This document shows, piece after piece, positions 1 through 64,000 of a stretch of DNA of 64,000 nucleotides (positions are counted from its first letter, which is position 1; every line of letters starts with the position of its first letter). The DNA is taken from the NCBI RefSeq assembly GCF_007970665.1, contig NZ_CP042430.1, forward strand, positions 1 to 64,000, given 5' to 3'. The notes beneath the pieces were generated by a model. The model did no database searches. It was not told the DNA's origin and saw nothing but the letters and a program-made list of their open reading frames with translations. The position numbers and the translations under genes were made by a program. The DNA is from Baekduia soli (GTDB lineage Bacteria > Actinomycetota > Thermoleophilia > Solirubrobacterales > Solirubrobacteraceae).

Positions 1-50
1 CGGCTGCGACCGCCGATGGCTTCTACGCCCCGTCGACCGACGCCACGTAG
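1..50 (+). CDS. 3' end of an unidentified gene (cut by window edge)
   Basis: The first 50 bases read open in one frame, ending in the peptide FYAPSTDAT and a TAG stop at 48-50. Codon use is GC-rich as in the neighbours. Only about 15 residues are visible, so the product cannot be named, and the frame may be chance. Confidence 0.25.
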   Translation, partial: AATADGFYAPSTDAT

Positions 51-124
51 GAGACCCCGGATGGAGCCCGACCCGACCACGACCGACCCGACCGCGAGCG
101 TGACGGCGCGGGACGCCGGGGCTG

Positions 125-517
125 ATGGCGCGCCTCGACGCACGCGAGCTGGCGGCGGTGTTCGCCGGGGGCGCGGTGGGGGCCGTGGCCCGCGGCGAGC
201 TCGCCGAGGCCCTGGGCCACGGCGGCGGCTGGCCGTGGGCCACGTTCCTGGTCAACGTCGCCGGCGCGTTCGTCCTCGGCTACGCGACGACGCGCCTGCA
301 GGAGCGCCTTCCCCTGTCGAGCTACCGGCGCCCGCTCGTGGGCACCGGCTTCTGCGGCGGGCTGACGACGTTCTCGACGATGCAGCTCGAGCTGCTGCGG
401 ATGCTCGACGACGGCCGGCTCGGGCTCGCCGGGGCTACGCGGCGCCGGCCTCGTGGCGGGGTTCGCCGCCGTCCTGGTGCCACGAACCTCGTGCGCCGGG
501 TGGGGTGGGCACGGTGA
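125..517 (+). CDS. crcB: CrcB/FluC fluoride channel, first copy (frame broken near C-terminus)
   Basis: A small membrane protein of the CrcB/FluC family, which exports fluoride as an antiparallel dimer. The N-terminal 100 residues fit well: an early [11 protein letters not shown] stretch, [14 protein letters not shown] (the family's conserved Asn in a membrane helix) and [15 protein letters not shown] (the GxxGGxTTFSTF-type signature). After residue 100 the frame turns Arg-rich ([13 protein letters not shown]), while the expected hydrophobic last helix ([10 protein letters not shown]) lies in another frame. The original frame returns at [12 protein letters not shown]. Adding three single G/C bases between about 435 and 480 would restore one protein, so these look like missing bases in G/C runs. 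It overlaps the next crcB gene by 4 bases. Confidence 0.85.
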
Positions 518-875
518 GCGCGGCGGTGGGCCGGATCGCGCTGCTCGGCGGCCTCGGCGCGGTCGCGCGCCTCCTGCTCGACGGCGCGGTGTCGCGGCGC
601 CTCGCCGGGTCCTTCCCCCTCGGCACCCTCGCGGTCAACCTCACGGGCGCGGTCGCGCTCGGCGTGCTCGCCGGGGCGGGCGTCTCCGGCGACCGCTCCA
701 TGCTGTGGGGCGTCGGGCTCATCGGCGCCTTCACGACGTTCAGCACGTGGATGCTCGAGAGCCACCGCCTCGCCGAGGAGGGCCGGGGCCGCGTCGCGGC
801 GGCCAACGTGGCCGTCAGCCTCGTGGCGGGCGTCCTGGCCGTCCTGGCCGGCCGGTACCTGGGGCCGCGCTGTGA
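514..875 (+). CDS. crcB: CrcB/FluC fluoride channel, second copy
   Basis: Second CrcB-family subunit. It starts at a GTG inside the stop of the first copy, so the two are translationally coupled. Visible features are [20 protein letters not shown] (Asn-containing helix) and [16 protein letters not shown] (family signature). Paired crcB genes usually encode a heterodimer with the two subunits in opposite orientation; that is family knowledge. The natural end reads GRYLGAAL followed by the TGA at 873-875. It is reached only if one G is added to the run near 861-865; as given, the frame runs on into the next gene. Confidence 0.85.
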
Positions 876-1948
876 GCGACGACGCCCTCAAGCTGACGGT
901 CCACTTCGGCGAGCGCGCGCGGGGCCGGCCGGGCGTTCCTGGCCGATGCGCTCGTCGACGTCTACGCCCGCCACGGGCTGCGGGCGAGCGTCGTGCTGCG
1001 GGCCATGGAGGGCTTCGGGGCCGCGCAGCGCGTGCGGACCGACCGGCTGCTGAGCCTCTCCGAGGACCTCCCGCTCGTCGCGGTCGCCGTCGACGAGCGC
1101 CCGCGGATCGAGGCCGCGCTGGCCGACGTCCGCGCGCTGCCCGGCTTCACCGGCCTGGTCACGCTCGAACGCGCACGAGTGCTCACGATGGACGGGGCGC
1201 GTCGCCGGCCGCCGGCGAGGCCGCGAAGCTCACGGTGTACGTCGGGCGGGGGAGCGCGCGGGCCGCCGGGCGGCGGCGCCCGCGGTCGTCGACCTGCTGC
1301 GCCGCCACGGCGTGGACGGCGCGACCGTCCTGCTCGGCGTCGACGGCACCGTCCGCGGGCAGCGGCGGCGCGCGCGGTGCTGCACCGCAATGCGGCGGTC
1401 CCGATGATGATCGTCGCCGTCGGCGACGGCCCGCCGATCGCGGCCGCGCTGGGCGAGCTGGCCGGCGTGCTCGCCGAGCCCCTGGCGACGCTGGAGCGCG
1501 TGCGGATCGTCAAGCGCGACGGCCGCGTGGTCGGCCGACCGCACGCGGTCGCCGACACCGACCCGTACGGGCTGGGCGTCTGGCAGAAGCTGACGGTCAT
1601 CACCTCGGAGGCCGCGACCCACGAGGGCCGGCCGCTCCACCACGGCCTCCTGCGGGAGCTGCGCGCGGCCGGGGCGGCCGGGGCGACCACGCTGCGCGGC
1701 ATCTGGGGCTACCACGGCGACCACGCGCCGCACGGCGACGTGCTGCTGCAGCTTCGCCGCCGGGTCCCCGTCGTGCTCTCCGTCGTCGACGCGCCGTCGG
1801 CCACGGAGCGCTGGCTGGCGATCGTCGACGACGTCACGCACAGCACCGGCCTGGTGACGAGCGAGCTGGTGCCCGCCCTGCGCGCGACCGACGGCCGGCA
1901 CGGCCACGGCGGGCACGGCTGCCGCGCCCTCCGCGTACGGTCCCGTCC
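872..1948 (+). CDS. DUF190 family protein(s), three PII-like modules, frame broken
   Basis: DUF190 domains have a PII-like fold and often sit beside crcB. Three modules can be traced. Module 1 starts at the GTG at 872 (DDALKLTVHFGER), shifts frame near 930 and continues as LVDVYARHGLRASVVLRAME to TGLVTLERARVL. Module 2 starts AAKLTVYVGRGS near 1228 and continues after another shift as PMMIVAVGDGPPIAAALGE. Module 3 (WQKLTVITSEA, GIWGYHGDHAPHGD, PVVLSVVDAP) ends near 1900. No stop separates modules 1 and 2, so this may be one fused protein or two genes whose stop was lost to base errors. The GTG overlaps the crcB stop, suggesting one operon. Boundaries are approximate. Confidence 0.7.
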
Positions 1949-3388
1949 ATGGCCGGAGATACCGAGCCCCTCGTCGACGTCGCGGTGCGGCCACGCCGCC
2001 CTCGCGCTGGAGGCGGTGCTGGACGCCACGGACGCGCCCGGCTGCATGCGGCGGTCGCGCGCGCCGCGCCCGTGTTCGCCGGGCAAGCCGTCTGGTGCGT
2101 GAACTCCACGGCGCGGGGCGGCGGCGTCGCCGAGCTGCTCGCGGCGCTCATGCCGCTGGCGCGAGGCGCCGGCGTCGATGCGCGCTGGCTCGTAGTGCGG
2201 GGCGACGGCGCGTTCTTCGCCCTGACCAAGCGGCTGCACAACCACCTGCACGGCGCCGAGGGCGACGGCGGGGGCTGGGCCCGCCGAGCGCGACCGCTAC
2301 GCCGCGGCCCTGGCGCCCGCGGCCGAGGCGCTGGCCGGCCGCGTGCGGCCCGGCGACGTCGTGCTGCTGCACGACCCGCAGACCGCCGGGCTGATCCCGG
2401 GCCTGGCCGCCCACGGGATCCCGGTCGTCTGGCGCGTGCACGTCGGCGCGACCGGCCCAACGCCGCCGTCCGCGCCGCCTGGGACTTCCTGGAGCCCTTC
2501 GTCCGGCACGCCGACGTGTGCGTGTTCTCGCGGCCCGCCTACGCCTGGGACACGATCCCCGAGGCGCGGCGGGCGGTCATCGCGCCGTCCATCGATCCGC
2601 TGAGCCCGAAGAACGCCGACCTCGACGATGCGACCGTCGCCGCGATCCTCGCCGCCGCGGGCCTCGCCGACGCCGGGGCGGCCGACCCGCCGCCGGCGTT
2701 CACGCGGGCCGACGGGACGCCCGGCGTCGTTCGCCGCCGCGCCGCGGTGGACCGCGCGCGCCCGCTGGGCCGCCGCGAGCCGTTCGTCCTGCAGGTGTCG
2801 CGCTGGGACGCGCTGAAGGACCCCGTCGGGGTCATCGAGGGCTTCGCGGCCCACGTCGCCCCGGCGTGCGACGCGCACCTGGTCTACGCCGGGCCGCCGG
2901 CCGACGGCGTCAGCGACGACCCCGAGGCCGGCGCCGTCCTCGAGCAGGCGCGCGCGTGCCGCGACCGGCTGCCGACCGAGGTCCGCGACCGCGTGCACCT
3001 CGCGCAGATCCCGATGGACGACCCGGAGGAGAACGCCGCCGTCATCAACGCCCTGCAGCGGCGGGCCGCGGTCGTCGTGCAGAAGAGCCTGGCCGAGGGC
3101 TTCGGGCTGACGGTCGCCGAGGCGATGTGGAAGGCCCGGCCCGTCGTGGCCAGCGCTCTCGGCGGCCTGCAGGACCAGATCGAGCACGGCCGCAGCGGGC
3201 TGCTGCTCGACGACCCGCGCGACGGCGCGGCGCTCGGGGCGGCGGTGCTCGAGCTGCTCGGCGACCCCGCCCGTGCGGCGGCGATGGGGCGTGCCGCACG
3301 CGAGCGGGTCCGCCACGAGTTCCTCAGCGACCGCTCGCTCGTGGACTACCTCGGGCTGCTCGGGCCGCTCGCCGGCGCCGGGGACTGA
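1949..3388 (+). CDS. GT4 glycosyltransferase, trehalose synthase TreT-like (several frame breaks)
   Basis: A two-domain GT4 glycosyltransferase resembling TreT, which makes or cleaves trehalose from NDP-glucose and glucose. The N-terminal part has WCVNSTARGGGVAELL (acceptor/nucleotide-sugar loop); the middle has VVWRVHVGA and AAVRAAWDFLEPFV; PSIDPLSPKNADLDD follows. The C-terminal Rossmann domain has VLQVSRWDALKDPVGVIEG and QKSLAEGFGLTVAEAMW (the catalytic E-x7-E-type region). The reading frame must change near 1985-2060 (twice), near 2285 and near 2450 to keep the protein whole, always in G/C runs. The last 300 codons are clean. A TreS-like GH13 protein near 52-54 kb suggests a second trehalose enzyme in the genome. 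Confidence 0.8.
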   Translation: MAGDTEPLVDVAVRPRRPRAGGGAGRHGRARLHAAVARAAPVFAGQAVWCVNSTARGGGVAELLAALMPLARGAGVDARWLVVRGDGAFFALTKRLHNHLHGAEGDGGGWARRARPLRRGPGARGRGAGRPRAARRRRAAARPADRRADPGPGRPRDPGRLARARRRDRPNAAVRAAWDFLEPFVRHADVCVFSRPAYAWDTIPEARRAVIAPSIDPLSPKNADLDDATVAAILAAAGLADAGAADPPPAFTRADGTPGVVRRRAAVDRARPLGRREPFVLQVSRWDALKDPVGVIEGFAAHVAPACDAHLVYAGPPADGVSDDPEAGAVLEQARACRDRLPTEVRDRVHLAQIPMDDPEENAAVINALQRRAAVVVQKSLAEGFGLTVAEAMWKARPVVASALGGLQDQIEHGRSGLLLDDPRDGAALGAAVLELLGDPARAAAMGRAARERVRHEFLSDRSLVDYLGLLGPLAGAGD

Positions 3389-3393
3389 GCGCG

Positions 3394-4253
3394 GTGCTCG
3401 GCCCATCGGTCCTGCGGCTGGCCGACCCGGCGAGGGTGGACCGCGTCCTGGACGCGATCCTCGCCGACCGCCGGCGCGCGAGGCCCGCACACCCCCTGCC
3501 CGTCGTCGTGCGCCTGGATCCGCGCGGCGTGCCGGAGCCCGGCGCGCCCTCCCCGAAGGCGCTCGCGCGGGCGCGCGAGCTCATCGTCGTGGCGACCGGC
3601 GCCGACCGCGCCGAGGCCCTGCACGCCCTGCTGGCCGGGCCCGGCGGCGACGTCGCGACGGTCGTGCGCGCCCATCCGGAGGCGCTCGTGCTCTGCGACC
3701 GCGCCGCCGCTGCGCGCCTGGACCCGGAGGCCGGCGACGACGACGGCCGGGTGGTGGTCGTGCTCGGGCATCGCGAGCCCGGCGTCAGCGCCGAGCACCG
3801 CATCTCCTCCCACACGCGGGCGCGCCTGTACCGCGCGCAGGAGCTCTGCCTGCAGACGCCGGTGCGCGCGGCGATCCTCACGGGCTGGACGCACACCGAC
3901 GGGCTGTCGGAGGCCGAGCAGATGGCCCGCGAGTGGACGCTGCCCGCGTGCCGGTGCTGTTGGAGGTCGCGGGCCGCGACACGGCCGAGAACGCGTCGTG
4001 CTCCCTGGGCCTGGTGCTCGCGCTGGGCGGCGCGCGCCGCGTCACCGTCGTCACGTCGCGCTGGCACGTGCGCACGCCGCTGTTCTTCGCGCCCTATCGC
4101 GATCACGGACTGGCCGTCGACGTCGTCTGGGCGCGCCCGCTGCGCCACTGGGCGCACCTGCTGGCCCACGAGCTGCGGTCGCTGCCGCGGGTGCCGGCAC
4201 AGCGCCGCGCGGCGATGGCCGCGGTCGCGGAGGTGGCGGGCTCCGGCTCCTAG
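3394..4253 (+). CDS. DUF218 (YdcF/ElyC-like) protein with N-terminal NagB-like tail, one frameshift
   Basis: The C-terminal 150 residues are a DUF218 domain: RAAILTGWTHTDGLSEAEQM, then after a frame change near 3947 VPVLLEVAGRDTAENA and VTVVTSRWHVRTPLFF. DUF218 proteins act in envelope sugar or cofactor processes; the exact role is unknown. The first ~115 residues resemble the C-terminal end of NagB/6-phosphogluconolactonase proteins (ELIVVATGADRAEALHALL, VVRAHPEALVLCDRAAA) but lack that enzyme's active site. Start is a GTG six bases after the previous stop. One missing base near 3947 splits it into two frames. It converges on, and overlaps, the universal stress gene. Confidence 0.7.
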
Positions 4254-5145
4254 TGGGCGGCCGAGGCGGCCTGCGGCGGCGCGGCGGCGCCGGGTCGGCG
4301 CCGTCGGCCGGGCGCGGGACGACGAGCACGGGGCAGGCGGCGTGGTGGACGAGCCAGTCCGACGTGGATCCCAGCGCGACGCGGCGCGCCGTGCCCCAGC
4401 CGCGGGAGCCGACGACGAGGAGGTCGTGGCGGGAGGCGATCGCCTCGAGCTCGATGCGCGGCCGGCCGTTGAGGACCTTGCCCGCCGTGGCGCCCGGCAG
4501 GCGCGCGAGCGTCTCCTCGAGCGTCTCCTCGGCCCATCGGCGGCGTTCGGGCAGGCCCTGGGAGACGTAGGCGGGCGCCCCCGGGGCGCCCGTGACCGGC
4601 ACCACGGGCGCCTCCCACACGACATAGACGGTGAGCGCCCCGCCGTGGGTCGCGACGAGGTCGCGCGCGGCGTCGACGGCCGCCTGCGACTCCGGCGTGC
4701 CGTCGCAGCCGACGGCGACCTGGCGCGGTGCGGCGCCGTCGAAGTCCTTGGGGGCGACGGCGACAGGGCACGGCGCGTCGTGCAGGACGACGCGGCCGAC
4801 GTCCCCGAGCACGATCCGCCCGACGGCGCCGTGGTGGGCCGATCCGACGACGATGAGGTCGGCCTCGCGCTCCTGGGCGACCTGCTGCAGCGCCCGCGCC
4901 GGTGAGGCGTCGGCCACCGTCACGAGCTCGGCGTCGGCGCCCAGGGCCACGCGCGCGGCCTCGAGCAGGCGCCGGGCCGCGTCGCGGTCGGCCTCGGGGT
5001 CGGGATGCCCCGCGGGCCAGGGATGGCGGTCGGGGCGGTGGGCGTGGACGAGCGTGAGCCGCTCGGGGGCAAGCGCCCGGGCGAGCGCGACCGCGTCGCG
5101 TCCTCCGCCGGAGCCGTCGACGCCCACGAGGCCGTGTCGGAACAT
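4250..5145 (-). CDS. Tandem universal stress protein (two UspA domains)
   Basis: Two UspA domains in one chain. Domain 1 starts MFRHGLVGVDGSGGGRDAVA and contains ADLIVVGSAHHGAVGRIVLG followed by CPVAVAPK, the usual ATP-binding G-x2-G-x9-G-S/T type loop (here ending VG rather than GS). Domain 2 starts RQVAVGCDGTPESQAAVDAA and contains HDLLVVGSRGWGTARRVALG, STSDWLVHHAACPVLVVPR. The start is the ATG at 5145. The frame as read runs on to 4051 through the convergent gene as Pro/Arg-rich sequence; a one-base shift near 4300 gives the natural-looking end AASAAH at 4250. Cytoplasmic stress protein, substrate unknown. Confidence 0.85.
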
Positions 5146-5499
5146 GACCGCGACGCTAGGGACGCAGGGCCGCCGGGCCATCCGGGGCGCGCCGCCGACG
5201 GGCTCCGTAGTCCACCGCCCGGGCCCGGAACGACGAGCGGCCGCCCCCACGGCGGCCGCCCATCAGCGCCGGCCCCTGGGCAGCGCAACCTGATTCCAAC
5301 GCGTCCCTTCGGGAAGCTCCGCGTTGTCGCCCCGGTGATCGGCGGTGGGGCGCGCCGGTTGAGCCCGTGGTGTCCGCGCGGATGCTCGATGCGTGCGCAC
5401 GCGCCTGGGCGCCGGGCACGGCGCGCGGAGGGCTCTCCGAGCGGAGGTCGAACGGCAAACCCATGATAGAGACGCGGCCCGATCGGGCACGGCCACGGC
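5146..5499. other. Intergenic region between divergent usp and yihY-type genes
   Basis: About 350 bases with no convincing gene. It lies between divergent genes, so promoters for both must be here. I see no strong palindrome or riboswitch-like structure. Frames across it are open only because of the base composition. Confidence 0.5.
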
Positions 5500-6513
5500 A
5501 TGGCGAGAGAGACCTCCGAACGGCGCTTCGTGCGCGACGACGACGCGCGAGCCGGGCGCGAGGCGGCCCCGGGGCCGGACGACGACCGCAGCCCCCACAG
5601 CCCGACCGACCTGCCCGCGCGCTCCTGGACGGGGGTGCTGAAGCGCACGGTCTCGGAGTTCAAGGACGACAACCTGACCGACTGGGCCGCGGCGCTGACC
5701 TACTACGGCGTGCTGGCGATCTTCCCCGCGCTCATCGCGCTCGTGTCGATCATCGGGCTCGTCGGGCCCTCGGCCACCCAACCCGTCCTGGACAACCTGG
5801 CGGCGCTGACGCCCGGGCCGGCCAACGACATCCTCTCGGGCGCGGTGAAGCAGATCGCCGGCAGCCGCGGCGGCGCGGGCATCGCGTTCGTGGCGGGCAT
5901 CGCCGCCGCGATCTGGAGCGCCTCGGGCTACGTCGGCGCGTTCGCCCGGGCCTCCAACGCGATCTACGAGGTGCCCGAGGGCCGGCCGTTCTGGAAGCTG
6001 CGCCCGATGCAGCTCATCGTGACCACGATCATGGTCCTGCTGCTGGCCGCCAGCGCCGTCGCCGTGGTGGTCACCGGTCCGGTGGCCGACCAGCTCGGCA
6101 GCGTCGTCGGCGCGGGCTCGGCGGCCGTGACGGCCTGGGACATCGCCAAGTGGCCGGCCATCGCGGCCGTCGTCAGCGTCATGTTCTCCATCCTGTACTA
6201 CGCCGCGCCCAACGTGAAGCAGCCCGCGTTCCGCTGGATCACCGTCGGCGGCATGCTCGCGCTCGTCGTCCTGCTGGCCGCCTCGGCCCTCTTCGCGATC
6301 TACGTGGCGAACTTCTCGTCCTACAACAAGACCTACGGCACGCTGGGCGGCGTGGTCGCCTTCCTGGTGTGGCTGTGGATCTCGAACATCGCCGTCCTCC
6401 TCGGGGCCGAGCTCAACGCCGAGCTCGAGCGCGGGCGCGAGCTCGAGGCCGGCCTGCCGGCCCAGGACGAGCTGCAGCTGCCGCTGCGCGACGACCGCAA
6501 GCTCAAGGACTGA
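5500..6513 (+). CDS. YihY/virulence factor BrkB family membrane protein
   Basis: An integral membrane protein of the YihY/BrkB family, formerly misassigned as RNase BN; its transport or envelope role is not settled. After a charged cytoplasmic N-terminus (residues 1-50) comes the family signature DWAAALTYYGVLAIFPALIA near residue 65. There are about six hydrophobic segments, including AGIAAAIWSASGYVGAFARA, QLIVTTIMVLLLAASAVAVV, FSILYYAAPNVKQPAFRWIT and VVAFLVWLWISNIAVLLGAE. The last is the conserved YxWxYxSxxLLxGAExN-type end. The tail is acidic and charged. 337 aa is typical. It ends overlapping the convergent glycerate kinase by 11 bases. Confidence 0.9.
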   Translation: MARETSERRFVRDDDARAGREAAPGPDDDRSPHSPTDLPARSWTGVLKRTVSEFKDDNLTDWAAALTYYGVLAIFPALIALVSIIGLVGPSATQPVLDNLAALTPGPANDILSGAVKQIAGSRGGAGIAFVAGIAAAIWSASGYVGAFARASNAIYEVPEGRPFWKLRPMQLIVTTIMVLLLAASAVAVVVTGPVADQLGSVVGAGSAAVTAWDIAKWPAIAAVVSVMFSILYYAAPNVKQPAFRWITVGGMLALVVLLAASALFAIYVANFSSYNKTYGTLGGVVAFLVWLWISNIAVLLGAELNAELERGRELEAGLPAQDELQLPLRDDRKLKD

Positions 6514-7515
6514 CGGCCGCCGCGGCGATCGCCTCACCCGCCGCCGTGATCGCCTCCAGGGTCGGCGCCTCGCGCACCGAGGCGGCGCCGAGGCGCCGGC
6601 GCTCGGGGCCGCGGAGGCCGTCGCGGCCGGCGACGACGTGCAACGGCACCCCCGCGGCGCGGGCGCGGGCGGCGATCTCCCCCACGATCTTGCCGCCCAG
6701 GCTCTGGCCGTCGACGGAGCCCTCCCCGGCCACCACGGCGGCCGCCGCGCGCAGGCGCGCGTCGAAGCCGACGGCGTCCAGGACCGCGGCCGCGCCCGGG
6801 CGCAGCTGCGCGCCGAAGGCCGCCCACAGCCCGCCCGACAGCCCGCCCGCGGCGCCGGTCATCGGCACGCCGCGCGGGTCGCGCTCCAGCTCGCGTGCCC
6901 GAGCGTCCAGGCGGCGCGTCAGCCGCCGCACCGCGTCCTCGTCGGCTCCCTTCTGGGGCCCGAAGACGCGGGCGGCGTCCTCGTAGGGCGTCGTGACGTC
7001 GCACAGCACGACGAGCTCGGCGTCGCCGAGGCCGCCGGCGGCCCGCAGCGCCCGCACCGCCCCAGGCCGCCGTCCGTCGTCGCGCTGCCGCCCACGGTGA
7101 CCAGCACGCGGCGGGCCCCGGCCGCCAACGCCGCGGCCAGCAGCTCGCCCGTGCCCGTCGTGGAGGCGGCCTCGGCGTCGCGGTCGGCCTCGGCCACGAG
7201 CGCGAGCCCGGACGCCTGTGCCGACTCGACGACCGCCGTGCGGCCGTCGGCCAGCAGGGCGTAGCGCGCCGTCACGGGGCGGCCGAGCGGGTCGTGGACG
7301 TCGGCGTGGGCGACGGTGCCGCCCAGCGCGGCCAGCAGCACGTCCATCGTGCCCTCGCCGCCGTCGGCCACCGGGCAGCGGTCGGGCCGCGCCCCGGCGG
7401 CCCGCACGCCCGCGGCCAGCGCCTCGGCCACCTCGCGCGCCGTGAACGTGCCCTTGAACGAGTCGGGCGCCAGCAGGATCGTCGGCGCGGCCGCCCCTAG
7501 GACCCGGTGCGCCAC
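6503..7515 (-). CDS. glxK: Glycerate kinase (GK-I family), one frameshift
   Basis: Phosphorylates glycerate to phosphoglycerate, linking glyoxylate or sugar-acid breakdown to glycolysis. N-terminal part: ILLAPDSFKGTFTAREVAEA, PVADGGEGTMDVLL, STTGTGELLAAAL and VTVGGSATTDGG, all family signatures. The frame changes near 7065. The rest reads ELVVLCDVTTPYEDAARVFG, GAAGGLSGGLWAAFGAQLRP and VAGEGSVDGQSLGGKIVGEI. A single missing base in a G/C run explains the break. The start is uncertain; the GTG at 7515 is the nearest in-frame start before the conserved ILLAPDSFKG. Confidence 0.85.
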
Positions 7516-7772
7516 GCGAGCGGGGTCGGATGGCCCACGAGGCGGCGGGTGGACCGGCGGCAGCCGGTGGTCGCACGGCACTCGCGCATCGGCACAGCTG
7601 ACCACATCGGGCGACGCCGTCGCAAGGGGCCTCCGCGCGACAGGACCACCGGGCGGCCCGTCTCCGCCCGGCCGGTCGGGACCCACGGGGCCGGCGGGCT
7701 GGCACGATCGCGGCCCGACCTCGGCGCCCTGCACGCGGACCCCGATGCGCGTGCTCGAGACGGAGGCCGGCC
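7516..7772. other. Short intergenic region
   Basis: About 257 bases between two leftward genes. Nothing gene-like or clearly structured is visible. It probably holds the glycerate kinase promoter and may hold the end of the upstream transcript. Confidence 0.4.
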
Positions 7773-8525
7773 TCAGAACACCCGCGCGGGCGCCTGGGGC
7801 ACCTGCGCCCAGGCCACGGGGTCGTGGCCGAAGACGAGCCGCGCACCACGGTCGCGGTGCCCGCGCAGCACGTCCACGGACCGCCGCTCCTGCTCGCGGT
7901 CCCAGGTCCATGGCGGGAAGCGCCCGGTGTCCAGCCAGTCGGCGAAGTAGCACGCGTCGCCGCACAGCAGCACGGACGGCCCGTCGCCGGGCGTCAGCAG
8001 CACGGACTGGTGGCCCGCCGAGTGGCCGGGCGTCGGGACGAGCAGGACCTGCCCGTCGCCGAAGAGGTCGTGGCCGCCGTCGAGCAGGTGCACCGTGCGG
8101 TCCTGGGCGTAGTCGGCGGGCACGTAGGCGTGGGTCGCGATCGCCTCGGGGTCGCGGCCGGCCTCCCACTCGCGGGCCTGGACGTAGAGCGGCACGCCGG
8201 GCGGCACGAGGCCGCAGCCGCCGGCGTGGTCGTAGTGCAGGTGGGTGAGCACGAGCGCGTGCAGGCCGGCGGGGTCGACCCCGAGCGCGGCGAGCCGGCC
8301 GCCGACGTCCTCGCCCGGGCCCAGCGCGAAGGAGAAGGCCTTGGCCAGGCCGCCGATGCGCGACGCCGGGTCGTGCCCCATCGCGGGGTGCAGGCCCGTG
8401 TCGACGAGCACGCGGCCCTGCGGGTGCTCGATGAGGAACACGGGCGTGGGAATCGTCAGCGGGTCGGCGTCGCGGCCGCGGAAGCGACCGGTCTGGCGGC
8501 CGCAGGACAGGGCGTGGAGGTGCAT
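7773..8525 (-). CDS. MBL-fold hydrolase, N-acyl homoserine lactonase-like
   Basis: Metallo-beta-lactamase fold hydrolase of the AttM/AiiA lactonase type. The zinc motif HLHYDH is at residues 95-100. Further ligands are His in PTPGHSAGHQS, Asp in LLCGDACYFAD and His in RLVFGHDPVAW near the C-terminus. The opening MHLHALSCGR and the segment VFLIEHPQGRVLVDTGLHP are typical of this subfamily. 250 aa is the usual length and there is no signal peptide, so it acts in the cytoplasm. Related proteins open acyl-homoserine lactones or other lactones; the substrate here is not shown. It is divergent from the enoyl-CoA hydratase gene 53 bases away. Confidence 0.85.
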   Translation of the reverse strand: MHLHALSCGRQTGRFRGRDADPLTIPTPVFLIEHPQGRVLVDTGLHPAMGHDPASRIGGLAKAFSFALGPGEDVGGRLAALGVDPAGLHALVLTHLHYDHAGGCGLVPPGVPLYVQAREWEAGRDPEAIATHAYVPADYAQDRTVHLLDGGHDLFGDGQVLLVPTPGHSAGHQSVLLTPGDGPSVLLCGDACYFADWLDTGRFPPWTWDREQERRSVDVLRGHRDRGARLVFGHDPVAWAQVPQAPARVF

Positions 8526-8578
8526 CGGGTGCCGGCCAACCCTACGCCCTGCGGGCGCACGGGCTAGGGTCCGCGGCC

Positions 8579-9325
8579 ATGTCGGATGACCTCACGCTCG
8601 AACGCCGCGACGGCATCGCCGTCCTCACGCTGTGCGCCCCCCAGCGGCGCAACGCGCTCACGCCCGCGATGGCGCGGGCCATGACGGAGGCCTGCGAGGA
8701 GATCGACGCCGACGCGTCGATCGGCGCCGTGGTCGTCGCCGGCGAGGGCCCCTACTTCTGCGCCGGCGGCGACCGCCCGACGCTGGCCGCGGCCGGCCGC
8801 GACCCCTCCGACCCGCAGGTCTACCGCGACATGGGCGCGATCTACGGCGCGTTCGCTCGCGTCGGCGCGCTGGAGCCGCCGACGATCGCCGCCATCCGCG
8901 GCGGCGCGGTCGGTGCGGGCCTGAACCTCGCGCTGGCCACCGACCTGCGCGTCGTCGCCGACGACGCCAAGCTGCTGTCGGGCTTCCTGCCCATCGGCCT
9001 GCACCCGGGCGGCGGGCACTCCGCCCTGCTGGCCCGCGGGGTCGGGCGCGAGACGGCCAACGCCATGCAGCTGTTCGGCGCGACGGTCGTGGGCGCGCAG
9101 GCCGTCGAGCTCGGACTCGCCTGGGCCGCGGTCCCGGCCGCCGACGTCGACGCCACGGCGCTGGCGCTGGCCGCCACCCCCGCCGCCGACCCCGAGCTCG
9201 CCCGCCGCACCGCGCGGTCGATGCGCACGGTCGCCGGGCCGCCGGCGCTCCCCTGGTCCGCCGCGCTCGAGCTCGAGCGCGCCTCGCAGATGTGGTCCAT
9301 GCGGCGCAAGGATCTCGCGGGCTAG
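8579..9325 (+). CDS. Enoyl-CoA hydratase/isomerase family protein
   Basis: Crotonase fold. GIAVLTLCAPQRRNALTPAMA opens the fold; PYFCAGGDRPTL is the first oxyanion-hole strand; ATIRGGAVGAGLNLALATDLRV-type sequence at about residues 103-124 is the second. AVELGLAWAAVP is the region where hydratases carry a catalytic acid. 248 aa is slightly short but complete. It may hydrate enoyl-CoA or act on another acyl-CoA; the substrate is not predictable. It stands alone on this strand. The start is the ATG at 8579. Confidence 0.88.
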   Translation: MSDDLTLERRDGIAVLTLCAPQRRNALTPAMARAMTEACEEIDADASIGAVVVAGEGPYFCAGGDRPTLAAAGRDPSDPQVYRDMGAIYGAFARVGALEPPTIAAIRGGAVGAGLNLALATDLRVVADDAKLLSGFLPIGLHPGGGHSALLARGVGRETANAMQLFGATVVGAQAVELGLAWAAVPAADVDATALALAATPAADPELARRTARSMRTVAGPPALPWSAALELERASQMWSMRRKDLAG

Positions 9326-9483
9326 CGCTCATGCGGCAACGCCCACGCCCGGCGCTCCCACGCCGGGACGCCGGTCAGGTTGTCGGCGTTGGGCACCGCG
9401 GGCGCCGGCAGCAGGTTGACGTACATCCAGCGCCTCGATTCGGGGCCCAGCGTGGCGTCGAGGTCGGCCTCGCGGCGGCGCAC
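9322..9483 (-). CDS. Small unrecognised ORF or gene remnant
   Basis: A 53-codon frame beginning at a GTG (9483). It reads READLDATLGPESRRWMYVN, LLPAPAVPNADNLTGVPAW and ERRAWALPHER, then a TAG at 9322-9324. The composition looks protein-like rather than Arg/Pro shadow sequence, and no real gene lies opposite. Upstream the frame stays open without a good start, so it may be the 3' end of a decayed gene. I do not recognise the family. Confidence 0.35.
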   Translation of the reverse strand: MRRREADLDATLGPESRRWMYVNLLPAPAVPNADNLTGVPAWERRAWALPHER

Positions 9484-9580
9484 CTCCTCCGGGTGCCGGG
9501 TACAGGCCGCCCGCCCCCACGCCGGTCGGCCCGGGTGATGGGGATCGTGATGAGCCGGGCCGGCCGCCTCGGGGGCGAGC

Positions 9581-10327
9581 CTAGTCCCCCTTTCCCGGGT
9601 CGCCCAGCGAGACGTTGCCCAGGTGCGCGCCCCCGTCGATGATGATCGACTGCGCCGTGACGAACCCGGCCTCGGGGGAGGCGAGGTAGGCCATGAGCCC
9701 GGCGACCTCCTCGGGCTCGCCGTGCCGGCCGCCGGGCATGAAGCGGTCGCGGACGCGCTCGACGACCTCGGGCGGCATCGCGAGCACCTTCGGCGTGGCG
9801 ATCGTCCCGGGCAGCACGCAGTTGATCGTGATGCCGTGGGCGACGTTCTCGGACGCGATGGCCCGGGCCATGCCGATCAGGCCGGCCTTCGACGCGCAGT
9901 AGGCGACCTGGCCGCGGGCGCCGATGGCCGCCGCGACGCTCGAGGTCAGCACGATGCGCCCGTAGCGACGCTCGCGCATGCCCGGCAGGCAGGCCTGTAC
10001 CACGCGGAACGAGCCGGTGAGGTTGACGTCGATGTCCAGCGCCCACTTCTCCGCGCTCATCCGGTGCGCGGGCGAGAGCGTGTCGACGACGCCGGCGTTG
10101 GAGATGCACACGTCGATGTCGGCCAGGGCCTCGGTCGGCATCGGGTCGCCGACGAGGTCGACCACCAGGTCGGCGGGGCCGGCGACGTCCATCGTGACGA
10201 CCTCGTAGCCGTCGTCGGTCAGGCGCTGCACGATCGCCCGCCCGATGCCGCCGTTGGCGCCGGTCACCAGCGCACGCCGCGGCGTGCCGTCCGGGCGCCG
10301 GCCGGCGCGTGGAGATCCTGCGGTCAT
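9581..10327 (-). CDS. Short-chain dehydrogenase/reductase (SDR)
   Basis: Classical NAD(P)-dependent SDR, 248 aa. The cofactor motif TGANGGIG is near residue 23, NAG (ISNAGVVDT) near 85, catalytic Ser in VLTSSVAAAIG, and the YCASK catalytic Tyr/Lys pair follows. The C-terminus IIIDGGAHLGNVS is the usual loop. A GPADLVVDLVGD segment replaces the longer loop between strands 2 and 3, making this region short. Probably a cytoplasmic alcohol/ketone oxidoreductase of unknown substrate. The start is the ATG at 10327, chosen because upstream sequence in the frame is not SDR-like. Confidence 0.88.
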   Translation of the reverse strand: MTAGSPRAGRRPDGTPRRALVTGANGGIGRAIVQRLTDDGYEVVTMDVAGPADLVVDLVGDPMPTEALADIDVCISNAGVVDTLSPAHRMSAEKWALDIDVNLTGSFRVVQACLPGMRERRYGRIVLTSSVAAAIGARGQVAYCASKAGLIGMARAIASENVAHGITINCVLPGTIATPKVLAMPPEVVERVRDRFMPGGRHGEPEEVAGLMAYLASPEAGFVTAQSIIIDGGAHLGNVSLGDPGKGD

Positions 10328-10436
10328 GGTCCGTGCTCCTTGGTCGGGTTCCCGGATCCTGCCGCATCGCCTCGCCCATCGGTCCAGCCCGCGCGGGCCG
10401 CCTCGCGCGCGGCCGCGCGATCGCCGATGCAGCCGC

Positions 10437-10670
10437 ATGGTGCCCGCCGTCAGCAGCTCGCTCCTCGGGGTCTCCGCCGCCCAGGACCAGCTCGACGTCG
10501 CCACCCGCTCCGTGGCCCGCAGCGGGCCGGCGGGCGCCGACGACGGCACGGCCGGTCTCGTCGGCGGCGTGGTCGGCGCGCAGGTCGCGTCGGTCCGGCA
10601 GGAGGTCAGCCTCACCATGCTGCGCCGGGCGATGGACGCCGAGAAGTCGATCATCGACATCCTCGCGTGA
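10437..10670 (+). CDS. Small YjfB-like / flagellar-rod-like protein
   Basis: 77 residues. The N-terminal half (SSLLGVSAAQDQLDVATRSV) resembles the amphipathic start of flagellar rod proteins. The C-terminal half (VRQEVSLTMLRRAMDAEKSI) resembles the YjfB putative motility family, a predicted helix. No signal peptide or membrane segment. It overlaps the next small gene by 4 bases, so they are co-translated. The motility assignment is a pattern judgement only. Confidence 0.55.
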   Translation: MVPAVSSSLLGVSAAQDQLDVATRSVARSGPAGADDGTAGLVGGVVGAQVASVRQEVSLTMLRRAMDAEKSIIDILA

Positions 10671-10954
10671 GCATGGGCATCTCCGGCCCGAGCGGCAGCT
10701 TCACCGATCCCGCCGCGGCGCAGATGCAGTGGGACGCGATCGCCTCCATCAAGAGCGTCAGCCCATTCGCCGAGCCGGCCCCGGCCGGCGGCGCCGCCGG
10801 CGGCATCGCCGCCGCGCTGGACTCGCTCATGCCGCAGATGCCCGCCGTCGCGGGCCTCGCCGGCGACGGCGGTCAGGCCGGCGGCGCGGGCGGGATCGAC
10901 CGCGACGGCGAGATCCGCAGGGCCCAGCAGGTCACGATCGACCTGTTCGCCTAG
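10667..10954 (+). CDS. Small hypothetical protein coupled to the YjfB-like gene
   Basis: About 93-95 residues from the GTG at 10667 or the ATG at 10673. It has a Gly/Ala-rich middle (PAPAGGAAGGIAAALDSLMP) and an end (GEIRRAQQVTIDLFA) that echoes the helix of the preceding protein. The start overlaps the upstream stop, which argues for a true pair. I do not recognise a family. The two may form a small complex, which is inference. Confidence 0.5.
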   Translation: MSMGISGPSGSFTDPAAAQMQWDAIASIKSVSPFAEPAPAGGAAGGIAAALDSLMPQMPAVAGLAGDGGQAGGAGGIDRDGEIRRAQQVTIDLFA

Positions 10955-10972
10955 CGCCCCCGCGGCATCCGC

Positions 10973-12418
10973 CTAGTCCTCCTGGACCTCGGAGCGGTCG
11001 GCCGACCACAGGGTGTGGAACGTGCCGGGCCGGTCGACGCGCCGGTAGGTGTGGGCGCCGAAGAAGTCGCGCTGGGCCTGGATGAGCGACGCGGGCAGCC
11101 GCTCGGAGGCCAGCGCGTCGTAGTAGGCCAGGGCCGAGGAGAACCCGGGCGCCGGCACGCCGGCCTGGGCCGCGATCGCGACGATCCGCCGCCAGGCCGC
11201 GTCGCCCCGGGCGACCACGTCGGCGAAGTACGGGTCCTCCAGCAGCGTGGCCGGGGTCGTGTCGCGGTCGTAGGCCTCGACGATGCGGTTCAGGAAACGC
11301 GCCCGGATGATGCAGCCGCCGCGCCAGATCTTGGCGATGTCGCCGAGGTGGATGTCCCAGTCGTACTCCCGGGCGCCGGCGATGATCGCGTCGAAGCCCT
11401 GGGCGTAGGCCACCACCTTGGAGGCGTACAACGCCGCGCGCACGTCGTCCTCGAAGTCCTCGCCGACCTCGGGGAGCTCCGGGCGCGCCCCCACGACGCC
11501 CCGCACCGCGGCGCGCTGCTCGGGCTTGCTGGACACCGCCCGGGCGAAGACCGCCTCGGCGATGCCGCCGACCGGGATGCCCAGTCCGACCGCGTTCTGC
11601 ACGGTCCACACGCCGGTCCCCTTGGAGCCCGCCTCGTCGACGATGAGGTCGACGAGCGGCGTGCCGGTCTCCGCGTCGCGGTGGCGCAGGACCTCGGCGG
11701 TGATCTCGATGAGGTAGGACTCGAGGTCGCCGTCGTTCCACGCGGCGAAGACGTCGGCGATCGCGTCGGTGTCGTGGCCGCCCACGCGCCGGAGCAGGTC
11801 ATAGGACTCGCCGATGAGCTGCATGTCGGCGTACTCGATGCCGTTGTGGATCATCTTGACGAAGTGGCCGGCGCCGTCGGTGCCGACGTGTGTGACGCAC
11901 GGCTCGCCCTCGGCGACCGCGGCGATCGACTCGAGGATCGGCCCCAGCGTCGCGTAGGCCTCGGCCGAGCCGCCGGGCATGATCGAAGGGCCGTTGAGCG
12001 CGCCCTCCTCGCCGCCGGAGATCCCGGCGCCGACGAAGTTCAGCCCGCGCTCGCGCAGCGCGTGCTCGCGCCGGATCGTGTCCTGGAAGTTCGCGTTGCC
12101 GCCGTCGACGATGATGTCGCCGGCCTCGAAGCGGTCGGCGAGCTGGTCGATGACCGCGTCGGTGCCCGCGCCGGCCTGGACCATGATGATGGCCGTGCGC
12201 GGCACCGTCAGCGAGGCCACGAACGCGTCGAGGTCCTCCGAGGCCACGAACCCCGCCTCGGGATGCTCGTCGACCAGGCGCCGCGTGCGCTCGGGGGAGC
12301 GGTTGAACACGGCGACCGTGTTGCCCTCTCGGCCGGCCAGGTTGCGCGCGAGGTTCGCGCCCATCACGGCCAGCCCGACCACGCCGATGTTCGCCTGTGC
12401 TGTCGCGTCGTTGCCCAT
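10973..12418 (-). CDS. gnd: 6-phosphogluconate dehydrogenase, decarboxylating
   Basis: Converts 6-phosphogluconate to ribulose 5-phosphate with NAD(P) in the pentose phosphate pathway. 481 aa, the usual long form. The N-terminal Rossmann motif is GVVGLAVMGANLARNLAGRE. The substrate-binding segment GAGISGGEEGALNGPSIMPG is near residue 130. The catalytic region HFVKMIHNGIEYADMQLIGE holds the Lys and Asn. The all-helical C-terminal domain includes DEAGSKGTGVWTVQNAVGLG and ends in FHTLWSADRSEVQED. The start is the ATG at 12418. Confidence 0.96.
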   Translation of the reverse strand: MGNDATAQANIGVVGLAVMGANLARNLAGREGNTVAVFNRSPERTRRLVDEHPEAGFVASEDLDAFVASLTVPRTAIIMVQAGAGTDAVIDQLADRFEAGDIIVDGGNANFQDTIRREHALRERGLNFVGAGISGGEEGALNGPSIMPGGSAEAYATLGPILESIAAVAEGEPCVTHVGTDGAGHFVKMIHNGIEYADMQLIGESYDLLRRVGGHDTDAIADVFAAWNDGDLESYLIEITAEVLRHRDAETGTPLVDLIVDEAGSKGTGVWTVQNAVGLGIPVGGIAEAVFARAVSSKPEQRAAVRGVVGARPELPEVGEDFEDDVRAALYASKVVAYAQGFDAIIAGAREYDWDIHLGDIAKIWRGGCIIRARFLNRIVEAYDRDTTPATLLEDPYFADVVARGDAAWRRIVAIAAQAGVPAPGFSSALAYYDALASERLPASLIQAQRDFFGAHTYRRVDRPGTFHTLWSADRSEVQED

Positions 12419-12460
12419 GGGCTGCACCCTAGTGCGGCGCACCGGTAGGGTCGGCCCTCC

Positions 12461-13474
12461 TTGGCCACCGCCGCCACCCCACCCGTCGGCCTCCTCTTCA
12501 CCGGCGCACCCGCCATCCCCGAGATGGTCGCGCTCGCGCGCCAGGCCGAGGACCGGGGCTTCGACTCGATCTGGATCGCCGAGACGCGCATGACGCGCGA
12601 CGCGTTCGTGCCGGCCGCGGCGATCGCCCAGGTCACCGAGCGGGTCCGCATCGGGACCGGCATCGTCAACGTCTACACGCGCAACCCCGTCGTGCTGGCC
12701 ATCAGCTTCCTCGGGCTCGACGAGCTGGCGCCGGGGCGGATCCTCGCGGGCCTGGGCACGGGCTCGCCGCGCGTGCTGGCCCCGCAGGGCGTCCCGTTCC
12801 ACCGCCCGCTGACCCGCCTGCGCGAGTACTGCGAGGTCCTGCCGCCGCTCATGCGCGGCGAGCCCGTGTCCTACGACGGCACGACGGTCACCCTGGACGG
12901 CGCACGCATCGAGGACGTCCTGGCCGCCGGCGCCGGTACGGCGCGCGCCGAGCTGCCGCTCTGGCTGGCCGCGACCGGGCCCAAGGCCATGCGCTACGCC
13001 GGCGGCGTGGCCGACGGCATGCTCATGAACGTGTGCCTGCCGACGACCTACGTCGAGTCGCGCCTCGAGCTCCTGGAGGCCGGCGCCCGGGACGCCGGGC
13101 GCACCCTGGACGACGTCGAGGTCGCGATGGCGGTCCTGACCTGCGCCGACGACGACGAGCAGGCGGCCCGCGACGCGGCGCGCCGGTTCATCGGCCTCTA
13201 CCTGGGGGCGATGCCGAACATCGCGCAGGAGACCGGCCTGCCGCAGCGGGTCCTCGACGACGTGGGCAACGCGCTGGCCGGCGAGGGCCTGGAGGCTGCG
13301 GCGCGGCTCGTCCCCGAGGAGGCGATCGACCTCCTGGCCGCGGCCGGGACGCCCGAGCAGTGCCGCCGGCGCCTCGACGCCTACCGCGAGGCGGGGATCG
13401 ACCTCGTGGTGCTCACCCCGCTGGAGGGCACGATCGGGCCGACGATCGACCTGATGGCGCCCGTCGCCGGCTGA
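12461..13474 (+). CDS. LLM class F420-dependent oxidoreductase
   Basis: Luciferase-like TIM-barrel oxidoreductase, 337 aa, starting at a TTG. Typical features are VALARQAEDRGFDSIWIAET, VRIGTGIVNVYTRNPVVLAI, DELAPGRILAGLGTGSPRVL and ELPLWLAATGPKAMRYAGGV. In actinobacteria such proteins usually use F420 or FMN for hydride transfer; the cofactor is not proven by sequence. It is divergent from gnd with only 42 bases between them. It ends just before a truncated leftward cupin fragment. Substrate unknown. Confidence 0.88.
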   Translation: MATAATPPVGLLFTGAPAIPEMVALARQAEDRGFDSIWIAETRMTRDAFVPAAAIAQVTERVRIGTGIVNVYTRNPVVLAISFLGLDELAPGRILAGLGTGSPRVLAPQGVPFHRPLTRLREYCEVLPPLMRGEPVSYDGTTVTLDGARIEDVLAAGAGTARAELPLWLAATGPKAMRYAGGVADGMLMNVCLPTTYVESRLELLEAGARDAGRTLDDVEVAMAVLTCADDDEQAARDAARRFIGLYLGAMPNIAQETGLPQRVLDDVGNALAGEGLEAAARLVPEEAIDLLAAAGTPEQCRRRLDAYREAGIDLVVLTPLEGTIGPTIDLMAPVAG

Positions 13475-13477
13475 GCG

Positions 13478-13724
13478 TCAGCCGGCGACAGCCGCCGCGC
13501 GCTCGCAGGCCGGCGCACGACGCCCGGCCAGGCGGGCGACGGGCGAGAGCAGCCGCATCGCGGCGTGCTGCACCCAGGCGGGCGGACGGGCGAGCACGGC
13601 GCGCGCGGAGGTCTCGGCCCAGACCGTGGCGAGATCGAGCAGGCCCGGCATCGCCCGGGCGTCGACGCGGCCCTCCTGGGCGAAGCCGAAGTACAGCTCG
13701 TAGGCCGGCGTCCAGCTGCGCATG
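13478..13724 (-). pseudogene. C-terminal remnant of a cupin-domain protein
   Basis: About 80 codons matching the conserved tail of a family of single-cupin proteins: PAYELYFGFAQEGRVDARAM, LARPPAWVQHAAMRLLSPVA. The tail follows the cupin barrel in those proteins (a VQ..LF..LAPLGR-type end); the barrel itself is absent. Upstream of about 13720 the frame becomes shadow sequence of the rightward MarR gene. So the gene is cut exactly where it meets the cut MarR gene. Either a deletion joined two divergent genes or the assembly is wrong here. Confidence 0.6.
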
Positions 13725-14075
13725 GCGCATCTGCACGTCTTCGGCAACATCCGCGCCGGGGGGACGCGGCTGAGCGACCTGGCCGCCTGGGCCGCGATGA
13801 CACGCCCGGCGACGGCCGAGCTCATCGACCAGCTCGAGGCCCAGGGGCTCGTCGAGCGGCGGCCCGACCCGAGCGACGCCCGCGCCAAGCTCATCGTGCT
13901 CACGGCCGCGGGCTGGGACGCGATCCGCGCGGGCCGCGCCATCATCGCCGGCATCGAGGCCGACTACGCGCGGCGCGTGGGGCGGGAGCGCTTCGAGACC
14001 ATGTGCTGGACCTTGCAGGACCTGCTCGACGATCTCAACGGCGCGCCGGTGCGCGCAGCGGCCGACCCGGCCTGA
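13722..14075 (+). CDS. MarR-family regulator, N-terminally truncated
   Basis: Winged-helix regulator of the MarR type. Recognition helix region LSDLAAWAAMTRPATAELID, wing LVERRPDPSDARAKLIVLTA, then a dimerisation helix. The first visible residues (QLRMAHLHVFGNI) correspond to about residue 35-40 of a normal ~150-aa MarR, and an in-frame TAG lies 18 bases upstream of the ATG. The N-terminal dimer helix is therefore missing. It abuts a leftward cupin remnant also missing its start. It may be inactive. Confidence 0.7.
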   Translation: MAHLHVFGNIRAGGTRLSDLAAWAAMTRPATAELIDQLEAQGLVERRPDPSDARAKLIVLTAAGWDAIRAGRAIIAGIEADYARRVGRERFETMCWTLQDLLDDLNGAPVRAAADPA

Positions 14076-14084
14076 CCTCCGGGC

Positions 14085-14708
14085 TCACGCTCGCCGCGCC
14101 ACGCCGGCGATGTGCGGCAGGCCGCCGCTGGAGAAGCGCCGGCAGGCCTCGATCGTCAGCCCCGCCGCGGCCATCGCCGCACCCGTGTCGCGGGCCAGGT
14201 GACAGCCGGCGCCCAGCCTCGGCCACAGCCCGGAGCGGTCCAGCCCGCGCTGCAGCGCCGCGCCCACGCCGCCGTGGCCGACGACGTGCTCGTAGAAGCG
14301 CAGCTCGCCGCCGGGGCGCAGCACGCGCACGAGCTCGGCGAGGGCCTGCGCCTGGTCGGTCACCGAGCACAGGACGAGGCACGTGACCGCGGCGTCGAAC
14401 GCCGCCGAGGGCACCGGCAGGTCCTCGGCGGTCCCGTCGAGCACCGTGACCGCCACGGGCGCGTCGCGCGCGCGCCGCTCCGCGCCGGCGCGCAGGTGGG
14501 GCTCGGGCTCGACGGCCGTCAGCGCCGTGACCGTCGCCGGGTAGTGCGCGAAGCTCAGGCCGTCGCCGGCGCCCACCTCGAGCACCTCGCCCGCGAGGCC
14601 CGCGACGAGCTGCGCGCGGTCCTCGCGCGGCATGGCCTGCGGCCCCATGACCGACCACGCCCGGGCGAACACCGGGTGCGAGCGGCGGCCGGCCGGGGTG
14701 GCGGGCAC
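14085..14708 (-). CDS. Class I SAM-dependent methyltransferase
   Basis: About 207 aa with a Methyltransf_11-type core: EVLEVGAGDGLSFAHYP (SAM-binding motif I), LTAVEPEPHLRAGAERRA (motif with the acidic residue binding ribose), DAAVTCLVLCSVTDQAQALA (post I) and ELVRVLRPGGELRFYEHVVG. This subgroup often acts on small phospholipids or quinone-like substrates; the target is unknown. The GTG at 14708 lies 5 bases after the stop of the SDR gene upstream, so the two form an operon. Confidence 0.85.
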   Translation of the reverse strand: MPATPAGRRSHPVFARAWSVMGPQAMPREDRAQLVAGLAGEVLEVGAGDGLSFAHYPATVTALTAVEPEPHLRAGAERRARDAPVAVTVLDGTAEDLPVPSAAFDAAVTCLVLCSVTDQAQALAELVRVLRPGGELRFYEHVVGHGGVGAALQRGLDRSGLWPRLGAGCHLARDTGAAMAAAGLTIEACRRFSSGGLPHIAGVARRA

Positions 14709-14713
14709 GGCGC

Positions 14714-15484
14714 TCAGCCGTCCCGCGGCACGACGCTGGCCGCCGCGCGGCCCCCGTCGATGGCCACGTCGGTCCCGTTGACGAAGCCGGACTCGTCGCC
14801 CAGGAGATAGGCGCAGCAGGCCGCGACCTCGTCGGCCGTGCCGAACCGCCCGGCGAAGTTGAGGTCCTCGAGGCGGCGGGCGACGTCGGGGTTGCGCCGG
14901 GCGTAGTCGCGGAAGAAGTCGGTCTCGATCGTGCCGGGCGAGACCGAGTTGCAGCGGATCCCCTGGCGCCCGAAGTCGACGGCGATGCTGCGCGTCAGCC
15001 CGAGCAGGCCGGTCTTGGACGTCACGTAGGAGACGGCCGACGGCAGGGCATGGGAGGCGGCGATCGACGCGACGTTGACGATGCTGCCGCGGCCGGCCTT
15101 CAGCATGTGCGGGATCGCGGCCCGCGACCACACCCACGGCGCGGTGAGGTTGACGGCGAGCACGAGGTCCCAGACCTCGTCGGTGGTGTGGACGGCGTCG
15201 CCGTCGCGCTGGGCGCCGGCGACGTTGGCCAGGCCGTCGACGCCGCCCAGCTGCGCGGCCGCCTCGGCGAGCGTCGAGGGCGCCGTCGAGCGGTCGGTGA
15301 TGTCGACGGCGAAGCCCACACCGCCCAGCTCGGAGGCCAGCTCCAGCACGCGCGGGTCGGCGTCGACGAGCGCGACGGCCGCCCCGTCGCCCACGCAGCG
15401 GCGCGCGAGGGTCAGCCCGATCCCGCCGGCCGCCCCGGTGATCACGATGCGCCGGCCCGTCAGCGGGCCGCTCCCGGTGCTCAT
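14714..15484 (-). CDS. Short-chain dehydrogenase/reductase (SDR)
   Basis: Classical SDR, 256 aa. Motifs: TGAAGGIG cofactor loop, an acidic residue after strand 2 (VALVDADPR) favouring NAD, ANVAGAQ, VNVASIAASHALPSAVSYVT with the Tyr and the Lys of TSKTG, and the end GTDVAIDGGRAAAS. The segment ETDFFRDYARRNPDVARRLE is a substrate-loop insert. Upstream partner of the methyltransferase in a leftward operon. Substrate unknown. Confidence 0.88.
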   Translation of the reverse strand: MSTGSGPLTGRRIVITGAAGGIGLTLARRCVGDGAAVALVDADPRVLELASELGGVGFAVDITDRSTAPSTLAEAAAQLGGVDGLANVAGAQRDGDAVHTTDEVWDLVLAVNLTAPWVWSRAAIPHMLKAGRGSIVNVASIAASHALPSAVSYVTSKTGLLGLTRSIAVDFGRQGIRCNSVSPGTIETDFFRDYARRNPDVARRLEDLNFAGRFGTADEVAACCAYLLGDESGFVNGTDVAIDGGRAAASVVPRDG

Positions 15485-15498
15485 GGGCGAGAGCCTAG

Positions 15499-16563
15499 TC
15501 AGGCGAGCTGGATGTGATCGGCCTCGGCGGCGCCGCCGAACGGGCGCGTCAGGCCGTAGTGCTCCAGCGTGGCCTCGGGCACGCCCTCGACGCCGGGCGT
15601 GTCGGAGGCCTCGCCGCGCGTGTGCGGGTCGTTGGCGAAGCCGCCGACCTCGACGGAGTGCTGCGGCGTCCGGTAGCCCGAGATCCCGATGAGGTGCAGG
15701 TGCAGGGCCTTGCCCAGGACGTCGAGGCGAGCGGCGATCGTCGGCTCGTTGCCGACCGCGTAGTTCGTGTCGGGCGCCTGGAAGAAGCCGTAGGCGCCCC
15801 CGTGGCCGGCGAAGGCCGGCGCGCCGCCGGCGGGCAGCCCGGGCCCCGAGCCGCTGAAGCCGGCGCTCTGGGCCTGCAGGATCGCGAGCTTGTCCTCCAG
15901 GCGCTTGCGGTTGGCGCGCAGCGTGGCGAGCTGGGCCTGCTTGGCCGCGCGGGCGCGCAGCACGCCGGTCTCGCGCTCGATGAGCGCCATCTTGATCGCG
16001 TCGACCTCGTCGCGCTGCGTCAGGGCCGCGGCGGTGACGCGCTGCTGCTGGGCGGTGAGGACCGCGAGCCGCCTGGCCTGCGCGGTCACGGCGACACGCG
16101 CGCGCGCCACCCGGACGGTGACCGACGTGTTCTCGTCGGCGACCGCGCGGAGGTTGTCGGCCGTCTCGACCAGGTCGCCGAAGCTGTGGGAGGTCAGCAC
16201 GACGGAGACGAGATCGGGCCGGTCGACCTCGTACTGGGCCACGAGCTGCCGGGCGAGGACCTGGCGGTCGCGCGTGTAGGCCAGGCGCAGGCGGATGAGC
16301 CGCGCCCGCGAGGCGCGCAGGCGCCCCTGCAGCGAGGTGAGCTGCGCCTGCTCGACGTCGAGCGCGCCCTGCAGCGCGGCCAGGCGCTCGCGCAGGTCCG
16401 ACAGCCGGCCCTCGAAGCGGGCGATCCGGTGCGAGTCGGCGCCGATCTGGCCCTGCAGGACCTTGTCCTTGGCCCGCGAGGACTGCACCCGGCTGCCCAG
16501 GTCGGCGGTCGCGGGCGCGGCCAGCAGCAGCCCGGCCGTGAGGGCCGCGGCGAACGCGCGCAC
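15499..16563 (-). CDS. Secreted coiled-coil protein with M15-type peptidase domain
   Basis: Starts with a signal peptide (VRAFAAALTAGLLLAAPATA, cleavage after ATA). Residues about 30-250 are a long coiled coil (RIARFEGRLSDLRERLAALQ and later repeats) like the N-terminal part of NlpC/P60 and M23 wall hydrolases. The last 100 residues carry an M15/VanY-like zinc site: HSVEVGGF, DPHTRGEASDT (H-x-R-G-E-A-S-D, matching the HxxxGxAxD pattern) and EADHIQL (matching the E-x-x-H ligand). Likely an exported peptidoglycan or cell-wall peptidase. The GTG at 16563 is chosen because it places the signal peptide at the N-terminus; an ATG at 16626 is possible. Confidence 0.8.
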   Translation of the reverse strand: MRAFAAALTAGLLLAAPATADLGSRVQSSRAKDKVLQGQIGADSHRIARFEGRLSDLRERLAALQGALDVEQAQLTSLQGRLRASRARLIRLRLAYTRDRQVLARQLVAQYEVDRPDLVSVVLTSHSFGDLVETADNLRAVADENTSVTVRVARARVAVTAQARRLAVLTAQQQRVTAAALTQRDEVDAIKMALIERETGVLRARAAKQAQLATLRANRKRLEDKLAILQAQSAGFSGSGPGLPAGGAPAFAGHGGAYGFFQAPDTNYAVGNEPTIAARLDVLGKALHLHLIGISGYRTPQHSVEVGGFANDPHTRGEASDTPGVEGVPEATLEHYGLTRPFGGAAEADHIQLA

Positions 16564-16663
16564 GGGGGACGGAACTCGGACACCGGCGCCGGGACCGTAC
16601 CTCGCGGGGGTCCCTGCGCCTGCCATCTCGCGTGCAGCCCCCCGCGCGCCCGCGGTCGGGTGC

Positions 16664-19588
16664 CTACCGGACCGTTGCTGCCTCGGCGTCGAAGCCCGCA
16701 CGGTGGGCCTGCGCGGCCGCCTCCCCGCGGTTGGCGGCGCCGAGCTTGCTCAGGATGTTGGAGACGTGGACGCTGGCCGTCTTCTCGCTGATGAACAGGG
16801 TCTCGGCGATCTGGCGGTTCGTGCGCCCGTCGGCGATGAGGCCGAGCACCTCGCGCTCGCGGGGCGTCAGCTCCGGGAACGCGACGTCCTCCGCCCGCTG
16901 GCCGGGCAGCGTGACGCGGGTCCGGCGCGCCAGGCGCCCGGTGGCCGCGGCGAGCCGCGCGGCGCCGAGGGCGACGGCCCCCGCGTGGGCGGCGCGCAGC
17001 GTCTCCTCGAGCTCGCCGCGAGCGCCGCGGGCGCCGGCCAGCGCCTCGGCCAGCCGCCAGCGCGCGTAGCCGGCCTCATAGGGGTGGCCCAGCGCCTGCC
17101 ATCCCGCGACGGCCGACCGCCAGCGGGCCGGCGCCGGCGTGGGGTCCAGGCGCGAGCGCTCGGCGGCGGCGACCAGGAGCAGCTGGTCGGGCAGCGGCAG
17201 CGGCCTCTCGCCGATGCCCGCGCAGCGCGTCAGCCGCTCCAGCAGGCGGTCGGCCTCGGCGCGCGCGGCGTCCGGGTCCAGGACGCCGGCGGCCACGCCG
17301 TCGGCCTGCACGCGCACGGCCATCGCCAGCAGCGGCGCGGCGTCCAGACGCTCGCCGTCGACCAACGCGGCCTCCCCCGTCCGCACGGCCTCCAGCGCGC
17401 CGGGCAGGTCCTCGCGCCAGAGCGCGACGTCGGCCTGCTGGGTGCACACCGGGACGAGCACGAGCGCCTCGAGCTCGTCGATCGCGCGGATGCGCGCCAG
17501 GCGGTCGGCCGCGGCGTCCAGGTCGCCCCGCTGCAGCGCGACGGCCGCCCGGCCGCAGTGCAGGCAGACGGTGTCCTTGGTCACCGGCCCGGGGTCGTCG
17601 CCGAGCAGCTCCAGCGCCTCGTCGAGGCGGCCCAGCGCCCGCAGCGCCGCGGCGCCGTTCTCCTGCACGCCGCTGGAGCCATGGCGGTCCAGCCCGGCGC
17701 GCGCGTGCACGCCCAGGCCCTCGCGCGCGACGGCCACGGCGTCCTCGTAGCGGCCGAACCCGGACAGGATGTGGGTCGAGTTGGTGTAGAAGCGCTGCAG
17801 CACGCGCAGGTCGCCGGCCTCCGACGCGGACGGGCGCGCCCGGTCCAGCAGCGCCAGCGCGGTGTCGAGGTCCCCTGCGGAGGAGCGGCACACGGCCTGG
17901 GTGATGAGCGCGTCGGCCTCCTCGCTGCGCGCGGCCACGGCCCGGGCGATGGCGGCCGCCTCGACCGCCTCGCGCTCGGCGGGGCCGAACTGGTTCGTGA
18001 GCATGAGCACGCTGGCGTAGCGGCCCCGGACGCGCGCGGCGGCCAGGCTGGGCGTGTCGTCGAGCAGGGACAGCGCCTCCTCGTGCAGCGGCATCTGCGC
18101 GCTGAGGTTGACGTAGCACGACGTGGTGGCCAGCCGCGACAGGTACTCGGCGCGGCGCAGGCGAGAGGCGTGCTCGCCGAGCTCGGCCAGCGCGCGCTCG
18201 CGCAGGCGTGTGCTGATGTCCGCGTCGCCGAAGCCCAGCCAGCGGCACTCGGCGGCACGCTCGAGCAGGAACGGCAGGTCGACGCCGGTCAGCCCCTCGG
18301 GGTCGCTCACGAGCTCCCACAGCTCCAGCGCGGCGTCGTAGTTCAGGCCGGCCTCGGCCAGCGCGTGGACCTCCTCGGCGGCGCAGGCGGCGCGCAGCGC
18401 GGCGACCAGCGCGGCCTCGCGGTCCTGCGCGCGCAGCCGGTGGTGGGCGACCTCGGCGAGCTGGTGGGCACCCGGCGTGCCGGGCAGGAGCGGCCGGGCC
18501 TCGAGCAGGTCGGCGATGCGCGCATGCAGCCGCACGCGCTCGCCCGGCAGCAGCTCGGCCGCGGCGACCTCATGCAGCAGGCCGTGGCGGAAGCGGTAGG
18601 CGTCGCGCAGGGGATCGACCTCGAGGACGTGGCCGGCCAGGCAGGCGCGCAGCGCATCGTCCAGCGTGTCGTCGTCGAGCGCGCAGGCGCCGGCCAGGAG
18701 GTCGTGGTCGGCGTCGCGGCCGCAGGCCGCCGCGACGCGGACGACCCGCTGGGCGGGGTCGGGCAGGCGGTCCAGGCGCGCCACGAGGGTGTCGCGCAGG
18801 GTCGCGGGGACCACGCCCTCGCGCACGGAGACCGACAGCAGCTCGCCGGAGAAGAACGGGTTGCCCTCCGAGCGGACGTGGATGGCGTCCAGCGTGTCGC
18901 CGTCCACCGGTCCGCCGGCCAGCCCCGCGAGCTGGCCTGCGGTCTCCTCGCGCGTCAGGGGCGCGAGGACCCGCGTCGACACGCGTGCCTCGCGGCCCAG
19001 CTCGGCCAGGAAGCGGCGCACGGGATGGTCGCGCTGCAGCTCGTCGGTGCGATGGGTCAGCACGAGCAGCACGGCCGTCTCCCGCAGCCCGCCGGCCAGG
19101 AAGCGCACGAGCGCCTCCGTGGAGCCGTCGGCCCAGTGGACGTCCTCGAGCACGAGCACGAGCGGCGCCTCGCGCCCGAGCTGCTCGAGCAGCCGCAGCA
19201 CCGCGCCGAACAGGGCGGTCTGGCCGCCCTGGTGGGGCTCGTCGTCGGGGGCCGCCTCGGGCACGACGGTGGCCAGGGCGCGGCGCAGCGCCACGCCGAG
19301 CTCCTCGAAGGCCTCGGCCGGCACGGCCCGCAGCGCGTCCATGATCGCCCCGTAGGGCAGCGTGGCGTCGCCGACGTCGATGCACGACCCGGTGAGCACG
19401 CGGGCACCCTGCACGTGGGCCCAGCCTGCGAGCTCCTGCACGAGGCGCGTCTTGCCGATGCCGGCGTCGCCGGCCACCACGACGGTCACGACCTCGCCGC
19501 CGCGGGCCTGCTCGAACGCGGCCCGCAGGGCGGCGAGGTCCTCGCCGCGGCCGACGAGCGACGGGCTGGACGTCGTTGGCGCGTTCAC
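16664..19588 (-). CDS. Large LuxR-family ATP-binding regulator (AAA-TPR-HTH)
   Basis: About 974 aa with three regions. An N-terminal AAA/STAND ATPase: Walker A VVAGDAGIGKTRLVQE and Walker B LVLVLEDVHWADGSTE. A long central helical TPR-like sensor region (roughly residues 350-850). A C-terminal LuxR helix-turn-helix: LTPREREVLGLIADGRTNRQ followed by ISEKTASVHVSNILSKLGA. Such LAL-type regulators integrate a ligand and ATP to activate transcription. The ligand and target are unknown. GTG 19588 fits the conserved start; an ATG at 19642 would overlap the neighbouring gene. Confidence 0.88.
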   Translation of the reverse strand: MNAPTTSSPSLVGRGEDLAALRAAFEQARGGEVVTVVVAGDAGIGKTRLVQELAGWAHVQGARVLTGSCIDVGDATLPYGAIMDALRAVPAEAFEELGVALRRALATVVPEAAPDDEPHQGGQTALFGAVLRLLEQLGREAPLVLVLEDVHWADGSTEALVRFLAGGLRETAVLLVLTHRTDELQRDHPVRRFLAELGREARVSTRVLAPLTREETAGQLAGLAGGPVDGDTLDAIHVRSEGNPFFSGELLSVSVREGVVPATLRDTLVARLDRLPDPAQRVVRVAAACGRDADHDLLAGACALDDDTLDDALRACLAGHVLEVDPLRDAYRFRHGLLHEVAAAELLPGERVRLHARIADLLEARPLLPGTPGAHQLAEVAHHRLRAQDREAALVAALRAACAAEEVHALAEAGLNYDAALELWELVSDPEGLTGVDLPFLLERAAECRWLGFGDADISTRLRERALAELGEHASRLRRAEYLSRLATTSCYVNLSAQMPLHEEALSLLDDTPSLAAARVRGRYASVLMLTNQFGPAEREAVEAAAIARAVAARSEEADALITQAVCRSSAGDLDTALALLDRARPSASEAGDLRVLQRFYTNSTHILSGFGRYEDAVAVAREGLGVHARAGLDRHGSSGVQENGAAALRALGRLDEALELLGDDPGPVTKDTVCLHCGRAAVALQRGDLDAAADRLARIRAIDELEALVLVPVCTQQADVALWREDLPGALEAVRTGEAALVDGERLDAAPLLAMAVRVQADGVAAGVLDPDAARAEADRLLERLTRCAGIGERPLPLPDQLLLVAAAERSRLDPTPAPARWRSAVAGWQALGHPYEAGYARWRLAEALAGARGARGELEETLRAAHAGAVALGAARLAAATGRLARRTRVTLPGQRAEDVAFPELTPREREVLGLIADGRTNRQIAETLFISEKTASVHVSNILSKLGAANRGEAAAQAHRAGFDAEAATVR

Positions 19589-19638
19589 GCCGCCGAGTAT
19601 CCACCCGCGCCCGGGCCGCGGGGAAGGACCCATCCCGG

Positions 19639-19935
19639 TCACGGGCGCAGCGCGTGCCGGCGGGTCACGACCCGCCCGCCGCCGAAGCCGCCGGCAGCGC
19701 CGGCCAGCAGCGTGCCGCCGGCGATGAGCAGGACGGTGGCCGTGCCCGCGCCGGCGTCGCCCGCGGAGGAGGTGCCGGCGCCGCCACGCAGCGGCGCGGG
19801 GTCGGCGGCCCGGGTCGCCGGCGCACGCTGGGCGCCGCTGTCGAACTGCTCGTCGGTGCGCGCCTGCGCGGCGGCGGGCGCCGCGGCCAGTGCCGCGGCG
19901 GCCAGCGCGGCGGCGGTGGTGGTGCGGATGGACAT
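19639..19935 (-). CDS. Small secreted or membrane-anchored protein
   Basis: 98 aa. Signal peptide (MSIRTTTAAALAAAALAAAP, AQA cleavage), a Thr/Asp/Gln-rich low-complexity middle (DEQFDSGAQRAPATRAADPA), then a C-terminal hydrophobic segment TATVLLIAGGTLLAGAAGGF and an Arg-rich tail. This layout suggests a protein held at the outer face of the membrane by its C-terminus. No sortase motif and no recognised domain. Confidence 0.6.
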   Translation of the reverse strand: MSIRTTTAAALAAAALAAAPAAAQARTDEQFDSGAQRAPATRAADPAPLRGGAGTSSAGDAGAGTATVLLIAGGTLLAGAAGGFGGGRVVTRRHALRP

Positions 19936-20007
19936 GGGGACCTCGTGTGGGTGGTGGATGGAGGTGGTCCCCAGCGTGGCCCTAAGGCCCCGTCCCGCGC
20001 ATGGGCA

Positions 20008-20230
20008 ATGTTCCCGATCTTTGCCGGGCCGGCCCGGGTCCTCGAAGGCGTCATGGTCGGCTCGCTCGTCACCGGCGGCCCGCGCGTCCGGTGGGCGACG
20101 TTCGAGCAGCGCGCCGGCGACGCCCAGCGCATCTTCGTGCGCGCGTTCAAGAACGGCCAGTGGGTCACGCACCTCCTGCGCCCGTCGGAGATCCCGGCGC
20201 CCTGCGTTGTCCGTCTCGCCGTCCCCCGGG
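20008..20230 (+). CDS. Possible gene remnant with beta-repeat character
   Basis: An ATG at 20008 opens a frame reading RVRWATFEQRAGDAQRIFVR and FKNGQWVTHLL. This looks like one blade of a secreted beta-repeat protein, quite unlike the Arg/Pro-rich shadows around it. The frame has no stop before it runs opposite the NAD synthase gene, so it is either a broken 5' fragment or chance. It is divergent from the small secreted protein. Confidence 0.25.
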
Positions 20231-20267
20231 CCCGCCCCGATGGGACAAGCACGACGGCGGACGGGAC

Positions 20268-22307
20268 TCATTCCCAGGCGCCGGCGTCCCAGCGCTCGAG
20301 GTCGGCCAGCCAGGCGGTGGCCGAGCCGTCGGACGGCGCGCGCCAGTCGCCGCGCGGCGACAGCGACCCGCCGGCCGACACCTTCGGCCCGTTGGGCAGC
20401 GCCGAGCGCTTGAACTGGGCGAAGGCGAAGAAGCGCCGGCAGAAGTGCTCGAGCCAACGGCGGATCTCGGGCAGGTCGTAGGCGACGTGGTCGGCGTCGG
20501 GGAAGCCGGGCGGCCAGGCGCCGGCCGTCGTCTCGCGCCAGGCGTGCCAGGCCAGGAAGCCGATCTTCGAGGGCCGGAAGCCGTAGCGCAGGACGTGGAA
20601 CAGCGCGAAGTCCTGCAGCGCGTAGGGCCCGACGGTCGACTCGGTGGACTGCAGCTCGGCGCCCGGCACCAGCTCGGGGCTGATCTCGGTCTCGAGGATC
20701 GCGCCGAGGGTGGCGCCGACCTCGTCGTCGAACTGGCCGCTGGCGATGACCCAGCGGATCAGGTGCTGGATCAACGTCTTGGGGACCCCGCCGTTGACGT
20801 TGTAGTGGCTCATCTGGTCGCCGACCCCGTAGGTGGCCCAGCCCAGCGCGAGCTCGGACAGGTCGCCGGTCCCGAGCACGATCCCGCCGCGCTGGTTGGC
20901 GATGCGGAACAGGTAGTCGGTGCGCAGGCCGGCCTGGACGTTCTCGAACGTCACGTCGTAGACGGGCTCGCCGGTGGCGAACGGATGGCCGAGCTCGCCG
21001 AGCATGAGCCGCGCGGTCGGGGTGATGTCCAGCTCGGCCTTGGTGACGCCGAGCGCGTCCATCAGGTGGTGGGCATTGGCCTTCGTGTGGTCGCTCGTGG
21101 CGAAGCCCGGGAGGGTGAAGGCCAGGATGTCGGTCCGCGGCCGGCCGACGCGGTCCATGACCTGGGCGGCGACGATGAGCGCGTGGGTCGAGTCCAGCCC
21201 GCCCGAGACGCCGATGACGACCTTGGGGTCGCCGATCGCCGCCAGGCGCTGCTCGAGCCCGACGACCTGGATGTTGTAGGCCTCGTAGCAGTCCTGCTCC
21301 AGGCGGGCGGGGTCGGCGGGCACGAACGGGAAGCGCTCGACGCGCCGGCGCAGGCCCAGGTCGCGGTCGGGCGGGTCCAGGGTGAACGGGACGGTGCGGA
21401 ACGCCCCGGCGCGGGCGGCGTGCGTGCGCCGGTTGTCGTCGAAGGTCCCCATCCGCCGGCGCTCCTGGGCCAGCAGGTCGAGGTCGACGTCGGCCACCGA
21501 GCGGCGGTCGCCGGCCGGGAAGCGGTCGGTCTCGGCCAGCAGGACGCCGTCCTCGTAGACGAACGTCTGCCCGTCCCAGGAGAGGTCGGTCGTGGACTCG
21601 CCCTCGCCCGCGGCGGCGTAGACGTAGGCCGCCAGGCAGCGCGAGGACTGCGACCGGCACATGAGCTTGCGGTCCTCGGCGCGGCCGATCGTGATCGGGC
21701 TGCCCGACAGGTTGAGCAGCACGGTCGCGCCCGCCAGCGCGGCCTCCGAGCTCGGCGGCACGGGCACCCACACGTCCTCGCAGATCTCGGCGTGCAGCAC
21801 GAGGCCGGGCACGTCCTGGGCGGCGAAGAGGAGGTCGGGCCCGAATGGGACGTCGGCGCCGCCGACGCGGATCTCGCCCCGCTGGTCGTCGCCCGGGGCG
21901 ATCTGCCGGCGCTCGTAGAACTCGCGGTAGGTCGGCAGGTAGGACTTCGGGACCACGCCGAGCACGCCGCCCCGGTGGACCATCACCGCGCAGTTGTAGA
22001 TCCGGTGGCGGTGGCGCAGCGGCGCGCCGACGGCCAGCACGGGCAGCAGCCCGGCCGAGCCCTCCACGACGGCGGCCAGCGCGGCCTCGACGCCGTCGAG
22101 CAGCGCGTCCTGGAGCAGCAGGTCCTCGATGGAGTAGCCCGACAGGCACAGCTCGGGGAACACGGCGACCGCGACACCCTCCTGCGCGCAGGCACGGGCC
22201 TGGCGCAGCACGGCCTCCGCGTTGGCGGCGGGGTCGGCGATCGCGATCGGCCCGGTGCACGCGGCGACCCTCGCGAGGCCGTGGTGGTAGACGCAGCGGA
22301 AGTCCAT
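20268..22307 (-). CDS. nadE: Glutamine-dependent NAD+ synthase
   Basis: Last step of NAD synthesis: amidates deamido-NAD using ammonia released from glutamine. 679 aa, two domains. The N-terminal nitrilase-type amidase has all three catalytic residues: Glu in VFPELCLSGYS, Lys in VPKSYLPTYREFYE and Cys in HAEICEDVWVP. The C-terminal synthetase has the PP-loop VIGVSGGLDSTHALIVAAQV, followed by GTGDLSELALGWATYGVGDQ. The length and the C-terminal FAQFKRSALPNGPKVS match the tuberculosis-type enzyme. The start is the ATG at 22307. Confidence 0.96.
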   Translation of the reverse strand: MDFRCVYHHGLARVAACTGPIAIADPAANAEAVLRQARACAQEGVAVAVFPELCLSGYSIEDLLLQDALLDGVEAALAAVVEGSAGLLPVLAVGAPLRHRHRIYNCAVMVHRGGVLGVVPKSYLPTYREFYERRQIAPGDDQRGEIRVGGADVPFGPDLLFAAQDVPGLVLHAEICEDVWVPVPPSSEAALAGATVLLNLSGSPITIGRAEDRKLMCRSQSSRCLAAYVYAAAGEGESTTDLSWDGQTFVYEDGVLLAETDRFPAGDRRSVADVDLDLLAQERRRMGTFDDNRRTHAARAGAFRTVPFTLDPPDRDLGLRRRVERFPFVPADPARLEQDCYEAYNIQVVGLEQRLAAIGDPKVVIGVSGGLDSTHALIVAAQVMDRVGRPRTDILAFTLPGFATSDHTKANAHHLMDALGVTKAELDITPTARLMLGELGHPFATGEPVYDVTFENVQAGLRTDYLFRIANQRGGIVLGTGDLSELALGWATYGVGDQMSHYNVNGGVPKTLIQHLIRWVIASGQFDDEVGATLGAILETEISPELVPGAELQSTESTVGPYALQDFALFHVLRYGFRPSKIGFLAWHAWRETTAGAWPPGFPDADHVAYDLPEIRRWLEHFCRRFFAFAQFKRSALPNGPKVSAGGSLSPRGDWRAPSDGSATAWLADLERWDAGAWE

Positions 22308-22598
22308 GTTCCACCTCTTCCTAGCACGACGGCGCCCGGCGGCCCAGGCCCGGGCGCGGTCCTGCCGGGCCGGTTGGCGCCGACGTCGTGCGGGATCGGC
22401 GCGGCGAGGACGCACTGGGCGGGCCCGGCGCCCGCGGTCGGCTGGGTGTGGTCATGACCCACCGGAGGGCCGACGGGCGGGCGCGGGGCCGAGTGTGTCC
22501 AGCTCTCCGCGCTCCTGGTGACCTTCACCGGGATATCGCACGTCAACCCGACCACGACCGTCACGGAACTCCCCGGGCGCCCGTCCCGCCGGCACGCC
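22308..22598. other. Intergenic region upstream of nadE
   Basis: About 290 bases between two leftward genes. It should hold the nadE promoter. The only structure I see is the 55-base repeat at 22515-22569, listed separately. Confidence 0.5.
22515..22569 (+). repeat. 55-base intergenic repeat, copy A
   Basis: Pairs with 43025-43079. Both begin CTGGT, contain ACCTT and ACCGG, a GATAT core, GCACGTCAA, and end with the identical 20 bases GACCACGACCGTCACGGAAC. About 80% of positions match overall. Here the two arms flanking the GATAT core are not complementary, unlike copy B. On the minus strand the same bases read open as VTVVVGLTCDIPVKVTR, beginning at a GTG. Confidence 0.7.
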
Positions 22599-24002
22599 TC
22601 AGGCCGGCGACGCCAGCCGCGCGATCGTCCCGAGGTCCTGCAGCCCGGCGAGGTCGGCGAGCACCGCGTCGAGCTCGTCGACCTGCGCCGCGGGCAGCAC
22701 GCCGCCGGCGCAGTCGCGGAACTTCAGCGACAGCTCGGCGGCGTCCAGCGGGCGCTGGGGGCTGCCGCGGTTCTCCAGGACGGCGAGCTCGTGCTCGCCC
22801 GACGCGGTCGTGATCGTCACGACCGCAGGGAAATGGTGGGGGAAGATCGCATCGCACCGGTCGTCGCGCACGCAGCGCACGCGCCCGGCGAGCGCGCGCA
22901 GCGCCGGGTCGGCGGCGCGCTCGTCGGTGAAGTCGCCCAGGCTGAGCCCGAGGCCGCCGCCGCCGAGCAGCGCCAGCGCGAACGTGAACGGAGCGCTGAA
23001 CTTCGCCGCGTAGCCCGTCGGCGGGGCGGCCTTGACCTCGGGCGGCTCGGCGACCGTGCGCAGCACGGGCCCGGCGAGGCCGACCTGCACGCCGAGCACG
23101 TCGCCGGGCGCGATGCCCGCCTCGCGCGCCATGAGCGCGGCGTCGATGACGGCGTGGGTGAAGTGGTTGCTGGGGTAGGGCTTGACGTGCAGCGTGTCGA
23201 TCTCCCAGCGCTCTCGGAGCCCGTCGGTGACCGCGTCGACGTCGGCCGCCTCGCGACAGTAGGCGTGCAGGAACCCGAAGCGGCCCTCGAAGGCCGTCGG
23301 CGCGCCCGTCAGCCCGGCGGCCGCGAGCTCGGCCGCCGCGACGCCGGCGTGCGCGGCCCAGCCGCAGTGCACGCGCTTGACCATGCCGCCCGTGCGATTG
23401 GCCTCCAGGATGCCCGCGCCCATGCTCGTCGCGATCGACATCGCGTGGGCGACCTGCTCCGCGTCCAGCCCCGTGACCAGCGCTGCGGCCGCCGCCGCCC
23501 CGACGGCCCCGCAGATCGCGGTCGCGTGCAGGCCGTGCTCGAAGAAGATGGAGTTCTTCAGCGCGGCGTCGTAGCCCGCCATGCCCAGGCGGCAGCAGAC
23601 CTCGTCGCCGACGGCCACGGCGGCCAGCAGCAGCGCACCTTCCGCGCCGGCGGCCTCGCCGGCGGCCAGCGCCGCGGGCACGACCGAGGCGCTGGGATGC
23701 AGCACGGACGGCAGGTGCGTGTCGTCGAAGTCGATCGCGTGGGCCAGCGTCCCGGTGACCAGCGCCGCGTGCGGGGCCGGCGCGCGCAGCGCGCGCCCGA
23801 CGGCACCCGCCGCGCCCGGCCCGCCCCAGCCGCCGACGACGCGCGTGACGGGGTCGTCGCCCCACTCGGCCCCGGCGGCGATGCAGATCCCGACGATGTC
23901 GCGGATGTGCCCGGTCATGCGCGCGGCACGCGTGTCGTCCAGGCCGTCACGGCGCACGGCGTCGGCGAACGCCGCGAGCTGCTCGGCGACCGGGGCGCTC
24001 AC
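22599..24002 (-). CDS. MmgE/PrpD family protein
   Basis: Family of 2-methylcitrate dehydratase, cis-aconitate decarboxylase and related lyases or isomerases. 467 aa. Typical segments: AHAIDFDDTHLPSVLHPSAS (DDxH-type motif), VAVGDEVCCRLGMAGY, FEHGLHATAICGAVGAAAAA, EANRTGGMVKRVHCGWAAHA, FLHAYCR and VKPYPSNHFTHAVIDAALMA. The GTG at 24002 overlaps the stop of the cyclase gene upstream, so it is the last gene of a leftward cyclase-lyase operon. The exact substrate, probably a hydroxy- or unsaturated polycarboxylic acid, is not known. Confidence 0.9.
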   Translation of the reverse strand: MSAPVAEQLAAFADAVRRDGLDDTRAARMTGHIRDIVGICIAAGAEWGDDPVTRVVGGWGGPGAAGAVGRALRAPAPHAALVTGTLAHAIDFDDTHLPSVLHPSASVVPAALAAGEAAGAEGALLLAAVAVGDEVCCRLGMAGYDAALKNSIFFEHGLHATAICGAVGAAAAAALVTGLDAEQVAHAMSIATSMGAGILEANRTGGMVKRVHCGWAAHAGVAAAELAAAGLTGAPTAFEGRFGFLHAYCREAADVDAVTDGLRERWEIDTLHVKPYPSNHFTHAVIDAALMAREAGIAPGDVLGVQVGLAGPVLRTVAEPPEVKAAPPTGYAAKFSAPFTFALALLGGGGLGLSLGDFTDERAADPALRALAGRVRCVRDDRCDAIFPHHFPAVVTITTASGEHELAVLENRGSPQRPLDAAELSLKFRDCAGGVLPAAQVDELDAVLADLAGLQDLGTIARLASPA

Positions 24003-24835
24003 GCCCCCACCAGGGCCAGCGGGTTGACCGGCGAGCCCGTGCCGCCGACGATCGGCAGCGGCGCGAGCACGAACGTGAACGCGGTGACGCCGTCGGCGGC
24101 GAGCCCCTCGAGGTCGAGCATCTCGACGATCGGCACGCCGGCCTCGACGAGCAGGACGCGGTGGGCGGGCAGCAGCGCGTGGCCGGCGCCCTCGGCGATG
24201 TGTTCGAACGCCGTGGTGTCGGAGCCGACGAGCCCGGCGCCCCGGGCCACGAGCCAGCGGGCGGCGTCCGCGGTCGGCCCGGGCACGCCGGTCTCGGCGC
24301 CGACGAACGCGGCCGCGTCGCCCCAGAGCTGGGCCCACCCCGTGCGGACGAGCACCGCGTCGCCCGGCGCGATCGCCACCCCAGCGGCCGCGGCGGCCGC
24401 CTCCAGCTCGGCCGGGGTGATCGGATGCGCGGCCGGCAGCCGGCCGACGTCGTGGACGCGGGCGGCGACGTCGAGCAGCACCCCGCGCGTGACCACCGGG
24501 CCGAGCGTGTCGATCCCGCAGGCCGAGAAGCGCCCGCCCCGCTGCGCCTCGTAGGCGTCGACGCCGCCGTGCAGGCGCCCCTCGTGCGAGACGTGCGCGA
24601 GCGCGTCGACGTGCGTGCCGACGTGACCGCCGGTGACGATGAGCTCGCTGGCCGCCGAGCCGCCGTCGGCGCGCACCATGTCGCCGTGGCGGCGCGTCAG
24701 CGCCAGGCGGAAGCCGGGGTGGTTGGGCGAGTGGGGCACGGCGGCGTGCAGCGGCTGGGCCAGCGCGTAGGTCCGCACGCCGGCCTCCAGCGCGCGCAGC
24801 AGCGCGTCGGGCACGGGCTCGGGGTCGGGGCTCAT
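23999..24835 (-). CDS. Cyclase family protein (kynurenine formamidase-like)
   Basis: 278 aa. The metal motif GGHVGTHVDALAHVSHEG (HxGTHxDxxxH) is the hallmark of this metal-dependent hydrolase family, which opens cyclic or N-formyl amides. Other members are KynB and isatin hydrolase. The C-terminal part has VGSDTTAFEH and HRVLLVEAGVPIVEMLDLEG. It overlaps both neighbours by 4 bases (CoA lyase upstream, PrpD downstream), a tight operon. In this context a ring-opening amide or lactone hydrolysis is plausible; the substrate is inferred only. Confidence 0.88.
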   Translation of the reverse strand: MSPDPEPVPDALLRALEAGVRTYALAQPLHAAVPHSPNHPGFRLALTRRHGDMVRADGGSAASELIVTGGHVGTHVDALAHVSHEGRLHGGVDAYEAQRGGRFSACGIDTLGPVVTRGVLLDVAARVHDVGRLPAAHPITPAELEAAAAAAGVAIAPGDAVLVRTGWAQLWGDAAAFVGAETGVPGPTADAARWLVARGAGLVGSDTTAFEHIAEGAGHALLPAHRVLLVEAGVPIVEMLDLEGLAADGVTAFTFVLAPLPIVGGTGSPVNPLALVGA

Positions 24836-25678
24836 CGGGCCTCCTCGGTCTCGGGGGTCGGGTCGTCCCAGGCCAGGGTCCGCCGCGCGAGCTCGACGAC
24901 CGCGCGGTCGACGTAGCGGCCGTCGGCCAGCAGCGTGTTGCCGTCGCCCCGCACGAGGGCGTCGACGAGCGCGCGGGCGTCGGCGAGCTCGTCGGCGGTC
25001 GGCGTGAACGCCGCGTTGATGACCGGCACCTGGCGCGGGTGCACCGCCGAGCGCCCGAAGAACCCGGCGTCGCGGCCGGCGCGGGTGCTGCGGGCCAGGC
25101 CGTCGAGGTCACGCACGTCGGTGAAGACGCTCTGCACGGGCGCCGGCAGGCCGGCGGCCCGGGCGCTGAGGACGCAGCGGCCGCGGGCGTGGGCCAGGCC
25201 GGCGTCGGCGGCGCCGGCGGCCACGCCGAGGTCGGCGCGCAGGTCGGCCTCGCCCAGGGCGATGGCCGCCACCGACGGGTGGGCGCGGGCGATCTCCGGC
25301 GCGCGCTCGACGCCCAGCGCGGACTCCAGCAGACAGCTCAGCCGCCGGCCCCCGCCGGCCCGGAGCAGGACGGCCGCCTCGCGTACGACCTCGGGCCCGT
25401 CGACCTTGGGCAGGCGGATCGTCGTCGCGGGCGCGCCGGCCAGCGCGGCGAGGTCGGCCCGGCCGGCCGGCGTGCCGACGGCGTTGACGCGGACGTGCAG
25501 CCGGCCACCGGGGTGCTCGCCCAGGAGCGCGACGACGTAGGCCCGGGCGCGGTCCTTGCGGTCGGCCGGCACCGCGTCCTCGAGGTCGGCCACGACGACG
25601 TCGGCCTCGCCGGCCAGCGCCTTCTCGACCAGGTCGGCGCGGTCGCCCGGCGCGTAGAGGTGCGACCGGGGCGCGCAC
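24832..25678 (-). CDS. HpcH/HpaI aldolase, citrate lyase beta/CoA-ester lyase-like
   Basis: TIM-barrel lyase of the CitE/malyl-CoA lyase type. Motifs: RSHLYAPGDRADLVEKALAG, DVVVADLEDAVPADRKDRAR (metal-binding Glu/Asp region), TTIRLPKVDGPEVV, SCLLESALGVERAPEIAR, ALGEADLRADLGV and GRSAVHPRQVPVINAAFTPT. It would cleave a hydroxyacyl-CoA or similar acid into two smaller units. There is no start codon in the main frame near the expected N-terminus. The GTG at 25678 gives the expected opening only after a small frame shift at codons 4-5, so the 5' end is uncertain. First gene of the leftward operon. Confidence 0.82.
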
Positions 25679-25868
25679 GCCGGCGACCGGGGCTCGGAGG
25701 GTGTTCCTTCAGGCGAAACGACAGGATCCCGTCGGGTGCTCCGCCACCGCGGCGGTGGTGGTCGCGGCGACGCTAGCACAGCGTCGGCGCGCTCCTCGGG
25801 GCTCCGCACGAGACCTCGAGTCCGGAGGTGGCGATCCGATAGGTTCGGGATGGATGCCGGCTCAGACC

Positions 25869-25885
25869 GTTCCTCTGAACGGAAC
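25869..25885. promoter_or_regulatory. Palindrome before hyuB (candidate operator)
   Basis: GTTCC and GGAAC are exact inverted repeats 7 bases apart. They lie just before the GTG of the first hyuB gene, in the region shared with the divergent CoA lyase operon. IclR-family boxes are often TTCC/GGAA palindromes, and an IclR gene lies 6 kb away, so a link is conceivable. It also overlaps the position of the ribosome binding site. Confidence 0.35.
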
Positions 25886-25888
25886 ATC

Positions 25889-27556
25889 GTGACGACGGTC
25901 GACCCCGTCACGCTCGCGGTCCTGCAGGGCCGGCTCGAGCAGATCGTCGACGAGATGGACGCCACGCTGTTCCGCAGCGCGTTCAACCCGACGATCGCCG
26001 AGGCCCACGACGCCTGCCACGGCATCTACGACGCCCGGACCGGCGACACGCTCGTGCAGGGGACCTCGGGGCTGCCGATCTTCGTCGGCGCCATGGCGTT
26101 CGCGGTCCGGCTGGCGATCGCCCGCGCCGAGCGCGACGGCGGCCCGGCCGACGGCGACGTGTACGTCTTCAACGACCCCTACGCGGGCGCCACGCACCTC
26201 AACGACGTCAAGCTCGTGCGCCCGCTGTTCCGCGACGGGCGCCTGTTCTGCTGGCTGGCCTCGGTCGGGCACTTCAACGACGTCGGCGGCAACGTCCCGG
26301 GCAACTACAACCCGGCCGCGCGCGAGAGCCACCAGGAGGGCGTGCTGCTGCCCCCGGTCAAGCTCGTCGACGCGGGCGTCCTGCGCGAGGACATCGTCGA
26401 CATCATCCGCGCGATCGGCCGGGCGCCCGACAACGCCTACGGCGACCTGCGCGCCCAGCTGTCGGCGCTGGGGCTCGGCGCCCGGCGGCTCGCCCTCCTG
26501 CTCGACGACTACGGCGACGACGTCGTCGCGGCCGCCTTCGGGCAGCTCACCGACGCGGCCGAGCGCCAGACCCGCGCGTGCATCGCCGGGCTGGCCGACG
26601 GCACCTACGCCTGCGACGACCACCTCGACAACGACGGCATCACCGACGTGCCGATCCGCGTCGCGGTGACCGCGACGGTGCGCGGTGACCGGCTGGCCCT
26701 GGACTTCACGGGGACCGACCCGGCCTGCGCCGGCCCGCTGAACATCTCGCGGGCCACGGCGACCGCGGCCTGCTACGTCGCGATCAAGCACCTCTTCCCC
26801 GAGGTGCCGGCCAACGCCGGGTGCCTGCGGCCCGTCGACATCGCGATCCCCGGCGGCAGCCTGCTCGACGCCGTGGCGCCCCGCCCGGTCGGCGGCTACA
26901 CCGAGACGATCCTGCGCGTGATGGAGATCCTCTTCGGCGCCATCGCCCAGGCCGGCCCCGAGCGCGCGCTGGGCTGGTCCTACGGGACCATCAACGCGCT
27001 GTCGCTCGCCGGGCATCGCGACGACGGCAGCCGCTGGGTCATGTTCACGTTCTTCGGCGGTGGCCTGGGCGGCTCGTCGTCCGGCGACGGCCTCAACCAC
27101 GGCAGTGCGCCCCTGTCGACCGCCGTCATCCCGCCCGTGGAGGTCTTCGAGGCCACCTACCCGGTCCGCTTCACGCGCTGGGCGCTGCGCGAGGGCAGCG
27201 GCGGCACGGGCGAGCACCGCGGCGGCCTCGGCGCGACCTACGAGCTCGAGGTGCTCGGCGCCGAGGCCGAGGCCTTCGTCTTCGGCGAGCGCGCGCGCCA
27301 CGCCCCGCGGGGCACGCTGGGCGGTGGCGACGGCGCGCCCAACGTCGTGACCTGGACCGATGCCGACGGCCCCCACCACCCGGCCCTGGGCGCCAAGGCG
27401 ACGGGGATCCGGCTGCATCGCGGGGACCGCCTGCGCATCGACAGCCCCGGCGGCGGCGGCTACGGCGACCCGGCGCGCCGCGCGCCCGAGGCCGCCGAGC
27501 GCGACCGCCGGCTCGGCTACGTCGCCGGCGACGGCACCGGCCCGGAGGCGCCGTGA
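25889..27556 (+). CDS. HyuB-type hydantoinase/oxoprolinase B subunit, pair 1
   Basis: B subunit of an ATP-dependent hydantoinase/5-oxoprolinase/carboxylase family enzyme that works with HyuA. 555 aa. The start TTVDPVTLAVLQGRLEQIVD is typical. Other family segments: VFNDPYAGATHLNDVKLVRP, ASVGHFNDVGGNVPGNYNPA, SHQEGVLLPPVKLVDAG, LDFTGTDPACAGPLNISRAT, PVGGYTETILRVMEILFGAI and SPGGGGYGDPARR at the end. The GTG at 25889 fits the family start; an ATG at 25850 adds 13 residues. The stop overlaps the hyuA start by 4 bases. The substrate is not readable from sequence: hydantoins, oxoproline, lactams and aryl ketones are all known in the family. Confidence 0.93.
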   Translation: MTTVDPVTLAVLQGRLEQIVDEMDATLFRSAFNPTIAEAHDACHGIYDARTGDTLVQGTSGLPIFVGAMAFAVRLAIARAERDGGPADGDVYVFNDPYAGATHLNDVKLVRPLFRDGRLFCWLASVGHFNDVGGNVPGNYNPAARESHQEGVLLPPVKLVDAGVLREDIVDIIRAIGRAPDNAYGDLRAQLSALGLGARRLALLLDDYGDDVVAAAFGQLTDAAERQTRACIAGLADGTYACDDHLDNDGITDVPIRVAVTATVRGDRLALDFTGTDPACAGPLNISRATATAACYVAIKHLFPEVPANAGCLRPVDIAIPGGSLLDAVAPRPVGGYTETILRVMEILFGAIAQAGPERALGWSYGTINALSLAGHRDDGSRWVMFTFFGGGLGGSSSGDGLNHGSAPLSTAVIPPVEVFEATYPVRFTRWALREGSGGTGEHRGGLGATYELEVLGAEAEAFVFGERARHAPRGTLGGGDGAPNVVTWTDADGPHHPALGAKATGIRLHRGDRLRIDSPGGGGYGDPARRAPEAAERDRRLGYVAGDGTGPEAP

Positions 27557-29613
27557 GCGGCGCGTGCGGGCCCGCGACGGTCGTCGGCATCGACGTCGGC
27601 GGCACGTTCACCGACATCCTGGTGCTCGACGAGCGCACGGGGCGCGCGCGCACCGCCAAGGTCCCGTCGACGCGCACGCGCGAGGCCGCGGGCTTCCTGC
27701 GGGGCCTGCGCTCGGTCGTGGCGCCCGCCGACGTCGCCGCGATCGTGCACGGCACGACGGTGGCGACCAACGCCCTGCTGGAGCGCAAGGGCGCACCGTG
27801 CGGGGTCATCACGACCCGCGGCTTCCGCGACGTGCTGGAGATGCGCCGCCGCGATCGTCCCACGACGTGGGGCATGCGCGGCGACTTCGTCCCCGTCGTC
27901 CCGCGCGACCTGCGCGTGGAGGTCGACGAGCGCGTCGGCGCCGACGGCGAGGTCGTCGTGCCCGTCGACCCCGCCGAGGTCGCCGCGGCGGCGCGCGAGC
28001 TGCGCGGGCGCGGCGCACAGGCCCTCGTCATCGCGTTCATCAACGCCTACGCCAACGACGCCAACGAGCAGGCGGCGGCCCGCGCGGTCGACTGGCCGGA
28101 GGAGCTCGTGACGGTCTCGAGCGCGCTGCTCGCCGAGATCCGCGAGTTCGAGCGGACGTCGACCGCCGCGCTCAACGGCTACCTGCAGCCCGTCGTCGGG
28201 CCCTACCTCCGGCGCCTGGAGGACGACCTCGCCGCCGACGGCTTCGCCGGGCGCTTCCTCGTCGTGCAGTCCAACGGCGGCGTGGTGCCCGCCGACGAGG
28301 CCCGGCGCTTCCCGGTGCGCACCGCGCTCTCGGGCCCCGCGGCCGGCGTGGTCGCCGCGGCGCGCACCGCGGCCGACGCCGGAATCGGCGACGTCATCAC
28401 CTGCGACATGGGCGGCACGTCGTTCGACGTCGCGCTCGTCGCCGGCGGCGCGGCGGCCTTCGCCCAGCAGGCCGCGATCGAGTTCGGCCTTGTGATCCGC
28501 ACGCCGATGGTCGAGATCACGACGATCGGCGCGGGGGGCGGCTCGATCGCCCACGTCGACGCCGGGGGCCTGCTGCGCATCGGCCCCGAGTCGGCGGGCA
28601 GCGTGCCGGGGCCGGCGGCCTACGGGCTGGGCAACGACCGTCCGACGGTCACCGACGCCAACGTCGTCCTCGGCCGCATCGACGCCGAGCACCCGCTCGG
28701 CGAGGGCCTGGGTCGCCTGGACGTCGACGCGGCGCGGGCCGCGCTGGCCGCCCACGTCGGCGCGCCGCTCGGCCTGGGGGTCGAGGCCGCCGCGCAGGCG
28801 GTCATCGACGTCGCCAACGCCCGCATGGCCGGCGCGATCCGGCTCATCTCGATCCAGCGCGGCCACGACCCCACGCGCTTCTCGCTCATGCCCTTCGGCG
28901 GTGCGGGCGCGCTGCACGTCGGGGCGCTCCTGCGCGAGGTCGGCTGCCCGCAGGCGCTCGTACCGCCGCTGCCCGGGATCACGAGCGCGCTGGGCTGCGT
29001 GCTGGCCGACCTGCGCCACGACTACGTCCACACGCTCAACGTCGCGCTGGAGGCCCTCGACGGCGCGGCGCTGGCCGCGGAGATGGCCGCGACCGCCCGG
29101 CGCGGGACCGAGGCGCTCTCGGCGACCGGGGTGGCGCTGGAGGGCATCGACGTCCTGTTCGAGGTCGACATGCTCTACCGCGGCCAGAGCCACGCCGTGG
29201 CCGTGCCGGTCACGCTGCCCGGCGGCGGCGCAGCGGTGGCCGGCGCCGACGTCGCCGCCGCGTTCGACCGCCGCTACGAGGAGGCCTACGGCCAGACGCT
29301 GGCCGGCGTGCCCGTGCTGCTGCAGACCCTGCGCACCGCGGTCGTCGGGCGCCGACCGCGCGTCGACCTCTCGGGCTTCCGGCCGCCGGACGGCGCGACG
29401 GCCGACGCCGCGCGTCGGGCCACCCGGCCCGTGTGGACCGACGGGCGCTGGCAGGACACGCCGGTCTACGACCGCCTGGCGCTGCCCGCCGGCGCGCGGC
29501 TCGAGGGCCCCGCCGTGCTGCAGCAGCCCGACACGACGATCCTCGTGGAGCCCGGCTCGACCGCGACGGTCGACGCGCTGGGCAACCTGCTCATCGAGGT
29601 CGCCCGCGCGTGA
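27553..29613 (+). CDS. HyuA-type hydantoinase/oxoprolinase A subunit, pair 1
   Basis: 686 aa ATP-binding subunit with an actin-like fold. TVVGIDVGGTFTDILVLDER is the first phosphate loop. HGTTVATNALLERKGAPCGV and TRGFRDVLEMRRRDRP follow, then FERTSTAALNGYLQPVVGPY. CDMGGTSFDVALVAGG is the second phosphate loop, and TIGAGGGSIAHVDAGGLLRI is the adenosine-side loop. The C-terminal domain includes SLMPFGGAGALHVGALLREV. It phosphorylates or activates the cyclic substrate so the B subunit can hydrolyse or carboxylate it. The start GTG lies inside the hyuB stop, and its own stop overlaps the isochorismatase-fold gene. Confidence 0.94.
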   Translation: MSGACGPATVVGIDVGGTFTDILVLDERTGRARTAKVPSTRTREAAGFLRGLRSVVAPADVAAIVHGTTVATNALLERKGAPCGVITTRGFRDVLEMRRRDRPTTWGMRGDFVPVVPRDLRVEVDERVGADGEVVVPVDPAEVAAAARELRGRGAQALVIAFINAYANDANEQAAARAVDWPEELVTVSSALLAEIREFERTSTAALNGYLQPVVGPYLRRLEDDLAADGFAGRFLVVQSNGGVVPADEARRFPVRTALSGPAAGVVAAARTAADAGIGDVITCDMGGTSFDVALVAGGAAAFAQQAAIEFGLVIRTPMVEITTIGAGGGSIAHVDAGGLLRIGPESAGSVPGPAAYGLGNDRPTVTDANVVLGRIDAEHPLGEGLGRLDVDAARAALAAHVGAPLGLGVEAAAQAVIDVANARMAGAIRLISIQRGHDPTRFSLMPFGGAGALHVGALLREVGCPQALVPPLPGITSALGCVLADLRHDYVHTLNVALEALDGAALAAEMAATARRGTEALSATGVALEGIDVLFEVDMLYRGQSHAVAVPVTLPGGGAAVAGADVAAAFDRRYEEAYGQTLAGVPVLLQTLRTAVVGRRPRVDLSGFRPPDGATADAARRATRPVWTDGRWQDTPVYDRLALPAGARLEGPAVLQQPDTTILVEPGSTATVDALGNLLIEVARA

Positions 29614-30203
29614 GCACCGCGGTCCTGCTCATCGACCTGCAGCACGACTTCCTCTCGCCCGACGGCGCCTATGGGCGCGCCGGGCTGGGCAACGCCGACC
29701 TCGCCGCGCTGCCCGCGCGCGTGGCGCCGGTCCTGGACGCCGCCCGAGCCGCCGCCGTCCCCATCGTCTCGGCGCAGTTCACGATCGTCGCCCGCCGCGG
29801 GCGCCCGCCCCAGATCGCCGAGCACCTGCACGCCCTGCGCCCGTTCCTGGGCCCGGGCGACTTCGAGCCGGGCCGCCGCGGGCACGACCTCGTCGACGCG
29901 CTCGCGCCGGCCGACGTCGTCGTGGAGAAGGTCGCGTTCTCGGCGTTCCACCAGTCGCGCCTGGAGTGGGTGCTGCAGGGGCTGGGCGCCGACCACCTGC
30001 TCGTCGCCGGGATCGTCACCAACGGAGGGGTGGCCTCGACGGTCCGCGACGCCCACGTCCGCGGGCTGGCGACCACGCTGCTGGCCGACGGCTGCGCGGC
30101 GTTCGACCGCGAGGCCCACGACGCGACGTTGCGCTCGCTGCGCGGGGTGACCCGCCTGAGCACCTGCGCCGGGGCGATCGGCGAGCTGGCCGCCGGCGCC
30201 TGA
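29610..30203 (+). CDS. Isochorismatase-fold hydrolase lacking the catalytic cysteine
   Basis: 197 aa of the isochorismatase/cysteine hydrolase fold. Asp9 (AVLLIDLQHDF) and Lys107 (VVVEKVAFSAF) of the usual Asp-Lys-Cys triad are present. The loop that normally reads T-x-x-C-V is GIVTNGGVASTVRDA, with Gly140 at the cysteine position. Amidases and nicotinamidases need that Cys; true isochorismatases of the PhzD kind do without it. So it probably does not act through a thioester intermediate. It is co-translated with hyuA (4-base overlap), so its substrate is likely linked to the HyuAB product. A sequence error is possible but would need more than one base change. Confidence 0.88.
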   Translation: MSTAVLLIDLQHDFLSPDGAYGRAGLGNADLAALPARVAPVLDAARAAAVPIVSAQFTIVARRGRPPQIAEHLHALRPFLGPGDFEPGRRGHDLVDALAPADVVVEKVAFSAFHQSRLEWVLQGLGADHLLVAGIVTNGGVASTVRDAHVRGLATTLLADGCAAFDREAHDATLRSLRGVTRLSTCAGAIGELAAGA

Positions 30204-30217
30204 CCGGCCGCCGGCCC

Positions 30218-31255
30218 TCAGCCCGCGCGCAGCGCGGGGGCGACGTGCTCGGCGAGCAGCCCGAGCTGCTCCGGGTCGGGGTCCAGGGGCGTGAAGACAT
30301 AGGCATCGACATGGTCGACGGACGCCGTGTCGCGCCGGATGCGCTCGACGACCTCCTCGGCCGTGCCGATGGAGTACGTGCGCAGCGCGTCGGCCCAGTC
30401 GCCGGCGAAGAACCCGGCCAGTGCCTGCTCGCAGCGCCGCCGGCTCGCCCCGTCGGTCAGGACGTAGCCCCAGTCCGAGAACACCAGGTCGATGTCCTCG
30501 CGCCGGCGCCCGTGGCGCTCGGCGCCGGCCAGCACGTGCTCCCACGCGCGGCCGAGGGCCTCGGCGCCCAGCCGGTGGCGCGCGGAGGCCGAGTACACCA
30601 GCGGGACCCAGCCGTCGGCCAGGCGCCCGGCGCGGTCGAGCACGCGCAGCGCGGCGGCCGACGGCGCGCCGGCCCGGTCCAGGGCCTGGCCGGGCGAGAA
30701 CGCCGCGATCCAGATCGGGGGGCCGCCGTCCTGGGCCGGCGCCGGGCTGACGTGGGTCCCGTCGAGCTCCCAGAAGCGCCCCGAGCGCGTCACGGGCTCG
30801 GCCGTCCACAGCGCGCGCATGACCTCCAGGGCCTCCTCGAAGCGAGGGCCGCGCTCGGCGGGGTCCAGGCCCAGCACCGCGAACTCCGGCCCGTTCCAGC
30901 CGACGCCGGTGCCGAGGATCACCCGGCCCTCCGACAGCACGTCGAGGCTCGCGACGGCCTTGGCCAGCGGCACGGGGTGGCGGAACGGCACGACGATGAC
31001 GAGCGTGCCGAGGCGCACCGTCGTGGTGCACGCCGCCAGCGCGGCCAGCGTGGTGAACGGCTCGAGCATCGACGCCGCGTACACCTCGCGGCCGTCGGCG
31101 TCGCGCGCGGAGGCGAGCATGCGGTCGCCGACGAAGATCCCGTCGAAGCCCAGCCGCTCGGCCTCCTGCGCCCAGGTGCGCAGCGCGGCGAACGCCCCGC
31201 CGGCGCGCGGCCCGAGCCAGCCGGGCGGGCGGACGTGGAAGGCGGCGGGGGGCAT
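30218..31255 (-). CDS. LLM class F420-dependent oxidoreductase
   Basis: 345 aa luciferase-like TIM barrel. Typical segments: LRTWAQEAERLGFDGIFVGD, TTVRLGTLVIVVPFRHPVPL, DVLSEGRVILGTGVGWNGPE, EALEVMRALWTAEP and PIWIAAFSPGQALDRAGAPS. The N-terminus reads MPPAAFHVRPPGWLGPRAG. Likely uses F420 or flavin. It converges on the HyuA-isochorismatase operon and is divergent, 35 bases away, from an SDR. Its position inside the catabolic island suggests an oxidation or monooxygenation step. Confidence 0.88.
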   Translation of the reverse strand: MPPAAFHVRPPGWLGPRAGGAFAALRTWAQEAERLGFDGIFVGDRMLASARDADGREVYAASMLEPFTTLAALAACTTTVRLGTLVIVVPFRHPVPLAKAVASLDVLSEGRVILGTGVGWNGPEFAVLGLDPAERGPRFEEALEVMRALWTAEPVTRSGRFWELDGTHVSPAPAQDGGPPIWIAAFSPGQALDRAGAPSAAALRVLDRAGRLADGWVPLVYSASARHRLGAEALGRAWEHVLAGAERHGRRREDIDLVFSDWGYVLTDGASRRRCEQALAGFFAGDWADALRTYSIGTAEEVVERIRRDTASVDHVDAYVFTPLDPDPEQLGLLAEHVAPALRAG

Positions 31256-31290
31256 GCACGGATGCTAGAGGCGCCATAGAGTCGCGCGTC

Positions 31291-32055
31291 ATGGCGACCA
31301 CCCCTCCCGTGTCCGGGCCCCTGCACGCACCCGATCTCGCCGGCGCCGCCGTCCTCGTCGCCGGTGCCGCCTCGGGCATCGGCCGGGCCGCCGCGCTGGC
31401 CCTCGCGCGCGAGGGCGCGCACGTGCTGTGCTTCGACCTCGCCGACGCCGAGCCCGTCGCGGCGGCGATCCGCGACGGCGGCGGCACGGCGCTCGCCGTG
31501 CACGGCGACCTGCTCGACGAGGACGCGCTCGCGAGCGCGGTCGCGACCTGCGAGGGCGAGATCGGGCCGCTGCGTGTCGCGGTCAACACGGCGGGGATCG
31601 TGAGCTTCCAACCCCTGGAGGAGGCGACCGCCGACGAGCTGCGACGCATCCTGGACGTCAACCTCCTGGGCCCCATGCTGTTCCTCAAGCACGCCCTGCC
31701 GCCCATGCGCGAGCGCGGCGCGGGGTCGGCGATCCTCTTCGGCTCGCTGGCCGGCAAGACCGGCGGCCTGCGCTCGGGCCCGGCCTACGGCGCGTCGAAG
31801 GGCGGGGTCCACGCGCTCGTGAAGTGGACGGCCGGCCACTACGCGCCGCACGGCGTCCGCGTCAACGGCGTCGCCCCGGGCCCCGTCGCCACGCCGATGA
31901 CCGAGGGGCGGGGCTACACGACCGCGGGCCTGCCGCTCGCCCGGCTCGGTGTGCCCGAAGACCAGGCCGAGGCGGTCGTCTACCTCGCCTCGGACGCGTC
32001 GGCGTGGGTCACCGGCCAGATCCTCAACATCAACGGCGGCGTGTTCATGGAGTGA
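31291..32055 (+). CDS. Short-chain dehydrogenase/reductase (SDR)
   Basis: Classical SDR, 254 aa: VLVAGAASGIGRAAALALAR (cofactor loop), VLCFDLADAEP (acidic residue, NAD-type), NTAGIVSFQPLEEATADELR, ILFGSLAGKTGGLRSGPAYG with YGASKGG carrying Tyr and Lys, and TGQILNINGGVFME at the C-terminus. The stop overlaps the end of the convergent IclR gene by 11 bases. Possibly oxidises a hydroxy intermediate of the island's pathway. Confidence 0.9.
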   Translation: MATTPPVSGPLHAPDLAGAAVLVAGAASGIGRAAALALAREGAHVLCFDLADAEPVAAAIRDGGGTALAVHGDLLDEDALASAVATCEGEIGPLRVAVNTAGIVSFQPLEEATADELRRILDVNLLGPMLFLKHALPPMRERGAGSAILFGSLAGKTGGLRSGPAYGASKGGVHALVKWTAGHYAPHGVRVNGVAPGPVATPMTEGRGYTTAGLPLARLGVPEDQAEAVVYLASDASAWVTGQILNINGGVFME

Positions 32056-32839
32056 GCGCGGATGCGGCCACGGCGTCGCTGACGCGCCGGGCCGCGGCGG
32101 CGACCGCGTCGGCGAGGCCCTCCAGCGCGGCGGGGTCCAGGCGGTCGCGTGGGCCGCAGACGCTGACCGAGCCGATCGCGTGGCCGTCGGGGCCGAGGAC
32201 CGGCGCGGCCACGCTGGCGGCGCCGGCCTGTCGCTCCCCGCGGCTCAGCGCGACGCCCCGGGCGCGGATCTCCGCCAGCTCCGCCCGCAGCGCGCCGGCG
32301 CCGGTGATCGTCTGCGTGGTCAGGCCCGCGAGGGGGCCGGCGAGCACCGCGGCCCGCAGGCGGCCGTCGGCGAAGGCGAGGATGGCCTTGCCGCTGGCGC
32401 CCGCGTGCAGCGGGCAGGGGACGCCGAGCTCGACGGTCATCCGGATCTCCTGCGGGCTGACCACCTGGTCGAGGTAGATCCGGTGCGTGCCCACCAGCGC
32501 GGAGACCGTCGTCGTCTCCCCCGTTCGCGCCTGCAGCTCGCCGAGGACGGGCAGCGCGAGGACCCGGAGGTCCAGGGAGCCCAGCGCGCGAGCGCCGATG
32601 CGCACGGCGGCGGCGCCGAGCGTGTAGGTCCCGCGGCCCGGCGAGGTGGCCAGCAGGCCGCGGTCGACGAGCGAGCTGAGGATCCGGTGCACGACGGCCT
32701 TGCTGAGCCCGAGCCGCCGCGCCAGCTCGGACACCCCGACGGGCCGGGGCGCATCGGCGACGGCGAGCAGCACGTCGGCGACCCGGCCCGCCGCGACCGT
32801 GCCCCCGGCCGCCGGCGCCGCGTCGGGCCCGCTCGTCAT
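32045..32839 (-). CDS. IclR-family transcriptional regulator
   Basis: 264 aa. N-terminal winged helix: RPVGVSELARRLGLSKAVVH followed by RILSSLVDRGLLATSPGRGT. C-terminal IclR ligand domain: TVSALVGTHRIYLDQVVSPQ, CPLHAGASGKAILAFA, LAEIRARGVALSRGERQAGA, SVAAPVLGPDGHAIGSVSVC. IclR proteins sense small organic acids and control degradation operons, so this is the obvious local regulator of the island. It is divergent from the cupin-dehydrogenase-SDR operon. Confidence 0.92.
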   Translation of the reverse strand: MTSGPDAAPAAGGTVAAGRVADVLLAVADAPRPVGVSELARRLGLSKAVVHRILSSLVDRGLLATSPGRGTYTLGAAAVRIGARALGSLDLRVLALPVLGELQARTGETTTVSALVGTHRIYLDQVVSPQEIRMTVELGVPCPLHAGASGKAILAFADGRLRAAVLAGPLAGLTTQTITGAGALRAELAEIRARGVALSRGERQAGAASVAAPVLGPDGHAIGSVSVCGPRDRLDPAALEGLADAVAAAARRVSDAVAASALTP

Positions 32840-32958
32840 CCGGCCTGCGCGATCAGCGGCACGGCCGGAATGTAGTACGGCCGCGGTTGCCTTCGGCCGC
32901 GCGTTCGGAAAGGCTGGATGCTCCACCGAGCCGCCCACCGTCAGAAACCGAGGGTTTG
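32840..32958. promoter_or_regulatory. Divergent promoter region with repeated CGGCCGCG (candidate IclR operator)
   Basis: 119 bases between the iclR and cupin starts. CGGCCGCG occurs twice about 17 bases apart, each containing the palindrome CGGCCG, and GTTCGGAAAGG lies just after. Repeats in a divergent regulator/operon gap are the usual site of autoregulation. No footprint can be claimed. Confidence 0.35.
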
Positions 32959-33336
32959 ATGACCGAGCCGACGTTCTACCGCTACGCCGATGCCGACCCG
33001 CTGCTGCCCGCGCCGGGCGTCGAGATGCGCGGGGTCTACGGGGAGGGCGCGTCGGTCAACATCGTGCACCTGGGCCCGGGCGCGCTGGTCCCCGAGCACA
33101 GCCATCCCCACGAGCAGATCGGCGTGGTCCTCGAGGGCGTCCAGATCATGATCATCGACGGGACCGAGCACCACGTCGGCAGGCACGAGGCCTACGTCAT
33201 CCCCGGCGGCGTGCTGCACGCCGGCATGGGCGGCCCCGAGGGCTGCGTCGCGATCGACGTCTTCGTGCCCACGCGCGAGGAGTACCGGTCGGCCGCGGCG
33301 CCGGCGCTGTCATCGATGCCCGCGGCCGCCGAGTGA
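32959..33336 (+). CDS. Cupin-domain protein
   Basis: 125 aa single cupin barrel. The metal motif VPEHSHPHEQIGVVLEGV gives two His and a downstream Glu; GVLHAGMGGPEGCVAIDVF gives the second-motif His. The N-terminus YRYADADPLLPAPGVEMRGV is typical of small enzymes or sensors acting on small acids. It may be a dioxygenase, isomerase or binding protein. First gene of the rightward operon, with a 4-base overlap to the dehydrogenase. The start is the ATG at 32959, with AGGGTTTG just upstream. Confidence 0.88.
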   Translation: MTEPTFYRYADADPLLPAPGVEMRGVYGEGASVNIVHLGPGALVPEHSHPHEQIGVVLEGVQIMIIDGTEHHVGRHEAYVIPGGVLHAGMGGPEGCVAIDVFVPTREEYRSAAAPALSSMPAAAE

Positions 33337-34310
33337 CCCACGCAGACGCCGGGCCGCCGCCGATCCGCACGGCGGGCGTGATCGGGGCGGGCACGATGGG
33401 CGCGGGGTTCGTCCAGGTGCTCGCCCTGGCGGGCGTGAGCGTGCGGATCGCCGACGCGAGCCCCGAGCACGCCGAGGCCGGGCGCGGGCGCGCGATCGCC
33501 CTGGCGCAGGCCTTCGAGCGCGACAGGCTCATGGCCGCCGGCTCGGCCGACGCGATCGCCGAGCGGACGGTCGCCGTCGCCTCCCCGCGCGAGGCCGCGG
33601 CCGACGCCGAGTTCGTGCTCGAGGCCGTCGCCGAGGACCCCGAGGTCAAGCGCGGCGTGCTCGCCGAGCTCGAGGCGGGCGCAGCCGAGGCGTGCATCCT
33701 GGCCACCAACACCTCCGCCATCCCCATCCGGGTGCTGGCCGAGGGCCTGCGCCGCCCCGAGCGGTTCCTGGGCGTGCACTGGTTCAACCCGCCGCAGTGG
33801 GTGCCCGGGGTCGAGGTCATCCCCGGCGAGCGCACGCGGCCCGAGGTCGTCTCCAGGGTCCGCGAGATCCTCGTGGCGCTGGGCAAGGAGCCGGCGACGG
33901 TCGGCGACTCGGCCGGCTTCGTGGGCAACCGCATCCAGTTCGCGATGTTCAAGGAGGCCGCGTCGGTGGTTGCCGACGGCGTGGCCACCGCCGAGGAGGT
34001 CGACCGCGTCGTGCGCTCGACGTTCGGCTTCCGCCTGCCGTTCTTCGGCCCGTTCATGATCGCCGACATGGCCGGCCTGGACGTCTACGCCGGGGCCTAC
34101 GCCGCGCTGGAGAAGGACCTCGGGCCGCGCTTCGCGGTCCCCGAGTCCGTGCGCGCGCTCGTGGACGCCGGCCGGCTGGGCACCAAGAGCGGCGGCGGCT
34201 ACCTCGACCTCGACCCTGCCGAGGTCGCGCGGATCGTCGCCGAGCGCGACGCGCTGTACGTGGCGCTGAGCCGGCTCGTGGCCGAGCGCGACGCGGCGGC
34301 GGACGCGTGA
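33333..34310 (+). CDS. 3-hydroxyacyl-CoA dehydrogenase
   Basis: 325 aa. NAD-binding AGVIGAGTMGAGFVQVLALA (residues ~13-32), substrate region ATNTSAIPIRVLAEGLRRPE, and RFLGVHWFNPPQWVPGVEVI with the catalytic His followed by a Glu-containing segment. DSAGFVGNRIQFAMFKEAAS and GPFMIADMAGLDVYAGAYAA form the C-terminal dimerisation domain. It oxidises 3-hydroxyacyl-CoA to 3-oxoacyl-CoA. Overlap with both neighbours places it centrally in the operon. The WVPGVEVIPG context suggests a short or branched acyl-CoA; that is inference. Confidence 0.92.
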   Translation: MTHADAGPPPIRTAGVIGAGTMGAGFVQVLALAGVSVRIADASPEHAEAGRGRAIALAQAFERDRLMAAGSADAIAERTVAVASPREAAADAEFVLEAVAEDPEVKRGVLAELEAGAAEACILATNTSAIPIRVLAEGLRRPERFLGVHWFNPPQWVPGVEVIPGERTRPEVVSRVREILVALGKEPATVGDSAGFVGNRIQFAMFKEAASVVADGVATAEEVDRVVRSTFGFRLPFFGPFMIADMAGLDVYAGAYAALEKDLGPRFAVPESVRALVDAGRLGTKSGGGYLDLDPAEVARIVAERDALYVALSRLVAERDAAADA

Positions 34311-35068
34311 CCGCCCTGCCGCTGCAGGGCCGCCACGCGCTGGTCACCGGCGCGGGGCGCGGGCTGGGCCGCGCCTGCGCGCTGGCGCTGGCGCGGGCGG
34401 GCGCCGACGTCACCGCGCTGTCGCGCACGGACTCCGACCTGGCGTCGCTGGCCGCCGAGGCGGCGGAGGGCCCGGGCGGCCGCGTCTGGCCCCACGCGGC
34501 CGATGCCGGCGACGAGCGGGCCGTGGTCGAGGCCGTCGCGGCGGCCGAGGCGCGGGCGCCGCTGTCGATCCTGCTGGCCTCCGCGGGCACGAACCGTCCG
34601 GGCCCGACCGTCGACGTCACGCTCGAGGACTTCGACGCCATCATGTCGCTCAACGTGCGGGCGGCGTTCGTCGCCTGCCGCGAGGTCGGCCGCCTGCTGC
34701 TCGAGCACGGCCGGCCCGGGCGGATCGTGCTCATGTCCTCGCAGATGGGCAGCGTGGGCTACCCCGGCCGCGCGGTCTACTGCGCCAGCAAGCACGCCGT
34801 CGACGGCCTCACGAAGGCGCTCGCCGTCGAGTGGGCGCCGTCGGGGATCACGGTCAACGCGGTCGCCCCCACGTTCATCCGCACGCCCCTGACCGAGCCC
34901 ATGCTCGCCGACGACGCGTTCCGCGCCGACGTGCTGCGCCGCATCCCCGCCGGCCGGATCGGCGAGGTCTCCGACGTCGCCGGCGCCGTGCTCTACCTCG
35001 TCTCCGACGGTGCCGCCATGGTCACCGGCCACGTCCTGGCCGTCGACGGCGGCTGGACCGCGTGGTGA
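34307..35068 (+). CDS. Short-chain dehydrogenase/reductase (SDR)
   Basis: 253 aa: ALVTGAGRGLGRACALALAR, an Arg in the position favouring NADP (TALSRTDSD), ASAGTNRPGPTVDVTLEDFD, IVLMSSQMGSVGYPGRAVYC with the Tyr and Lys of YCASKHA, VNAVAPTFIRTPLTEPMLAD and the end VDGGWTAW. Last gene of the cupin-dehydrogenase-SDR operon (4-base overlap). Resembles sugar-acid or 3-oxoacyl reductases; substrate unknown. Confidence 0.9.
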   Translation: MTALPLQGRHALVTGAGRGLGRACALALARAGADVTALSRTDSDLASLAAEAAEGPGGRVWPHAADAGDERAVVEAVAAAEARAPLSILLASAGTNRPGPTVDVTLEDFDAIMSLNVRAAFVACREVGRLLLEHGRPGRIVLMSSQMGSVGYPGRAVYCASKHAVDGLTKALAVEWAPSGITVNAVAPTFIRTPLTEPMLADDAFRADVLRRIPAGRIGEVSDVAGAVLYLVSDGAAMVTGHVLAVDGGWTAW

Positions 35069-35081
35069 GCGCGGCGGTCGC

Positions 35082-36848
35082 TCAGCGCCCCGCGCGGAGC
35101 GCCTGCGTGGCCGCGGCGTCGACGCTGCCGTCGCGGCCCAGCACGACGCCGTAACTGCGCCGCGCCTCGTCGAGGTCGACGAAGCCGTCGAGGTAGTCCT
35201 CGGCGACGGCCGCCGGGTCGCGCTCGAACGGGTCGCCGTAGCCCGCCGAGCTGGGGGTCTCGATCCGCAGCAGGTCGCCGTCCTTGAACTCGACCCCCGT
35301 CAGCAGGGCGGGCAGCGACTCCTCGCGCGGTCCGCCGGGGTTTCGCGTCATCGCGGCGGTGACGCCGTCGCTGCCGCCGTAGACGCCCCGGGGCGGGTCG
35401 TAGTGGCGGTCGGCCTCCGACGAGACGTAGCCGTCGGTCAGGTAGCGGGTCTCGCGCACGATCCCCACCCCGCCGCGCCAGCGCCCAGGCGCCGGCGGCT
35501 CGGGGCGCAGCTCGTAGCGCTCGCACCGCAGCGGATAGCGGCCCTCGAGCTCCTCGATCGGGTTGTTGCGCGTGTTGACGAGCAGGCTGTCGACGGAGTC
35601 CAGGCCGTCCATCCCGTAGCGGCCGCCGTAGGAGGACTCGTTGATCTCCATGTACACCCAGTACTGGGACTTCTCGGGCTGGAACCCGCTGTAGGAGATC
35701 GCGTGGCAGACGGCGCCGTTGCCCGCGGTCGTGCGCTCGGGCCACGGGTCCGACAGCGCCAGGATCACGTTGTCGCAGATCCGCTCGCACTTCATGAACC
35801 GCCCGCTGGAGGCGCGCGGGAACCGCGGGTTGTAGATCGTCCCCTCGGGGGCCACGACGGTGATCGCCCGGAAGATCCCATCGTTCTGGGGGACGTGGAC
35901 GTCGCTGAGCGCGTCGTCGAGCAGGATGGTGCGGATGATGTAGTAGGCGGCGACCTGGGTCGCGCCCTCGAACGGCGAGTTGTAGCTCGTCGGGCTCTCG
36001 GCCTCGCTGCCCGTCAGGTCGACGGTGATGTCCGAGCCCGAGACCTCGACCGCGCACTCGACGCGCAGCGGCCGCCCGCGGTCGCGGCCGTTGTCGTCCA
36101 GCCACCCCGTGGGCGCCCGGTAGCGGCCGTCCGGGATCTTCTCGATCTCGCGCCGCATCATGAACTCGGAGTAGTCCATCCACTCCTCGGCGGCGGCGAA
36201 GACGGTGTCCTTGCCGTAGCGCTCCAGGAGCGCGACGAAACGGTCGCGCCCGACGCGGCAGGCGGCGATCATCGCGTCGAGGTCGCCGCGGTTCTCCTCG
36301 GGCACGCGCGTGTTGCCCAGGATGTGGCGCCACAGCTCGCGGTTCAGCGTGCCGGCCTCGTAGATCTTCAGCGCGTCGTAGATCTTGTTCTCGGCCCACA
36401 TGTCGAAGACGTCCATGTTGAGCCCGGGCGCCGCGCCGCCGAGGTCGAGCATGTGCCCCGTGACCCCGGCGAAGGCGACCGCCTCGCCGGCGAAGAAGAT
36501 GGGCATGATGATCGCGGCGTCGGGCGAGTGCGACGCGCCCTTGTAGGGGTGGTTGTGCAGGACGATGTCGCCGTCGGACCAGTCGTCGGCCCACGTCTGG
36601 CGGATGCCGCGGATGTACCAGGGCAGCGACCCGATGTGCATCGGGCTCGTGTCGCTCTCGCAGATCTCGCGGCCCGTGAGGTCGAAGATCCCGGCGCCCA
36701 TGTCCTCGGACTCGCGGATGATGCCCGACAGCGACATCCGGATCTGGACGGAGGCCATCTCCTGGGCGACGGACTCGAACGCGCCGCCGAGCACCCGGAA
36801 GGTGATGGGGTCGAGCCTGCGCTCGGGGCGGGCGGTGGGCTCAGGCAT
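35082..36848 (-). CDS. HyuB-type hydantoinase/oxoprolinase B subunit, pair 2
   Basis: 588 aa, about 33 longer than the HyuB of pair 1 and only distantly similar. Typical parts: LDPITFRVLGGAFESVAQEM, IVLHNHPYKGASHSPDAAII, FAGVTGHMLDLGGAAPGLNM, VDLTGSEAESPTSYNSPFEG, PEKSQYWVYMEINESSYGGR and IETPSSAGYGDPFERDP. The subfamily differs from pair 1 (HNHPYKGASH in place of FNDPYAGATH), so a different substrate, perhaps closer to acetone- or acetophenone-carboxylase types, is likely. The ATG at 36848 overlaps the HyuA stop by 8 bases. Confidence 0.92.
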   Translation of the reverse strand: MPEPTARPERRLDPITFRVLGGAFESVAQEMASVQIRMSLSGIIRESEDMGAGIFDLTGREICESDTSPMHIGSLPWYIRGIRQTWADDWSDGDIVLHNHPYKGASHSPDAAIIMPIFFAGEAVAFAGVTGHMLDLGGAAPGLNMDVFDMWAENKIYDALKIYEAGTLNRELWRHILGNTRVPEENRGDLDAMIAACRVGRDRFVALLERYGKDTVFAAAEEWMDYSEFMMRREIEKIPDGRYRAPTGWLDDNGRDRGRPLRVECAVEVSGSDITVDLTGSEAESPTSYNSPFEGATQVAAYYIIRTILLDDALSDVHVPQNDGIFRAITVVAPEGTIYNPRFPRASSGRFMKCERICDNVILALSDPWPERTTAGNGAVCHAISYSGFQPEKSQYWVYMEINESSYGGRYGMDGLDSVDSLLVNTRNNPIEELEGRYPLRCERYELRPEPPAPGRWRGGVGIVRETRYLTDGYVSSEADRHYDPPRGVYGGSDGVTAAMTRNPGGPREESLPALLTGVEFKDGDLLRIETPSSAGYGDPFERDPAAVAEDYLDGFVDLDEARRSYGVVLGRDGSVDAAATQALRAGR

Positions 36849-38931
36849 CGTGCGCTCCTGCGGCGGGGGTCAGGTCGGCGGTGAGGATCCCGTACGGGTT
36901 GACCTGCACCGTCTGGCCCGGCGGGACGATCGTGGTCGACTCGAACTGCTGGATGACGGCGGGCCCGGCGACGGTCTGGCCGGGCGCCAGGTCGTCGCGG
37001 ACGTAGAACGGGCAGGGCAGCCGCACGGGCTCCCCGGCGACACGGAACCAGACGTCGTGGGTGGCGTGCGGGTCGGCGGCCTCGCGTGGCTCCAGCAGCG
37101 GCCAGACGACCCGCTGCAGCTCGCCGACGCCACGGACGCGGACGTTGACGACCTCGATGGCCTGCTCGCGGTAGGCGCGGTAGTACTCGCGCTCGTGCCG
37201 ATCGTGGAAGGCCTCGGTGAGCCGCGCCAGCCAGTCCTCGGAGGCCTCGCCCTCCGGGCACGCGACGCGCAGCTCGTAGCCCTGGCCGGCGTAGCGGCAC
37301 TCGGCATAGCGCTCCATGCGCCGGTGCGTGGCGGGCACCCGGTCGCGCTCCATGGCCGCCGAGGCCTGGGCCTCGAGCTGCGCGAAGGCGAGGGCGAGCC
37401 CGTCGAGGCCGGACCCCTGGTTGCCGCTGCGCATGACCGTGCGGCCGAACTCGTAGACCGTGTCGCTGGTCAGCAGCCCCAGCGCCGAGGTCAGCCCCGG
37501 GCCGGGCGGGACGACCAGGCGCGGGATGTCCATCCGCGCGGCGATGTCGAACCCGAACAGCGGGCCCGCGCCGCCGAACACGACCAGGCCGAAGTCCCGC
37601 GGGTCCAGGCCCCGGCGCACGCTGCTGGCCTCGATGGCGGTGACCGTCGTCTCCGTGGCGATCTCCAGGATTCCCAGCGCGGCCTCGGCGACGCCGATCC
37701 CGAGCGGCTCGGCCAGCCGGGTGCGGATGGCGTCCTCGGCCAGGCCGGGGTGCAGGGGCAGCGCGCCGGACAGCAGCGCGTCGGCACGGATGCGCCCGAG
37801 CACGACCTCCGCGTCGGTCACCGTCGGCTCCGTGCCGCCCCAGCCGTAGCAGGCGGGCCCCGGCGAGGCGCCCGCGCTGCGCGGGCCCACGCGCATGACG
37901 CCGCCGGCGTCGAGGAAGGCGATGCTGCCGCCGCCCGCCCCGACCGCCTCGCAGTCGAGCATGGGCATCATGGTGTGGTAGCCGCCGACCTGGGAGTCCA
38001 GGATGTGCTTCATCCGGAACTCGCGGTGCGGCGCCACGCCGATGTCCACCGACGTGCCGCCCATGTCGATGGTGATCACGCTGTCGACCCCGGCCAGCTC
38101 GCCGGCCCAGATCCCGCCGAGCACGCCGGCCACGGGCCCCGACATGAGCAGCGAGACCGGCAGCTCGCGGGCGCCCTCGGCCGAGACGACGCCGCCGGCC
38201 GAGTTCATCAGGCGCAGCTCGTCGGGCACCCCGGCGTCCTGCAGCGCCGCGGCGATCCGCCCGACGTACTCGCGCACTGACGGAGCGACGTAGGCGTTCA
38301 GGGCGGTGGTGCTGAAGCGCTCGTACTCGCGGAACTGCGGGATGACCTCCGAGCTCGTGCACACGAACAGCTCCGGGGCCACCTCCTGGCAGATCGCCTT
38401 GGCCCGCGCCTCGTGCTCCGGGTAGAGGTAGGATCACAGGAACCCGATGGCGATGGCCTCCACCCCGCTCTCGCGCAGCTCCACGGCGGCGGCCCGCACG
38501 GCGTCCTCGTCGAGCGGGATGAGCGTCCGGCCGTCGGCGGTCACGCGCTCGGGCACCGGCAGGCGGAACCGGCGGCGCGCCAGCGGGTGCGACTGCCACG
38601 GCAGCTCCTGGAAGAGGCTGAACGAGTAGGGCTTCTTGTGGCGGGCGGTGTGGAGGATGTCGCGGTAGCCCGCGGTCGTGATGAACCCGACGCGCGCGCC
38701 GCGCCGCTGGACCACGACGTTGGTGGCCGTCGTCGTCCCGTGCGAGACGCGCTGCACGCCGTCGAGGTCGATGCCGGCCAGGTCGGCCACGGTCCGGATG
38801 CCCTCCAGTGCGGCGGTCGACGGGTCGGCCGGCGTGGACGGGAGCTTGTGCACCGTCGGACGGCCCAGCTCGTCGTCCCACAGCACGATGTCCGTGAACG
38901 TGCCGCCGACATCCACACCGATCCGCCGCAT
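36841..38931 (-). pseudogene. HyuA-type subunit, pair 2, interrupted by in-frame TGA
   Basis: Full-length HyuA sequence (about 696 codons) broken by one TGA at 38434-38436, codon 166. Before it: MRRIGVDVGGTFTDIVLWDD, HGTTTATNVVVQRRGARVGF, ESGVEAIAIGFL. Directly after it, in the same frame: SYLYPEHEARAKAICQEVAP, FERFSTTALNAYV-type sequence, ITIDMGGTSVDIGVAPHREF, GAGGGSIAFLDAGGVMRVGP. Everything except the stop is intact. Relatives often have Trp or His at this position, so a TGG to TGA change is the simplest explanation. If real, the pair-2 enzyme is dead unless the stop is read through; if it is a base error the gene is normal. Confidence 0.88.
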
Positions 38932-39022
38932 CCGCGTCCGCCCCGTGTCGCCTGTGCCGGCCGTCGGCCGGACCCGCGGGCACCGTAGCCGGGACGCCCC
39001 GGTCGCGTCCAGGGGAGGGCGC

Positions 39023-40603
39023 CTACGGCCCGCTCACCAGCGCCGCGCCCTCGCTGCGAGGGTCGCTGGCCGGTGTCAGCGTGCCGCCGGGCTCGATCCG
39101 GATGGCCTGGGCGTGGCCGACCTGGGCGTCGAAGTCGTCGAGGGCGGTGACCGGCAGGCCCGTCGTGGCCAGCGACGCCCGGGCCGTCGCGGGCACGCGG
39201 CCCTCGGCGAGCACGACGTCGGCCGGCTGGCCGGCACCCGCGCCGCCGACGACCCAGCGCGGGGCGTGCAGCGCCTCCTGCAGGCCGAGGCCGCGGCGCA
39301 GGTGCAGGTGCACATGGGCCAGGATCTGCGCCTGGCCGCTGCCGCCCATCGTGCCGAGCACGAGGACCGGGCGCCCGTCGCGCAGCAGCATGGACGGCAT
39401 GAGCGTGTGGGCCGGGCGCTTGGACGGCTCGAGGCGGTTGGGCGACCCGCGATCCAGCGTGAAGTACGCGCCGCGGTTGTGGCAGATGATCCCCGTGGCC
39501 GGGTCCATGAGACCGGAGCCGAATGCGTGGAACAGGCTCTGGATGAGGCAGACGGCGTTGCCCTCGCCGTCGGCGGTGACGATCGCGACCGTGTCGCCGC
39601 GGGGCCGGGGCCCCGGCTCGCCGCCGCCGGCGGGCGCGTCCCCGGCGGCCGCGCGGCGCGCGACCTCGCGCAGGTGGTCCTCGCCCAGCAGGACGTCGAG
39701 CGGCACGGGCGTGAAGCGCGGGTCGCAGAGGTGGCGGCGGCGGTCCTCCAGCGTCGCCGCCGCGATCCGGGCCAGCGACGCGGCCTGCGGGCCCAGCGGG
39801 TCCAGCGCGGGGTCGACGTGCTCCAGCGCGCCGAGCAGCAGCGCCAGCAGGAACCCCTGCGTGTTGGGGCGGGAGGTCAGCAGCTCGTCCTCGCCCAGCG
39901 CGAAGGACAGCGGCGCGCCGCGCTCGGGCGCGAAGCCCGCGAGGTCCTCGGCGTCGAGGACCGAGCCCTGCGCGCGCAGGAACGCCAGCAGGGACGCTCC
40001 CAGCTCGCCCCGGTACAGCGCGTCGGGCCCGCCGTCGGCCAGGAGCTCCAGGGAGCGGGCCAGCGCAGGCTGGCGCAGCGCGCCGCCCGGCCCGAGCACG
40101 GCGCCGTCGTCGCCGAGGAAGACCTCGCGCATGCCCGGGTCGGCCGCCAGGAGCGCGGCGTCGCCCTGGAGGGCGTGGGCCAGCGACGGCGGCACGGCGA
40201 CGCCCTCGCGGGCCTGCGCCACCGCCGGCGCGAACGCGTCGGCCCACGGCCGCCGTCCCCCCTCCGACCACACCGCGTGCAGCCCCGCGACGAGCCCGGG
40301 GACCGTGATGGGGTCGGTCCCGTGGACCGGCATCTCTGCGTGCCGCGCGCGGACGGCGTCCGGATCGGTCGCGCGCGCCGAGGGACCCGAGGCGTTGATC
40401 TCGACGGTCGGCCGCCCCGCGCGGTGCACGAGCGCGATCAGGTCGCCCCCCAGGGCGCAGTTGTTGGGGTAGACGACGGTCAGCGACAGCGCCGCGGCCA
40501 GCGCGGCGTCCATGGCGTTGCCGCCGTCGCGGTAGGCGGCGATCGCGGCCTCGGAGGCGGCGGCCTGGGGTGCGGCGACGGCACCATGGGTCGGCCGGGT
40601 CAT
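39023..40603 (-). CDS. Gamma-glutamyltransferase family protein
   Basis: 526 aa Ntn-hydrolase, GGT/cephalosporin acylase type. Large-subunit part: AASEAAIAAYRDGGNAMDAA, YPNNCALGGDLIALVHRAGR, EINASGPSARATDPDAVRA. The autocleavage point is the Thr in PRPRGDTVAIVTADGEGNAV. The small subunit follows: LIQSLFHAFGSGLMDPATGI, SKRPAHTLMPSMLLRDGRPV, LGTMGGSGQAQILAHVHLHL. No signal peptide, so it is cytoplasmic, unlike classical exported GGT. In the island it may cleave or transfer an amide-linked acyl group. Confidence 0.9.
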   Translation of the reverse strand: MTRPTHGAVAAPQAAASEAAIAAYRDGGNAMDAALAAALSLTVVYPNNCALGGDLIALVHRAGRPTVEINASGPSARATDPDAVRARHAEMPVHGTDPITVPGLVAGLHAVWSEGGRRPWADAFAPAVAQAREGVAVPPSLAHALQGDAALLAADPGMREVFLGDDGAVLGPGGALRQPALARSLELLADGGPDALYRGELGASLLAFLRAQGSVLDAEDLAGFAPERGAPLSFALGEDELLTSRPNTQGFLLALLLGALEHVDPALDPLGPQAASLARIAAATLEDRRRHLCDPRFTPVPLDVLLGEDHLREVARRAAAGDAPAGGGEPGPRPRGDTVAIVTADGEGNAVCLIQSLFHAFGSGLMDPATGIICHNRGAYFTLDRGSPNRLEPSKRPAHTLMPSMLLRDGRPVLVLGTMGGSGQAQILAHVHLHLRRGLGLQEALHAPRWVVGGAGAGQPADVVLAEGRVPATARASLATTGLPVTALDDFDAQVGHAQAIRIEPGGTLTPASDPRSEGAALVSGP

Positions 40604-40648
40604 GCGGGCATGATCGCCGACGGCCCGCCGACCTGGCACGATCGGGCC

Positions 40649-41053
40649 ATGCGCCGCACGATCACGACGCTGCTGATGTTCGAGGGCCGGGCCGAGGAGG
40701 CGATGCTCCGCTACGCCGAGATCTTCGGCGACGCGGCCATCGAGGCCATCGAGCGCTACGGCCCCGAGGGCCCGGGACCCGAGGGCACCGTGGTGCACGC
40801 GACGCTGCGGCTGGGCGAGCAGCGCGTGCAGTGCACCGACAGCCCGGTCGCGCACGCGTTCACGTTCACGCCGGCGACGTCGCTGATGGTCGACTGCGAC
40901 AGCGAGGCCGAGGTGCAGCGGCTCTTCGAGGCGCTCGGGCAGGCCGGCGAGGTCCTCATGCCGCTGGACGCGTACCCGTTCAGCCCGCGGTTCGGCTGGG
41001 TCAACGACCGCTTCGGCGTCTCGTGGCAGCTGCGCTTCGTCCCGCCGGCCTGA
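40649..41053 (+). CDS. VOC-family (PhnB-like) protein
   Basis: 134 aa of the glyoxalase/PhnB fold: RRTITTLLMFEGRAEEAMLR, AIEAIERYGPEGPGPEGTVV, ATLRLGEQRVQCTDSPVAHA, DSEAEVQRLFEALGQAGEVL and RFGWVNDRFGVSWQLRF. Members bind metals or small ligands; most have no assigned reaction. Divergent from the GGT-like gene. The start is the ATG at 40649, fitting the family N-terminus better than an upstream ATG at 40611. Confidence 0.85.
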   Translation: MRRTITTLLMFEGRAEEAMLRYAEIFGDAAIEAIERYGPEGPGPEGTVVHATLRLGEQRVQCTDSPVAHAFTFTPATSLMVDCDSEAEVQRLFEALGQAGEVLMPLDAYPFSPRFGWVNDRFGVSWQLRFVPPA

Positions 41054-41062
41054 CCGCCCGCG

Positions 41063-42604
41063 CTACCAGGTGTCCACGGTCCGCCCGCTGGCCTGCGGCG
41101 TCCCGGCCGCGATGAGCGTCGCGGCCAGCACGGCGCGCGTCTCGGCGGGGTCGATCACGTCGTCGAGCTCGAAGAGCTCGGCGGCGTTGATGGCCTTGGC
41201 GTTCTCCTGCGCCGCCGCGGTCAACTCGCGCACGCGCTCCTCGCGCTCGGCCTCGTCGGCGATCGCCTCGAGGTCGCGGCGCATCGCCAGGCGCACCGCG
41301 CCCTCCAGGCCCATCGGGCCCAGGTGCGCCCCCGGCCAGGCGACCGTGAGCACGGGCTCGTGCAGGCTGCCGCCGACCATGGCCTGGGCGCCCAGGCCAT
41401 AGCCCCGGCGCAGCACGACCGCCAGCAGCGGCACGGTCAGCGCCGCGCCGGCGACGAGCATCCGCGACGTGTGGCGCACCAGGGCGCTGGCCTCGTGGCG
41501 CGGCCCGACCATGAAGCCGGGCGTGTCGACGAGCGAGATCACCGGCAGGCCGAACGCGTCGCAGAGCTGCAGGAAGCGCGCGGCCTTGTCGGCCGACTCG
41601 GCCATGATCGCGCCGGCCACGTACTTGGTGTTGTTGGCCAGGACGCCCACCGGCCGGCCCTCGATGCGCGCCAGCGCGGTGACCATCTCGCGCGCGAAGT
41701 TCGGGCGCAGCACCGTGACCGAGCCCTCGTCGGCCAGCCCGCGGATGACCGGCACGACGTCGTAGGCGCGGCGGCCGCTCTCGGGCAGCAGGTCGCGCAG
41801 CCGCGTCTGGTCGGGCGCCGTGAACGCCTCGGCCGGGCCCTGGAAGTAGCCCAGCAGCACCTTGGTGACCGCGACGGCCTCGGCCTCGTCGGCCACGACG
41901 AGGTCCACGCAGCCGTTGGGCTCCTGCATGCTCATCGGGCCGACGTCGTCGGGCGCGACATCGCCGAGGCCGCCGCCGGCGATCATCGCCGGGCCGCCCA
42001 TGCCCAGCGACGCGTCCTGCGTGGCGATGATGAGGTCCGAGCAGCCCGCGATGACGGCGTTGCCGGCGAAGCAGCGCCCCTTGACGATCGCGATGCGCGG
42101 CACGCGGCCGGCCAGGCGCGCCCAGAACGCGAAGGCGCGCGTGTGCAGCCACGAGACGGCGGGGAAGTCGGTCTCCCCCGGCCGGCCGCCCCCGCCCTCG
42201 GCGAAGAAGACGACGGGCAGCTCGAGGCGCTCGATGAGCTCGAACAGCCGGTCCTTCTTCTGGTGTCCGAGCATGCCCTGGGTCCCGGCCAGCACCGTGT
42301 AGTCGTAGGCCAGCACGGCGCACGGGTGCCCGCCGATCCGCGCGGTCCCGGCGACCAGGCCGTCGGCCGGCGTGTTGGCGACGAGGTCGTCGACGTCGCG
42401 GCGCGCGCGCTGGGCCGCGATCGCGAAGCGCCCGTACTCGACCCAGGACCCCTCGTCGACGAGGTCGGCGACGTTCTCGCGCGCCGTGCGGCCTCCGCGC
42501 TCGTGGCGCCGGGCGACGGCCTCGGCGCGCGCGGCGTCCTCGGTCAGCGCGCGGCGGCGCAGCACCTCGGCCAGGTCGTCGCGGATCGCGGGCGTGTCGC
42601 TCAT
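41063..42604 (-). CDS. Acyl-CoA carboxylase carboxyltransferase subunit
   Basis: 513 aa with both crotonase-like halves. N half: GGRTARENVADLVDEGSWVE, PCAVLAYDYTVLAGTQGMLG, PVVFFAEGGGGRPGETDF, KGRCFAGNAVIAGCSDLIIA. C half: FGLPVISLVDTPGFMVGPRH, MLVAGAALTVPLLAVVLRRG, AWPGAHLGPMGLEGAVRLAM. It transfers CO2 from carboxybiotin to an acyl-CoA such as propionyl- or methylcrotonyl-CoA. The biotin carboxylase partner is not in the window. A propionyl-type carboxylase would fit a pathway ending in short acyl-CoA units. Confidence 0.92.
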   Translation of the reverse strand: MSDTPAIRDDLAEVLRRRALTEDAARAEAVARRHERGGRTARENVADLVDEGSWVEYGRFAIAAQRARRDVDDLVANTPADGLVAGTARIGGHPCAVLAYDYTVLAGTQGMLGHQKKDRLFELIERLELPVVFFAEGGGGRPGETDFPAVSWLHTRAFAFWARLAGRVPRIAIVKGRCFAGNAVIAGCSDLIIATQDASLGMGGPAMIAGGGLGDVAPDDVGPMSMQEPNGCVDLVVADEAEAVAVTKVLLGYFQGPAEAFTAPDQTRLRDLLPESGRRAYDVVPVIRGLADEGSVTVLRPNFAREMVTALARIEGRPVGVLANNTKYVAGAIMAESADKAARFLQLCDAFGLPVISLVDTPGFMVGPRHEASALVRHTSRMLVAGAALTVPLLAVVLRRGYGLGAQAMVGGSLHEPVLTVAWPGAHLGPMGLEGAVRLAMRRDLEAIADEAEREERVRELTAAAQENAKAINAAELFELDDVIDPAETRAVLAATLIAAGTPQASGRTVDTW

Positions 42605-42636
42605 GTCCGGCAGGCTGCCAGGTCGGGTAGGACCGT

Positions 42637-42996
42637 GTGCAGCCCGTGGCCTCCTACACCGTCAACCCGGCCGCCGCCGCCCACGCGCAGCGGCTCATCG
42701 ACGCCCGCCAGTACGTCCTGCGCAGCGACTGGGGCCGCGTGCAGCCCGGGGCCCAGGCCGAGAACGCCTACCTGGAGCGCCACGGCTGGGAGGAGTACGC
42801 GGCCTGGCACCTCGGGCTCACCGACGGCGCGGCCGACGAGACCAAGGCGCGCTACGCGTTCGCCTACGGCGACCTGCGCCGCGTGCACCGGATGGGCCTG
42901 ATCGCCTGCATGTACCGCGCCGCGGAGTGGCGCCACAAGGCGATCGAGCTCGCTGCCCACGAGCTGCTGCAGCGCCTGGACGCACGGAGCGGGTAG
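42637..42996 (+). CDS. Conserved-looking hypothetical protein
   Basis: 119 aa starting at a GTG. Helical, soluble, with aromatic-rich stretches: VLRSDWGRVQPGAQAENAYL, RHGWEEYAAWHLGLTDGAAD, YAFAYGDLRRVHRMGLIACM and RAAEWRHKAIELAAHELLQR. The clean composition and lack of a competing gene support it as real. I do not know a function. It stands before the repeat at 43025 and exonuclease III. Confidence 0.75.
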   Translation: MQPVASYTVNPAAAAHAQRLIDARQYVLRSDWGRVQPGAQAENAYLERHGWEEYAAWHLGLTDGAADETKARYAFAYGDLRRVHRMGLIACMYRAAEWRHKAIELAAHELLQRLDARSG

Positions 42997-43024
42997 GGCG
43001 CCCCGGGCGTCGTCCGCCGGTGCC

Positions 43025-43079
43025 CTGGTCACCTTGACCGGCGATATGCACGTCAAGGTGACCACGACCGTCACGGAAC
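43025..43079 (+). repeat. 55-base intergenic repeat, copy B, with perfect 12-base hairpin arms
   Basis: Matches 22515-22569. GGTCACCTTGAC (43027-43038 region) and GTCAAGGTGACC are exact inverted repeats separated by 13 bases containing GATAT. The last 20 bases are identical to copy A. It lies 30 bases after a gene end and 60 before the exonuclease III start, so it could be a terminator-like hairpin, an operator or a mobile repeat. The absence of a T-run argues against a standard terminator. Confidence 0.7.
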
Positions 43080-43138
43080 ACGCACGCGCCGGGGCGGGCG
43101 CGGCGCCGTGCCGGCGCGACCACGTACCGTTGGGAGCG

Positions 43139-44008
43139 ATGCGCCTGGCGACCTGGAACGTCAACTCGGTCAAGCAGCGGATGCCGCGTCTGCTGCCGTG
43201 GCTGGACGAGCGGCGGCCCGACGTGGTCTGCCTGCAGGAGACCAAGCTGGCCGACGACGCGTTCACGGCGCTGCTCGGCGAGGAGCTCGCCGGACGCGGC
43301 TACGAGGTGGCGCTGCACGGCGAGGCCGCGTGGAACGGCGTCGCGATCCTCTCGCGCGTGGGCCTGGACGACGTGGTCGCGGGCCTGGGCGACGACGCGC
43401 CGGGCTTCCCCCATCCCGAGGCCCGCGCGGTCTCGGCGACGTGCGCCGGCGTGCGCGTCACCTCGGTCTACGTCCCCAACGGCCGCACGCCCGACTCCGA
43501 GCACTACCGCTACAAGCTGGCGTGGCTGGCCGCGCTGCGCGAGCAGGTGGCCGCGGCCGGGTCGGCGACCTCGGTCGTGCTCGGCGACATCAACATCGCG
43601 CCGGCCGACGAGGACGTCTTCGACCCCGAGGCCTATGTCGGCCAGACCCACGTCACCCCGCCCGAGCGCGCCGCGCTGGCCGAGCTCGAGGCGCTCGGCC
43701 TGCACGACGTCGTCCGCGAGCGCTGGCCCGGCGAGCGCGTGTTCACCTACTGGGACTACCGCGCCGGCATGTTCCACCAGGACCTCGGGATGCGGATCGA
43801 CCTCGTCCTGGCCGGCGACGAGGTCGCGGCCCGGGTCCGCGCCGCCTGGATCGACCGGCAGGCCCGCAAGGGCAAGGGCCCCAGCGACCACGCACCGGTG
43901 ATCGTCGACCTCGACGAGGCGCCCGACGGCGACATCGGGCCGGTCGTGCCGCCCCCGTCGGCGCCGGCCGCCCGGCGCGGCGCCAAGAAGCTGCCCCAGG
44001 CGCCGTGA
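43139..44008 (+). CDS. xth: Exodeoxyribonuclease III (AP endonuclease)
   Basis: 289 aa EEP-fold nuclease that cuts at abasic sites and degrades 3' ends. Motifs: RLATWNVNSVKQRMPRLLPW (Asn), RRPDVVCLQETKLADDAF (metal Glu), VTSVYVPNGRTPDSEHYRYK (Tyr), SVVLGDINIAPADEDVF (Asp and Asn), MRIDLVLAGDEV and KGPSDHAPVIVDLD (catalytic Asp-His). A 30-residue tail ending RRGAKKLPQAP is an extension. It converges on a LigD-type gene one base away, forming a small repair locus. Confidence 0.95.
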   Translation: MRLATWNVNSVKQRMPRLLPWLDERRPDVVCLQETKLADDAFTALLGEELAGRGYEVALHGEAAWNGVAILSRVGLDDVVAGLGDDAPGFPHPEARAVSATCAGVRVTSVYVPNGRTPDSEHYRYKLAWLAALREQVAAAGSATSVVLGDINIAPADEDVFDPEAYVGQTHVTPPERAALAELEALGLHDVVRERWPGERVFTYWDYRAGMFHQDLGMRIDLVLAGDEVAARVRAAWIDRQARKGKGPSDHAPVIVDLDEAPDGDIGPVVPPPSAPAARRGAKKLPQAP

Positions 44009-44009
44009 G

Positions 44010-45067
44010 TCAGTCGCGCGGGCGGTCGCGGTCGCGCGAGGGCTGCACGCGCTTGGGCTCGCCCGGCATCTTGGGGTAGTCGGGCGGGTAGGGCATCTCC
44101 CCCGCCCCGTCGCGCTCGTAGAGGTCGAGCAGCGGCTGCAGCGAGTGGTGCACGTAGTCGATCGCGCCATGCCGGTCGCCGACCTCGGCGAAGCGCGCGG
44201 GCATCGTGGCCACGGTGAAGTCCTCGGGCTGCACGGCCGGCAGCTCGTCCCAGGTCACCGGCGCCGAGACCGGCGCGCCCGGCTTGGGGCGGATGCTGTA
44301 GGCCGAGGCGATCGTGCGGTCGCGCGCGTTCTGGTTGTAGTCGACGAAGATGCACTCGCCGCGCTCCTCCTTCCACCACTTCGTCGTGACCTGCCCGGGC
44401 AGCCGGCGCTCGAGCTCGCGGCCGAACGCGATCGCGGCGTGGCGGACGTCGGTGAACGTCCACCGCGGTTCGATGCGCACGTAGATGTGGACACCGCGGC
44501 CGCCCGAGGTCTTCGGGAAGCCGGCGTAGCCGAGCTCCTCGAGCAGGGCGCGTGCCTCGGCGGCGACGCGGACGGCGTCGTCGAAGTCCGTGCCCGGCTG
44601 CGGGTCGAGGTCGATGCGCAGCTCGTCGGGGTGGTCGACGTCGGTGTCGCGGACCGGCCACGGGTGGAAGGTGATCGTCCCCATCTGGGCCGCCCAGCCG
44701 ACGACGGCGATCTCCGTCGGGCAGACCTCGTCGGCGTGCCGGCCCGACGGGAACTCGATCCGCGAGGTCTGTACGTAGTCGGGCGCGCCGCGCGGGATCC
44801 GCTTCTGGAAGAACGCGTCGCCGCCGCCCTTCTCACGCGTGGAGACGACGATGTCGGGGTGCACGCCCTTGGGCCAGCGCTCCAGCGTGGTCGGCCGGTG
44901 CGAGAGCGCGCGCATGATGCCGTCCCCGACCGCGAGGTAGTAGCGCACGACGTCGAGCTTCGTGAGCGCGGCCGTGCGCGCCGTCGCCGGGAAGATGATG
45001 CGGTCGGAGCTGGACACGCGAACCTCGCGCCCCCGGCGTCGACCATCGTGACCTCGGACGCAGCCAT
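44010..45067 (-). CDS. LigD-type polymerase/primase domain protein (NHEJ), 5' frameshift
   Basis: Stand-alone polymerase domain of DNA ligase D, which adds ribonucleotides at break ends. Motifs: PTTLERWPKGVHPDIVVSTR, RIDLDPQPGTDFDDAVR (catalytic DxD), KTSGGRGVHIYVRIEPRW (SGGRGxH-type), TTKWWKEERGECIFVDYNQN, ASAYSIRPKPGAPVSAPVTW. C-terminal basic tail RVQPSRDRDRPRD. The natural start is the ATG at 45067 (AASEVTMVDAGG). One missing G in the run at about 45029 separates it from the main frame, which reads REVRVSSSDRIIFPATART. No ligase domain or Ku gene is in view. Confidence 0.88.
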
Positions 45068-45373
45068 GCACCGAGTTGTACCGGTTCAGCGCAGCCGGCC
45101 GGCGTGGGGGGCCGCGGAGGCGCCTCGCGCGCCGCGCGCCGGGCGGGCCGCCCGCCGCGGGCGCTTGGATCGGCGTCCACGACCGGTGCGCGACCGGACC
45201 ACGACCGCGCAGCGCCGCTCACCGGACCGGGACCCGCGGCCGACACGGGCCCCTTGCGCGAACGCCCGGCAGGCCGACAGCGAGACGGGGGCCGTGAGCC
45301 GCAGGAGGCAGGGCGGCAATGGGGAAGGGAGATCACCGGACCGGTTGTCCGTACACCAACGTGCTTCTGTACG
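45068..45373. other. Divergent intergenic region
   Basis: About 305 bases between ligD-pol and a secreted protein gene. Frames on both strands are open but Arg/Pro-rich and not convincing. GTCCGTAC and GTACGGTG near 45349-45377 form a weak inverted repeat just before the rightward start. Otherwise I see nothing. Confidence 0.4.
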
Positions 45374-46173
45374 GTGCACCGCGTGCGCACCTGGCGGTCG
45401 TTCCTCACCGTGACCCTGGCCGGCCCGGTGCTGCCGAGCCTCGTCGGCACCGCCCGCGCGGCCACCCTCACCCTCGTTCCGTACGGCGCCTCCTACCGGC
45501 ATCTCGGTGTGGCCAATCACGAGAGCTGCGCCGACAGCGACCCGCCGCACGTCACGTTCCCCGCCGGCACGCTGCACGGCGGCGAGAACCACCTCGCCGT
45601 CCGCGCGCGTGACCGCGGCGACCGGCGCTCCGTCGATGCGCAACTCGAGGTGGCCCTCGTCGACAGCGATGGGGACGGCTACGACGTCGCCGTCACGCCG
45701 TCGCCCTGGGCGCCGGGCAGCGCGCCACGCTCACCGCGTCGATCACCGCCCACCGCGGTGAGCAGAGCCTGCGGACGGTCACGCTGACCGTGCCGTCCTC
45801 CGCGACCGTCGTGTCGGCCTCCCGGGGCACGTTGGCCGGCAGCACGATCTCGCTGTCCGGCCTCGACCTCGCCGACGGCGCCTCGACGCAGGTGCAGGTC
45901 GTCGTCGACGCGGCATGCATCCCGGGATCGGGGTTCACGCTGCGGACGACGACGAACCATGGCTCCGACGCCGACGGCGTGCCCGAGACCCGGTACGTCG
46001 GACGGCTGCCCGACTGCCGCGCCTACGACGCCGACGACCGCGACCCCGACGGCTCGGACCGGCTCATCACATCCAGCGATCCGTGCATCGCCAAGCGCCG
46101 GAGGCAGCCGGAGGGCGAGGTGCTCGTCGCCCTCAGGCTGCCGGCGCGCGCGGAGGACCCGAGGATGCGCTGA
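45374..46173 (+). CDS. Secreted protein with repeat-type Ig-like domain and shared C-terminal tail, one frameshift
   Basis: Signal peptide from the GTG at 45374 or 45383 (VRTWRSFLTVTLAGPVLPSL, cleavage near ARA). Then beta-rich sequence: THVTFPAGTLHGGEN-like segment, QLEVALVDSDGDGYDVAVTP. The frame changes near 45700 and continues SATVVSASRGTLAGSTISLS, GASTQVQVVVDAACIPGSGF, TLRTTTNHGSDADGVPETRY. It ends LPDC...SDPCIAKRRRQ...LPARAEDPRMR. The same tail pattern ends the secreted protein at 50017-51444. The missing base lies in a GC run. Its stop is 2 bases before the cyclase gene's GTG, so they form an operon. Confidence 0.7.
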
Positions 46174-46175
46174 AG

Positions 46176-49100
46176 GTGTACGCCCCGGACGGCGCGCAGA
46201 TGCTGCCGTACGTGCCGCGGGTGCTCATGCGGCACGTCGGCGAGCCGGGCCGGCCGTCGGTGCACGCCGTCGATGCCTCGATGGTCCACGTCGACGTGTC
46301 GGGCTTCACGAAGCTCTCCGAGCGGCTCGCCGGGATCGGACCCGAGGGCGCCGAGCAGCTCGCCGACGCCATCGGGGCCTGCTTCGCGTCGCTGCTGGAG
46401 GTGGCCTACGCCGAGGGCGGCGGCCTGCTCAAGTTCGGCGGCGACGCGCTGCTGCTCCTGTTCGACGGCGAGGGCCATGCGGTGCGTGCGGCGCGGGCGG
46501 CGCTCCTCATGCGACGCCGGCTGCGGACCGTGGGCCGGATCGAGACCCCGCGCGCCGCGGTGCAGCTGCGCATGACGGTGGGGGTCCACAGCGGTCTGGC
46601 GCACCTGTTCGTCGTCGGCACCTCGCATCGCGAGCTGCTGGTCGCGGGCCCGGCGGCGACGACGACCCTGGAGGTCGAGGAGGCGGCGCGGGCGGGCCAG
46701 GTCGTGGTGAGCCACCAGACCGCAGCGCACCTGCCGGCGCGCTGCCTCGGCCCCCCGTGCGGCCCGGGCCGCCTGCTCGTCCGGGAGCCGCCCGGTGAGC
46801 CCGGCGCCTTCGCCCCGGCGCCCGCGCCGGAGATCTCCCCCGAGCGACTCGCCGCCTGCGTCCCGGTCGCGGTGCGCCGGCACGTCGAGGCCGGTCCCCA
46901 GACGCCCGAGCATCGCACGGTCACCACCGCGTTCCTGCACTTCGCGGGCGTGGACGGGCTTATCGCGCGTACGGGTGCCGTGGGCGCCGCCGAGGCGCTG
47001 CATGAGCTCGTCGAGCGCGTGCAGCGAGCGGCCGACGACCACGACGTGTGCTTCCTGAGCAGCGACAGCGATCGCGACGGCGGCAAGCTCATCCTCACCG
47101 CGGGGGCGCCGCGGGCCACCGGCGACGACGAGGAGCGGATGCTGCTGACGACCAGGGCGATCATCGAGGGCGACGGCCCCCTGGCGATCAGCATCGGCCT
47201 CAACCGCGGGCGGGTGTTCGCCGGCGACATCGGTCCCCACTACCGCCGCACCTACACGGTGATGGGCGACGCGGTCAACCTCGCGGCGCGGCTGATGGCG
47301 CGCGCGCCCCACGGGCAGGTCTACGCCACCGAGTCCGTCCTGGACCGGTCACCCACGCGCTTTGCGACGATGGCGCTCGAGCCGTTCATGGTGAAGGGCA
47401 AGTCGCGACCGGTCAGCGCCTGGTCGGTCGGGCACGCGACGAGCTCGGTGCGACGCGAGAGCCCGATCGCCGACTTCCCGCTCGTCGGCCGCGACCGGCA
47501 GATCGCAAGCCTGCGCGACGCGCTGGGCGCCACCGAGGACGGCGGCGGCCTCCTGCTCGAGATCTCCGGCGAGGCCGGGATGGGCAAGTCCCGCCTGGTG
47601 CACGAGCTGCGCGGCCTGGCCGGCGACCGGCCCGTGCTGCACGCCACGTGCGAGGCCTACACCTCGGCCTCGCCCTACAGCGCCTGGCGCGAGCTCCTGC
47701 GACAGCTGCTCGGCGTCGGGTGGGAGGCGCCGTCGGACACCGTCGTCGCCCAGCTGCGGATGGCGGTGGGCGCGAGCGCCCCGGACCTCATGCCGTGGCT
47801 CGCGCTGCTGGCGATCCCGCTCGACGTCGACGTCGAGCCGTCGAGGGAGGTCCGGCAGCTCGCCCCGGGCTTTCGAACGGCCCGGCTGCACGAGGTCGTC
47901 GTGGCCTTCCTGCAGGCCCGCCTCGATGACGGGACCATCATCGAGATCGAGGACGTCCATCACATGGACGCGGAGTCCGCCGAGCTGCTGGCCTCCGTGG
48001 CGGCCCGGATCGACGCGATCGGCTGCCTCGTGGCGGTCACGCGCCGCGACACCGACGCGGGCTACGTCGCGCCGGCCGACGCCGTCCGCCTCGGCGTCGA
48101 GCCGCTGGCGCCCCACGAGGCGCTCGCGCTTGCGGAGGAGATCACCGGCTCGGCGCCGCTCCCGCCGCATCGCCTCGACGAGATCGTGGCTCGCTCGGCG
48201 GGCAACGCGCAGTTTCTCCTCGACCTGCTGGCCGCCGCGGGTGACGGGCACGACGGGCCGCTGCCCGACAGCATCGAGGCGGCCGCCATGGCGCGGCTCG
48301 ACCGCCTCGCCCAGACCGACCGTGCGCTCGTGCGCCACGCCTCGGTCCTACCGGTGAGCTTCCATCCGCGATATCTCGACGCGGGCTACCTCGGAGAGAT
48401 CCCGGTCCCCGACGCCGCGGCCTGGGACCGGCTGTCGGACGTCTTCGTCGACGACGGCGACGGCTACGTGCGCTTCCGCCATCCGGTCGTGCGCGACGCC
48501 GCCTACGAGGTGCTGCCCTTCGCGACCCGCCGCCGCCTGCACCGCGTGGCCGGGGACCGGCTCGAGCAGGAGCTGGGCGACGGCGCCGACGAGGCCGGCG
48601 GCCTGCTCTCGCTGCACTTCCTGGCCGCAGGCGATCACGCGCGCGCCTATCGGTATGCCCGCATCGCCGCCGACCGCGCCGCCGAGCACTTCGCCTTCGC
48701 CGGTGCGTCGCTGCTCTACCGGCGCGCGCTGACCGCCGCGCGCTCGGTCCAGCCGCCCTCGACCGAGCTCGCCGCGATCTGGGAGTCGCTCGCCACCGCG
48801 TACACGCGCACCGGCGAGCCGAAGCGGGCGATGGAGGCGCTGACCGCCGCGCGCCGCCATGCCGGCGCCGACCCCGTCCGCCGTGCGCAGCTGCTGCACC
48901 ACCATGGCACCGTGGTCGTCGAGCGCGCCGGGCGGGCGGCGCGTGGCGCGAGCTGGTTCGCACGCGGCCTGCGCGAGCTCGACGGCCTGCCGGGCCGGGA
49001 GGCCACCGCCGTGCGTGCACGGCTCGTGGCCTCGATGGCCCAGCTGCGCCAGCGCCAGGGCCGCAGCGCCGAGGCCGTCGAGCTGTCCCGGCAGGCCATC

Positions 49101-50009
49101 GCCGACGCCGAGTCTGCCGGCGAGGAGGCCGCGCTGGCGCATGCGCTGTGCGTGCTCGACTGGGCGCTGGCGTTCTCGGGCCGCCCGCGGGAGCCGGGGC
49201 ACTCCGAGCGCGCGCTGGAGATCTACACCCGCCTCAACGACGCCGACCGCGAGGCGGCGGTGCTCAACAACATGGGCGGGATCGCCTACCTCTCGGGGCG
49301 CTGGGACGAGGCGGTCGAGCTCTACGCCCGCGCCGCCGACGCGAGCCTGCGCGCGGGCGACACCGCCACGGCGGCGTTCGGGGACTGCAACCTCGCCGAG
49401 GTGCTCATCGACCAGGGGCACCTGAAGGAGGCGCAGCGCCTGCTGGCGCGGGCGCGCCGTGTCTGGGCGGCGACCGGCGACGAGGCCGGGGTCGCGTTCG
49501 CGACCGCGCTGCTGGGGCGCGCGGCGGTGCGGACCGGGGACCACGACGGAGCGCAGAAGCTGCTGGCGGAGGCCACGGCGCACTTCCGGCGCCTCGGCGC
49601 CGAGGACGACGCCACGTGGGCCGATGCGCTGATGGCCGAGGCGCATGCGTTCGCCTTCCGGGCACCGGAGGCGCTGACGCTGGCGCGACGTGTCCTGCGC
49701 GGACGCGATGGAGACGGACGCGTCGGCCCCATGCTCCACCGGGTGCGCGGCTACGCGTTCGCGCAGCTCGCCCGCCCGGCCGACGCACTGGACGCGTTCA
49801 GCACCTCGCTGGAGCACGCCCGGGCCCAGCAGCTCGACTACGACGTGGCTGCCGCGATCGACGCGCTCGAGGCGCTCGGCGCGCTCATCGGCCGGCAGGG
49901 CCTCGTGGTCCCCGCCACGCGCGACGAGCTGCTGCTGCGCCTGCGGGTCCGGGCCCTGCCCGTGCCGCCACTGGAGCCCGCGGCGTCCGGGCAGGGCAGC
50001 GCCTCCTAG
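46176..50009 (+). CDS. Double class III nucleotide cyclase - AAA/STAND ATPase - TPR protein
   Basis: About 1277 aa. Cyclase half 1 (residues ~20-200): VHVDVSGFTKLSERLAGIGP and GGGLLKFGGDALLLLFDGEG carry both metal Asp residues. Cyclase half 2 (~245-430): the metal Asp positions are replaced (AFLHFAGVDG, DGGKLILTAG), but YTVMGDAVNLAARLMARA keeps the Asn and Arg of the transition-state loop. ATPase: LLLEISGEAGMGKSRLVHEL (Walker A) and GTIIEIEDVHHMDAESAELL (Walker B). C-terminal half: TPR-like repeats such as YLSGRWDEAVELYARAADAS and AAFGDCNLAEVLIDQGHLKE. This is the layout of mammalian soluble adenylyl cyclase. ATG 46200 is an alternative start. Confidence 0.9.
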   Translation: MYAPDGAQMLPYVPRVLMRHVGEPGRPSVHAVDASMVHVDVSGFTKLSERLAGIGPEGAEQLADAIGACFASLLEVAYAEGGGLLKFGGDALLLLFDGEGHAVRAARAALLMRRRLRTVGRIETPRAAVQLRMTVGVHSGLAHLFVVGTSHRELLVAGPAATTTLEVEEAARAGQVVVSHQTAAHLPARCLGPPCGPGRLLVREPPGEPGAFAPAPAPEISPERLAACVPVAVRRHVEAGPQTPEHRTVTTAFLHFAGVDGLIARTGAVGAAEALHELVERVQRAADDHDVCFLSSDSDRDGGKLILTAGAPRATGDDEERMLLTTRAIIEGDGPLAISIGLNRGRVFAGDIGPHYRRTYTVMGDAVNLAARLMARAPHGQVYATESVLDRSPTRFATMALEPFMVKGKSRPVSAWSVGHATSSVRRESPIADFPLVGRDRQIASLRDALGATEDGGGLLLEISGEAGMGKSRLVHELRGLAGDRPVLHATCEAYTSASPYSAWRELLRQLLGVGWEAPSDTVVAQLRMAVGASAPDLMPWLALLAIPLDVDVEPSREVRQLAPGFRTARLHEVVVAFLQARLDDGTIIEIEDVHHMDAESAELLASVAARIDAIGCLVAVTRRDTDAGYVAPADAVRLGVEPLAPHEALALAEEITGSAPLPPHRLDEIVARSAGNAQFLLDLLAAAGDGHDGPLPDSIEAAAMARLDRLAQTDRALVRHASVLPVSFHPRYLDAGYLGEIPVPDAAAWDRLSDVFVDDGDGYVRFRHPVVRDAAYEVLPFATRRRLHRVAGDRLEQELGDGADEAGGLLSLHFLAAGDHARAYRYARIAADRAAEHFAFAGASLLYRRALTAARSVQPPSTELAAIWESLATAYTRTGEPKRAMEALTAARRHAGADPVRRAQLLHHHGTVVVERAGRAARGASWFARGLRELDGLPGREATAVRARLVASMAQLRQRQGRSAEAVELSRQAIADAESAGEEAALAHALCVLDWALAFSGRPREPGHSERALEIYTRLNDADREAAVLNNMGGIAYLSGRWDEAVELYARAADASLRAGDTATAAFGDCNLAEVLIDQGHLKEAQRLLARARRVWAATGDEAGVAFATALLGRAAVRTGDHDGAQKLLAEATAHFRRLGAEDDATWADALMAEAHAFAFRAPEALTLARRVLRGRDGDGRVGPMLHRVRGYAFAQLARPADALDAFSTSLEHARAQQLDYDVAAAIDALEALGALIGRQGLVVPATRDELLLRLRVRALPVPPLEPAASGQGSAS

Positions 50010-50016
50010 CCGTCGG

Positions 50017-51444
50017 TCAGCGCATCCGCGGGTCCGCGCTGCCGGCGGGCCAGCGCGACGTGAGGATGCCGTCGCCCGATCCGGTCTTGTTGCGCTTCTC
50101 GATGCACGGTGCCCCGGCGCCGGAGATCACCGCGCCCTGCACGCCGGGAACGGTCGGGTCGTCGAGGACCGCCGAACCGCCGCAGTCGGGCAGCAGGCCC
50201 TTGTACTCGGGCGCGGGGTACGGCCCCGGCGTGTAGTCGCCGTTGATCTCCAGCGGCGTGCCGGGCTTGGTCGCGAAGCGGAACGGCGCCCCGAAGCAGC
50301 CCTCCAGGAACGCGGCGCCGTTGTTGGAGACGGCGTTCATGACCTTCTTGTCGATCGTGACCACGACGCGCTTCTCGCGATCGGGCGCCGAGAAGTCCAC
50401 GGCGAAGGTGTCGGCGGCCGACAGCAGCTCCGTGTAGCCCGTGCAGTCCAGCGGACCGCCGACCCGCGAGATCGTCAGGAACCCGGCGTCGATGTCGGCG
50501 AAGGGGCCCTGGATGGCGGTGACCGACACGTTCGAGGCACCGCCGAACGCGGCGTTGGTGTTCGTCATCCCGAGGCTGCCGGTGCAGTCGACGTCCTCGG
50601 CGCAGGCGACGCCGACCTCCACGATGCTGAACGGCGCCGACGTCGCCGGCGTGGCGGTGCTGCTCGAGGCCCGCAGCGTGTAGCCCGCGCCCGCCTTGTC
50701 GATGCTCAGGGTCGAGAACGACGCGACCCCGCCCACCGTCGTCGCGGTCGCCGTCCCCGACAGCGTTCCCCCGCCCGCGTTGGTCCCGATCGCCATGGCA
50801 ACCGGCAGACCGTCGACGGCGATGCGGCTGCCGGCCGCGTCGACGACCTCGACGGCCACCGGCGGCCCGGCGGGCGTGTAGGCCTGGGCGCTGATCGTCT
50901 GGGCGACCCGGGCGTTCGCGGGCTGGGCGGTGGACACGAACCGCAGCGCACAACCACCGCTCACGACGGTGGTGAGGCTGCTGCGGGTCGCGTCGAGGCT
51001 CAGGTCGTTGCCGGGCGGCCCGTTGTAGTTGTTGGCCTGCTTGGTGACCGGCGGCGCCCACGTCAGCGTCTGCGCCGTGCAGTCGGGCACGACGCGCAGC
51101 GTCGCCGTCAACGAGGCGCCGGGCGCGAGGTTGAGGTTGCGCAGCAGGATCGTGCCGGCCGAGACGGTGGCGCTGCCCTGCGAGGTCGAGGCGCTCACGA
51201 TCCGCAGCGCGGCCGGCACGACGAGGTTCGACGAGCCGAGCTGCTGCTGGCCGGTGAGGTTCGTGTAGGTGACCTTGACGGTGCCCTCGGTCGCGGCGAC
51301 CAAGGTGGACGGCGTGGTGCCGTCGGCATTGGCGACCACCACCGCGAACGGCTTGTCGGCGCTGAAGGCCGGCGCGGCGATCGCGAGCAGGAGCACGAGG
51401 GCGGCCAGCGCCGCGAGGGAGGCCCGGAGGCGGAGGGGGCGCAT
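50017..51444 (-). CDS. Secreted multi-domain Ig-like protein with shared C-terminal tail
   Basis: 475 aa. Signal peptide MRPLRLRASLAALAALVLLL with cleavage near APAFSA. Then DUF11-like segment VKVTYTNLTGQQQLGSSNLV and LNLAPGASLTATLRVVPDCT, a big-loop Ig-like domain ISAQAYTPAGPPVAVEVVDA, GTATATTVGGVASFSTLSID, then a cysteine-containing region VACAEDVDCTGSL. It ends LPDC...GAPCIEKRNKTGSG...PAGSADPRMR. Probably an extracellular structural or adhesive protein. It converges on the cyclase gene 8 bases away. Confidence 0.8.
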   Translation of the reverse strand: MRPLRLRASLAALAALVLLLAIAAPAFSADKPFAVVVANADGTTPSTLVAATEGTVKVTYTNLTGQQQLGSSNLVVPAALRIVSASTSQGSATVSAGTILLRNLNLAPGASLTATLRVVPDCTAQTLTWAPPVTKQANNYNGPPGNDLSLDATRSSLTTVVSGGCALRFVSTAQPANARVAQTISAQAYTPAGPPVAVEVVDAAGSRIAVDGLPVAMAIGTNAGGGTLSGTATATTVGGVASFSTLSIDKAGAGYTLRASSSTATPATSAPFSIVEVGVACAEDVDCTGSLGMTNTNAAFGGASNVSVTAIQGPFADIDAGFLTISRVGGPLDCTGYTELLSAADTFAVDFSAPDREKRVVVTIDKKVMNAVSNNGAAFLEGCFGAPFRFATKPGTPLEINGDYTPGPYPAPEYKGLLPDCGGSAVLDDPTVPGVQGAVISGAGAPCIEKRNKTGSGDGILTSRWPAGSADPRMR

Positions 51445-51495
51445 GGGAGACCGACCCTAACCCGTTCGTCCGTGGCAGGACAACGCTACGTCGGT

Positions 51496-51785
51496 TCAGG
51501 TTGCGTCCGCCGCGGCCTGCCGCGGCACCGCACGGTGGATCGGCCCCCGCTCGAGCACCGGATCGAGCACGCCGTCCATGATCTCGCCCGCGGCCTGGTC
51601 GAACGGCGCCGTGCGCGCGGCCTGCCCGGGGTAGCCGATGCCCCGTCGGATCTCGGGCACCAGGAGGTAGGCGCCGGCCAGCACGCACGAGAGGACCGCG
51701 AACGTCGCGGCCCGCTCGCCGGCCATCCGGCGCAGCGCCGGTCGCAGCTCGTCGTCGGGCACCCCGTCCAGCTCCACGGCGCGCG
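51496..51785 (-). pseudogene. C-terminal remnant with one membrane segment
   Basis: About 95 codons: [40 protein letters not shown] (likely membrane helix), [20 protein letters not shown] and the end GPIHRAVPRQAAADAT. There is no plausible start; upstream of 51785 the frame is shadow of the rightward remnant. I do not recognise the family. It abuts the Gfo/Idh/MocA remnant head to head. Confidence 0.45.
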
Positions 51786-52116
51786 GGCAAGCACGTGCTG
51801 CGCGAGAAGCCGCTGGCGCTCGGCGCCGTCGCCGCCGGCCGGGTGCTCGACGCCACCCGCCAGGCGGGCGTCGCGCTGCTGGAGGCCTTCGCCTACCGCT
51901 TCCACCCCCAGACCCGGGGGCCGCTGGGCTCGTGGGCGACGGCGCGATCGGCGACGTCCGCCAGGTCAGCGTCACGTTCAGCTACGCGCCGACGTGGTCG
52001 CCGCCACGCACGGCGAGCCGGTGGCCGAGGCGCGCGACGTCGGCGGCCTCGCCGTGGTCGTGCGCGCCGGGCACCGCGCCCACCGCGCGCCGGCCCCGCG
52101 GTCCGTCACGGGCTGA
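51786..52116 (+). pseudogene. Remnant of a Gfo/Idh/MocA oxidoreductase
   Basis: Begins in the middle of the family's core: [20 protein letters not shown] (the conserved GKHVxxEKP motif, normally near residue 90), [14 protein letters not shown], then after a frame change [19 protein letters not shown]. The N-terminal Rossmann half and the C-terminal third are missing or degraded. No start codon. It lies directly before the TreS-like gene. Confidence 0.7.
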
Positions 52117-52166
52117 CCGTCCGCCCGTCGCGCCCGGACGCGACGCCCGTCACAATCGGGGGTGGA

Positions 52167-54440
52167 ATGGGTACCGAACCTCCGATGAGCCAGATCGACG
52201 AACGCACGACCGGGGTGGTCGAGGAGGCCGAGGAGCGCCAGCCCTCCGAGATCACCTACGACGAGCAGTTCTACCCGGCCCGCCCGCGACGCCTGCGGCC
52301 GTCGGCCCGCCGTGCGCTGCGCAACGTCATCCGCTCGGCGCTGTCGGGCTCCCCCGACGCCGGCAACGAGTCCTACGTCAAGTGGCTCGTGGAGCAGTCC
52401 ATGCTCTGGGACGCCAAGCAGCTCGCGATCCAGCTCTCGGGGCAGGGCAGCATGTGGCAGAACCCCTTCGCCCACCCCGATCCCCGGGCGGCCGTCGAGC
52501 GCGCGGCCGTGTGGTTCACCGCCTACCCGCTGTCGTTCATCGCGCGCAAGGGCGACAGCTTCCTGTCGGGCCTGGCCAACCAGGAGCTGTGGGCCGCCTT
52601 CCGCGACATCGGCATCGACGCCGTGCACACCGGCCCGGTCAAGCAGGCCGGCGGCATCAAGGGCTGGGACCTCACGCCGTCGGTCGACGGGCACTTCGAC
52701 CGCATCAGCATGCAGATGGACCCGGCGTTCGGCACCGAGGACCAGTTCCGGGCGCTGTGCGCCATCGCCGCCGAGCACGACGGCACCGTCATCGACGACA
52801 TCGTCCCGGGCCACACGGGCAAGGGCGCGGACTTCCGGCTGGCCGAGATGGCCTACGCCGACTACCCCGGCATCTACCACATGGTGTCGGTCGCCCCCGA
52901 GGACTGGCACCTGCTGCCGGAGGTCCCGGCGGGCCGCGACTCGGCCAACCTCGACGCCGAGTGCGAGGCCAACCTCGCCTCGGCCGGCTACATCATCGGC
53001 CGGCTGCAGCGGGTCATCTTCTACGAGACCGGCGTCAAGGAGACCAACTGGAGCGCCACCGGCATGGTCACCGGCATCGACGGGGTCGACCGCCGCTGGG
53101 TCTACCTGCACTACTTCAAGGCCGGGCAGCCGTCGATCAACTGGCTCGACCCGTCCTTCGCGGGCATGCGCCTGGTCATCGGCGACGCGCTGCACGCGCT
53201 GGCCGACCTCGGCTCGGGCGCCCTGCGGCTCGACGCCAACGGCTTCCTCGGGGTGGAGAAGAGCGCCGAGGACCTGCCGGCCTGGTCGGAGGGCCACCCG
53301 CTCTCGGAGGCGGCCAACCACTTCATCGCGTCCATGGTCCGCAAGATGGGCGGCTTCTCCTTCCAGGAGCTCAACCTGACCATCGACGACATCAAGACGA
53401 TGTCGGAGTCCGGGGCCGACCTCTCCTACGACTTCATCAACCGCCCGGCCTACCACCACGCGCTGTGCCTGGGCGACACGGAGTTCCTGCGGCTGACGAT
53501 GAACCTCGCGCTCGAGCTCGGCGTCGGCTCGGCGTCGCTCGTGCACGCGCTGCAGAACCACGACGAGCTGACCCACGAGCTCGTGCACTTCGCCACCCGC
53601 CACAAGGACGACCTGTTCACGTTCGGCGGCGAGGAGATCAGCGGGTGCGACCTCTCGGTGCGCATCCGCGCGGACCTCACCGACACGCTCACGGGCCCGC
53701 ACGCCCCGTACAACCGGCGCTTCACGACCAACGGCATCGCCTGCACGACGGCCTCGGCGATCAGCGCCGTCCTGGGCATCGCCGATCCCGACGCGATGGC
53801 CGACGAGGACGTCGAGCGCGTCAAGCAGATCCACCTGCTGCTGGCCATGTACAACGCGCTGCAGCCCGGCGTGTTCGCCCTCTCGGGCTGGGACCTGACC
53901 GGCATGCTGACCATCGACGCCGCGAAGGTCGCCGACCTCATCGCCGACGGCGACACCCGCTGGATCAACCGCGGCGCCCACGACCTCATGGGCCTCAACC
54001 CCGAGGCCTCGGGCTCGGAGGGCGGGCTCCCGCGGGCCCGCAGCCTGTACGGCACGCTCGCCGACCAGCTAGGCGACCCGTCGTCGTTCGCCGCGGGCCT
54101 GCGGCGCATCATCGACGTCCGCCGGCGCTACGGGCTCCCGTCGGGCCTGCAGCTCGACGTCCCCGACGTGTCGCACAAGGCGCTGCTGGTCATGGTGCAC
54201 CGCCTGGGCGACGACCGGCTGCAGGTCACCGTCCTGAACTTCGGGCCCGAGCCGGTGGCCGGCACCGTGCGCTCCGAGCACCTGCTGCCGGGCGCCGAGG
54301 TCATCGACATGTTCACCGACGAGCCCGTCGGCGTGGTCGACGACCTCAAGAGCTTCAGCCTGGAGCTCGGCGGCTACGACGGCGTGCCGCTGCTGCTGCG
54401 CGTGCCGCCCGAGCCCGACGAGCCCGCGGGCGACGCCTAG
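52167..54440 (+). CDS. GH13 protein, TreS/maltose alpha-glucosyltransferase-like
   Basis: 757 aa. GH13 conserved regions are visible: region [21 protein letters not shown], region [18 protein letters not shown] with nucleophile Asp356, region [17 protein letters not shown] with the acid Glu, region [19 protein letters not shown] with His-Asp. A charged N-terminal 50 residues precede. The C-terminal beta domain ends [18 protein letters not shown]. Region I has VPGH in place of the usual VxNH, an unusual variant seen in a TreS-like group. Likely interconverts maltose and trehalose, or is a related glucosyltransferase. The start is the ATG at 52167, just after GGGGGTGGA. Confidence 0.85.
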
Positions 54441-54484
54441 GGCTCGACCGCGACGGCCCGGGCCTTCCCGGAGCAGGCCCGGCG

Positions 54485-54853
54485 GCCGGAGACCTCCCGC
54501 CGGGCCTGCTCCTGCTGCGGGTCGCCTTCGGCGACGGCGAGTGGCAGGGCGTCACCCCGGTCGACGGGACCGCGCAGACCCACCGGCTGCACCGGCCGCT
54601 CGGCCTGCCCGACGAGCGCACGGGCCTGCTCGGGCTCGCGTGCGAGCTGCACCGGCGCAGCCTGCCCGCCGACCTGCCGCCCTCCGGCCAGGAGGGCGCC
54701 GAGCTCGAGCGCGCCGCACAGGAGTGGGCGCTGCTGCTGCAGATCTGCGACACCGCGGCGACCGGCGACCGGCTCGTGACGGTCTGGTGCCGGCGTGAGC
54801 GGCTGGCCGCCGGCGACCTGCAGGGCCTGGTCGCGGTGCGCCGGCGGATGTGA
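54485..54853 (+). CDS. Hypothetical protein with missing start
   Basis: About 115 codons of clear protein character: LLLLRVAFGDGEWQGVTPVD, QTHRLHRPLGLPDERTGLLG, LACELHRRSLPADLPPSGQE, TAATGDRLVTVWCRRERLAA and the stop at 54851-54853. No ATG or GTG lies before the first residues in frame, so the 5' end is lost or uses a rare start. Family not recognised. The coordinates mark only the visible part. Confidence 0.5.
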   Translation, partial: AGDLPPGLLLLRVAFGDGEWQGVTPVDGTAQTHRLHRPLGLPDERTGLLGLACELHRRSLPADLPPSGQEGAELERAAQEWALLLQICDTAATGDRLVTVWCRRERLAAGDLQGLVAVRRRM

Positions 54854-54881
54854 CCGGGCGGCGTCGCGCTATGACTGCACG

Positions 54882-55829
54882 ATGCGCGTAGCCCTGATGA
54901 TCGAAGGACAGGAGGACGTCACCTGGGAGGACTGGGTGGCCCTCGCGGAGGCCTGCGAGACGTTCGGCATCGAGGCGCTGTTCCGCTCCGACCACTACCA
55001 CGACCTCTCGGACGACGGCCCGCACGAGCGCGGCGCGCTGGACGCCTGGGGGACGATCACCGCGCTGGCCGCCCGGACCACGACGCTGCGCCTGGGCACG
55101 ATGGTCTCCCCCGCGAGCTTCCGCCACCCGTCCGTCCTGGGCAAGCTCGTCACGACCGCCGACCACGTCTCCGGCGGGCGCGTGGAGGTGGGGCTGGGCA
55201 CGGGCTGGTCGGAGGTCGAGCACGCCGCCTACGGCTTCCCGTTCCTGTCGATGGGCGAGCGGATGGACGTGCTCGCCGAGCAGCTGGCGATCCTGCACGA
55301 CGGCCACTGGGGCGAGGGCGAGGGCCCGTTCACGTTCGAAGGCGAGCACTACGCCGTGCGCGACCTCGAGGCGCGGCCGCGCCCCGTCCAGCGCCCGCAC
55401 CCGCCGCTCATCCTGGGCGGCGCGGCGGGACCCCGCGCGGCGCGCCTGGCCGCCCGCTACGCCGACGAGTACAACACGGTCGACGCGACGCCGCAGCAGA
55501 TCGGCGAGCGCGCGGCCCGCATCGCCGCGGCGTGCACCGCGGCGGCCCGCGAGCCCATCCCGTTCTCGGTGATGGCCACGACGCTCGTCGCCGCCGACGA
55601 GGCCGGCCTGCGCCGCCGCGCGGCCGCCCTGGCCGAGTGGACGGGCGCACCGGTCGACCCTGCCGCGCCGGGCCCGACGTGGATCGCCGGCACGACCGCG
55701 CAGGTCGTCGCGCGGCTGCGCGCCCACGAGGAGCTGGGGGTGTCCCGCGTCTTCCTGCAGCACCTCGTCCACCGCGACCTCGAGACCGTGGAGCTCATCG
55801 GCCGCGAGATCGTGCCGGCGGTGGCGTAG
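54882..55829 (+). CDS. LLM class F420-dependent oxidoreductase
   Basis: 315 aa luciferase-like protein: RVALMIEGQEDVTWEDWVAL, FGIEALFRSDHYHDLSDDGP, TTLRLGTMVSPASFRHPSVL, TADHVSGGRVEVGLGTGWSE, PHPPLILGGAAGPRAARLAA and RVFLQHLVHRDLETVELIGR. This belongs to the TIGR03560-like F420 group. Cofactor and substrate are not proven. Independent of its neighbours. Confidence 0.9.
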   Translation: MRVALMIEGQEDVTWEDWVALAEACETFGIEALFRSDHYHDLSDDGPHERGALDAWGTITALAARTTTLRLGTMVSPASFRHPSVLGKLVTTADHVSGGRVEVGLGTGWSEVEHAAYGFPFLSMGERMDVLAEQLAILHDGHWGEGEGPFTFEGEHYAVRDLEARPRPVQRPHPPLILGGAAGPRAARLAARYADEYNTVDATPQQIGERAARIAAACTAAAREPIPFSVMATTLVAADEAGLRRRAAALAEWTGAPVDPAAPGPTWIAGTTAQVVARLRAHEELGVSRVFLQHLVHRDLETVELIGREIVPAVA

Positions 55830-55896
55830 GACGCGGCTGGCATCGGCCCCACCACGAGCGTCGTGCTGGAGCCGCGCGGGTGAGCGGCCGGCTCGG

Positions 55897-57595
<1,699 letters not shown>

Positions 57596-57599
<4 letters not shown>

Positions 57600-59074
57600 T
57601 GTGCGGCCGCGCGGGCGTGGCGCGGCAGCCAGACCACCGTCAGCGCCGCCGCGGCCAGCAGCCCGAGGCACACCAGCAGCGCGTGGTCGGCGGCCCCGAC
57701 GAACGCCGCGGCGCCGCGGCCCGCGCCGGCGACGTCGAACAGGACGGTCCCGACGATCGCGATCCCCAGCGACATCGCCAGCTGCTGGATGGCCTCCAGC
57801 AGCCCGGAGGCCGAGCCGAGCTGGTGGGGCTCGACGCCCGCGAGGATGACGTCGAACATCGGCATGAAGATCATGCCCATGCCCAGCCCGGTGACGGCCA
57901 GCGGCGCCGCAAGGTCCCAGGCGCTGAGCCCGGCACCCTGCGCGCGCAGCACGAGGTCGACCGCGAGCAGCCCGGCCGCCATCGTCCCGAGGCCGATCCA
58001 CAGCACCGTGCGCCCGAGCCGGCCGACGAGGACGGCCGAGGCGATCGAGCCGCCGGTCGCCGCCAGCGGCACCGCGACCGTCGCGACGCCGCAGGCCAGC
58101 GGCGAGAAGCCCAGGCCGATCTGGAACATCACGTTGAGCGCCAGGACCATGCCGCCCATCGCGCCGATGAAGCAGACGACGAGCGCGAGGCCACACACGT
58201 AGGGACGGCGGCGCAGCACCGACGGCTCGACGAGCGTCGTCGCGCCGCGGGCGGCGCGACGCGCCTGCGCCCACGAGAAACCGGCCAGCAGCGCCACGCC
58301 GACGGCGGGCAGCGCGACGCACCACCGCGGCCACCCGAGCTCGCGGCCCTCGACGAGCGGGTAGACCAGCGCGAAGCCGCCGGCCATCGCCAGCAGCACG
58401 CTGGTGGCGTCGAGGCGGCCGCCGGCGGCGACGGGCCGGCTGCGCGGCAGCACCCGGTGGCCGAGCGCGAGCGCGGCCAGGCCGAACGGGACGTTGACGA
58501 GGAAGATCGCCCGCCAGCCCGTTCCGAGCAGGTCGAGGTCGACGATGCCGCCGCCGAGCAGCGGCCCGGCGACGGCGGCGAGCCCCATGACGGGGCCGAA
58601 GACCGCGAACGCCCGCTGTTGGCCCTCGTCGCCGAAGAGCTCGCGGATGAGCCCGAAGCACTGCGGCACCATGACCGCGGCCGTCGCGCCCTGCAGGGCG
58701 CGGGCGCCGATGAGGGCGTCGGGCGACGGCGCCAGCGCGCACAGCGCCGAGGCGCCGACGAAGGCCGCCATGCCGACCAGCAGGACGCGCCGGCGGCCGA
58801 ACAGGTCGCCGAGGCGGCCACCGAGCAACAGCGACGTCGCCATCGCCAGCGTGTAGGCGGCGGTCGTCCACTCGATCGAGGCGTAGGAGCCGCCGAGCTC
58901 GGCGCGGATCGCGGGGGCGGCGGTCTGGGCGATCGTCGCGTCCAGGAGGTCCATGACGGAGGCGGCCAGCACGACGGCGAAGCCGAGCCAGGCGAGGCGC
59001 GAGACGGTGCGCGGCGCGGGCGGAGGCGACGCGGCGTCCGGCGGGAGGGGCAGGTCGATGACGGTGGTGGCCAT
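57596..59074 (-). CDS. MFS drug transporter, DHA2/EmrB type
   Basis: 492 aa, about 14 membrane segments. Starts cytoplasmic, then WLGFAVVLAASVMDLLDATI with the family's acidic residue in helix 1. Motif A is GGRLGDLFGRRRVLLVGMAA. Helix 5 motif C is FAVFGPVMGLAAVAGPLLGG, with GTGWRAIFLVNVPFGLAALA after it, typical of drug/H+ antiporters. Exports hydrophobic compounds using the proton gradient. Divergent from a WYL regulator with repeated operator-like sites between them. Confidence 0.93.
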
Positions 59075-59093
59075 GGCGGCGAGGCTGTCGGCG

Positions 59094-59155
59094 CATGCGG
59101 TCAGGTTCGGTCCTCATTGATCCCCATGCGGTCAACTGCGGTCCGCATGCGGTGG
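59094..59155. promoter_or_regulatory. Three phased CATGCGGT repeats between MFS and WYL genes
   Basis: CATGCGGTCA at 59094 and 59125 and CATGCGGTGG at 59146. Spacings are 31 and 21 bases, about three and two helical turns, so the sites face the same side of DNA. They fill the 97-base divergent gap. The natural reading is that the WYL regulator binds them and controls both itself and the pump. Confidence 0.6.
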
Positions 59156-59171
59156 GATCATCGGCGACGCG

Positions 59172-60125
59172 ATGATGCAGACCTCCGCCCGCCTGCTGGC
59201 CCTCCTCTCCCTGCTGCAGATGCGCCGCGAGTGGAGCGGCCCGGAGCTCGCCGCCCGCCTCGAGGTCGGCAGCCGCACGATCCGCCGCGACGTCGACAAG
59301 CTGCGCTCCCTCGGCTACCCGATCCAGGCCGCGCCGGGCGTCGCCGGCGGCTACCGGCTCGGCGCCGGCGCCGACCTGCCCCCGCTGCTGCTCGACGACG
59401 CCGAGGCCGTCGCGGTCGCCGTCGGGCTGCGGTCGACGGCGGCCGGGTCCATCGCCGGCATGGAGGAGACCGCGGTCCGCACGCTGGCCAAGCTCGAGCA
59501 GGTCCTCCCCGAGCGGCTGCGCCGGCGCGTGCGCGCGCTCGGCGACGCCACGAGCGCGTTCGCCGTCGACGGCCCGCGGATCGACGCCGACGTGCTGGCC
59601 ACGATCGCCGGCGCGATCCGCGACGGCGAGCGCGTGCGCTTCGCCTACCGCGCCAAGGACGACAGCGCCACGCGGCGTCGGGTCGAGCCCGCGGCGGTCG
59701 TCCACACGGGCTACCGCTGGTACCTCGTCGCCTGGGACCTCGACCGCGAGGACTGGCGGACGTTCCGCGTGGACCGCATCGCCGGGCGCGTCGGCGCCGC
59801 CGGCCGCGGCACCCGCCGCGAGGTCCCCGGCGGCGACCCCGCAGCCTACGTGCGCCGGGCCATCCGCGCCCAGGACAGCGCCCCGGTGCCCGGTCGCGTG
59901 CGCCTGCACGCGCCGGCCGACGCGGTGGCCCGGCGGGTCCCGGCTCGCTATGCGACCGTCGAGCCCGACGGCGACGACGCGTGCGTGGTCACGACCACGG
60001 GCGGCTGGTCGACGCAGTTCGTGGTGTGGATGGCGACCCTGGAGATCGCCATGGACGTGCTCGAGCCGCTCGAGCTCGTGCAGCAGGCCCGGGGCATCGC
60101 CGCGCGGCTCGGCGCGGCCGCCTGA
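59172..60125 (+). CDS. YafY/PafC-like WYL-domain transcriptional regulator
   Basis: 317 aa. N-terminal HTH: LLALLSLLQMRREWSGPELA and VGSRTIRRDVDKLRSLGYPI. Middle WYL domain: RVRFAYRAKDDSATRRRVEP and VVHTGYRWYLVAWDLDREDW with the W-Y-L core. The C-terminal WCX segment: VARRVPARYATVEPDGDDAC. WYL regulators sense nucleic-acid fragments or small ligands. Divergent from the MFS pump, which it likely controls. ATG ATG start; 59172 or 59175. Confidence 0.92.
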   Translation: MMQTSARLLALLSLLQMRREWSGPELAARLEVGSRTIRRDVDKLRSLGYPIQAAPGVAGGYRLGAGADLPPLLLDDAEAVAVAVGLRSTAAGSIAGMEETAVRTLAKLEQVLPERLRRRVRALGDATSAFAVDGPRIDADVLATIAGAIRDGERVRFAYRAKDDSATRRRVEPAAVVHTGYRWYLVAWDLDREDWRTFRVDRIAGRVGAAGRGTRREVPGGDPAAYVRRAIRAQDSAPVPGRVRLHAPADAVARRVPARYATVEPDGDDACVVTTTGGWSTQFVVWMATLEIAMDVLEPLELVQQARGIAARLGAAA

Positions 60126-60148
60126 GCCGGGCCGCCGCCGGCGTCGAC

Positions 60149-60895
60149 CTACCGGCCGCCGGACACGTCGACCGCGGTTCCGGTCACGTACCCCGCGTCG
60201 TCGCCCAGGAGCCAGACGATCGTCGCCCCGACCTCGTCCGCGGTCCCGGCGCGGCCCATCGGCGCGGCCGGCCCGAGCCGCTGCGCGCGATCGGGCTGGC
60301 CCCCGCTGGCGTGGATCTCGGTGTCGATGATCCCGGGGCGCACGACGTTGACGCGGACGCCCTCTGCGGCGACCTCCCGCGCCAGCCCCAGCCCGAGCGT
60401 GTCGACAGCGCCCTTGGACGCCGCGTAGTCGACGTATTCGCCCGGCGAGCCCAGGCGCGCGGCCGCCGAGGACACCAGGACGATCGCGCCGCCCGGCCCG
60501 CCGTGGGCGGTCGAGATCCGGCGCACCGCCTCGCGGCAGCAGAGGAACGTCCCCGTGATGTTGACGGCCATCATGCGCCCGATCCGGTCCGCGGTGAGCT
60601 GGTCGACGCGGGCGCGCGGTCCGACGATCCCGGCGTTGGCGACCAGCGCCGTGAGGGGACCCAGCGCGTCGGCGGCGGCGAACGCCGCGAGCACGTCGTC
60701 CTCGGCGGCCACGTCGGCCCGAACCGTGGCCGCGGTGCCGCCGGCGGCCCGGATCGCCTCGGCCACCGCGCCGGCCGACGCCTCGTCCTCACGGTAGGTC
60801 AGGCACACCGCCCATCCCGCGGCCGCCGCCCGTCGGGCCGCGGCCGCGCCGATCCCGCGCCCGCCACCCGTCACCAGCACCACGCCGCGATCCAT
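60149..60895 (-). CDS. Short-chain dehydrogenase/reductase (SDR)
   Basis: 248 aa: VVLVTGGGRGIGAAAARRAA, an Arg after strand 2 (TYREDEASAG) suggesting NADP, VANAGIVGPRARVDQLTADR, VSSAAARLGSPGEYVDYAAS with the Tyr and Lys, VRPGIIDTEIHASGGQPDRA and TGTAVDVSGGR. Resembles glucose dehydrogenase/3-oxoacyl reductase types. Divergent from the amidase gene. Substrate unknown. Confidence 0.9.
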   Translation of the reverse strand: MDRGVVLVTGGGRGIGAAAARRAAAAGWAVCLTYREDEASAGAVAEAIRAAGGTAATVRADVAAEDDVLAAFAAADALGPLTALVANAGIVGPRARVDQLTADRIGRMMAVNITGTFLCCREAVRRISTAHGGPGGAIVLVSSAAARLGSPGEYVDYAASKGAVDTLGLGLAREVAAEGVRVNVVRPGIIDTEIHASGGQPDRAQRLGPAAPMGRAGTADEVGATIVWLLGDDAGYVTGTAVDVSGGR

Positions 60896-60962
60896 CCCGG
60901 GACCGTACCGGCCGCGGCCGGGCGGGGACGACGGGCGCGCCGCTGCGAGAATGCCCGCCACG

Positions 60963-62252
60963 ATGGAGCTGCACGAGCGCACCGCGACGGACCTGCACGA
61001 CCTCGTCGCCGGTGGCGCCGTCGCGGTGCAGGACGTCGTCGACGCGCTCGTGGCGCGCATCGACGCGCTCGAGCACCACCTGCGGGCGTGGACCGCCGTC
61101 GAGCGCGGGTGTGCCGACCGCGGCGGCGCCGGACCGCTGCACGGCGTGCCGGTGGGGATCAAGGACAACATCGACACGGCCGACCTGCCGACGACCTACG
61201 GCTCGCGCCAGTACGCCGGGCACCGGCCCGGCGAGGACGCCCACGCCGTGGCGCTCCTGCGCGATGCCGGCGGCCTCGTGCTCGGCAAGACCGAGCTGCC
61301 CGAGTTCGCGGCCGTGCAGGAGCCCCCGCCGCCCACGCGCAACCCCCACGACCCGACGCGCACGCCCGGCGGCTCGTCGAGCGGCTCGGCGGCGGCCGTC
61401 GCGGCGGGGATGGTGCCCGTGGCCCTCGGGACGCAGACGACGGGCTCCGTCGTGCGGCCGGCGTCGTTCTGCGGGATCTTCGGGTTCAAGCCGACGTTCG
61501 GGTCCATCGCAACCGCGGGCGTGCGGCGGATCACGACCTCGCTGGACACCGTCGGCGTGCTGGCCCGCAGCGTCGCCGACGTCGAGCTGCTCACCGGGAT
61601 CCTGGCCGGAACGGCGCCGGTCGCGGCCCCGGCGGCGCCGCGGATCGGCCTGCTGCGCACCGCGCTCTGGGACGCGGCCGACCCGTGCACGCGCGACGCG
61701 ATGGACGCCGTCGCGGCCCGCATCGCCGACGCCGGCGCCGACGTCGAGGAGCTCGAGCTCGACCCCGGCGCCGGCGCGCTCGGGGAGGCAGCGCCGTGCA
61801 TCCAGCACGTCGAGATGGCGTCCTTGCTCGCCGACGAGCCGTACGACGCGCTCGCCGACGCGCTGCGCGGGATGCTCGACGCGGGCCGGGCGACGAGCCC
61901 GGCCGCCTACGCCGAGGCCCAGGACCTCGTGGCCCGGTGGCGCCCGCGCGTCGACGAGCGGCTGCGCCGCCACGAAGCCGTGCTGACCCCGAGCGTGCTC
62001 GGCGAGGCGCCGGGCGCGGAGACCACCGGCGACCCGCTGTTCTGCCGGACCTGGACGCTGCTGGGCACGCCCGCGATGAGCATGCCGCTGCACCGCTCGC
62101 CGGCCGGGCTGCCCGTCGGGCTGCAGCTCGTGGCCCCGCGCGGGGCCGACGCCGCGCTGCTGGCCACCGCGCGCTGGGTGGCCGAGCGCCTGCTCGACGA
62201 CGGCCGCGTCGCGGTCGTCGAGCCCGCCGCCGCGCAGCGCGATCCCGGCTGA
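60963..62252 (+). CDS. Amidase signature enzyme
   Basis: 429 aa of the amidase signature family. Catalytic Lys67 in VPVGIKDNIDTADLPTT. The Gly/Ser-rich stretch TPGGSSSGSAAAVAAGMVPV holds the cis-Ser. Nucleophile Ser162 lies in LGTQTTGSVVRPASFCG. The family's FGFKPTFG follows. It hydrolyses a carboxamide; the specific one is unknown. ATG 60963 (MELHERTATDLHDLVAGG) is preferred over 60951. It lies near the methylaspartate ammonia-lyase gene but on the opposite strand. Confidence 0.92.
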   Translation: MELHERTATDLHDLVAGGAVAVQDVVDALVARIDALEHHLRAWTAVERGCADRGGAGPLHGVPVGIKDNIDTADLPTTYGSRQYAGHRPGEDAHAVALLRDAGGLVLGKTELPEFAAVQEPPPPTRNPHDPTRTPGGSSSGSAAAVAAGMVPVALGTQTTGSVVRPASFCGIFGFKPTFGSIATAGVRRITTSLDTVGVLARSVADVELLTGILAGTAPVAAPAAPRIGLLRTALWDAADPCTRDAMDAVAARIADAGADVEELELDPGAGALGEAAPCIQHVEMASLLADEPYDALADALRGMLDAGRATSPAAYAEAQDLVARWRPRVDERLRRHEAVLTPSVLGEAPGAETTGDPLFCRTWTLLGTPAMSMPLHRSPAGLPVGLQLVAPRGADAALLATARWVAERLLDDGRVAVVEPAAAQRDPG

Positions 62253-62470
62253 GTCCCGCCTCGGGCGGCGGCGCCCGACGCCGTGGCGCTCGCGTGGCGC
62301 ATGCCCATCGCGGGGGCCGGCCCAGGACCTGGCCGTAGACCCGCCACGGGCCGCTGTCGTGGTCCCGCCGCGCTCGTCGGCGCAGGCCGCGCCCGGTCCG
62401 GCCAGGGCGCCCGCGATCGCGACCGCGGTGAGCGCCAGTCCGCGGAACGTGCTGCGCGTGGACTTCCCCT
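62253..62470 (-). pseudogene. Possible small secreted protein with lost start
   Basis: On the minus strand a perfect AGGAGG is followed by STRSTFRGLALTAVAIAGAL and AGPGAACADE, a convincing signal peptide, but no start codon sits at the right distance. Later the coding character changes frame (DSGPWRVYGQVLG). It looks like a short exported protein damaged at the start. Function unknown; it may be a chance pattern. Confidence 0.35.
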
Positions 62471-62493
62471 CCTGTGGTGACGGGCATCGCCGC

Positions 62494-63762
62494 TCACCCC
62501 GGAGCGGCGGTCTCGGCCGCGGCGACCGCAGCGAGCGCGAGCGTGCGCTCCATCTCGTTGCGGACGATCGACAGGCCCTCGTCGACTCCCATGCCCGGCT
62601 TGGCCAGCATCTGGTCGGCGCCCGCGCCGAGCGCGACGTGCACCGACACCTGCGCGGCGCGCTCGGTCTCGGTGCACGAGCCGCCGAGCAGCGCGGTCAC
62701 GCCGTGGCGGCGGCAGTCGAGGATCGCCTCGACGGCGTGGTGCAGCGAGCCGAGGTCGGGCGCCTTGACCTGGATCACGTCGGCGGCGCCGGCCCGGGTG
62801 AACGCCCGGACGTCCGCCGCGCTGTTGGCCCACTCGTCGGCGACGAGCTGCACCCCGGCGCCCCGGGCGGCGAGGATGCGCCGCAGCTGCGCCATCGCCG
62901 CGATCTGACCGTCGCGCGAGCCGGCGTCCACCGGATGCTCGACGCGCAGGGCCAGCGGCGCGGCCTCGGCGCCCATGGCGCAGACGATGTCGGCGACCGC
63001 CTCGAGGTCGCCCCGCGCGACCTCGCCGAGCAACCCGTACACGTCGAAGTGCAGGACCGGCGCGTAGGCCGCCGAGGGGCGCAGCTGCTGCACCCGCTCG
63101 CGCACCCAGCGCACGTAGGCGATGAGGTCGGCGCCACCGGCGCCGACGAGGGAGGGCTCGTTGATGAGCCCGTGCGGCAGCGCGTCGACGCCCTTGAGGA
63201 TCATCTTGTCCACGTTGACCCGGCGCTCCTCGCCGCTCTGCGCGTAGACGGGGATCCGCCGCAACGGCCCGTCCAGCCCCCACTCGGCGCGCACGTGCTC
63301 GGCCATCGTCACGCCCGCGCCGTGCGCCGCCGCGTCGAGCAGCGCCTGCGACAGCCCGTAGGTCGCCGCCGTCCCCACATCGTCGATCGCCGCCGCGAGC
63401 CGGTCGAGCCGCCGTGCGGCGGCGCGGAAGCCGTCGACGGCCGTGCCGCGCAGCTCCGGCGCCACCGCGCCGGCGATCACGGCGGCGAGCGCCTGGGCAC
63501 GCAGGCGCGGCTCGCGCCCGCCGACGCCGCTGTACTGGACGCTGACGCAGTCGCCGTGGGCCACGTGCCCGTCGCTGAGGACGAGCAGCACCGAGACGGC
63601 CTCGGCCGGAGCTCGGATCGCGTCGGCGCCGGGCGTGACGGCCGGGCCGCGGTAGGCCAGGCCGTCGCGCGGCGCGCCGCCCTTGATCGCGGCCTGGTCG
63701 TCGGCGAAGAACCCTCCGGTGGCCGGCACGGCGAGGACGTCGGTGATGGTGAGCCCAGGCAT
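62494..63762 (-). CDS. Methylaspartate ammonia-lyase
   Basis: Removes ammonia from 3-methylaspartate to give mesaconate, as in glutamate or methylaspartate pathways. 422 aa, enolase superfamily. Metal ligands Asp240 (LHFDVYGLLGE), Glu275 (ALRVEHPVD) and Asp309 (QLVADEWANSA), and the general base Lys333 (VIQVKAPDLGSL), lie at the positions known from the clostridial enzyme shifted by two. PHGLINEPSLVG carries the His region. The N-terminal domain FADDQAAIKGGAPRDGLAYR fits too. The partner mutase is not in the window. Confidence 0.94.
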   Translation of the reverse strand: MPGLTITDVLAVPATGGFFADDQAAIKGGAPRDGLAYRGPAVTPGADAIRAPAEAVSVLLVLSDGHVAHGDCVSVQYSGVGGREPRLRAQALAAVIAGAVAPELRGTAVDGFRAAARRLDRLAAAIDDVGTAATYGLSQALLDAAAHGAGVTMAEHVRAEWGLDGPLRRIPVYAQSGEERRVNVDKMILKGVDALPHGLINEPSLVGAGGADLIAYVRWVRERVQQLRPSAAYAPVLHFDVYGLLGEVARGDLEAVADIVCAMGAEAAPLALRVEHPVDAGSRDGQIAAMAQLRRILAARGAGVQLVADEWANSAADVRAFTRAGAADVIQVKAPDLGSLHHAVEAILDCRRHGVTALLGGSCTETERAAQVSVHVALGAGADQMLAKPGMGVDEGLSIVRNEMERTLALAAVAAAETAAPG

Positions 63763-63938
63763 CGGCGCCAGTCTGGCGGCGGCCCCGGTCGGCGGTCTCG
63801 TCCACCAACAGACATCAATGCGGGGCGTCAGACGGTCGACCCAAGGGAGTACGCGGGCGTCTTGCCCGTGCGGGGGCCCGAGGCGTGCTGACGCAGGCGC
63901 GCGAGCTCTGCCACCTCACGTCCAAGAAGGACTACAGC

Positions 63939-64000
63939 ATGCCCCGTCTTCCGCGTCTGCTGGCGCCGGCTGCGGCCCTCGCCGCCCTCGCCGCGGTCGT
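63939..64000 (+). CDS. Start of a secreted protein (cut by window edge)
   Basis: ATG at 63939 preceded by AAGAAGG. The first residues MPRLPRLLAPAAALAALAAV form a signal peptide. Only 20 residues are visible, so the mature protein is unknown. The 176-base gap before it shows no other feature. Confidence 0.6.
   Translation, partial: MPRLPRLLAPAAALAALAAV

Follow-up and report, generated by a model that had tools for sequence, protein, structure and literature searches.

The question raised by this locus is whether its genes, which include two HyuAB pairs, serve one catabolic pathway or belong to several modules. The window analysed was a 64,000-nucleotide stretch of Baekduia soli DNA (GCF_007970665.1, contig NZ_CP042430.1), within which an earlier note had described 22599–42604 as a single catabolic island. 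Gene calls were combined with Pfam and NCBIfam profile searches, Pfam covering 30 of the 57 window proteins, and the gene content and order named in that note were recovered. The six genes at 22599–30203 are referred to below as the module.

22599..24002, minus strand: MmgE/PrpD-family protein, putative hydratase/dehydratase (PF03972, PF19305)
23999..24835, minus strand: cyclase-fold metal hydrolase (g24), isatin hydrolase/kynurenine formamidase superfamily (PF04199)
24832..25593, minus strand: CitE/RipC-like CoA-ester lyase (PF03328)
25889..27556, plus strand: HyuB1, metal subunit of a putative ATP-dependent lactam/imide hydrolase (PF02538)
27553..29613, plus strand: HyuA1, ATP-binding subunit (PF05378, PF01968, PF19278)
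29610..30203, plus strand: isochorismatase-fold protein (g28; PF00857)
30218–31255, minus strand: F420-type LLM oxidoreductase, a neighbour not conserved with the module
31309–32055, plus strand: SDR1, a neighbour not conserved with the module
32045..32839, minus strand: IclR-family regulator (Pfam)
32959..35068, plus strand: cupin, HAD-type dehydrogenase (3HCDH family) and SDR2, a separate overlapping unit
35082..36848, minus strand: HyuB2, N-methylhydantoinase-like subfamily (Pfam; 654 bits to 7hk5)
36841..38916, minus strand: HyuA2, split into 160-aa and 513-aa frames
39023–40603, minus strand: GGT-like hydrolase, neighbour
40610–41053, plus strand: VOC protein, neighbour
41063–42604, minus strand: MmdA-like carboxyltransferase, neighbour

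As reported, exact four-base overlaps tie genes into three groups, at 22599–25593 (minus strand), 25889–30203 and 32959–35068 (both plus strand); that each group forms one transcript may be supposed from these overlaps.

HyuA1 carries the phosphate and adenosine motifs for ATP (DVGGTFTD at position 14, DMGGTSFD at 285 and GSVPGP at 349), and alignment of HyuB1 to 6yra_B placed an Asp-His-Asp-His metal tetrad at D41, H103, D106 and H128, the reference being the caprolactamase ligand assignment in PMC8453981. Pair 1 thus combines the HyuA ATP motifs with the HyuB metal tetrad, as does caprolactamase CapAB (PDB 6YRA) of the hydantoinase/oxoprolinase family. It differs from CapAB in scoring only 481 (CapA) and 278 bits (CapB) against the equivalog models NF050156 and NF050157 (cut-off 1000) and in having hydratase and lyase genes as neighbours. 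The two pairs had been called unrelated; they are rather distant members of one superfamily. Placement of the second in a different HyuB subfamily was borne out by the tree and by PDB N-methylhydantoinase 7hk5, which gave 224 bits with HyuB1 as against the 654 of HyuB2.

Orthologs of HyuB1 (59–78% identity) were found in Actinomycetota, Alphaproteobacteria and Paraburkholderia, and HyuB1 with 22 orthologs formed one side of a 100/100 branch in an unrooted tree. Around these 23 loci, several on short contigs, five families recurred, each more often than in 11 control HyuAB loci: isochorismatase-fold proteins (18 loci; 1 control), C–C lyases (19; 3), hydratases (17; 3), flavin dehydrogenases (12; 0) and HAAT transporters (11; 0). 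CoA-transferase III was not enriched (4 of 23 versus 6 of 11 controls). Five loci show no isochorismatase-fold gene: L142, L144, L148 and L155 stop short of its place, and L146 lacks it. No hydratase was found at the threshold used in six (L144, L147, L151, L152, L154 and L156), no lyase in four (L146, L151, L152 and L179) and no flavin dehydrogenase in 11; L144 has a hydratase fragment at its contig end. Annotated operons occur in Roseomonas, Azospirillum, Neorhizobium and Paraburkholderia, with two further complete ones in L189 and L190. The Solirubrobacteraceae genome G050 (L121/L141) has the module with four-base overlaps, plus CoA-transferase III, a nitrilase-family gene and a flavin dehydrogenase. 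Among 120 related genomes HyuB1 had a close match in G050 alone (78%, the runner-up genome reaching 45%), so the presence of HyuB1 is patchy.

What was observed directly is the conservation of the genes, their family assignments and active-site residues, and the differing lyase and hydratase families around one core. The lyase was PrpB-like in Proteobacteria and CitE-like in three actinomycetotal loci, the CitE-like ending comprising those three and the window, one at 40%. Both PrpB-like proteins scanned fell under the PrpB equivalog TIGR02317 (L157, 280 bits; L149, 288 bits; cut-off 354), and the one hydratase scanned, from L157, passed the homoaconitate-hydratase model TIGR01343 (470 bits; cut-off 386), with a higher score for the general NF001614 (527). 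In Tistrella, an acyl-CoA dehydrogenase and a CoA-transferase replace the flavin dehydrogenase of most other loci. The L157 transporter substrate-binding protein matched Leu/Ile/Val-type and other amino-acid binders, and therefore tells little about the substrate.

Orthologs of the PrpD-like protein shared 66–67% identity in L141/L142 and 52% in L143; the window protein scored 38 bits against the 950 of the 2-methylcitrate dehydratase PrpD equivalog, and its closest PDB match was IDS-epimerase 2hp3. A Rieske oxygenase, which might pre-process the ring, adjoins PrpD in L142. The hydrolase g24 contains HVGTHVDALAH, which conforms to HxGTHxD...H, presumably the metal motif of cyclase PF04199/isatin hydrolase. 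Its orthologs reached 68–70% in L121 (the same locus as L141), and it matched the uncharacterised PDB entry 5ibz (1e-18) and isatin hydrolase 4j0n (5e-17). The lyase shares 64–65% identity with its G050 ortholog, which has 277 aa and a longer N terminus; the N-terminally short window protein fell under the equivalog cut-offs for RipC (153 of 375 bits) and citE (133 of 443 bits).

The right two thirds of the region were not conserved with HyuAB1: relatives of the LLM oxidoreductase, SDR1, cupin, HAD dehydrogenase, SDR2, HyuAB2, GGT, VOC protein and carboxyltransferase lay beside none of the 23 HyuB1-orthologous loci over the 4.2–25.6 kb that each covers. The earlier note had named a lack of joint conservation as grounds for refuting its proposal, and for this part of the region that outcome was obtained. 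In G068 (57/59%) the HAD dehydrogenase and SDR2 are paired by themselves next to LacI and an ABC transporter, on a 12-kb contig bearing no HyuAB match. HyuAB2-like loci have neighbours different from those in the window. GGT matches in ten other genomes, judged by eye and with 11–12 candidates scored per genome, were not near HyuA/HyuB sites among the matches listed, the nearest of these on a shared contig being ~58 kb away (G083:C10). A gamma-glutamyl cycle (GGT with 5-oxoprolinase) on the right side was rejected on these grounds, and the greater closeness of HyuAB2 to 7hk5 than to 6yra counted against it. Only the IclR gene, whose relative (46% identity) adjoins the module in L143, has a possible regulatory link and is possibly the regulator of the module.

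HyuAB2 resembles N-methylhydantoinase 7HK5 (HyuB2, 654 bits; C-terminal part of HyuA2, 467 bits), and HyuB2 has the likely ligands D49, H107, D110 and H132 by motif, but HyuA2 is interrupted. An in-frame TGA at 38436–38434 parts the N-terminal ATP motif (38434–38916) from the rest (36841–38382), leaving pair 2 without an intact HyuA, its ATP motifs divided between the two frames. A stop occupied that column in one of 53 distinct aligned stretches, that of the window (others: N 24, H 14, F 13, W 1), and is therefore confined to this assembly among the stretches compared. A conserved read-through or split was rejected, the other 52 stretches having no stop there.

On balance we think it likely that several modules lie side by side in the reported island, 22599–30203 being the meaningful one and the local form of a HyuBA catabolic operon with a wide distribution, predicted from its sequence to lead from lactam or imide opening to acid cleavage; most other genes, the second HyuAB pair included, look like unrelated neighbours. 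The tight packing, the three overlapping groups and the single mid-region IclR gene would fit the earlier proposal that the whole 20 kb is one pathway, with both HyuAB pairs acting on two substrates or steps. This is very improbable given nine right-hand gene types, HyuAB2 among them, beside none of the 23 loci, other neighbours for HyuAB2-like genes and for the GGT matches listed, and an interrupted HyuA2. Of that working model, the succession of HyuAB ring opening and a CoA-ester lyase agrees with what is conserved in the left third; the single 20-kb pathway does not stand. It is unlikely, though a view to be taken seriously, that the module is decaying in this genome, or that its lesions are assembly errors, so that it tells little about this organism. 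Where the 277-aa ortholog starts, the lyase gene offers no start codon that could serve, a GTG at that point being out of frame; the genome has no close flavin dehydrogenase (best match 34%), and four of its 33 HyuB genes were listed in pieces versus none of 29 in G062. Against this, HyuB1, HyuA1, PrpD, the cyclase and g28 are open frames, and the HyuA1 and HyuB1 catalytic motifs are present. A CoA-transferase or a desaturase accompanies the module in orthologous loci, but neither lies beside it here; CoA-transferase III genes occur elsewhere in the genome (58% and 56%). With the flavin dehydrogenase missing and the lyase start damaged, this copy may be incomplete.

As to the reaction of HyuAB1 itself, an acetone/acetophenone-type carboxylase belongs to the same superfamily, and pair 1 gave 171 (ApcA), 285 (ApcC) and 117 bits (ApcD) with the acetophenone carboxylase equivalogs. 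These scores are far under the cut-offs of 1250–1500, the hydrolases 7hk5 and 6yra score higher, and no third carboxylase subunit was found among the proteins covered by Pfam (30 of the window's 57), which makes a carboxylase improbable. HyuAB with an isochorismatase-fold hydrolase is the signature pair of known hydantoin and creatinine routes, in which ring opening is followed by hydrolysis of the N-carbamoyl product, and g28 counts RutB, biuret hydrolase and N-carbamoylsarcosine amidase among its relatives. An (N-methyl)hydantoin route for HyuAB1 and g28 nevertheless has little probability. In g28, D9 and K107 are kept and Gly140 (TNGGV) stands at the catalytic Cys position, as Gly does in 19 of 19 aligned copies, so the protein is not an ordinary cysteine amidase of the RutB, biuret hydrolase or CSHase kind; its profile scores are under the cut-offs (RutB 55.9 of 377.95 bits, BiuH 58.3 of 370 bits). 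The creatinine/N-methylhydantoin route was rejected because of this missing Cys, and hydratase, desaturase and lyase neighbours would be unexpected for sarcosine or amino-acid products. The true isochorismatases EntB and PhzD, we assume, also have Gly there (an Asp-Lys-Gly site), and g28 may have a function other than that of an amidase.

The six module genes are thus probably a degradation operon, common to many soil bacteria, for nitrogen-ring opening and acid cleavage. Every reaction, and the substrate class, we infer as follows. Using ATP and, as in caprolactamase, probably bicarbonate, HyuA1 would activate a cyclic lactam or imide, which HyuB1 would open at its metal site. The Cys-less isochorismatase-fold protein may then process the opened product, with nitrogen released; in Actinomycetota the cyclase-fold metal hydrolase, a nitrilase-family amidase or both may also act on it. 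The context suggests that opening yields a branched di- or tricarboxylate, which the flavin dehydrogenase (in Tistrella, CoA-transferase and acyl-CoA dehydrogenase) would desaturate. PrpD or a LeuCD/aconitase-like enzyme would hydrate the desaturated acid to a substituted malate. Cleavage of this malate by a lyase would then give a 2-oxo acid plus a carboxylic acid; in Proteobacteria a PrpB-like enzyme would act on the free acid, and in the actinomycetotal loci a CitE-like one on its CoA ester.

Parts of this scheme resemble known systems. The back half of the methylcitrate cycle (PrpD/aconitase and PrpB) likewise joins a hydratase to an ICL-type lyase, as many proteobacterial operons here do; the operon differs in starting at HyuAB ring opening and in its sub-cut-off PrpB-like and window PrpD proteins. 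Nicotinate fermentation employs an aconitase-type 2,3-dimethylmaleate hydratase and an ICL-type dimethylmalate lyase on a disubstituted maleate. For the PrpB-like protein of L157, dimethylmalate lyase 3fa3 gave a match at 3e-47 and methylisocitrate lyase 3eoo a better one (7e-61). Nothing resembling a B12 mutase or isomerase was noticed in passing. Itaconate degradation (RipABC) shares the CoA-transferase and CitE-like lyase logic in Actinomycetota; the window lyase is under the RipC cut-off, HyuAB lies upstream in the operon, and the RipABC hydratase family, we take it, is a different one.

It is a long shot that the operon serves to degrade disubstituted maleimides or succinimides, for which the haem and chlorophyll breakdown products hematinic acid and methylethylmaleimide would be examples. 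HyuAB would open the imide and nitrogen would be released to give a 2-methyl-3-alkylmaleate, which a homoaconitase-like or PrpD enzyme would hydrate and a methylisocitrate-lyase-like or CitE-like enzyme would cleave to pyruvate and glutarate or butyrate. In the hematinic-acid case the malate formed would be a homolog of methylisocitrate, one carbon apart, which would fit the homoaconitate-type hydratase of L157 beside a sub-cut-off PrpB-like lyase. The titles and abstracts searched yielded no bacterial route for either compound. A citrazinate/isonicotinate route, in which an imide leads to aconitate, was also considered; no paper on it was found in the literature searched. Nor was a description of the HyuBA operon found there, as far as listings and abstracts of related papers tell.

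The occurrence of the HyuBA operon in both Actinomycetota and Proteobacteria, with a shared core and varied lyase endings, suggests a natural ring compound as the target, and the operon marks an isochorismatase-fold subfamily that lacks the Cys and whose context is constant. In Azospirillum, Neorhizobium and Paraburkholderia it is carried on plasmids, where knock-outs should be feasible.

The genes at 22599-30203 form a module that represents a widespread type of operon. The gene set reported for this region was borne out by a codon-model gene caller combined with Pfam and NCBIfam scans. The earlier note had taken 22599-42604 to be a single catabolic island with two HyuAB systems; its individual observations held, but only the module recurs across loci, so the unity of the island does not stand. 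The genes concerned lie in the first 64 kb of a one-contig, 5.2-Mb genome and are arranged as follows.

22599-25593, minus strand: PrpD-like, cyclase and CitE-like lyase genes, tied by overlaps of exactly 4 bases
25889-30203, plus strand: HyuB1, HyuA1 (pair 1) and g28, an isochorismatase-fold protein, tied by exact 4-base overlaps
32959-35068: cupin, HAD-type dehydrogenase and SDR2, likewise tied by exact 4-base overlaps
35082-36848, minus strand: HyuB2
36841-38916, minus strand: HyuA2, overlapping HyuB2 by 8 bases (pair 2)

Among 120 other related genomes, a single close relative of HyuB1 was found, in the Solirubrobacteraceae genome G050 (78%); the next-best match was 45% in another genome and 46% within the genome that carries the module. 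A scan of named genomes with HyuB1 returned 17 loci (L141-L157, 60-78%), three from Actinomycetota and 14 from Alphaproteobacteria. Searching plasmids gave 926 matching records, most of them under 60%; eight of 20 plasmid records among the matches listed were examined, six of them annotated and two unannotated and interpreted by tblastn. In an unrooted HyuB tree, which omits L156 (too short) and does not include L189 and L190, HyuB1 and 22 orthologs formed one side of a 100/100 branch, with HyuB2 and control paralogs apart.

Neighbours were detected by tblastn (E 1e-8, 40% query coverage) at 23 orthologous loci (L141-L157 and L179-L184), which are 4.2-25.6 kb long, several ending at contig ends, and include close kin (two each from Salinarimonas, Azospirillum and Geminicoccaceae). 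The counts were set against a rough yardstick of 11 control HyuAB loci of 20 kb each, taken from this genome and its kin and related to one pair or the other at 42-57%.

Neighbouring genes at orthologous and control HyuAB loci
Gene; ortholog loci; controls
Isochorismatase-fold gene; 18/23; 1/11
C-C lyase; 19/23; 3/11
Hydratase; 17/23; 3/11
Flavin dehydrogenase; 12/23; 0/11
HAAT substrate-binding protein; 11/23; 0/11
CoA-transferase; 4/23; 6/11
Cyclase; 3/23; 1/11
IclR; 2/23; 1/11

On these counts the isochorismatase-fold gene, flavin dehydrogenase and transporter are operon markers, and the CoA-transferase, being commoner in controls, is not. The isochorismatase-fold gene is missing from five loci: four stop short of its place, and L146 genuinely lacks it; the single control copy has Cys. 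Two further full operons, L189 and L190, were found by tblastn outside the 23.

For the right-hand genes, tblastn across the same 23 loci gave no match to LLM, SDR1, cupin, HAD dehydrogenase, SDR2, GGT, VOC, carboxyltransferase or a second HyuAB of type 2, and controls also carry relatives of SDR2 (4/11), SDR1 (3/11) and LLM (1/11). HyuAB2 groups with N-methylhydantoinase (7hk5), and its paralogs in this and related genomes (about 46-57%) have differing neighbours. The HAD dehydrogenase-SDR2 pair recurs in G068 (57/59%) beside LacI, ABC transporter, nitrilase-family and AMP-binding genes, with no HyuAB match on that contig. GGT relatives occur in ten other genomes, none near HyuA/HyuB places among the matches listed. 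The only right-hand gene with a possible tie to the module is IclR, judging from a 46% relative in L143.

The divergent layout of the module is repeated in G050 (L141, also compared as L121), where one strand carries PrpD, cyclase, lyase and CoA-transferase III, the other carries HyuB, HyuA, isochorismatase-fold and flavin dehydrogenase genes, and a nitrilase-family gene adjoins. The fullest proteobacterial loci run from GntR through five HAAT transporter genes to LeuCD-like or PrpD, PrpB/ICL-like lyase, HyuB, HyuA, isochorismatase-fold gene and flavin dehydrogenase. LeuCD is placed last in Azospirillum; in Paraburkholderia the isochorismatase-fold gene precedes the lyase, and the operon gave no match to the flavin dehydrogenase. 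In Tistrella the isochorismatase-fold gene is followed by acyl-CoA dehydrogenase, CoA-transferase and LeuCD. The Acetobacteraceae-type loci L151, L154 and L156 have no transporter; upstream of HyuB they carry, divergently, a thiolase-like gene and its small partner, perhaps as a third solution to C-C cleavage. In place of the proteobacterial set, the three Actinomycetota loci carry PrpD, cyclase, CoA-transferase III and CitE-like lyase; no CoA-transferase match was found on the L142 contig, and the CitE-like lyase match at L143 was 40% only. PrpD in L142 (3-2824) adjoins a Rieske oxygenase alpha subunit and a dihydroxyacid dehydratase. From family chemistry we infer a common intermediate, a branched succinate, passing through a fumarate or maleate and a malate to two acids; variation in lyase, hydratase and desaturase around a constant core would then be expected.

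The flavin dehydrogenase was not found in this genome (G000; best match 34%). Relatives of CoA-transferase III occur at 2.79 Mb (58%) and 0.79 Mb (56%), each adjoined by a CitE-like lyase, and those steps may therefore be supplied in trans. At L133 (G000:C1:2771001-2791000) a HyuAB pair, 50-51% to pair 2, precedes genes for a CitE-like lyase and for a CoA-transferase III with 58% identity to the L121 counterpart. L196 (G000:C1:783001-799000) brings together cyclase, CoA-transferase III, CitE-like and PrpB-like genes, with no HyuAB match in the 16 kb covered, and L191 (G252:C56) has a cyclase-PrpD pair (55% and 46%), with none in the 12 kb covered. G000 has 33 HyuB genes (38 match rows, merged by eye) and G062 has 29; the other 119 genomes have at most 19 each as first-look candidates. 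Both genomes contain two adjacent HyuB genes (L129, L132), pairwise nearly alike (tree end branches 0.05-0.09).

The HyuB1 tetrad Asp41-His103-Asp106-His128 is kept and corresponds to Asp41-His99-Asp102-His124 of caprolactamase; alanine mutants of these caprolactamase residues were inactive according to PMC8453981. The ATP motifs are kept in HyuA1. In g28, Asp9 and Lys107 align with those of cysteine hydrolases, Gly140 occupies the Cys position, and TNGG[V/I] is present in 19/19 aligned copies (13 and 6, in two alignments); because Gly replaces the catalytic Cys in all of them, g28 is not an ordinary cysteine amidase. True isochorismatases act by double-bond protonation, and by analogy g28 may do likewise, for instance on an enamide, or might serve another role. 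Nitrogen could perhaps be released by the cyclase-fold enzyme (isatin hydrolase is its best relative with a name), or by the nitrilase-family genes of L141 and L143.

Two genes are defective in this assembly. An in-frame TGA in HyuA2 (38436-38434, minus strand) divides the motifs, so that one frame holds the first ATP motif and another holds the second together with the adenosine motif; in the 52 other HyuA stretches aligned, no stop occurs at this column. The lyase (24832-25593) is missing the initial portion of its ortholog, and its frame runs on upstream without a usable start where the ortholog begins (25593-25700, minus strand). HyuB genes are in pieces in 4/33 cases in G000 versus 0/29 in G062. 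The HyuA2 and lyase defects may reflect either assembly error or real decay.

No description of the operon type was found in the literature, in a search confined to open-access papers. The enzymes of the module all come from known families, and the new point is their combination.
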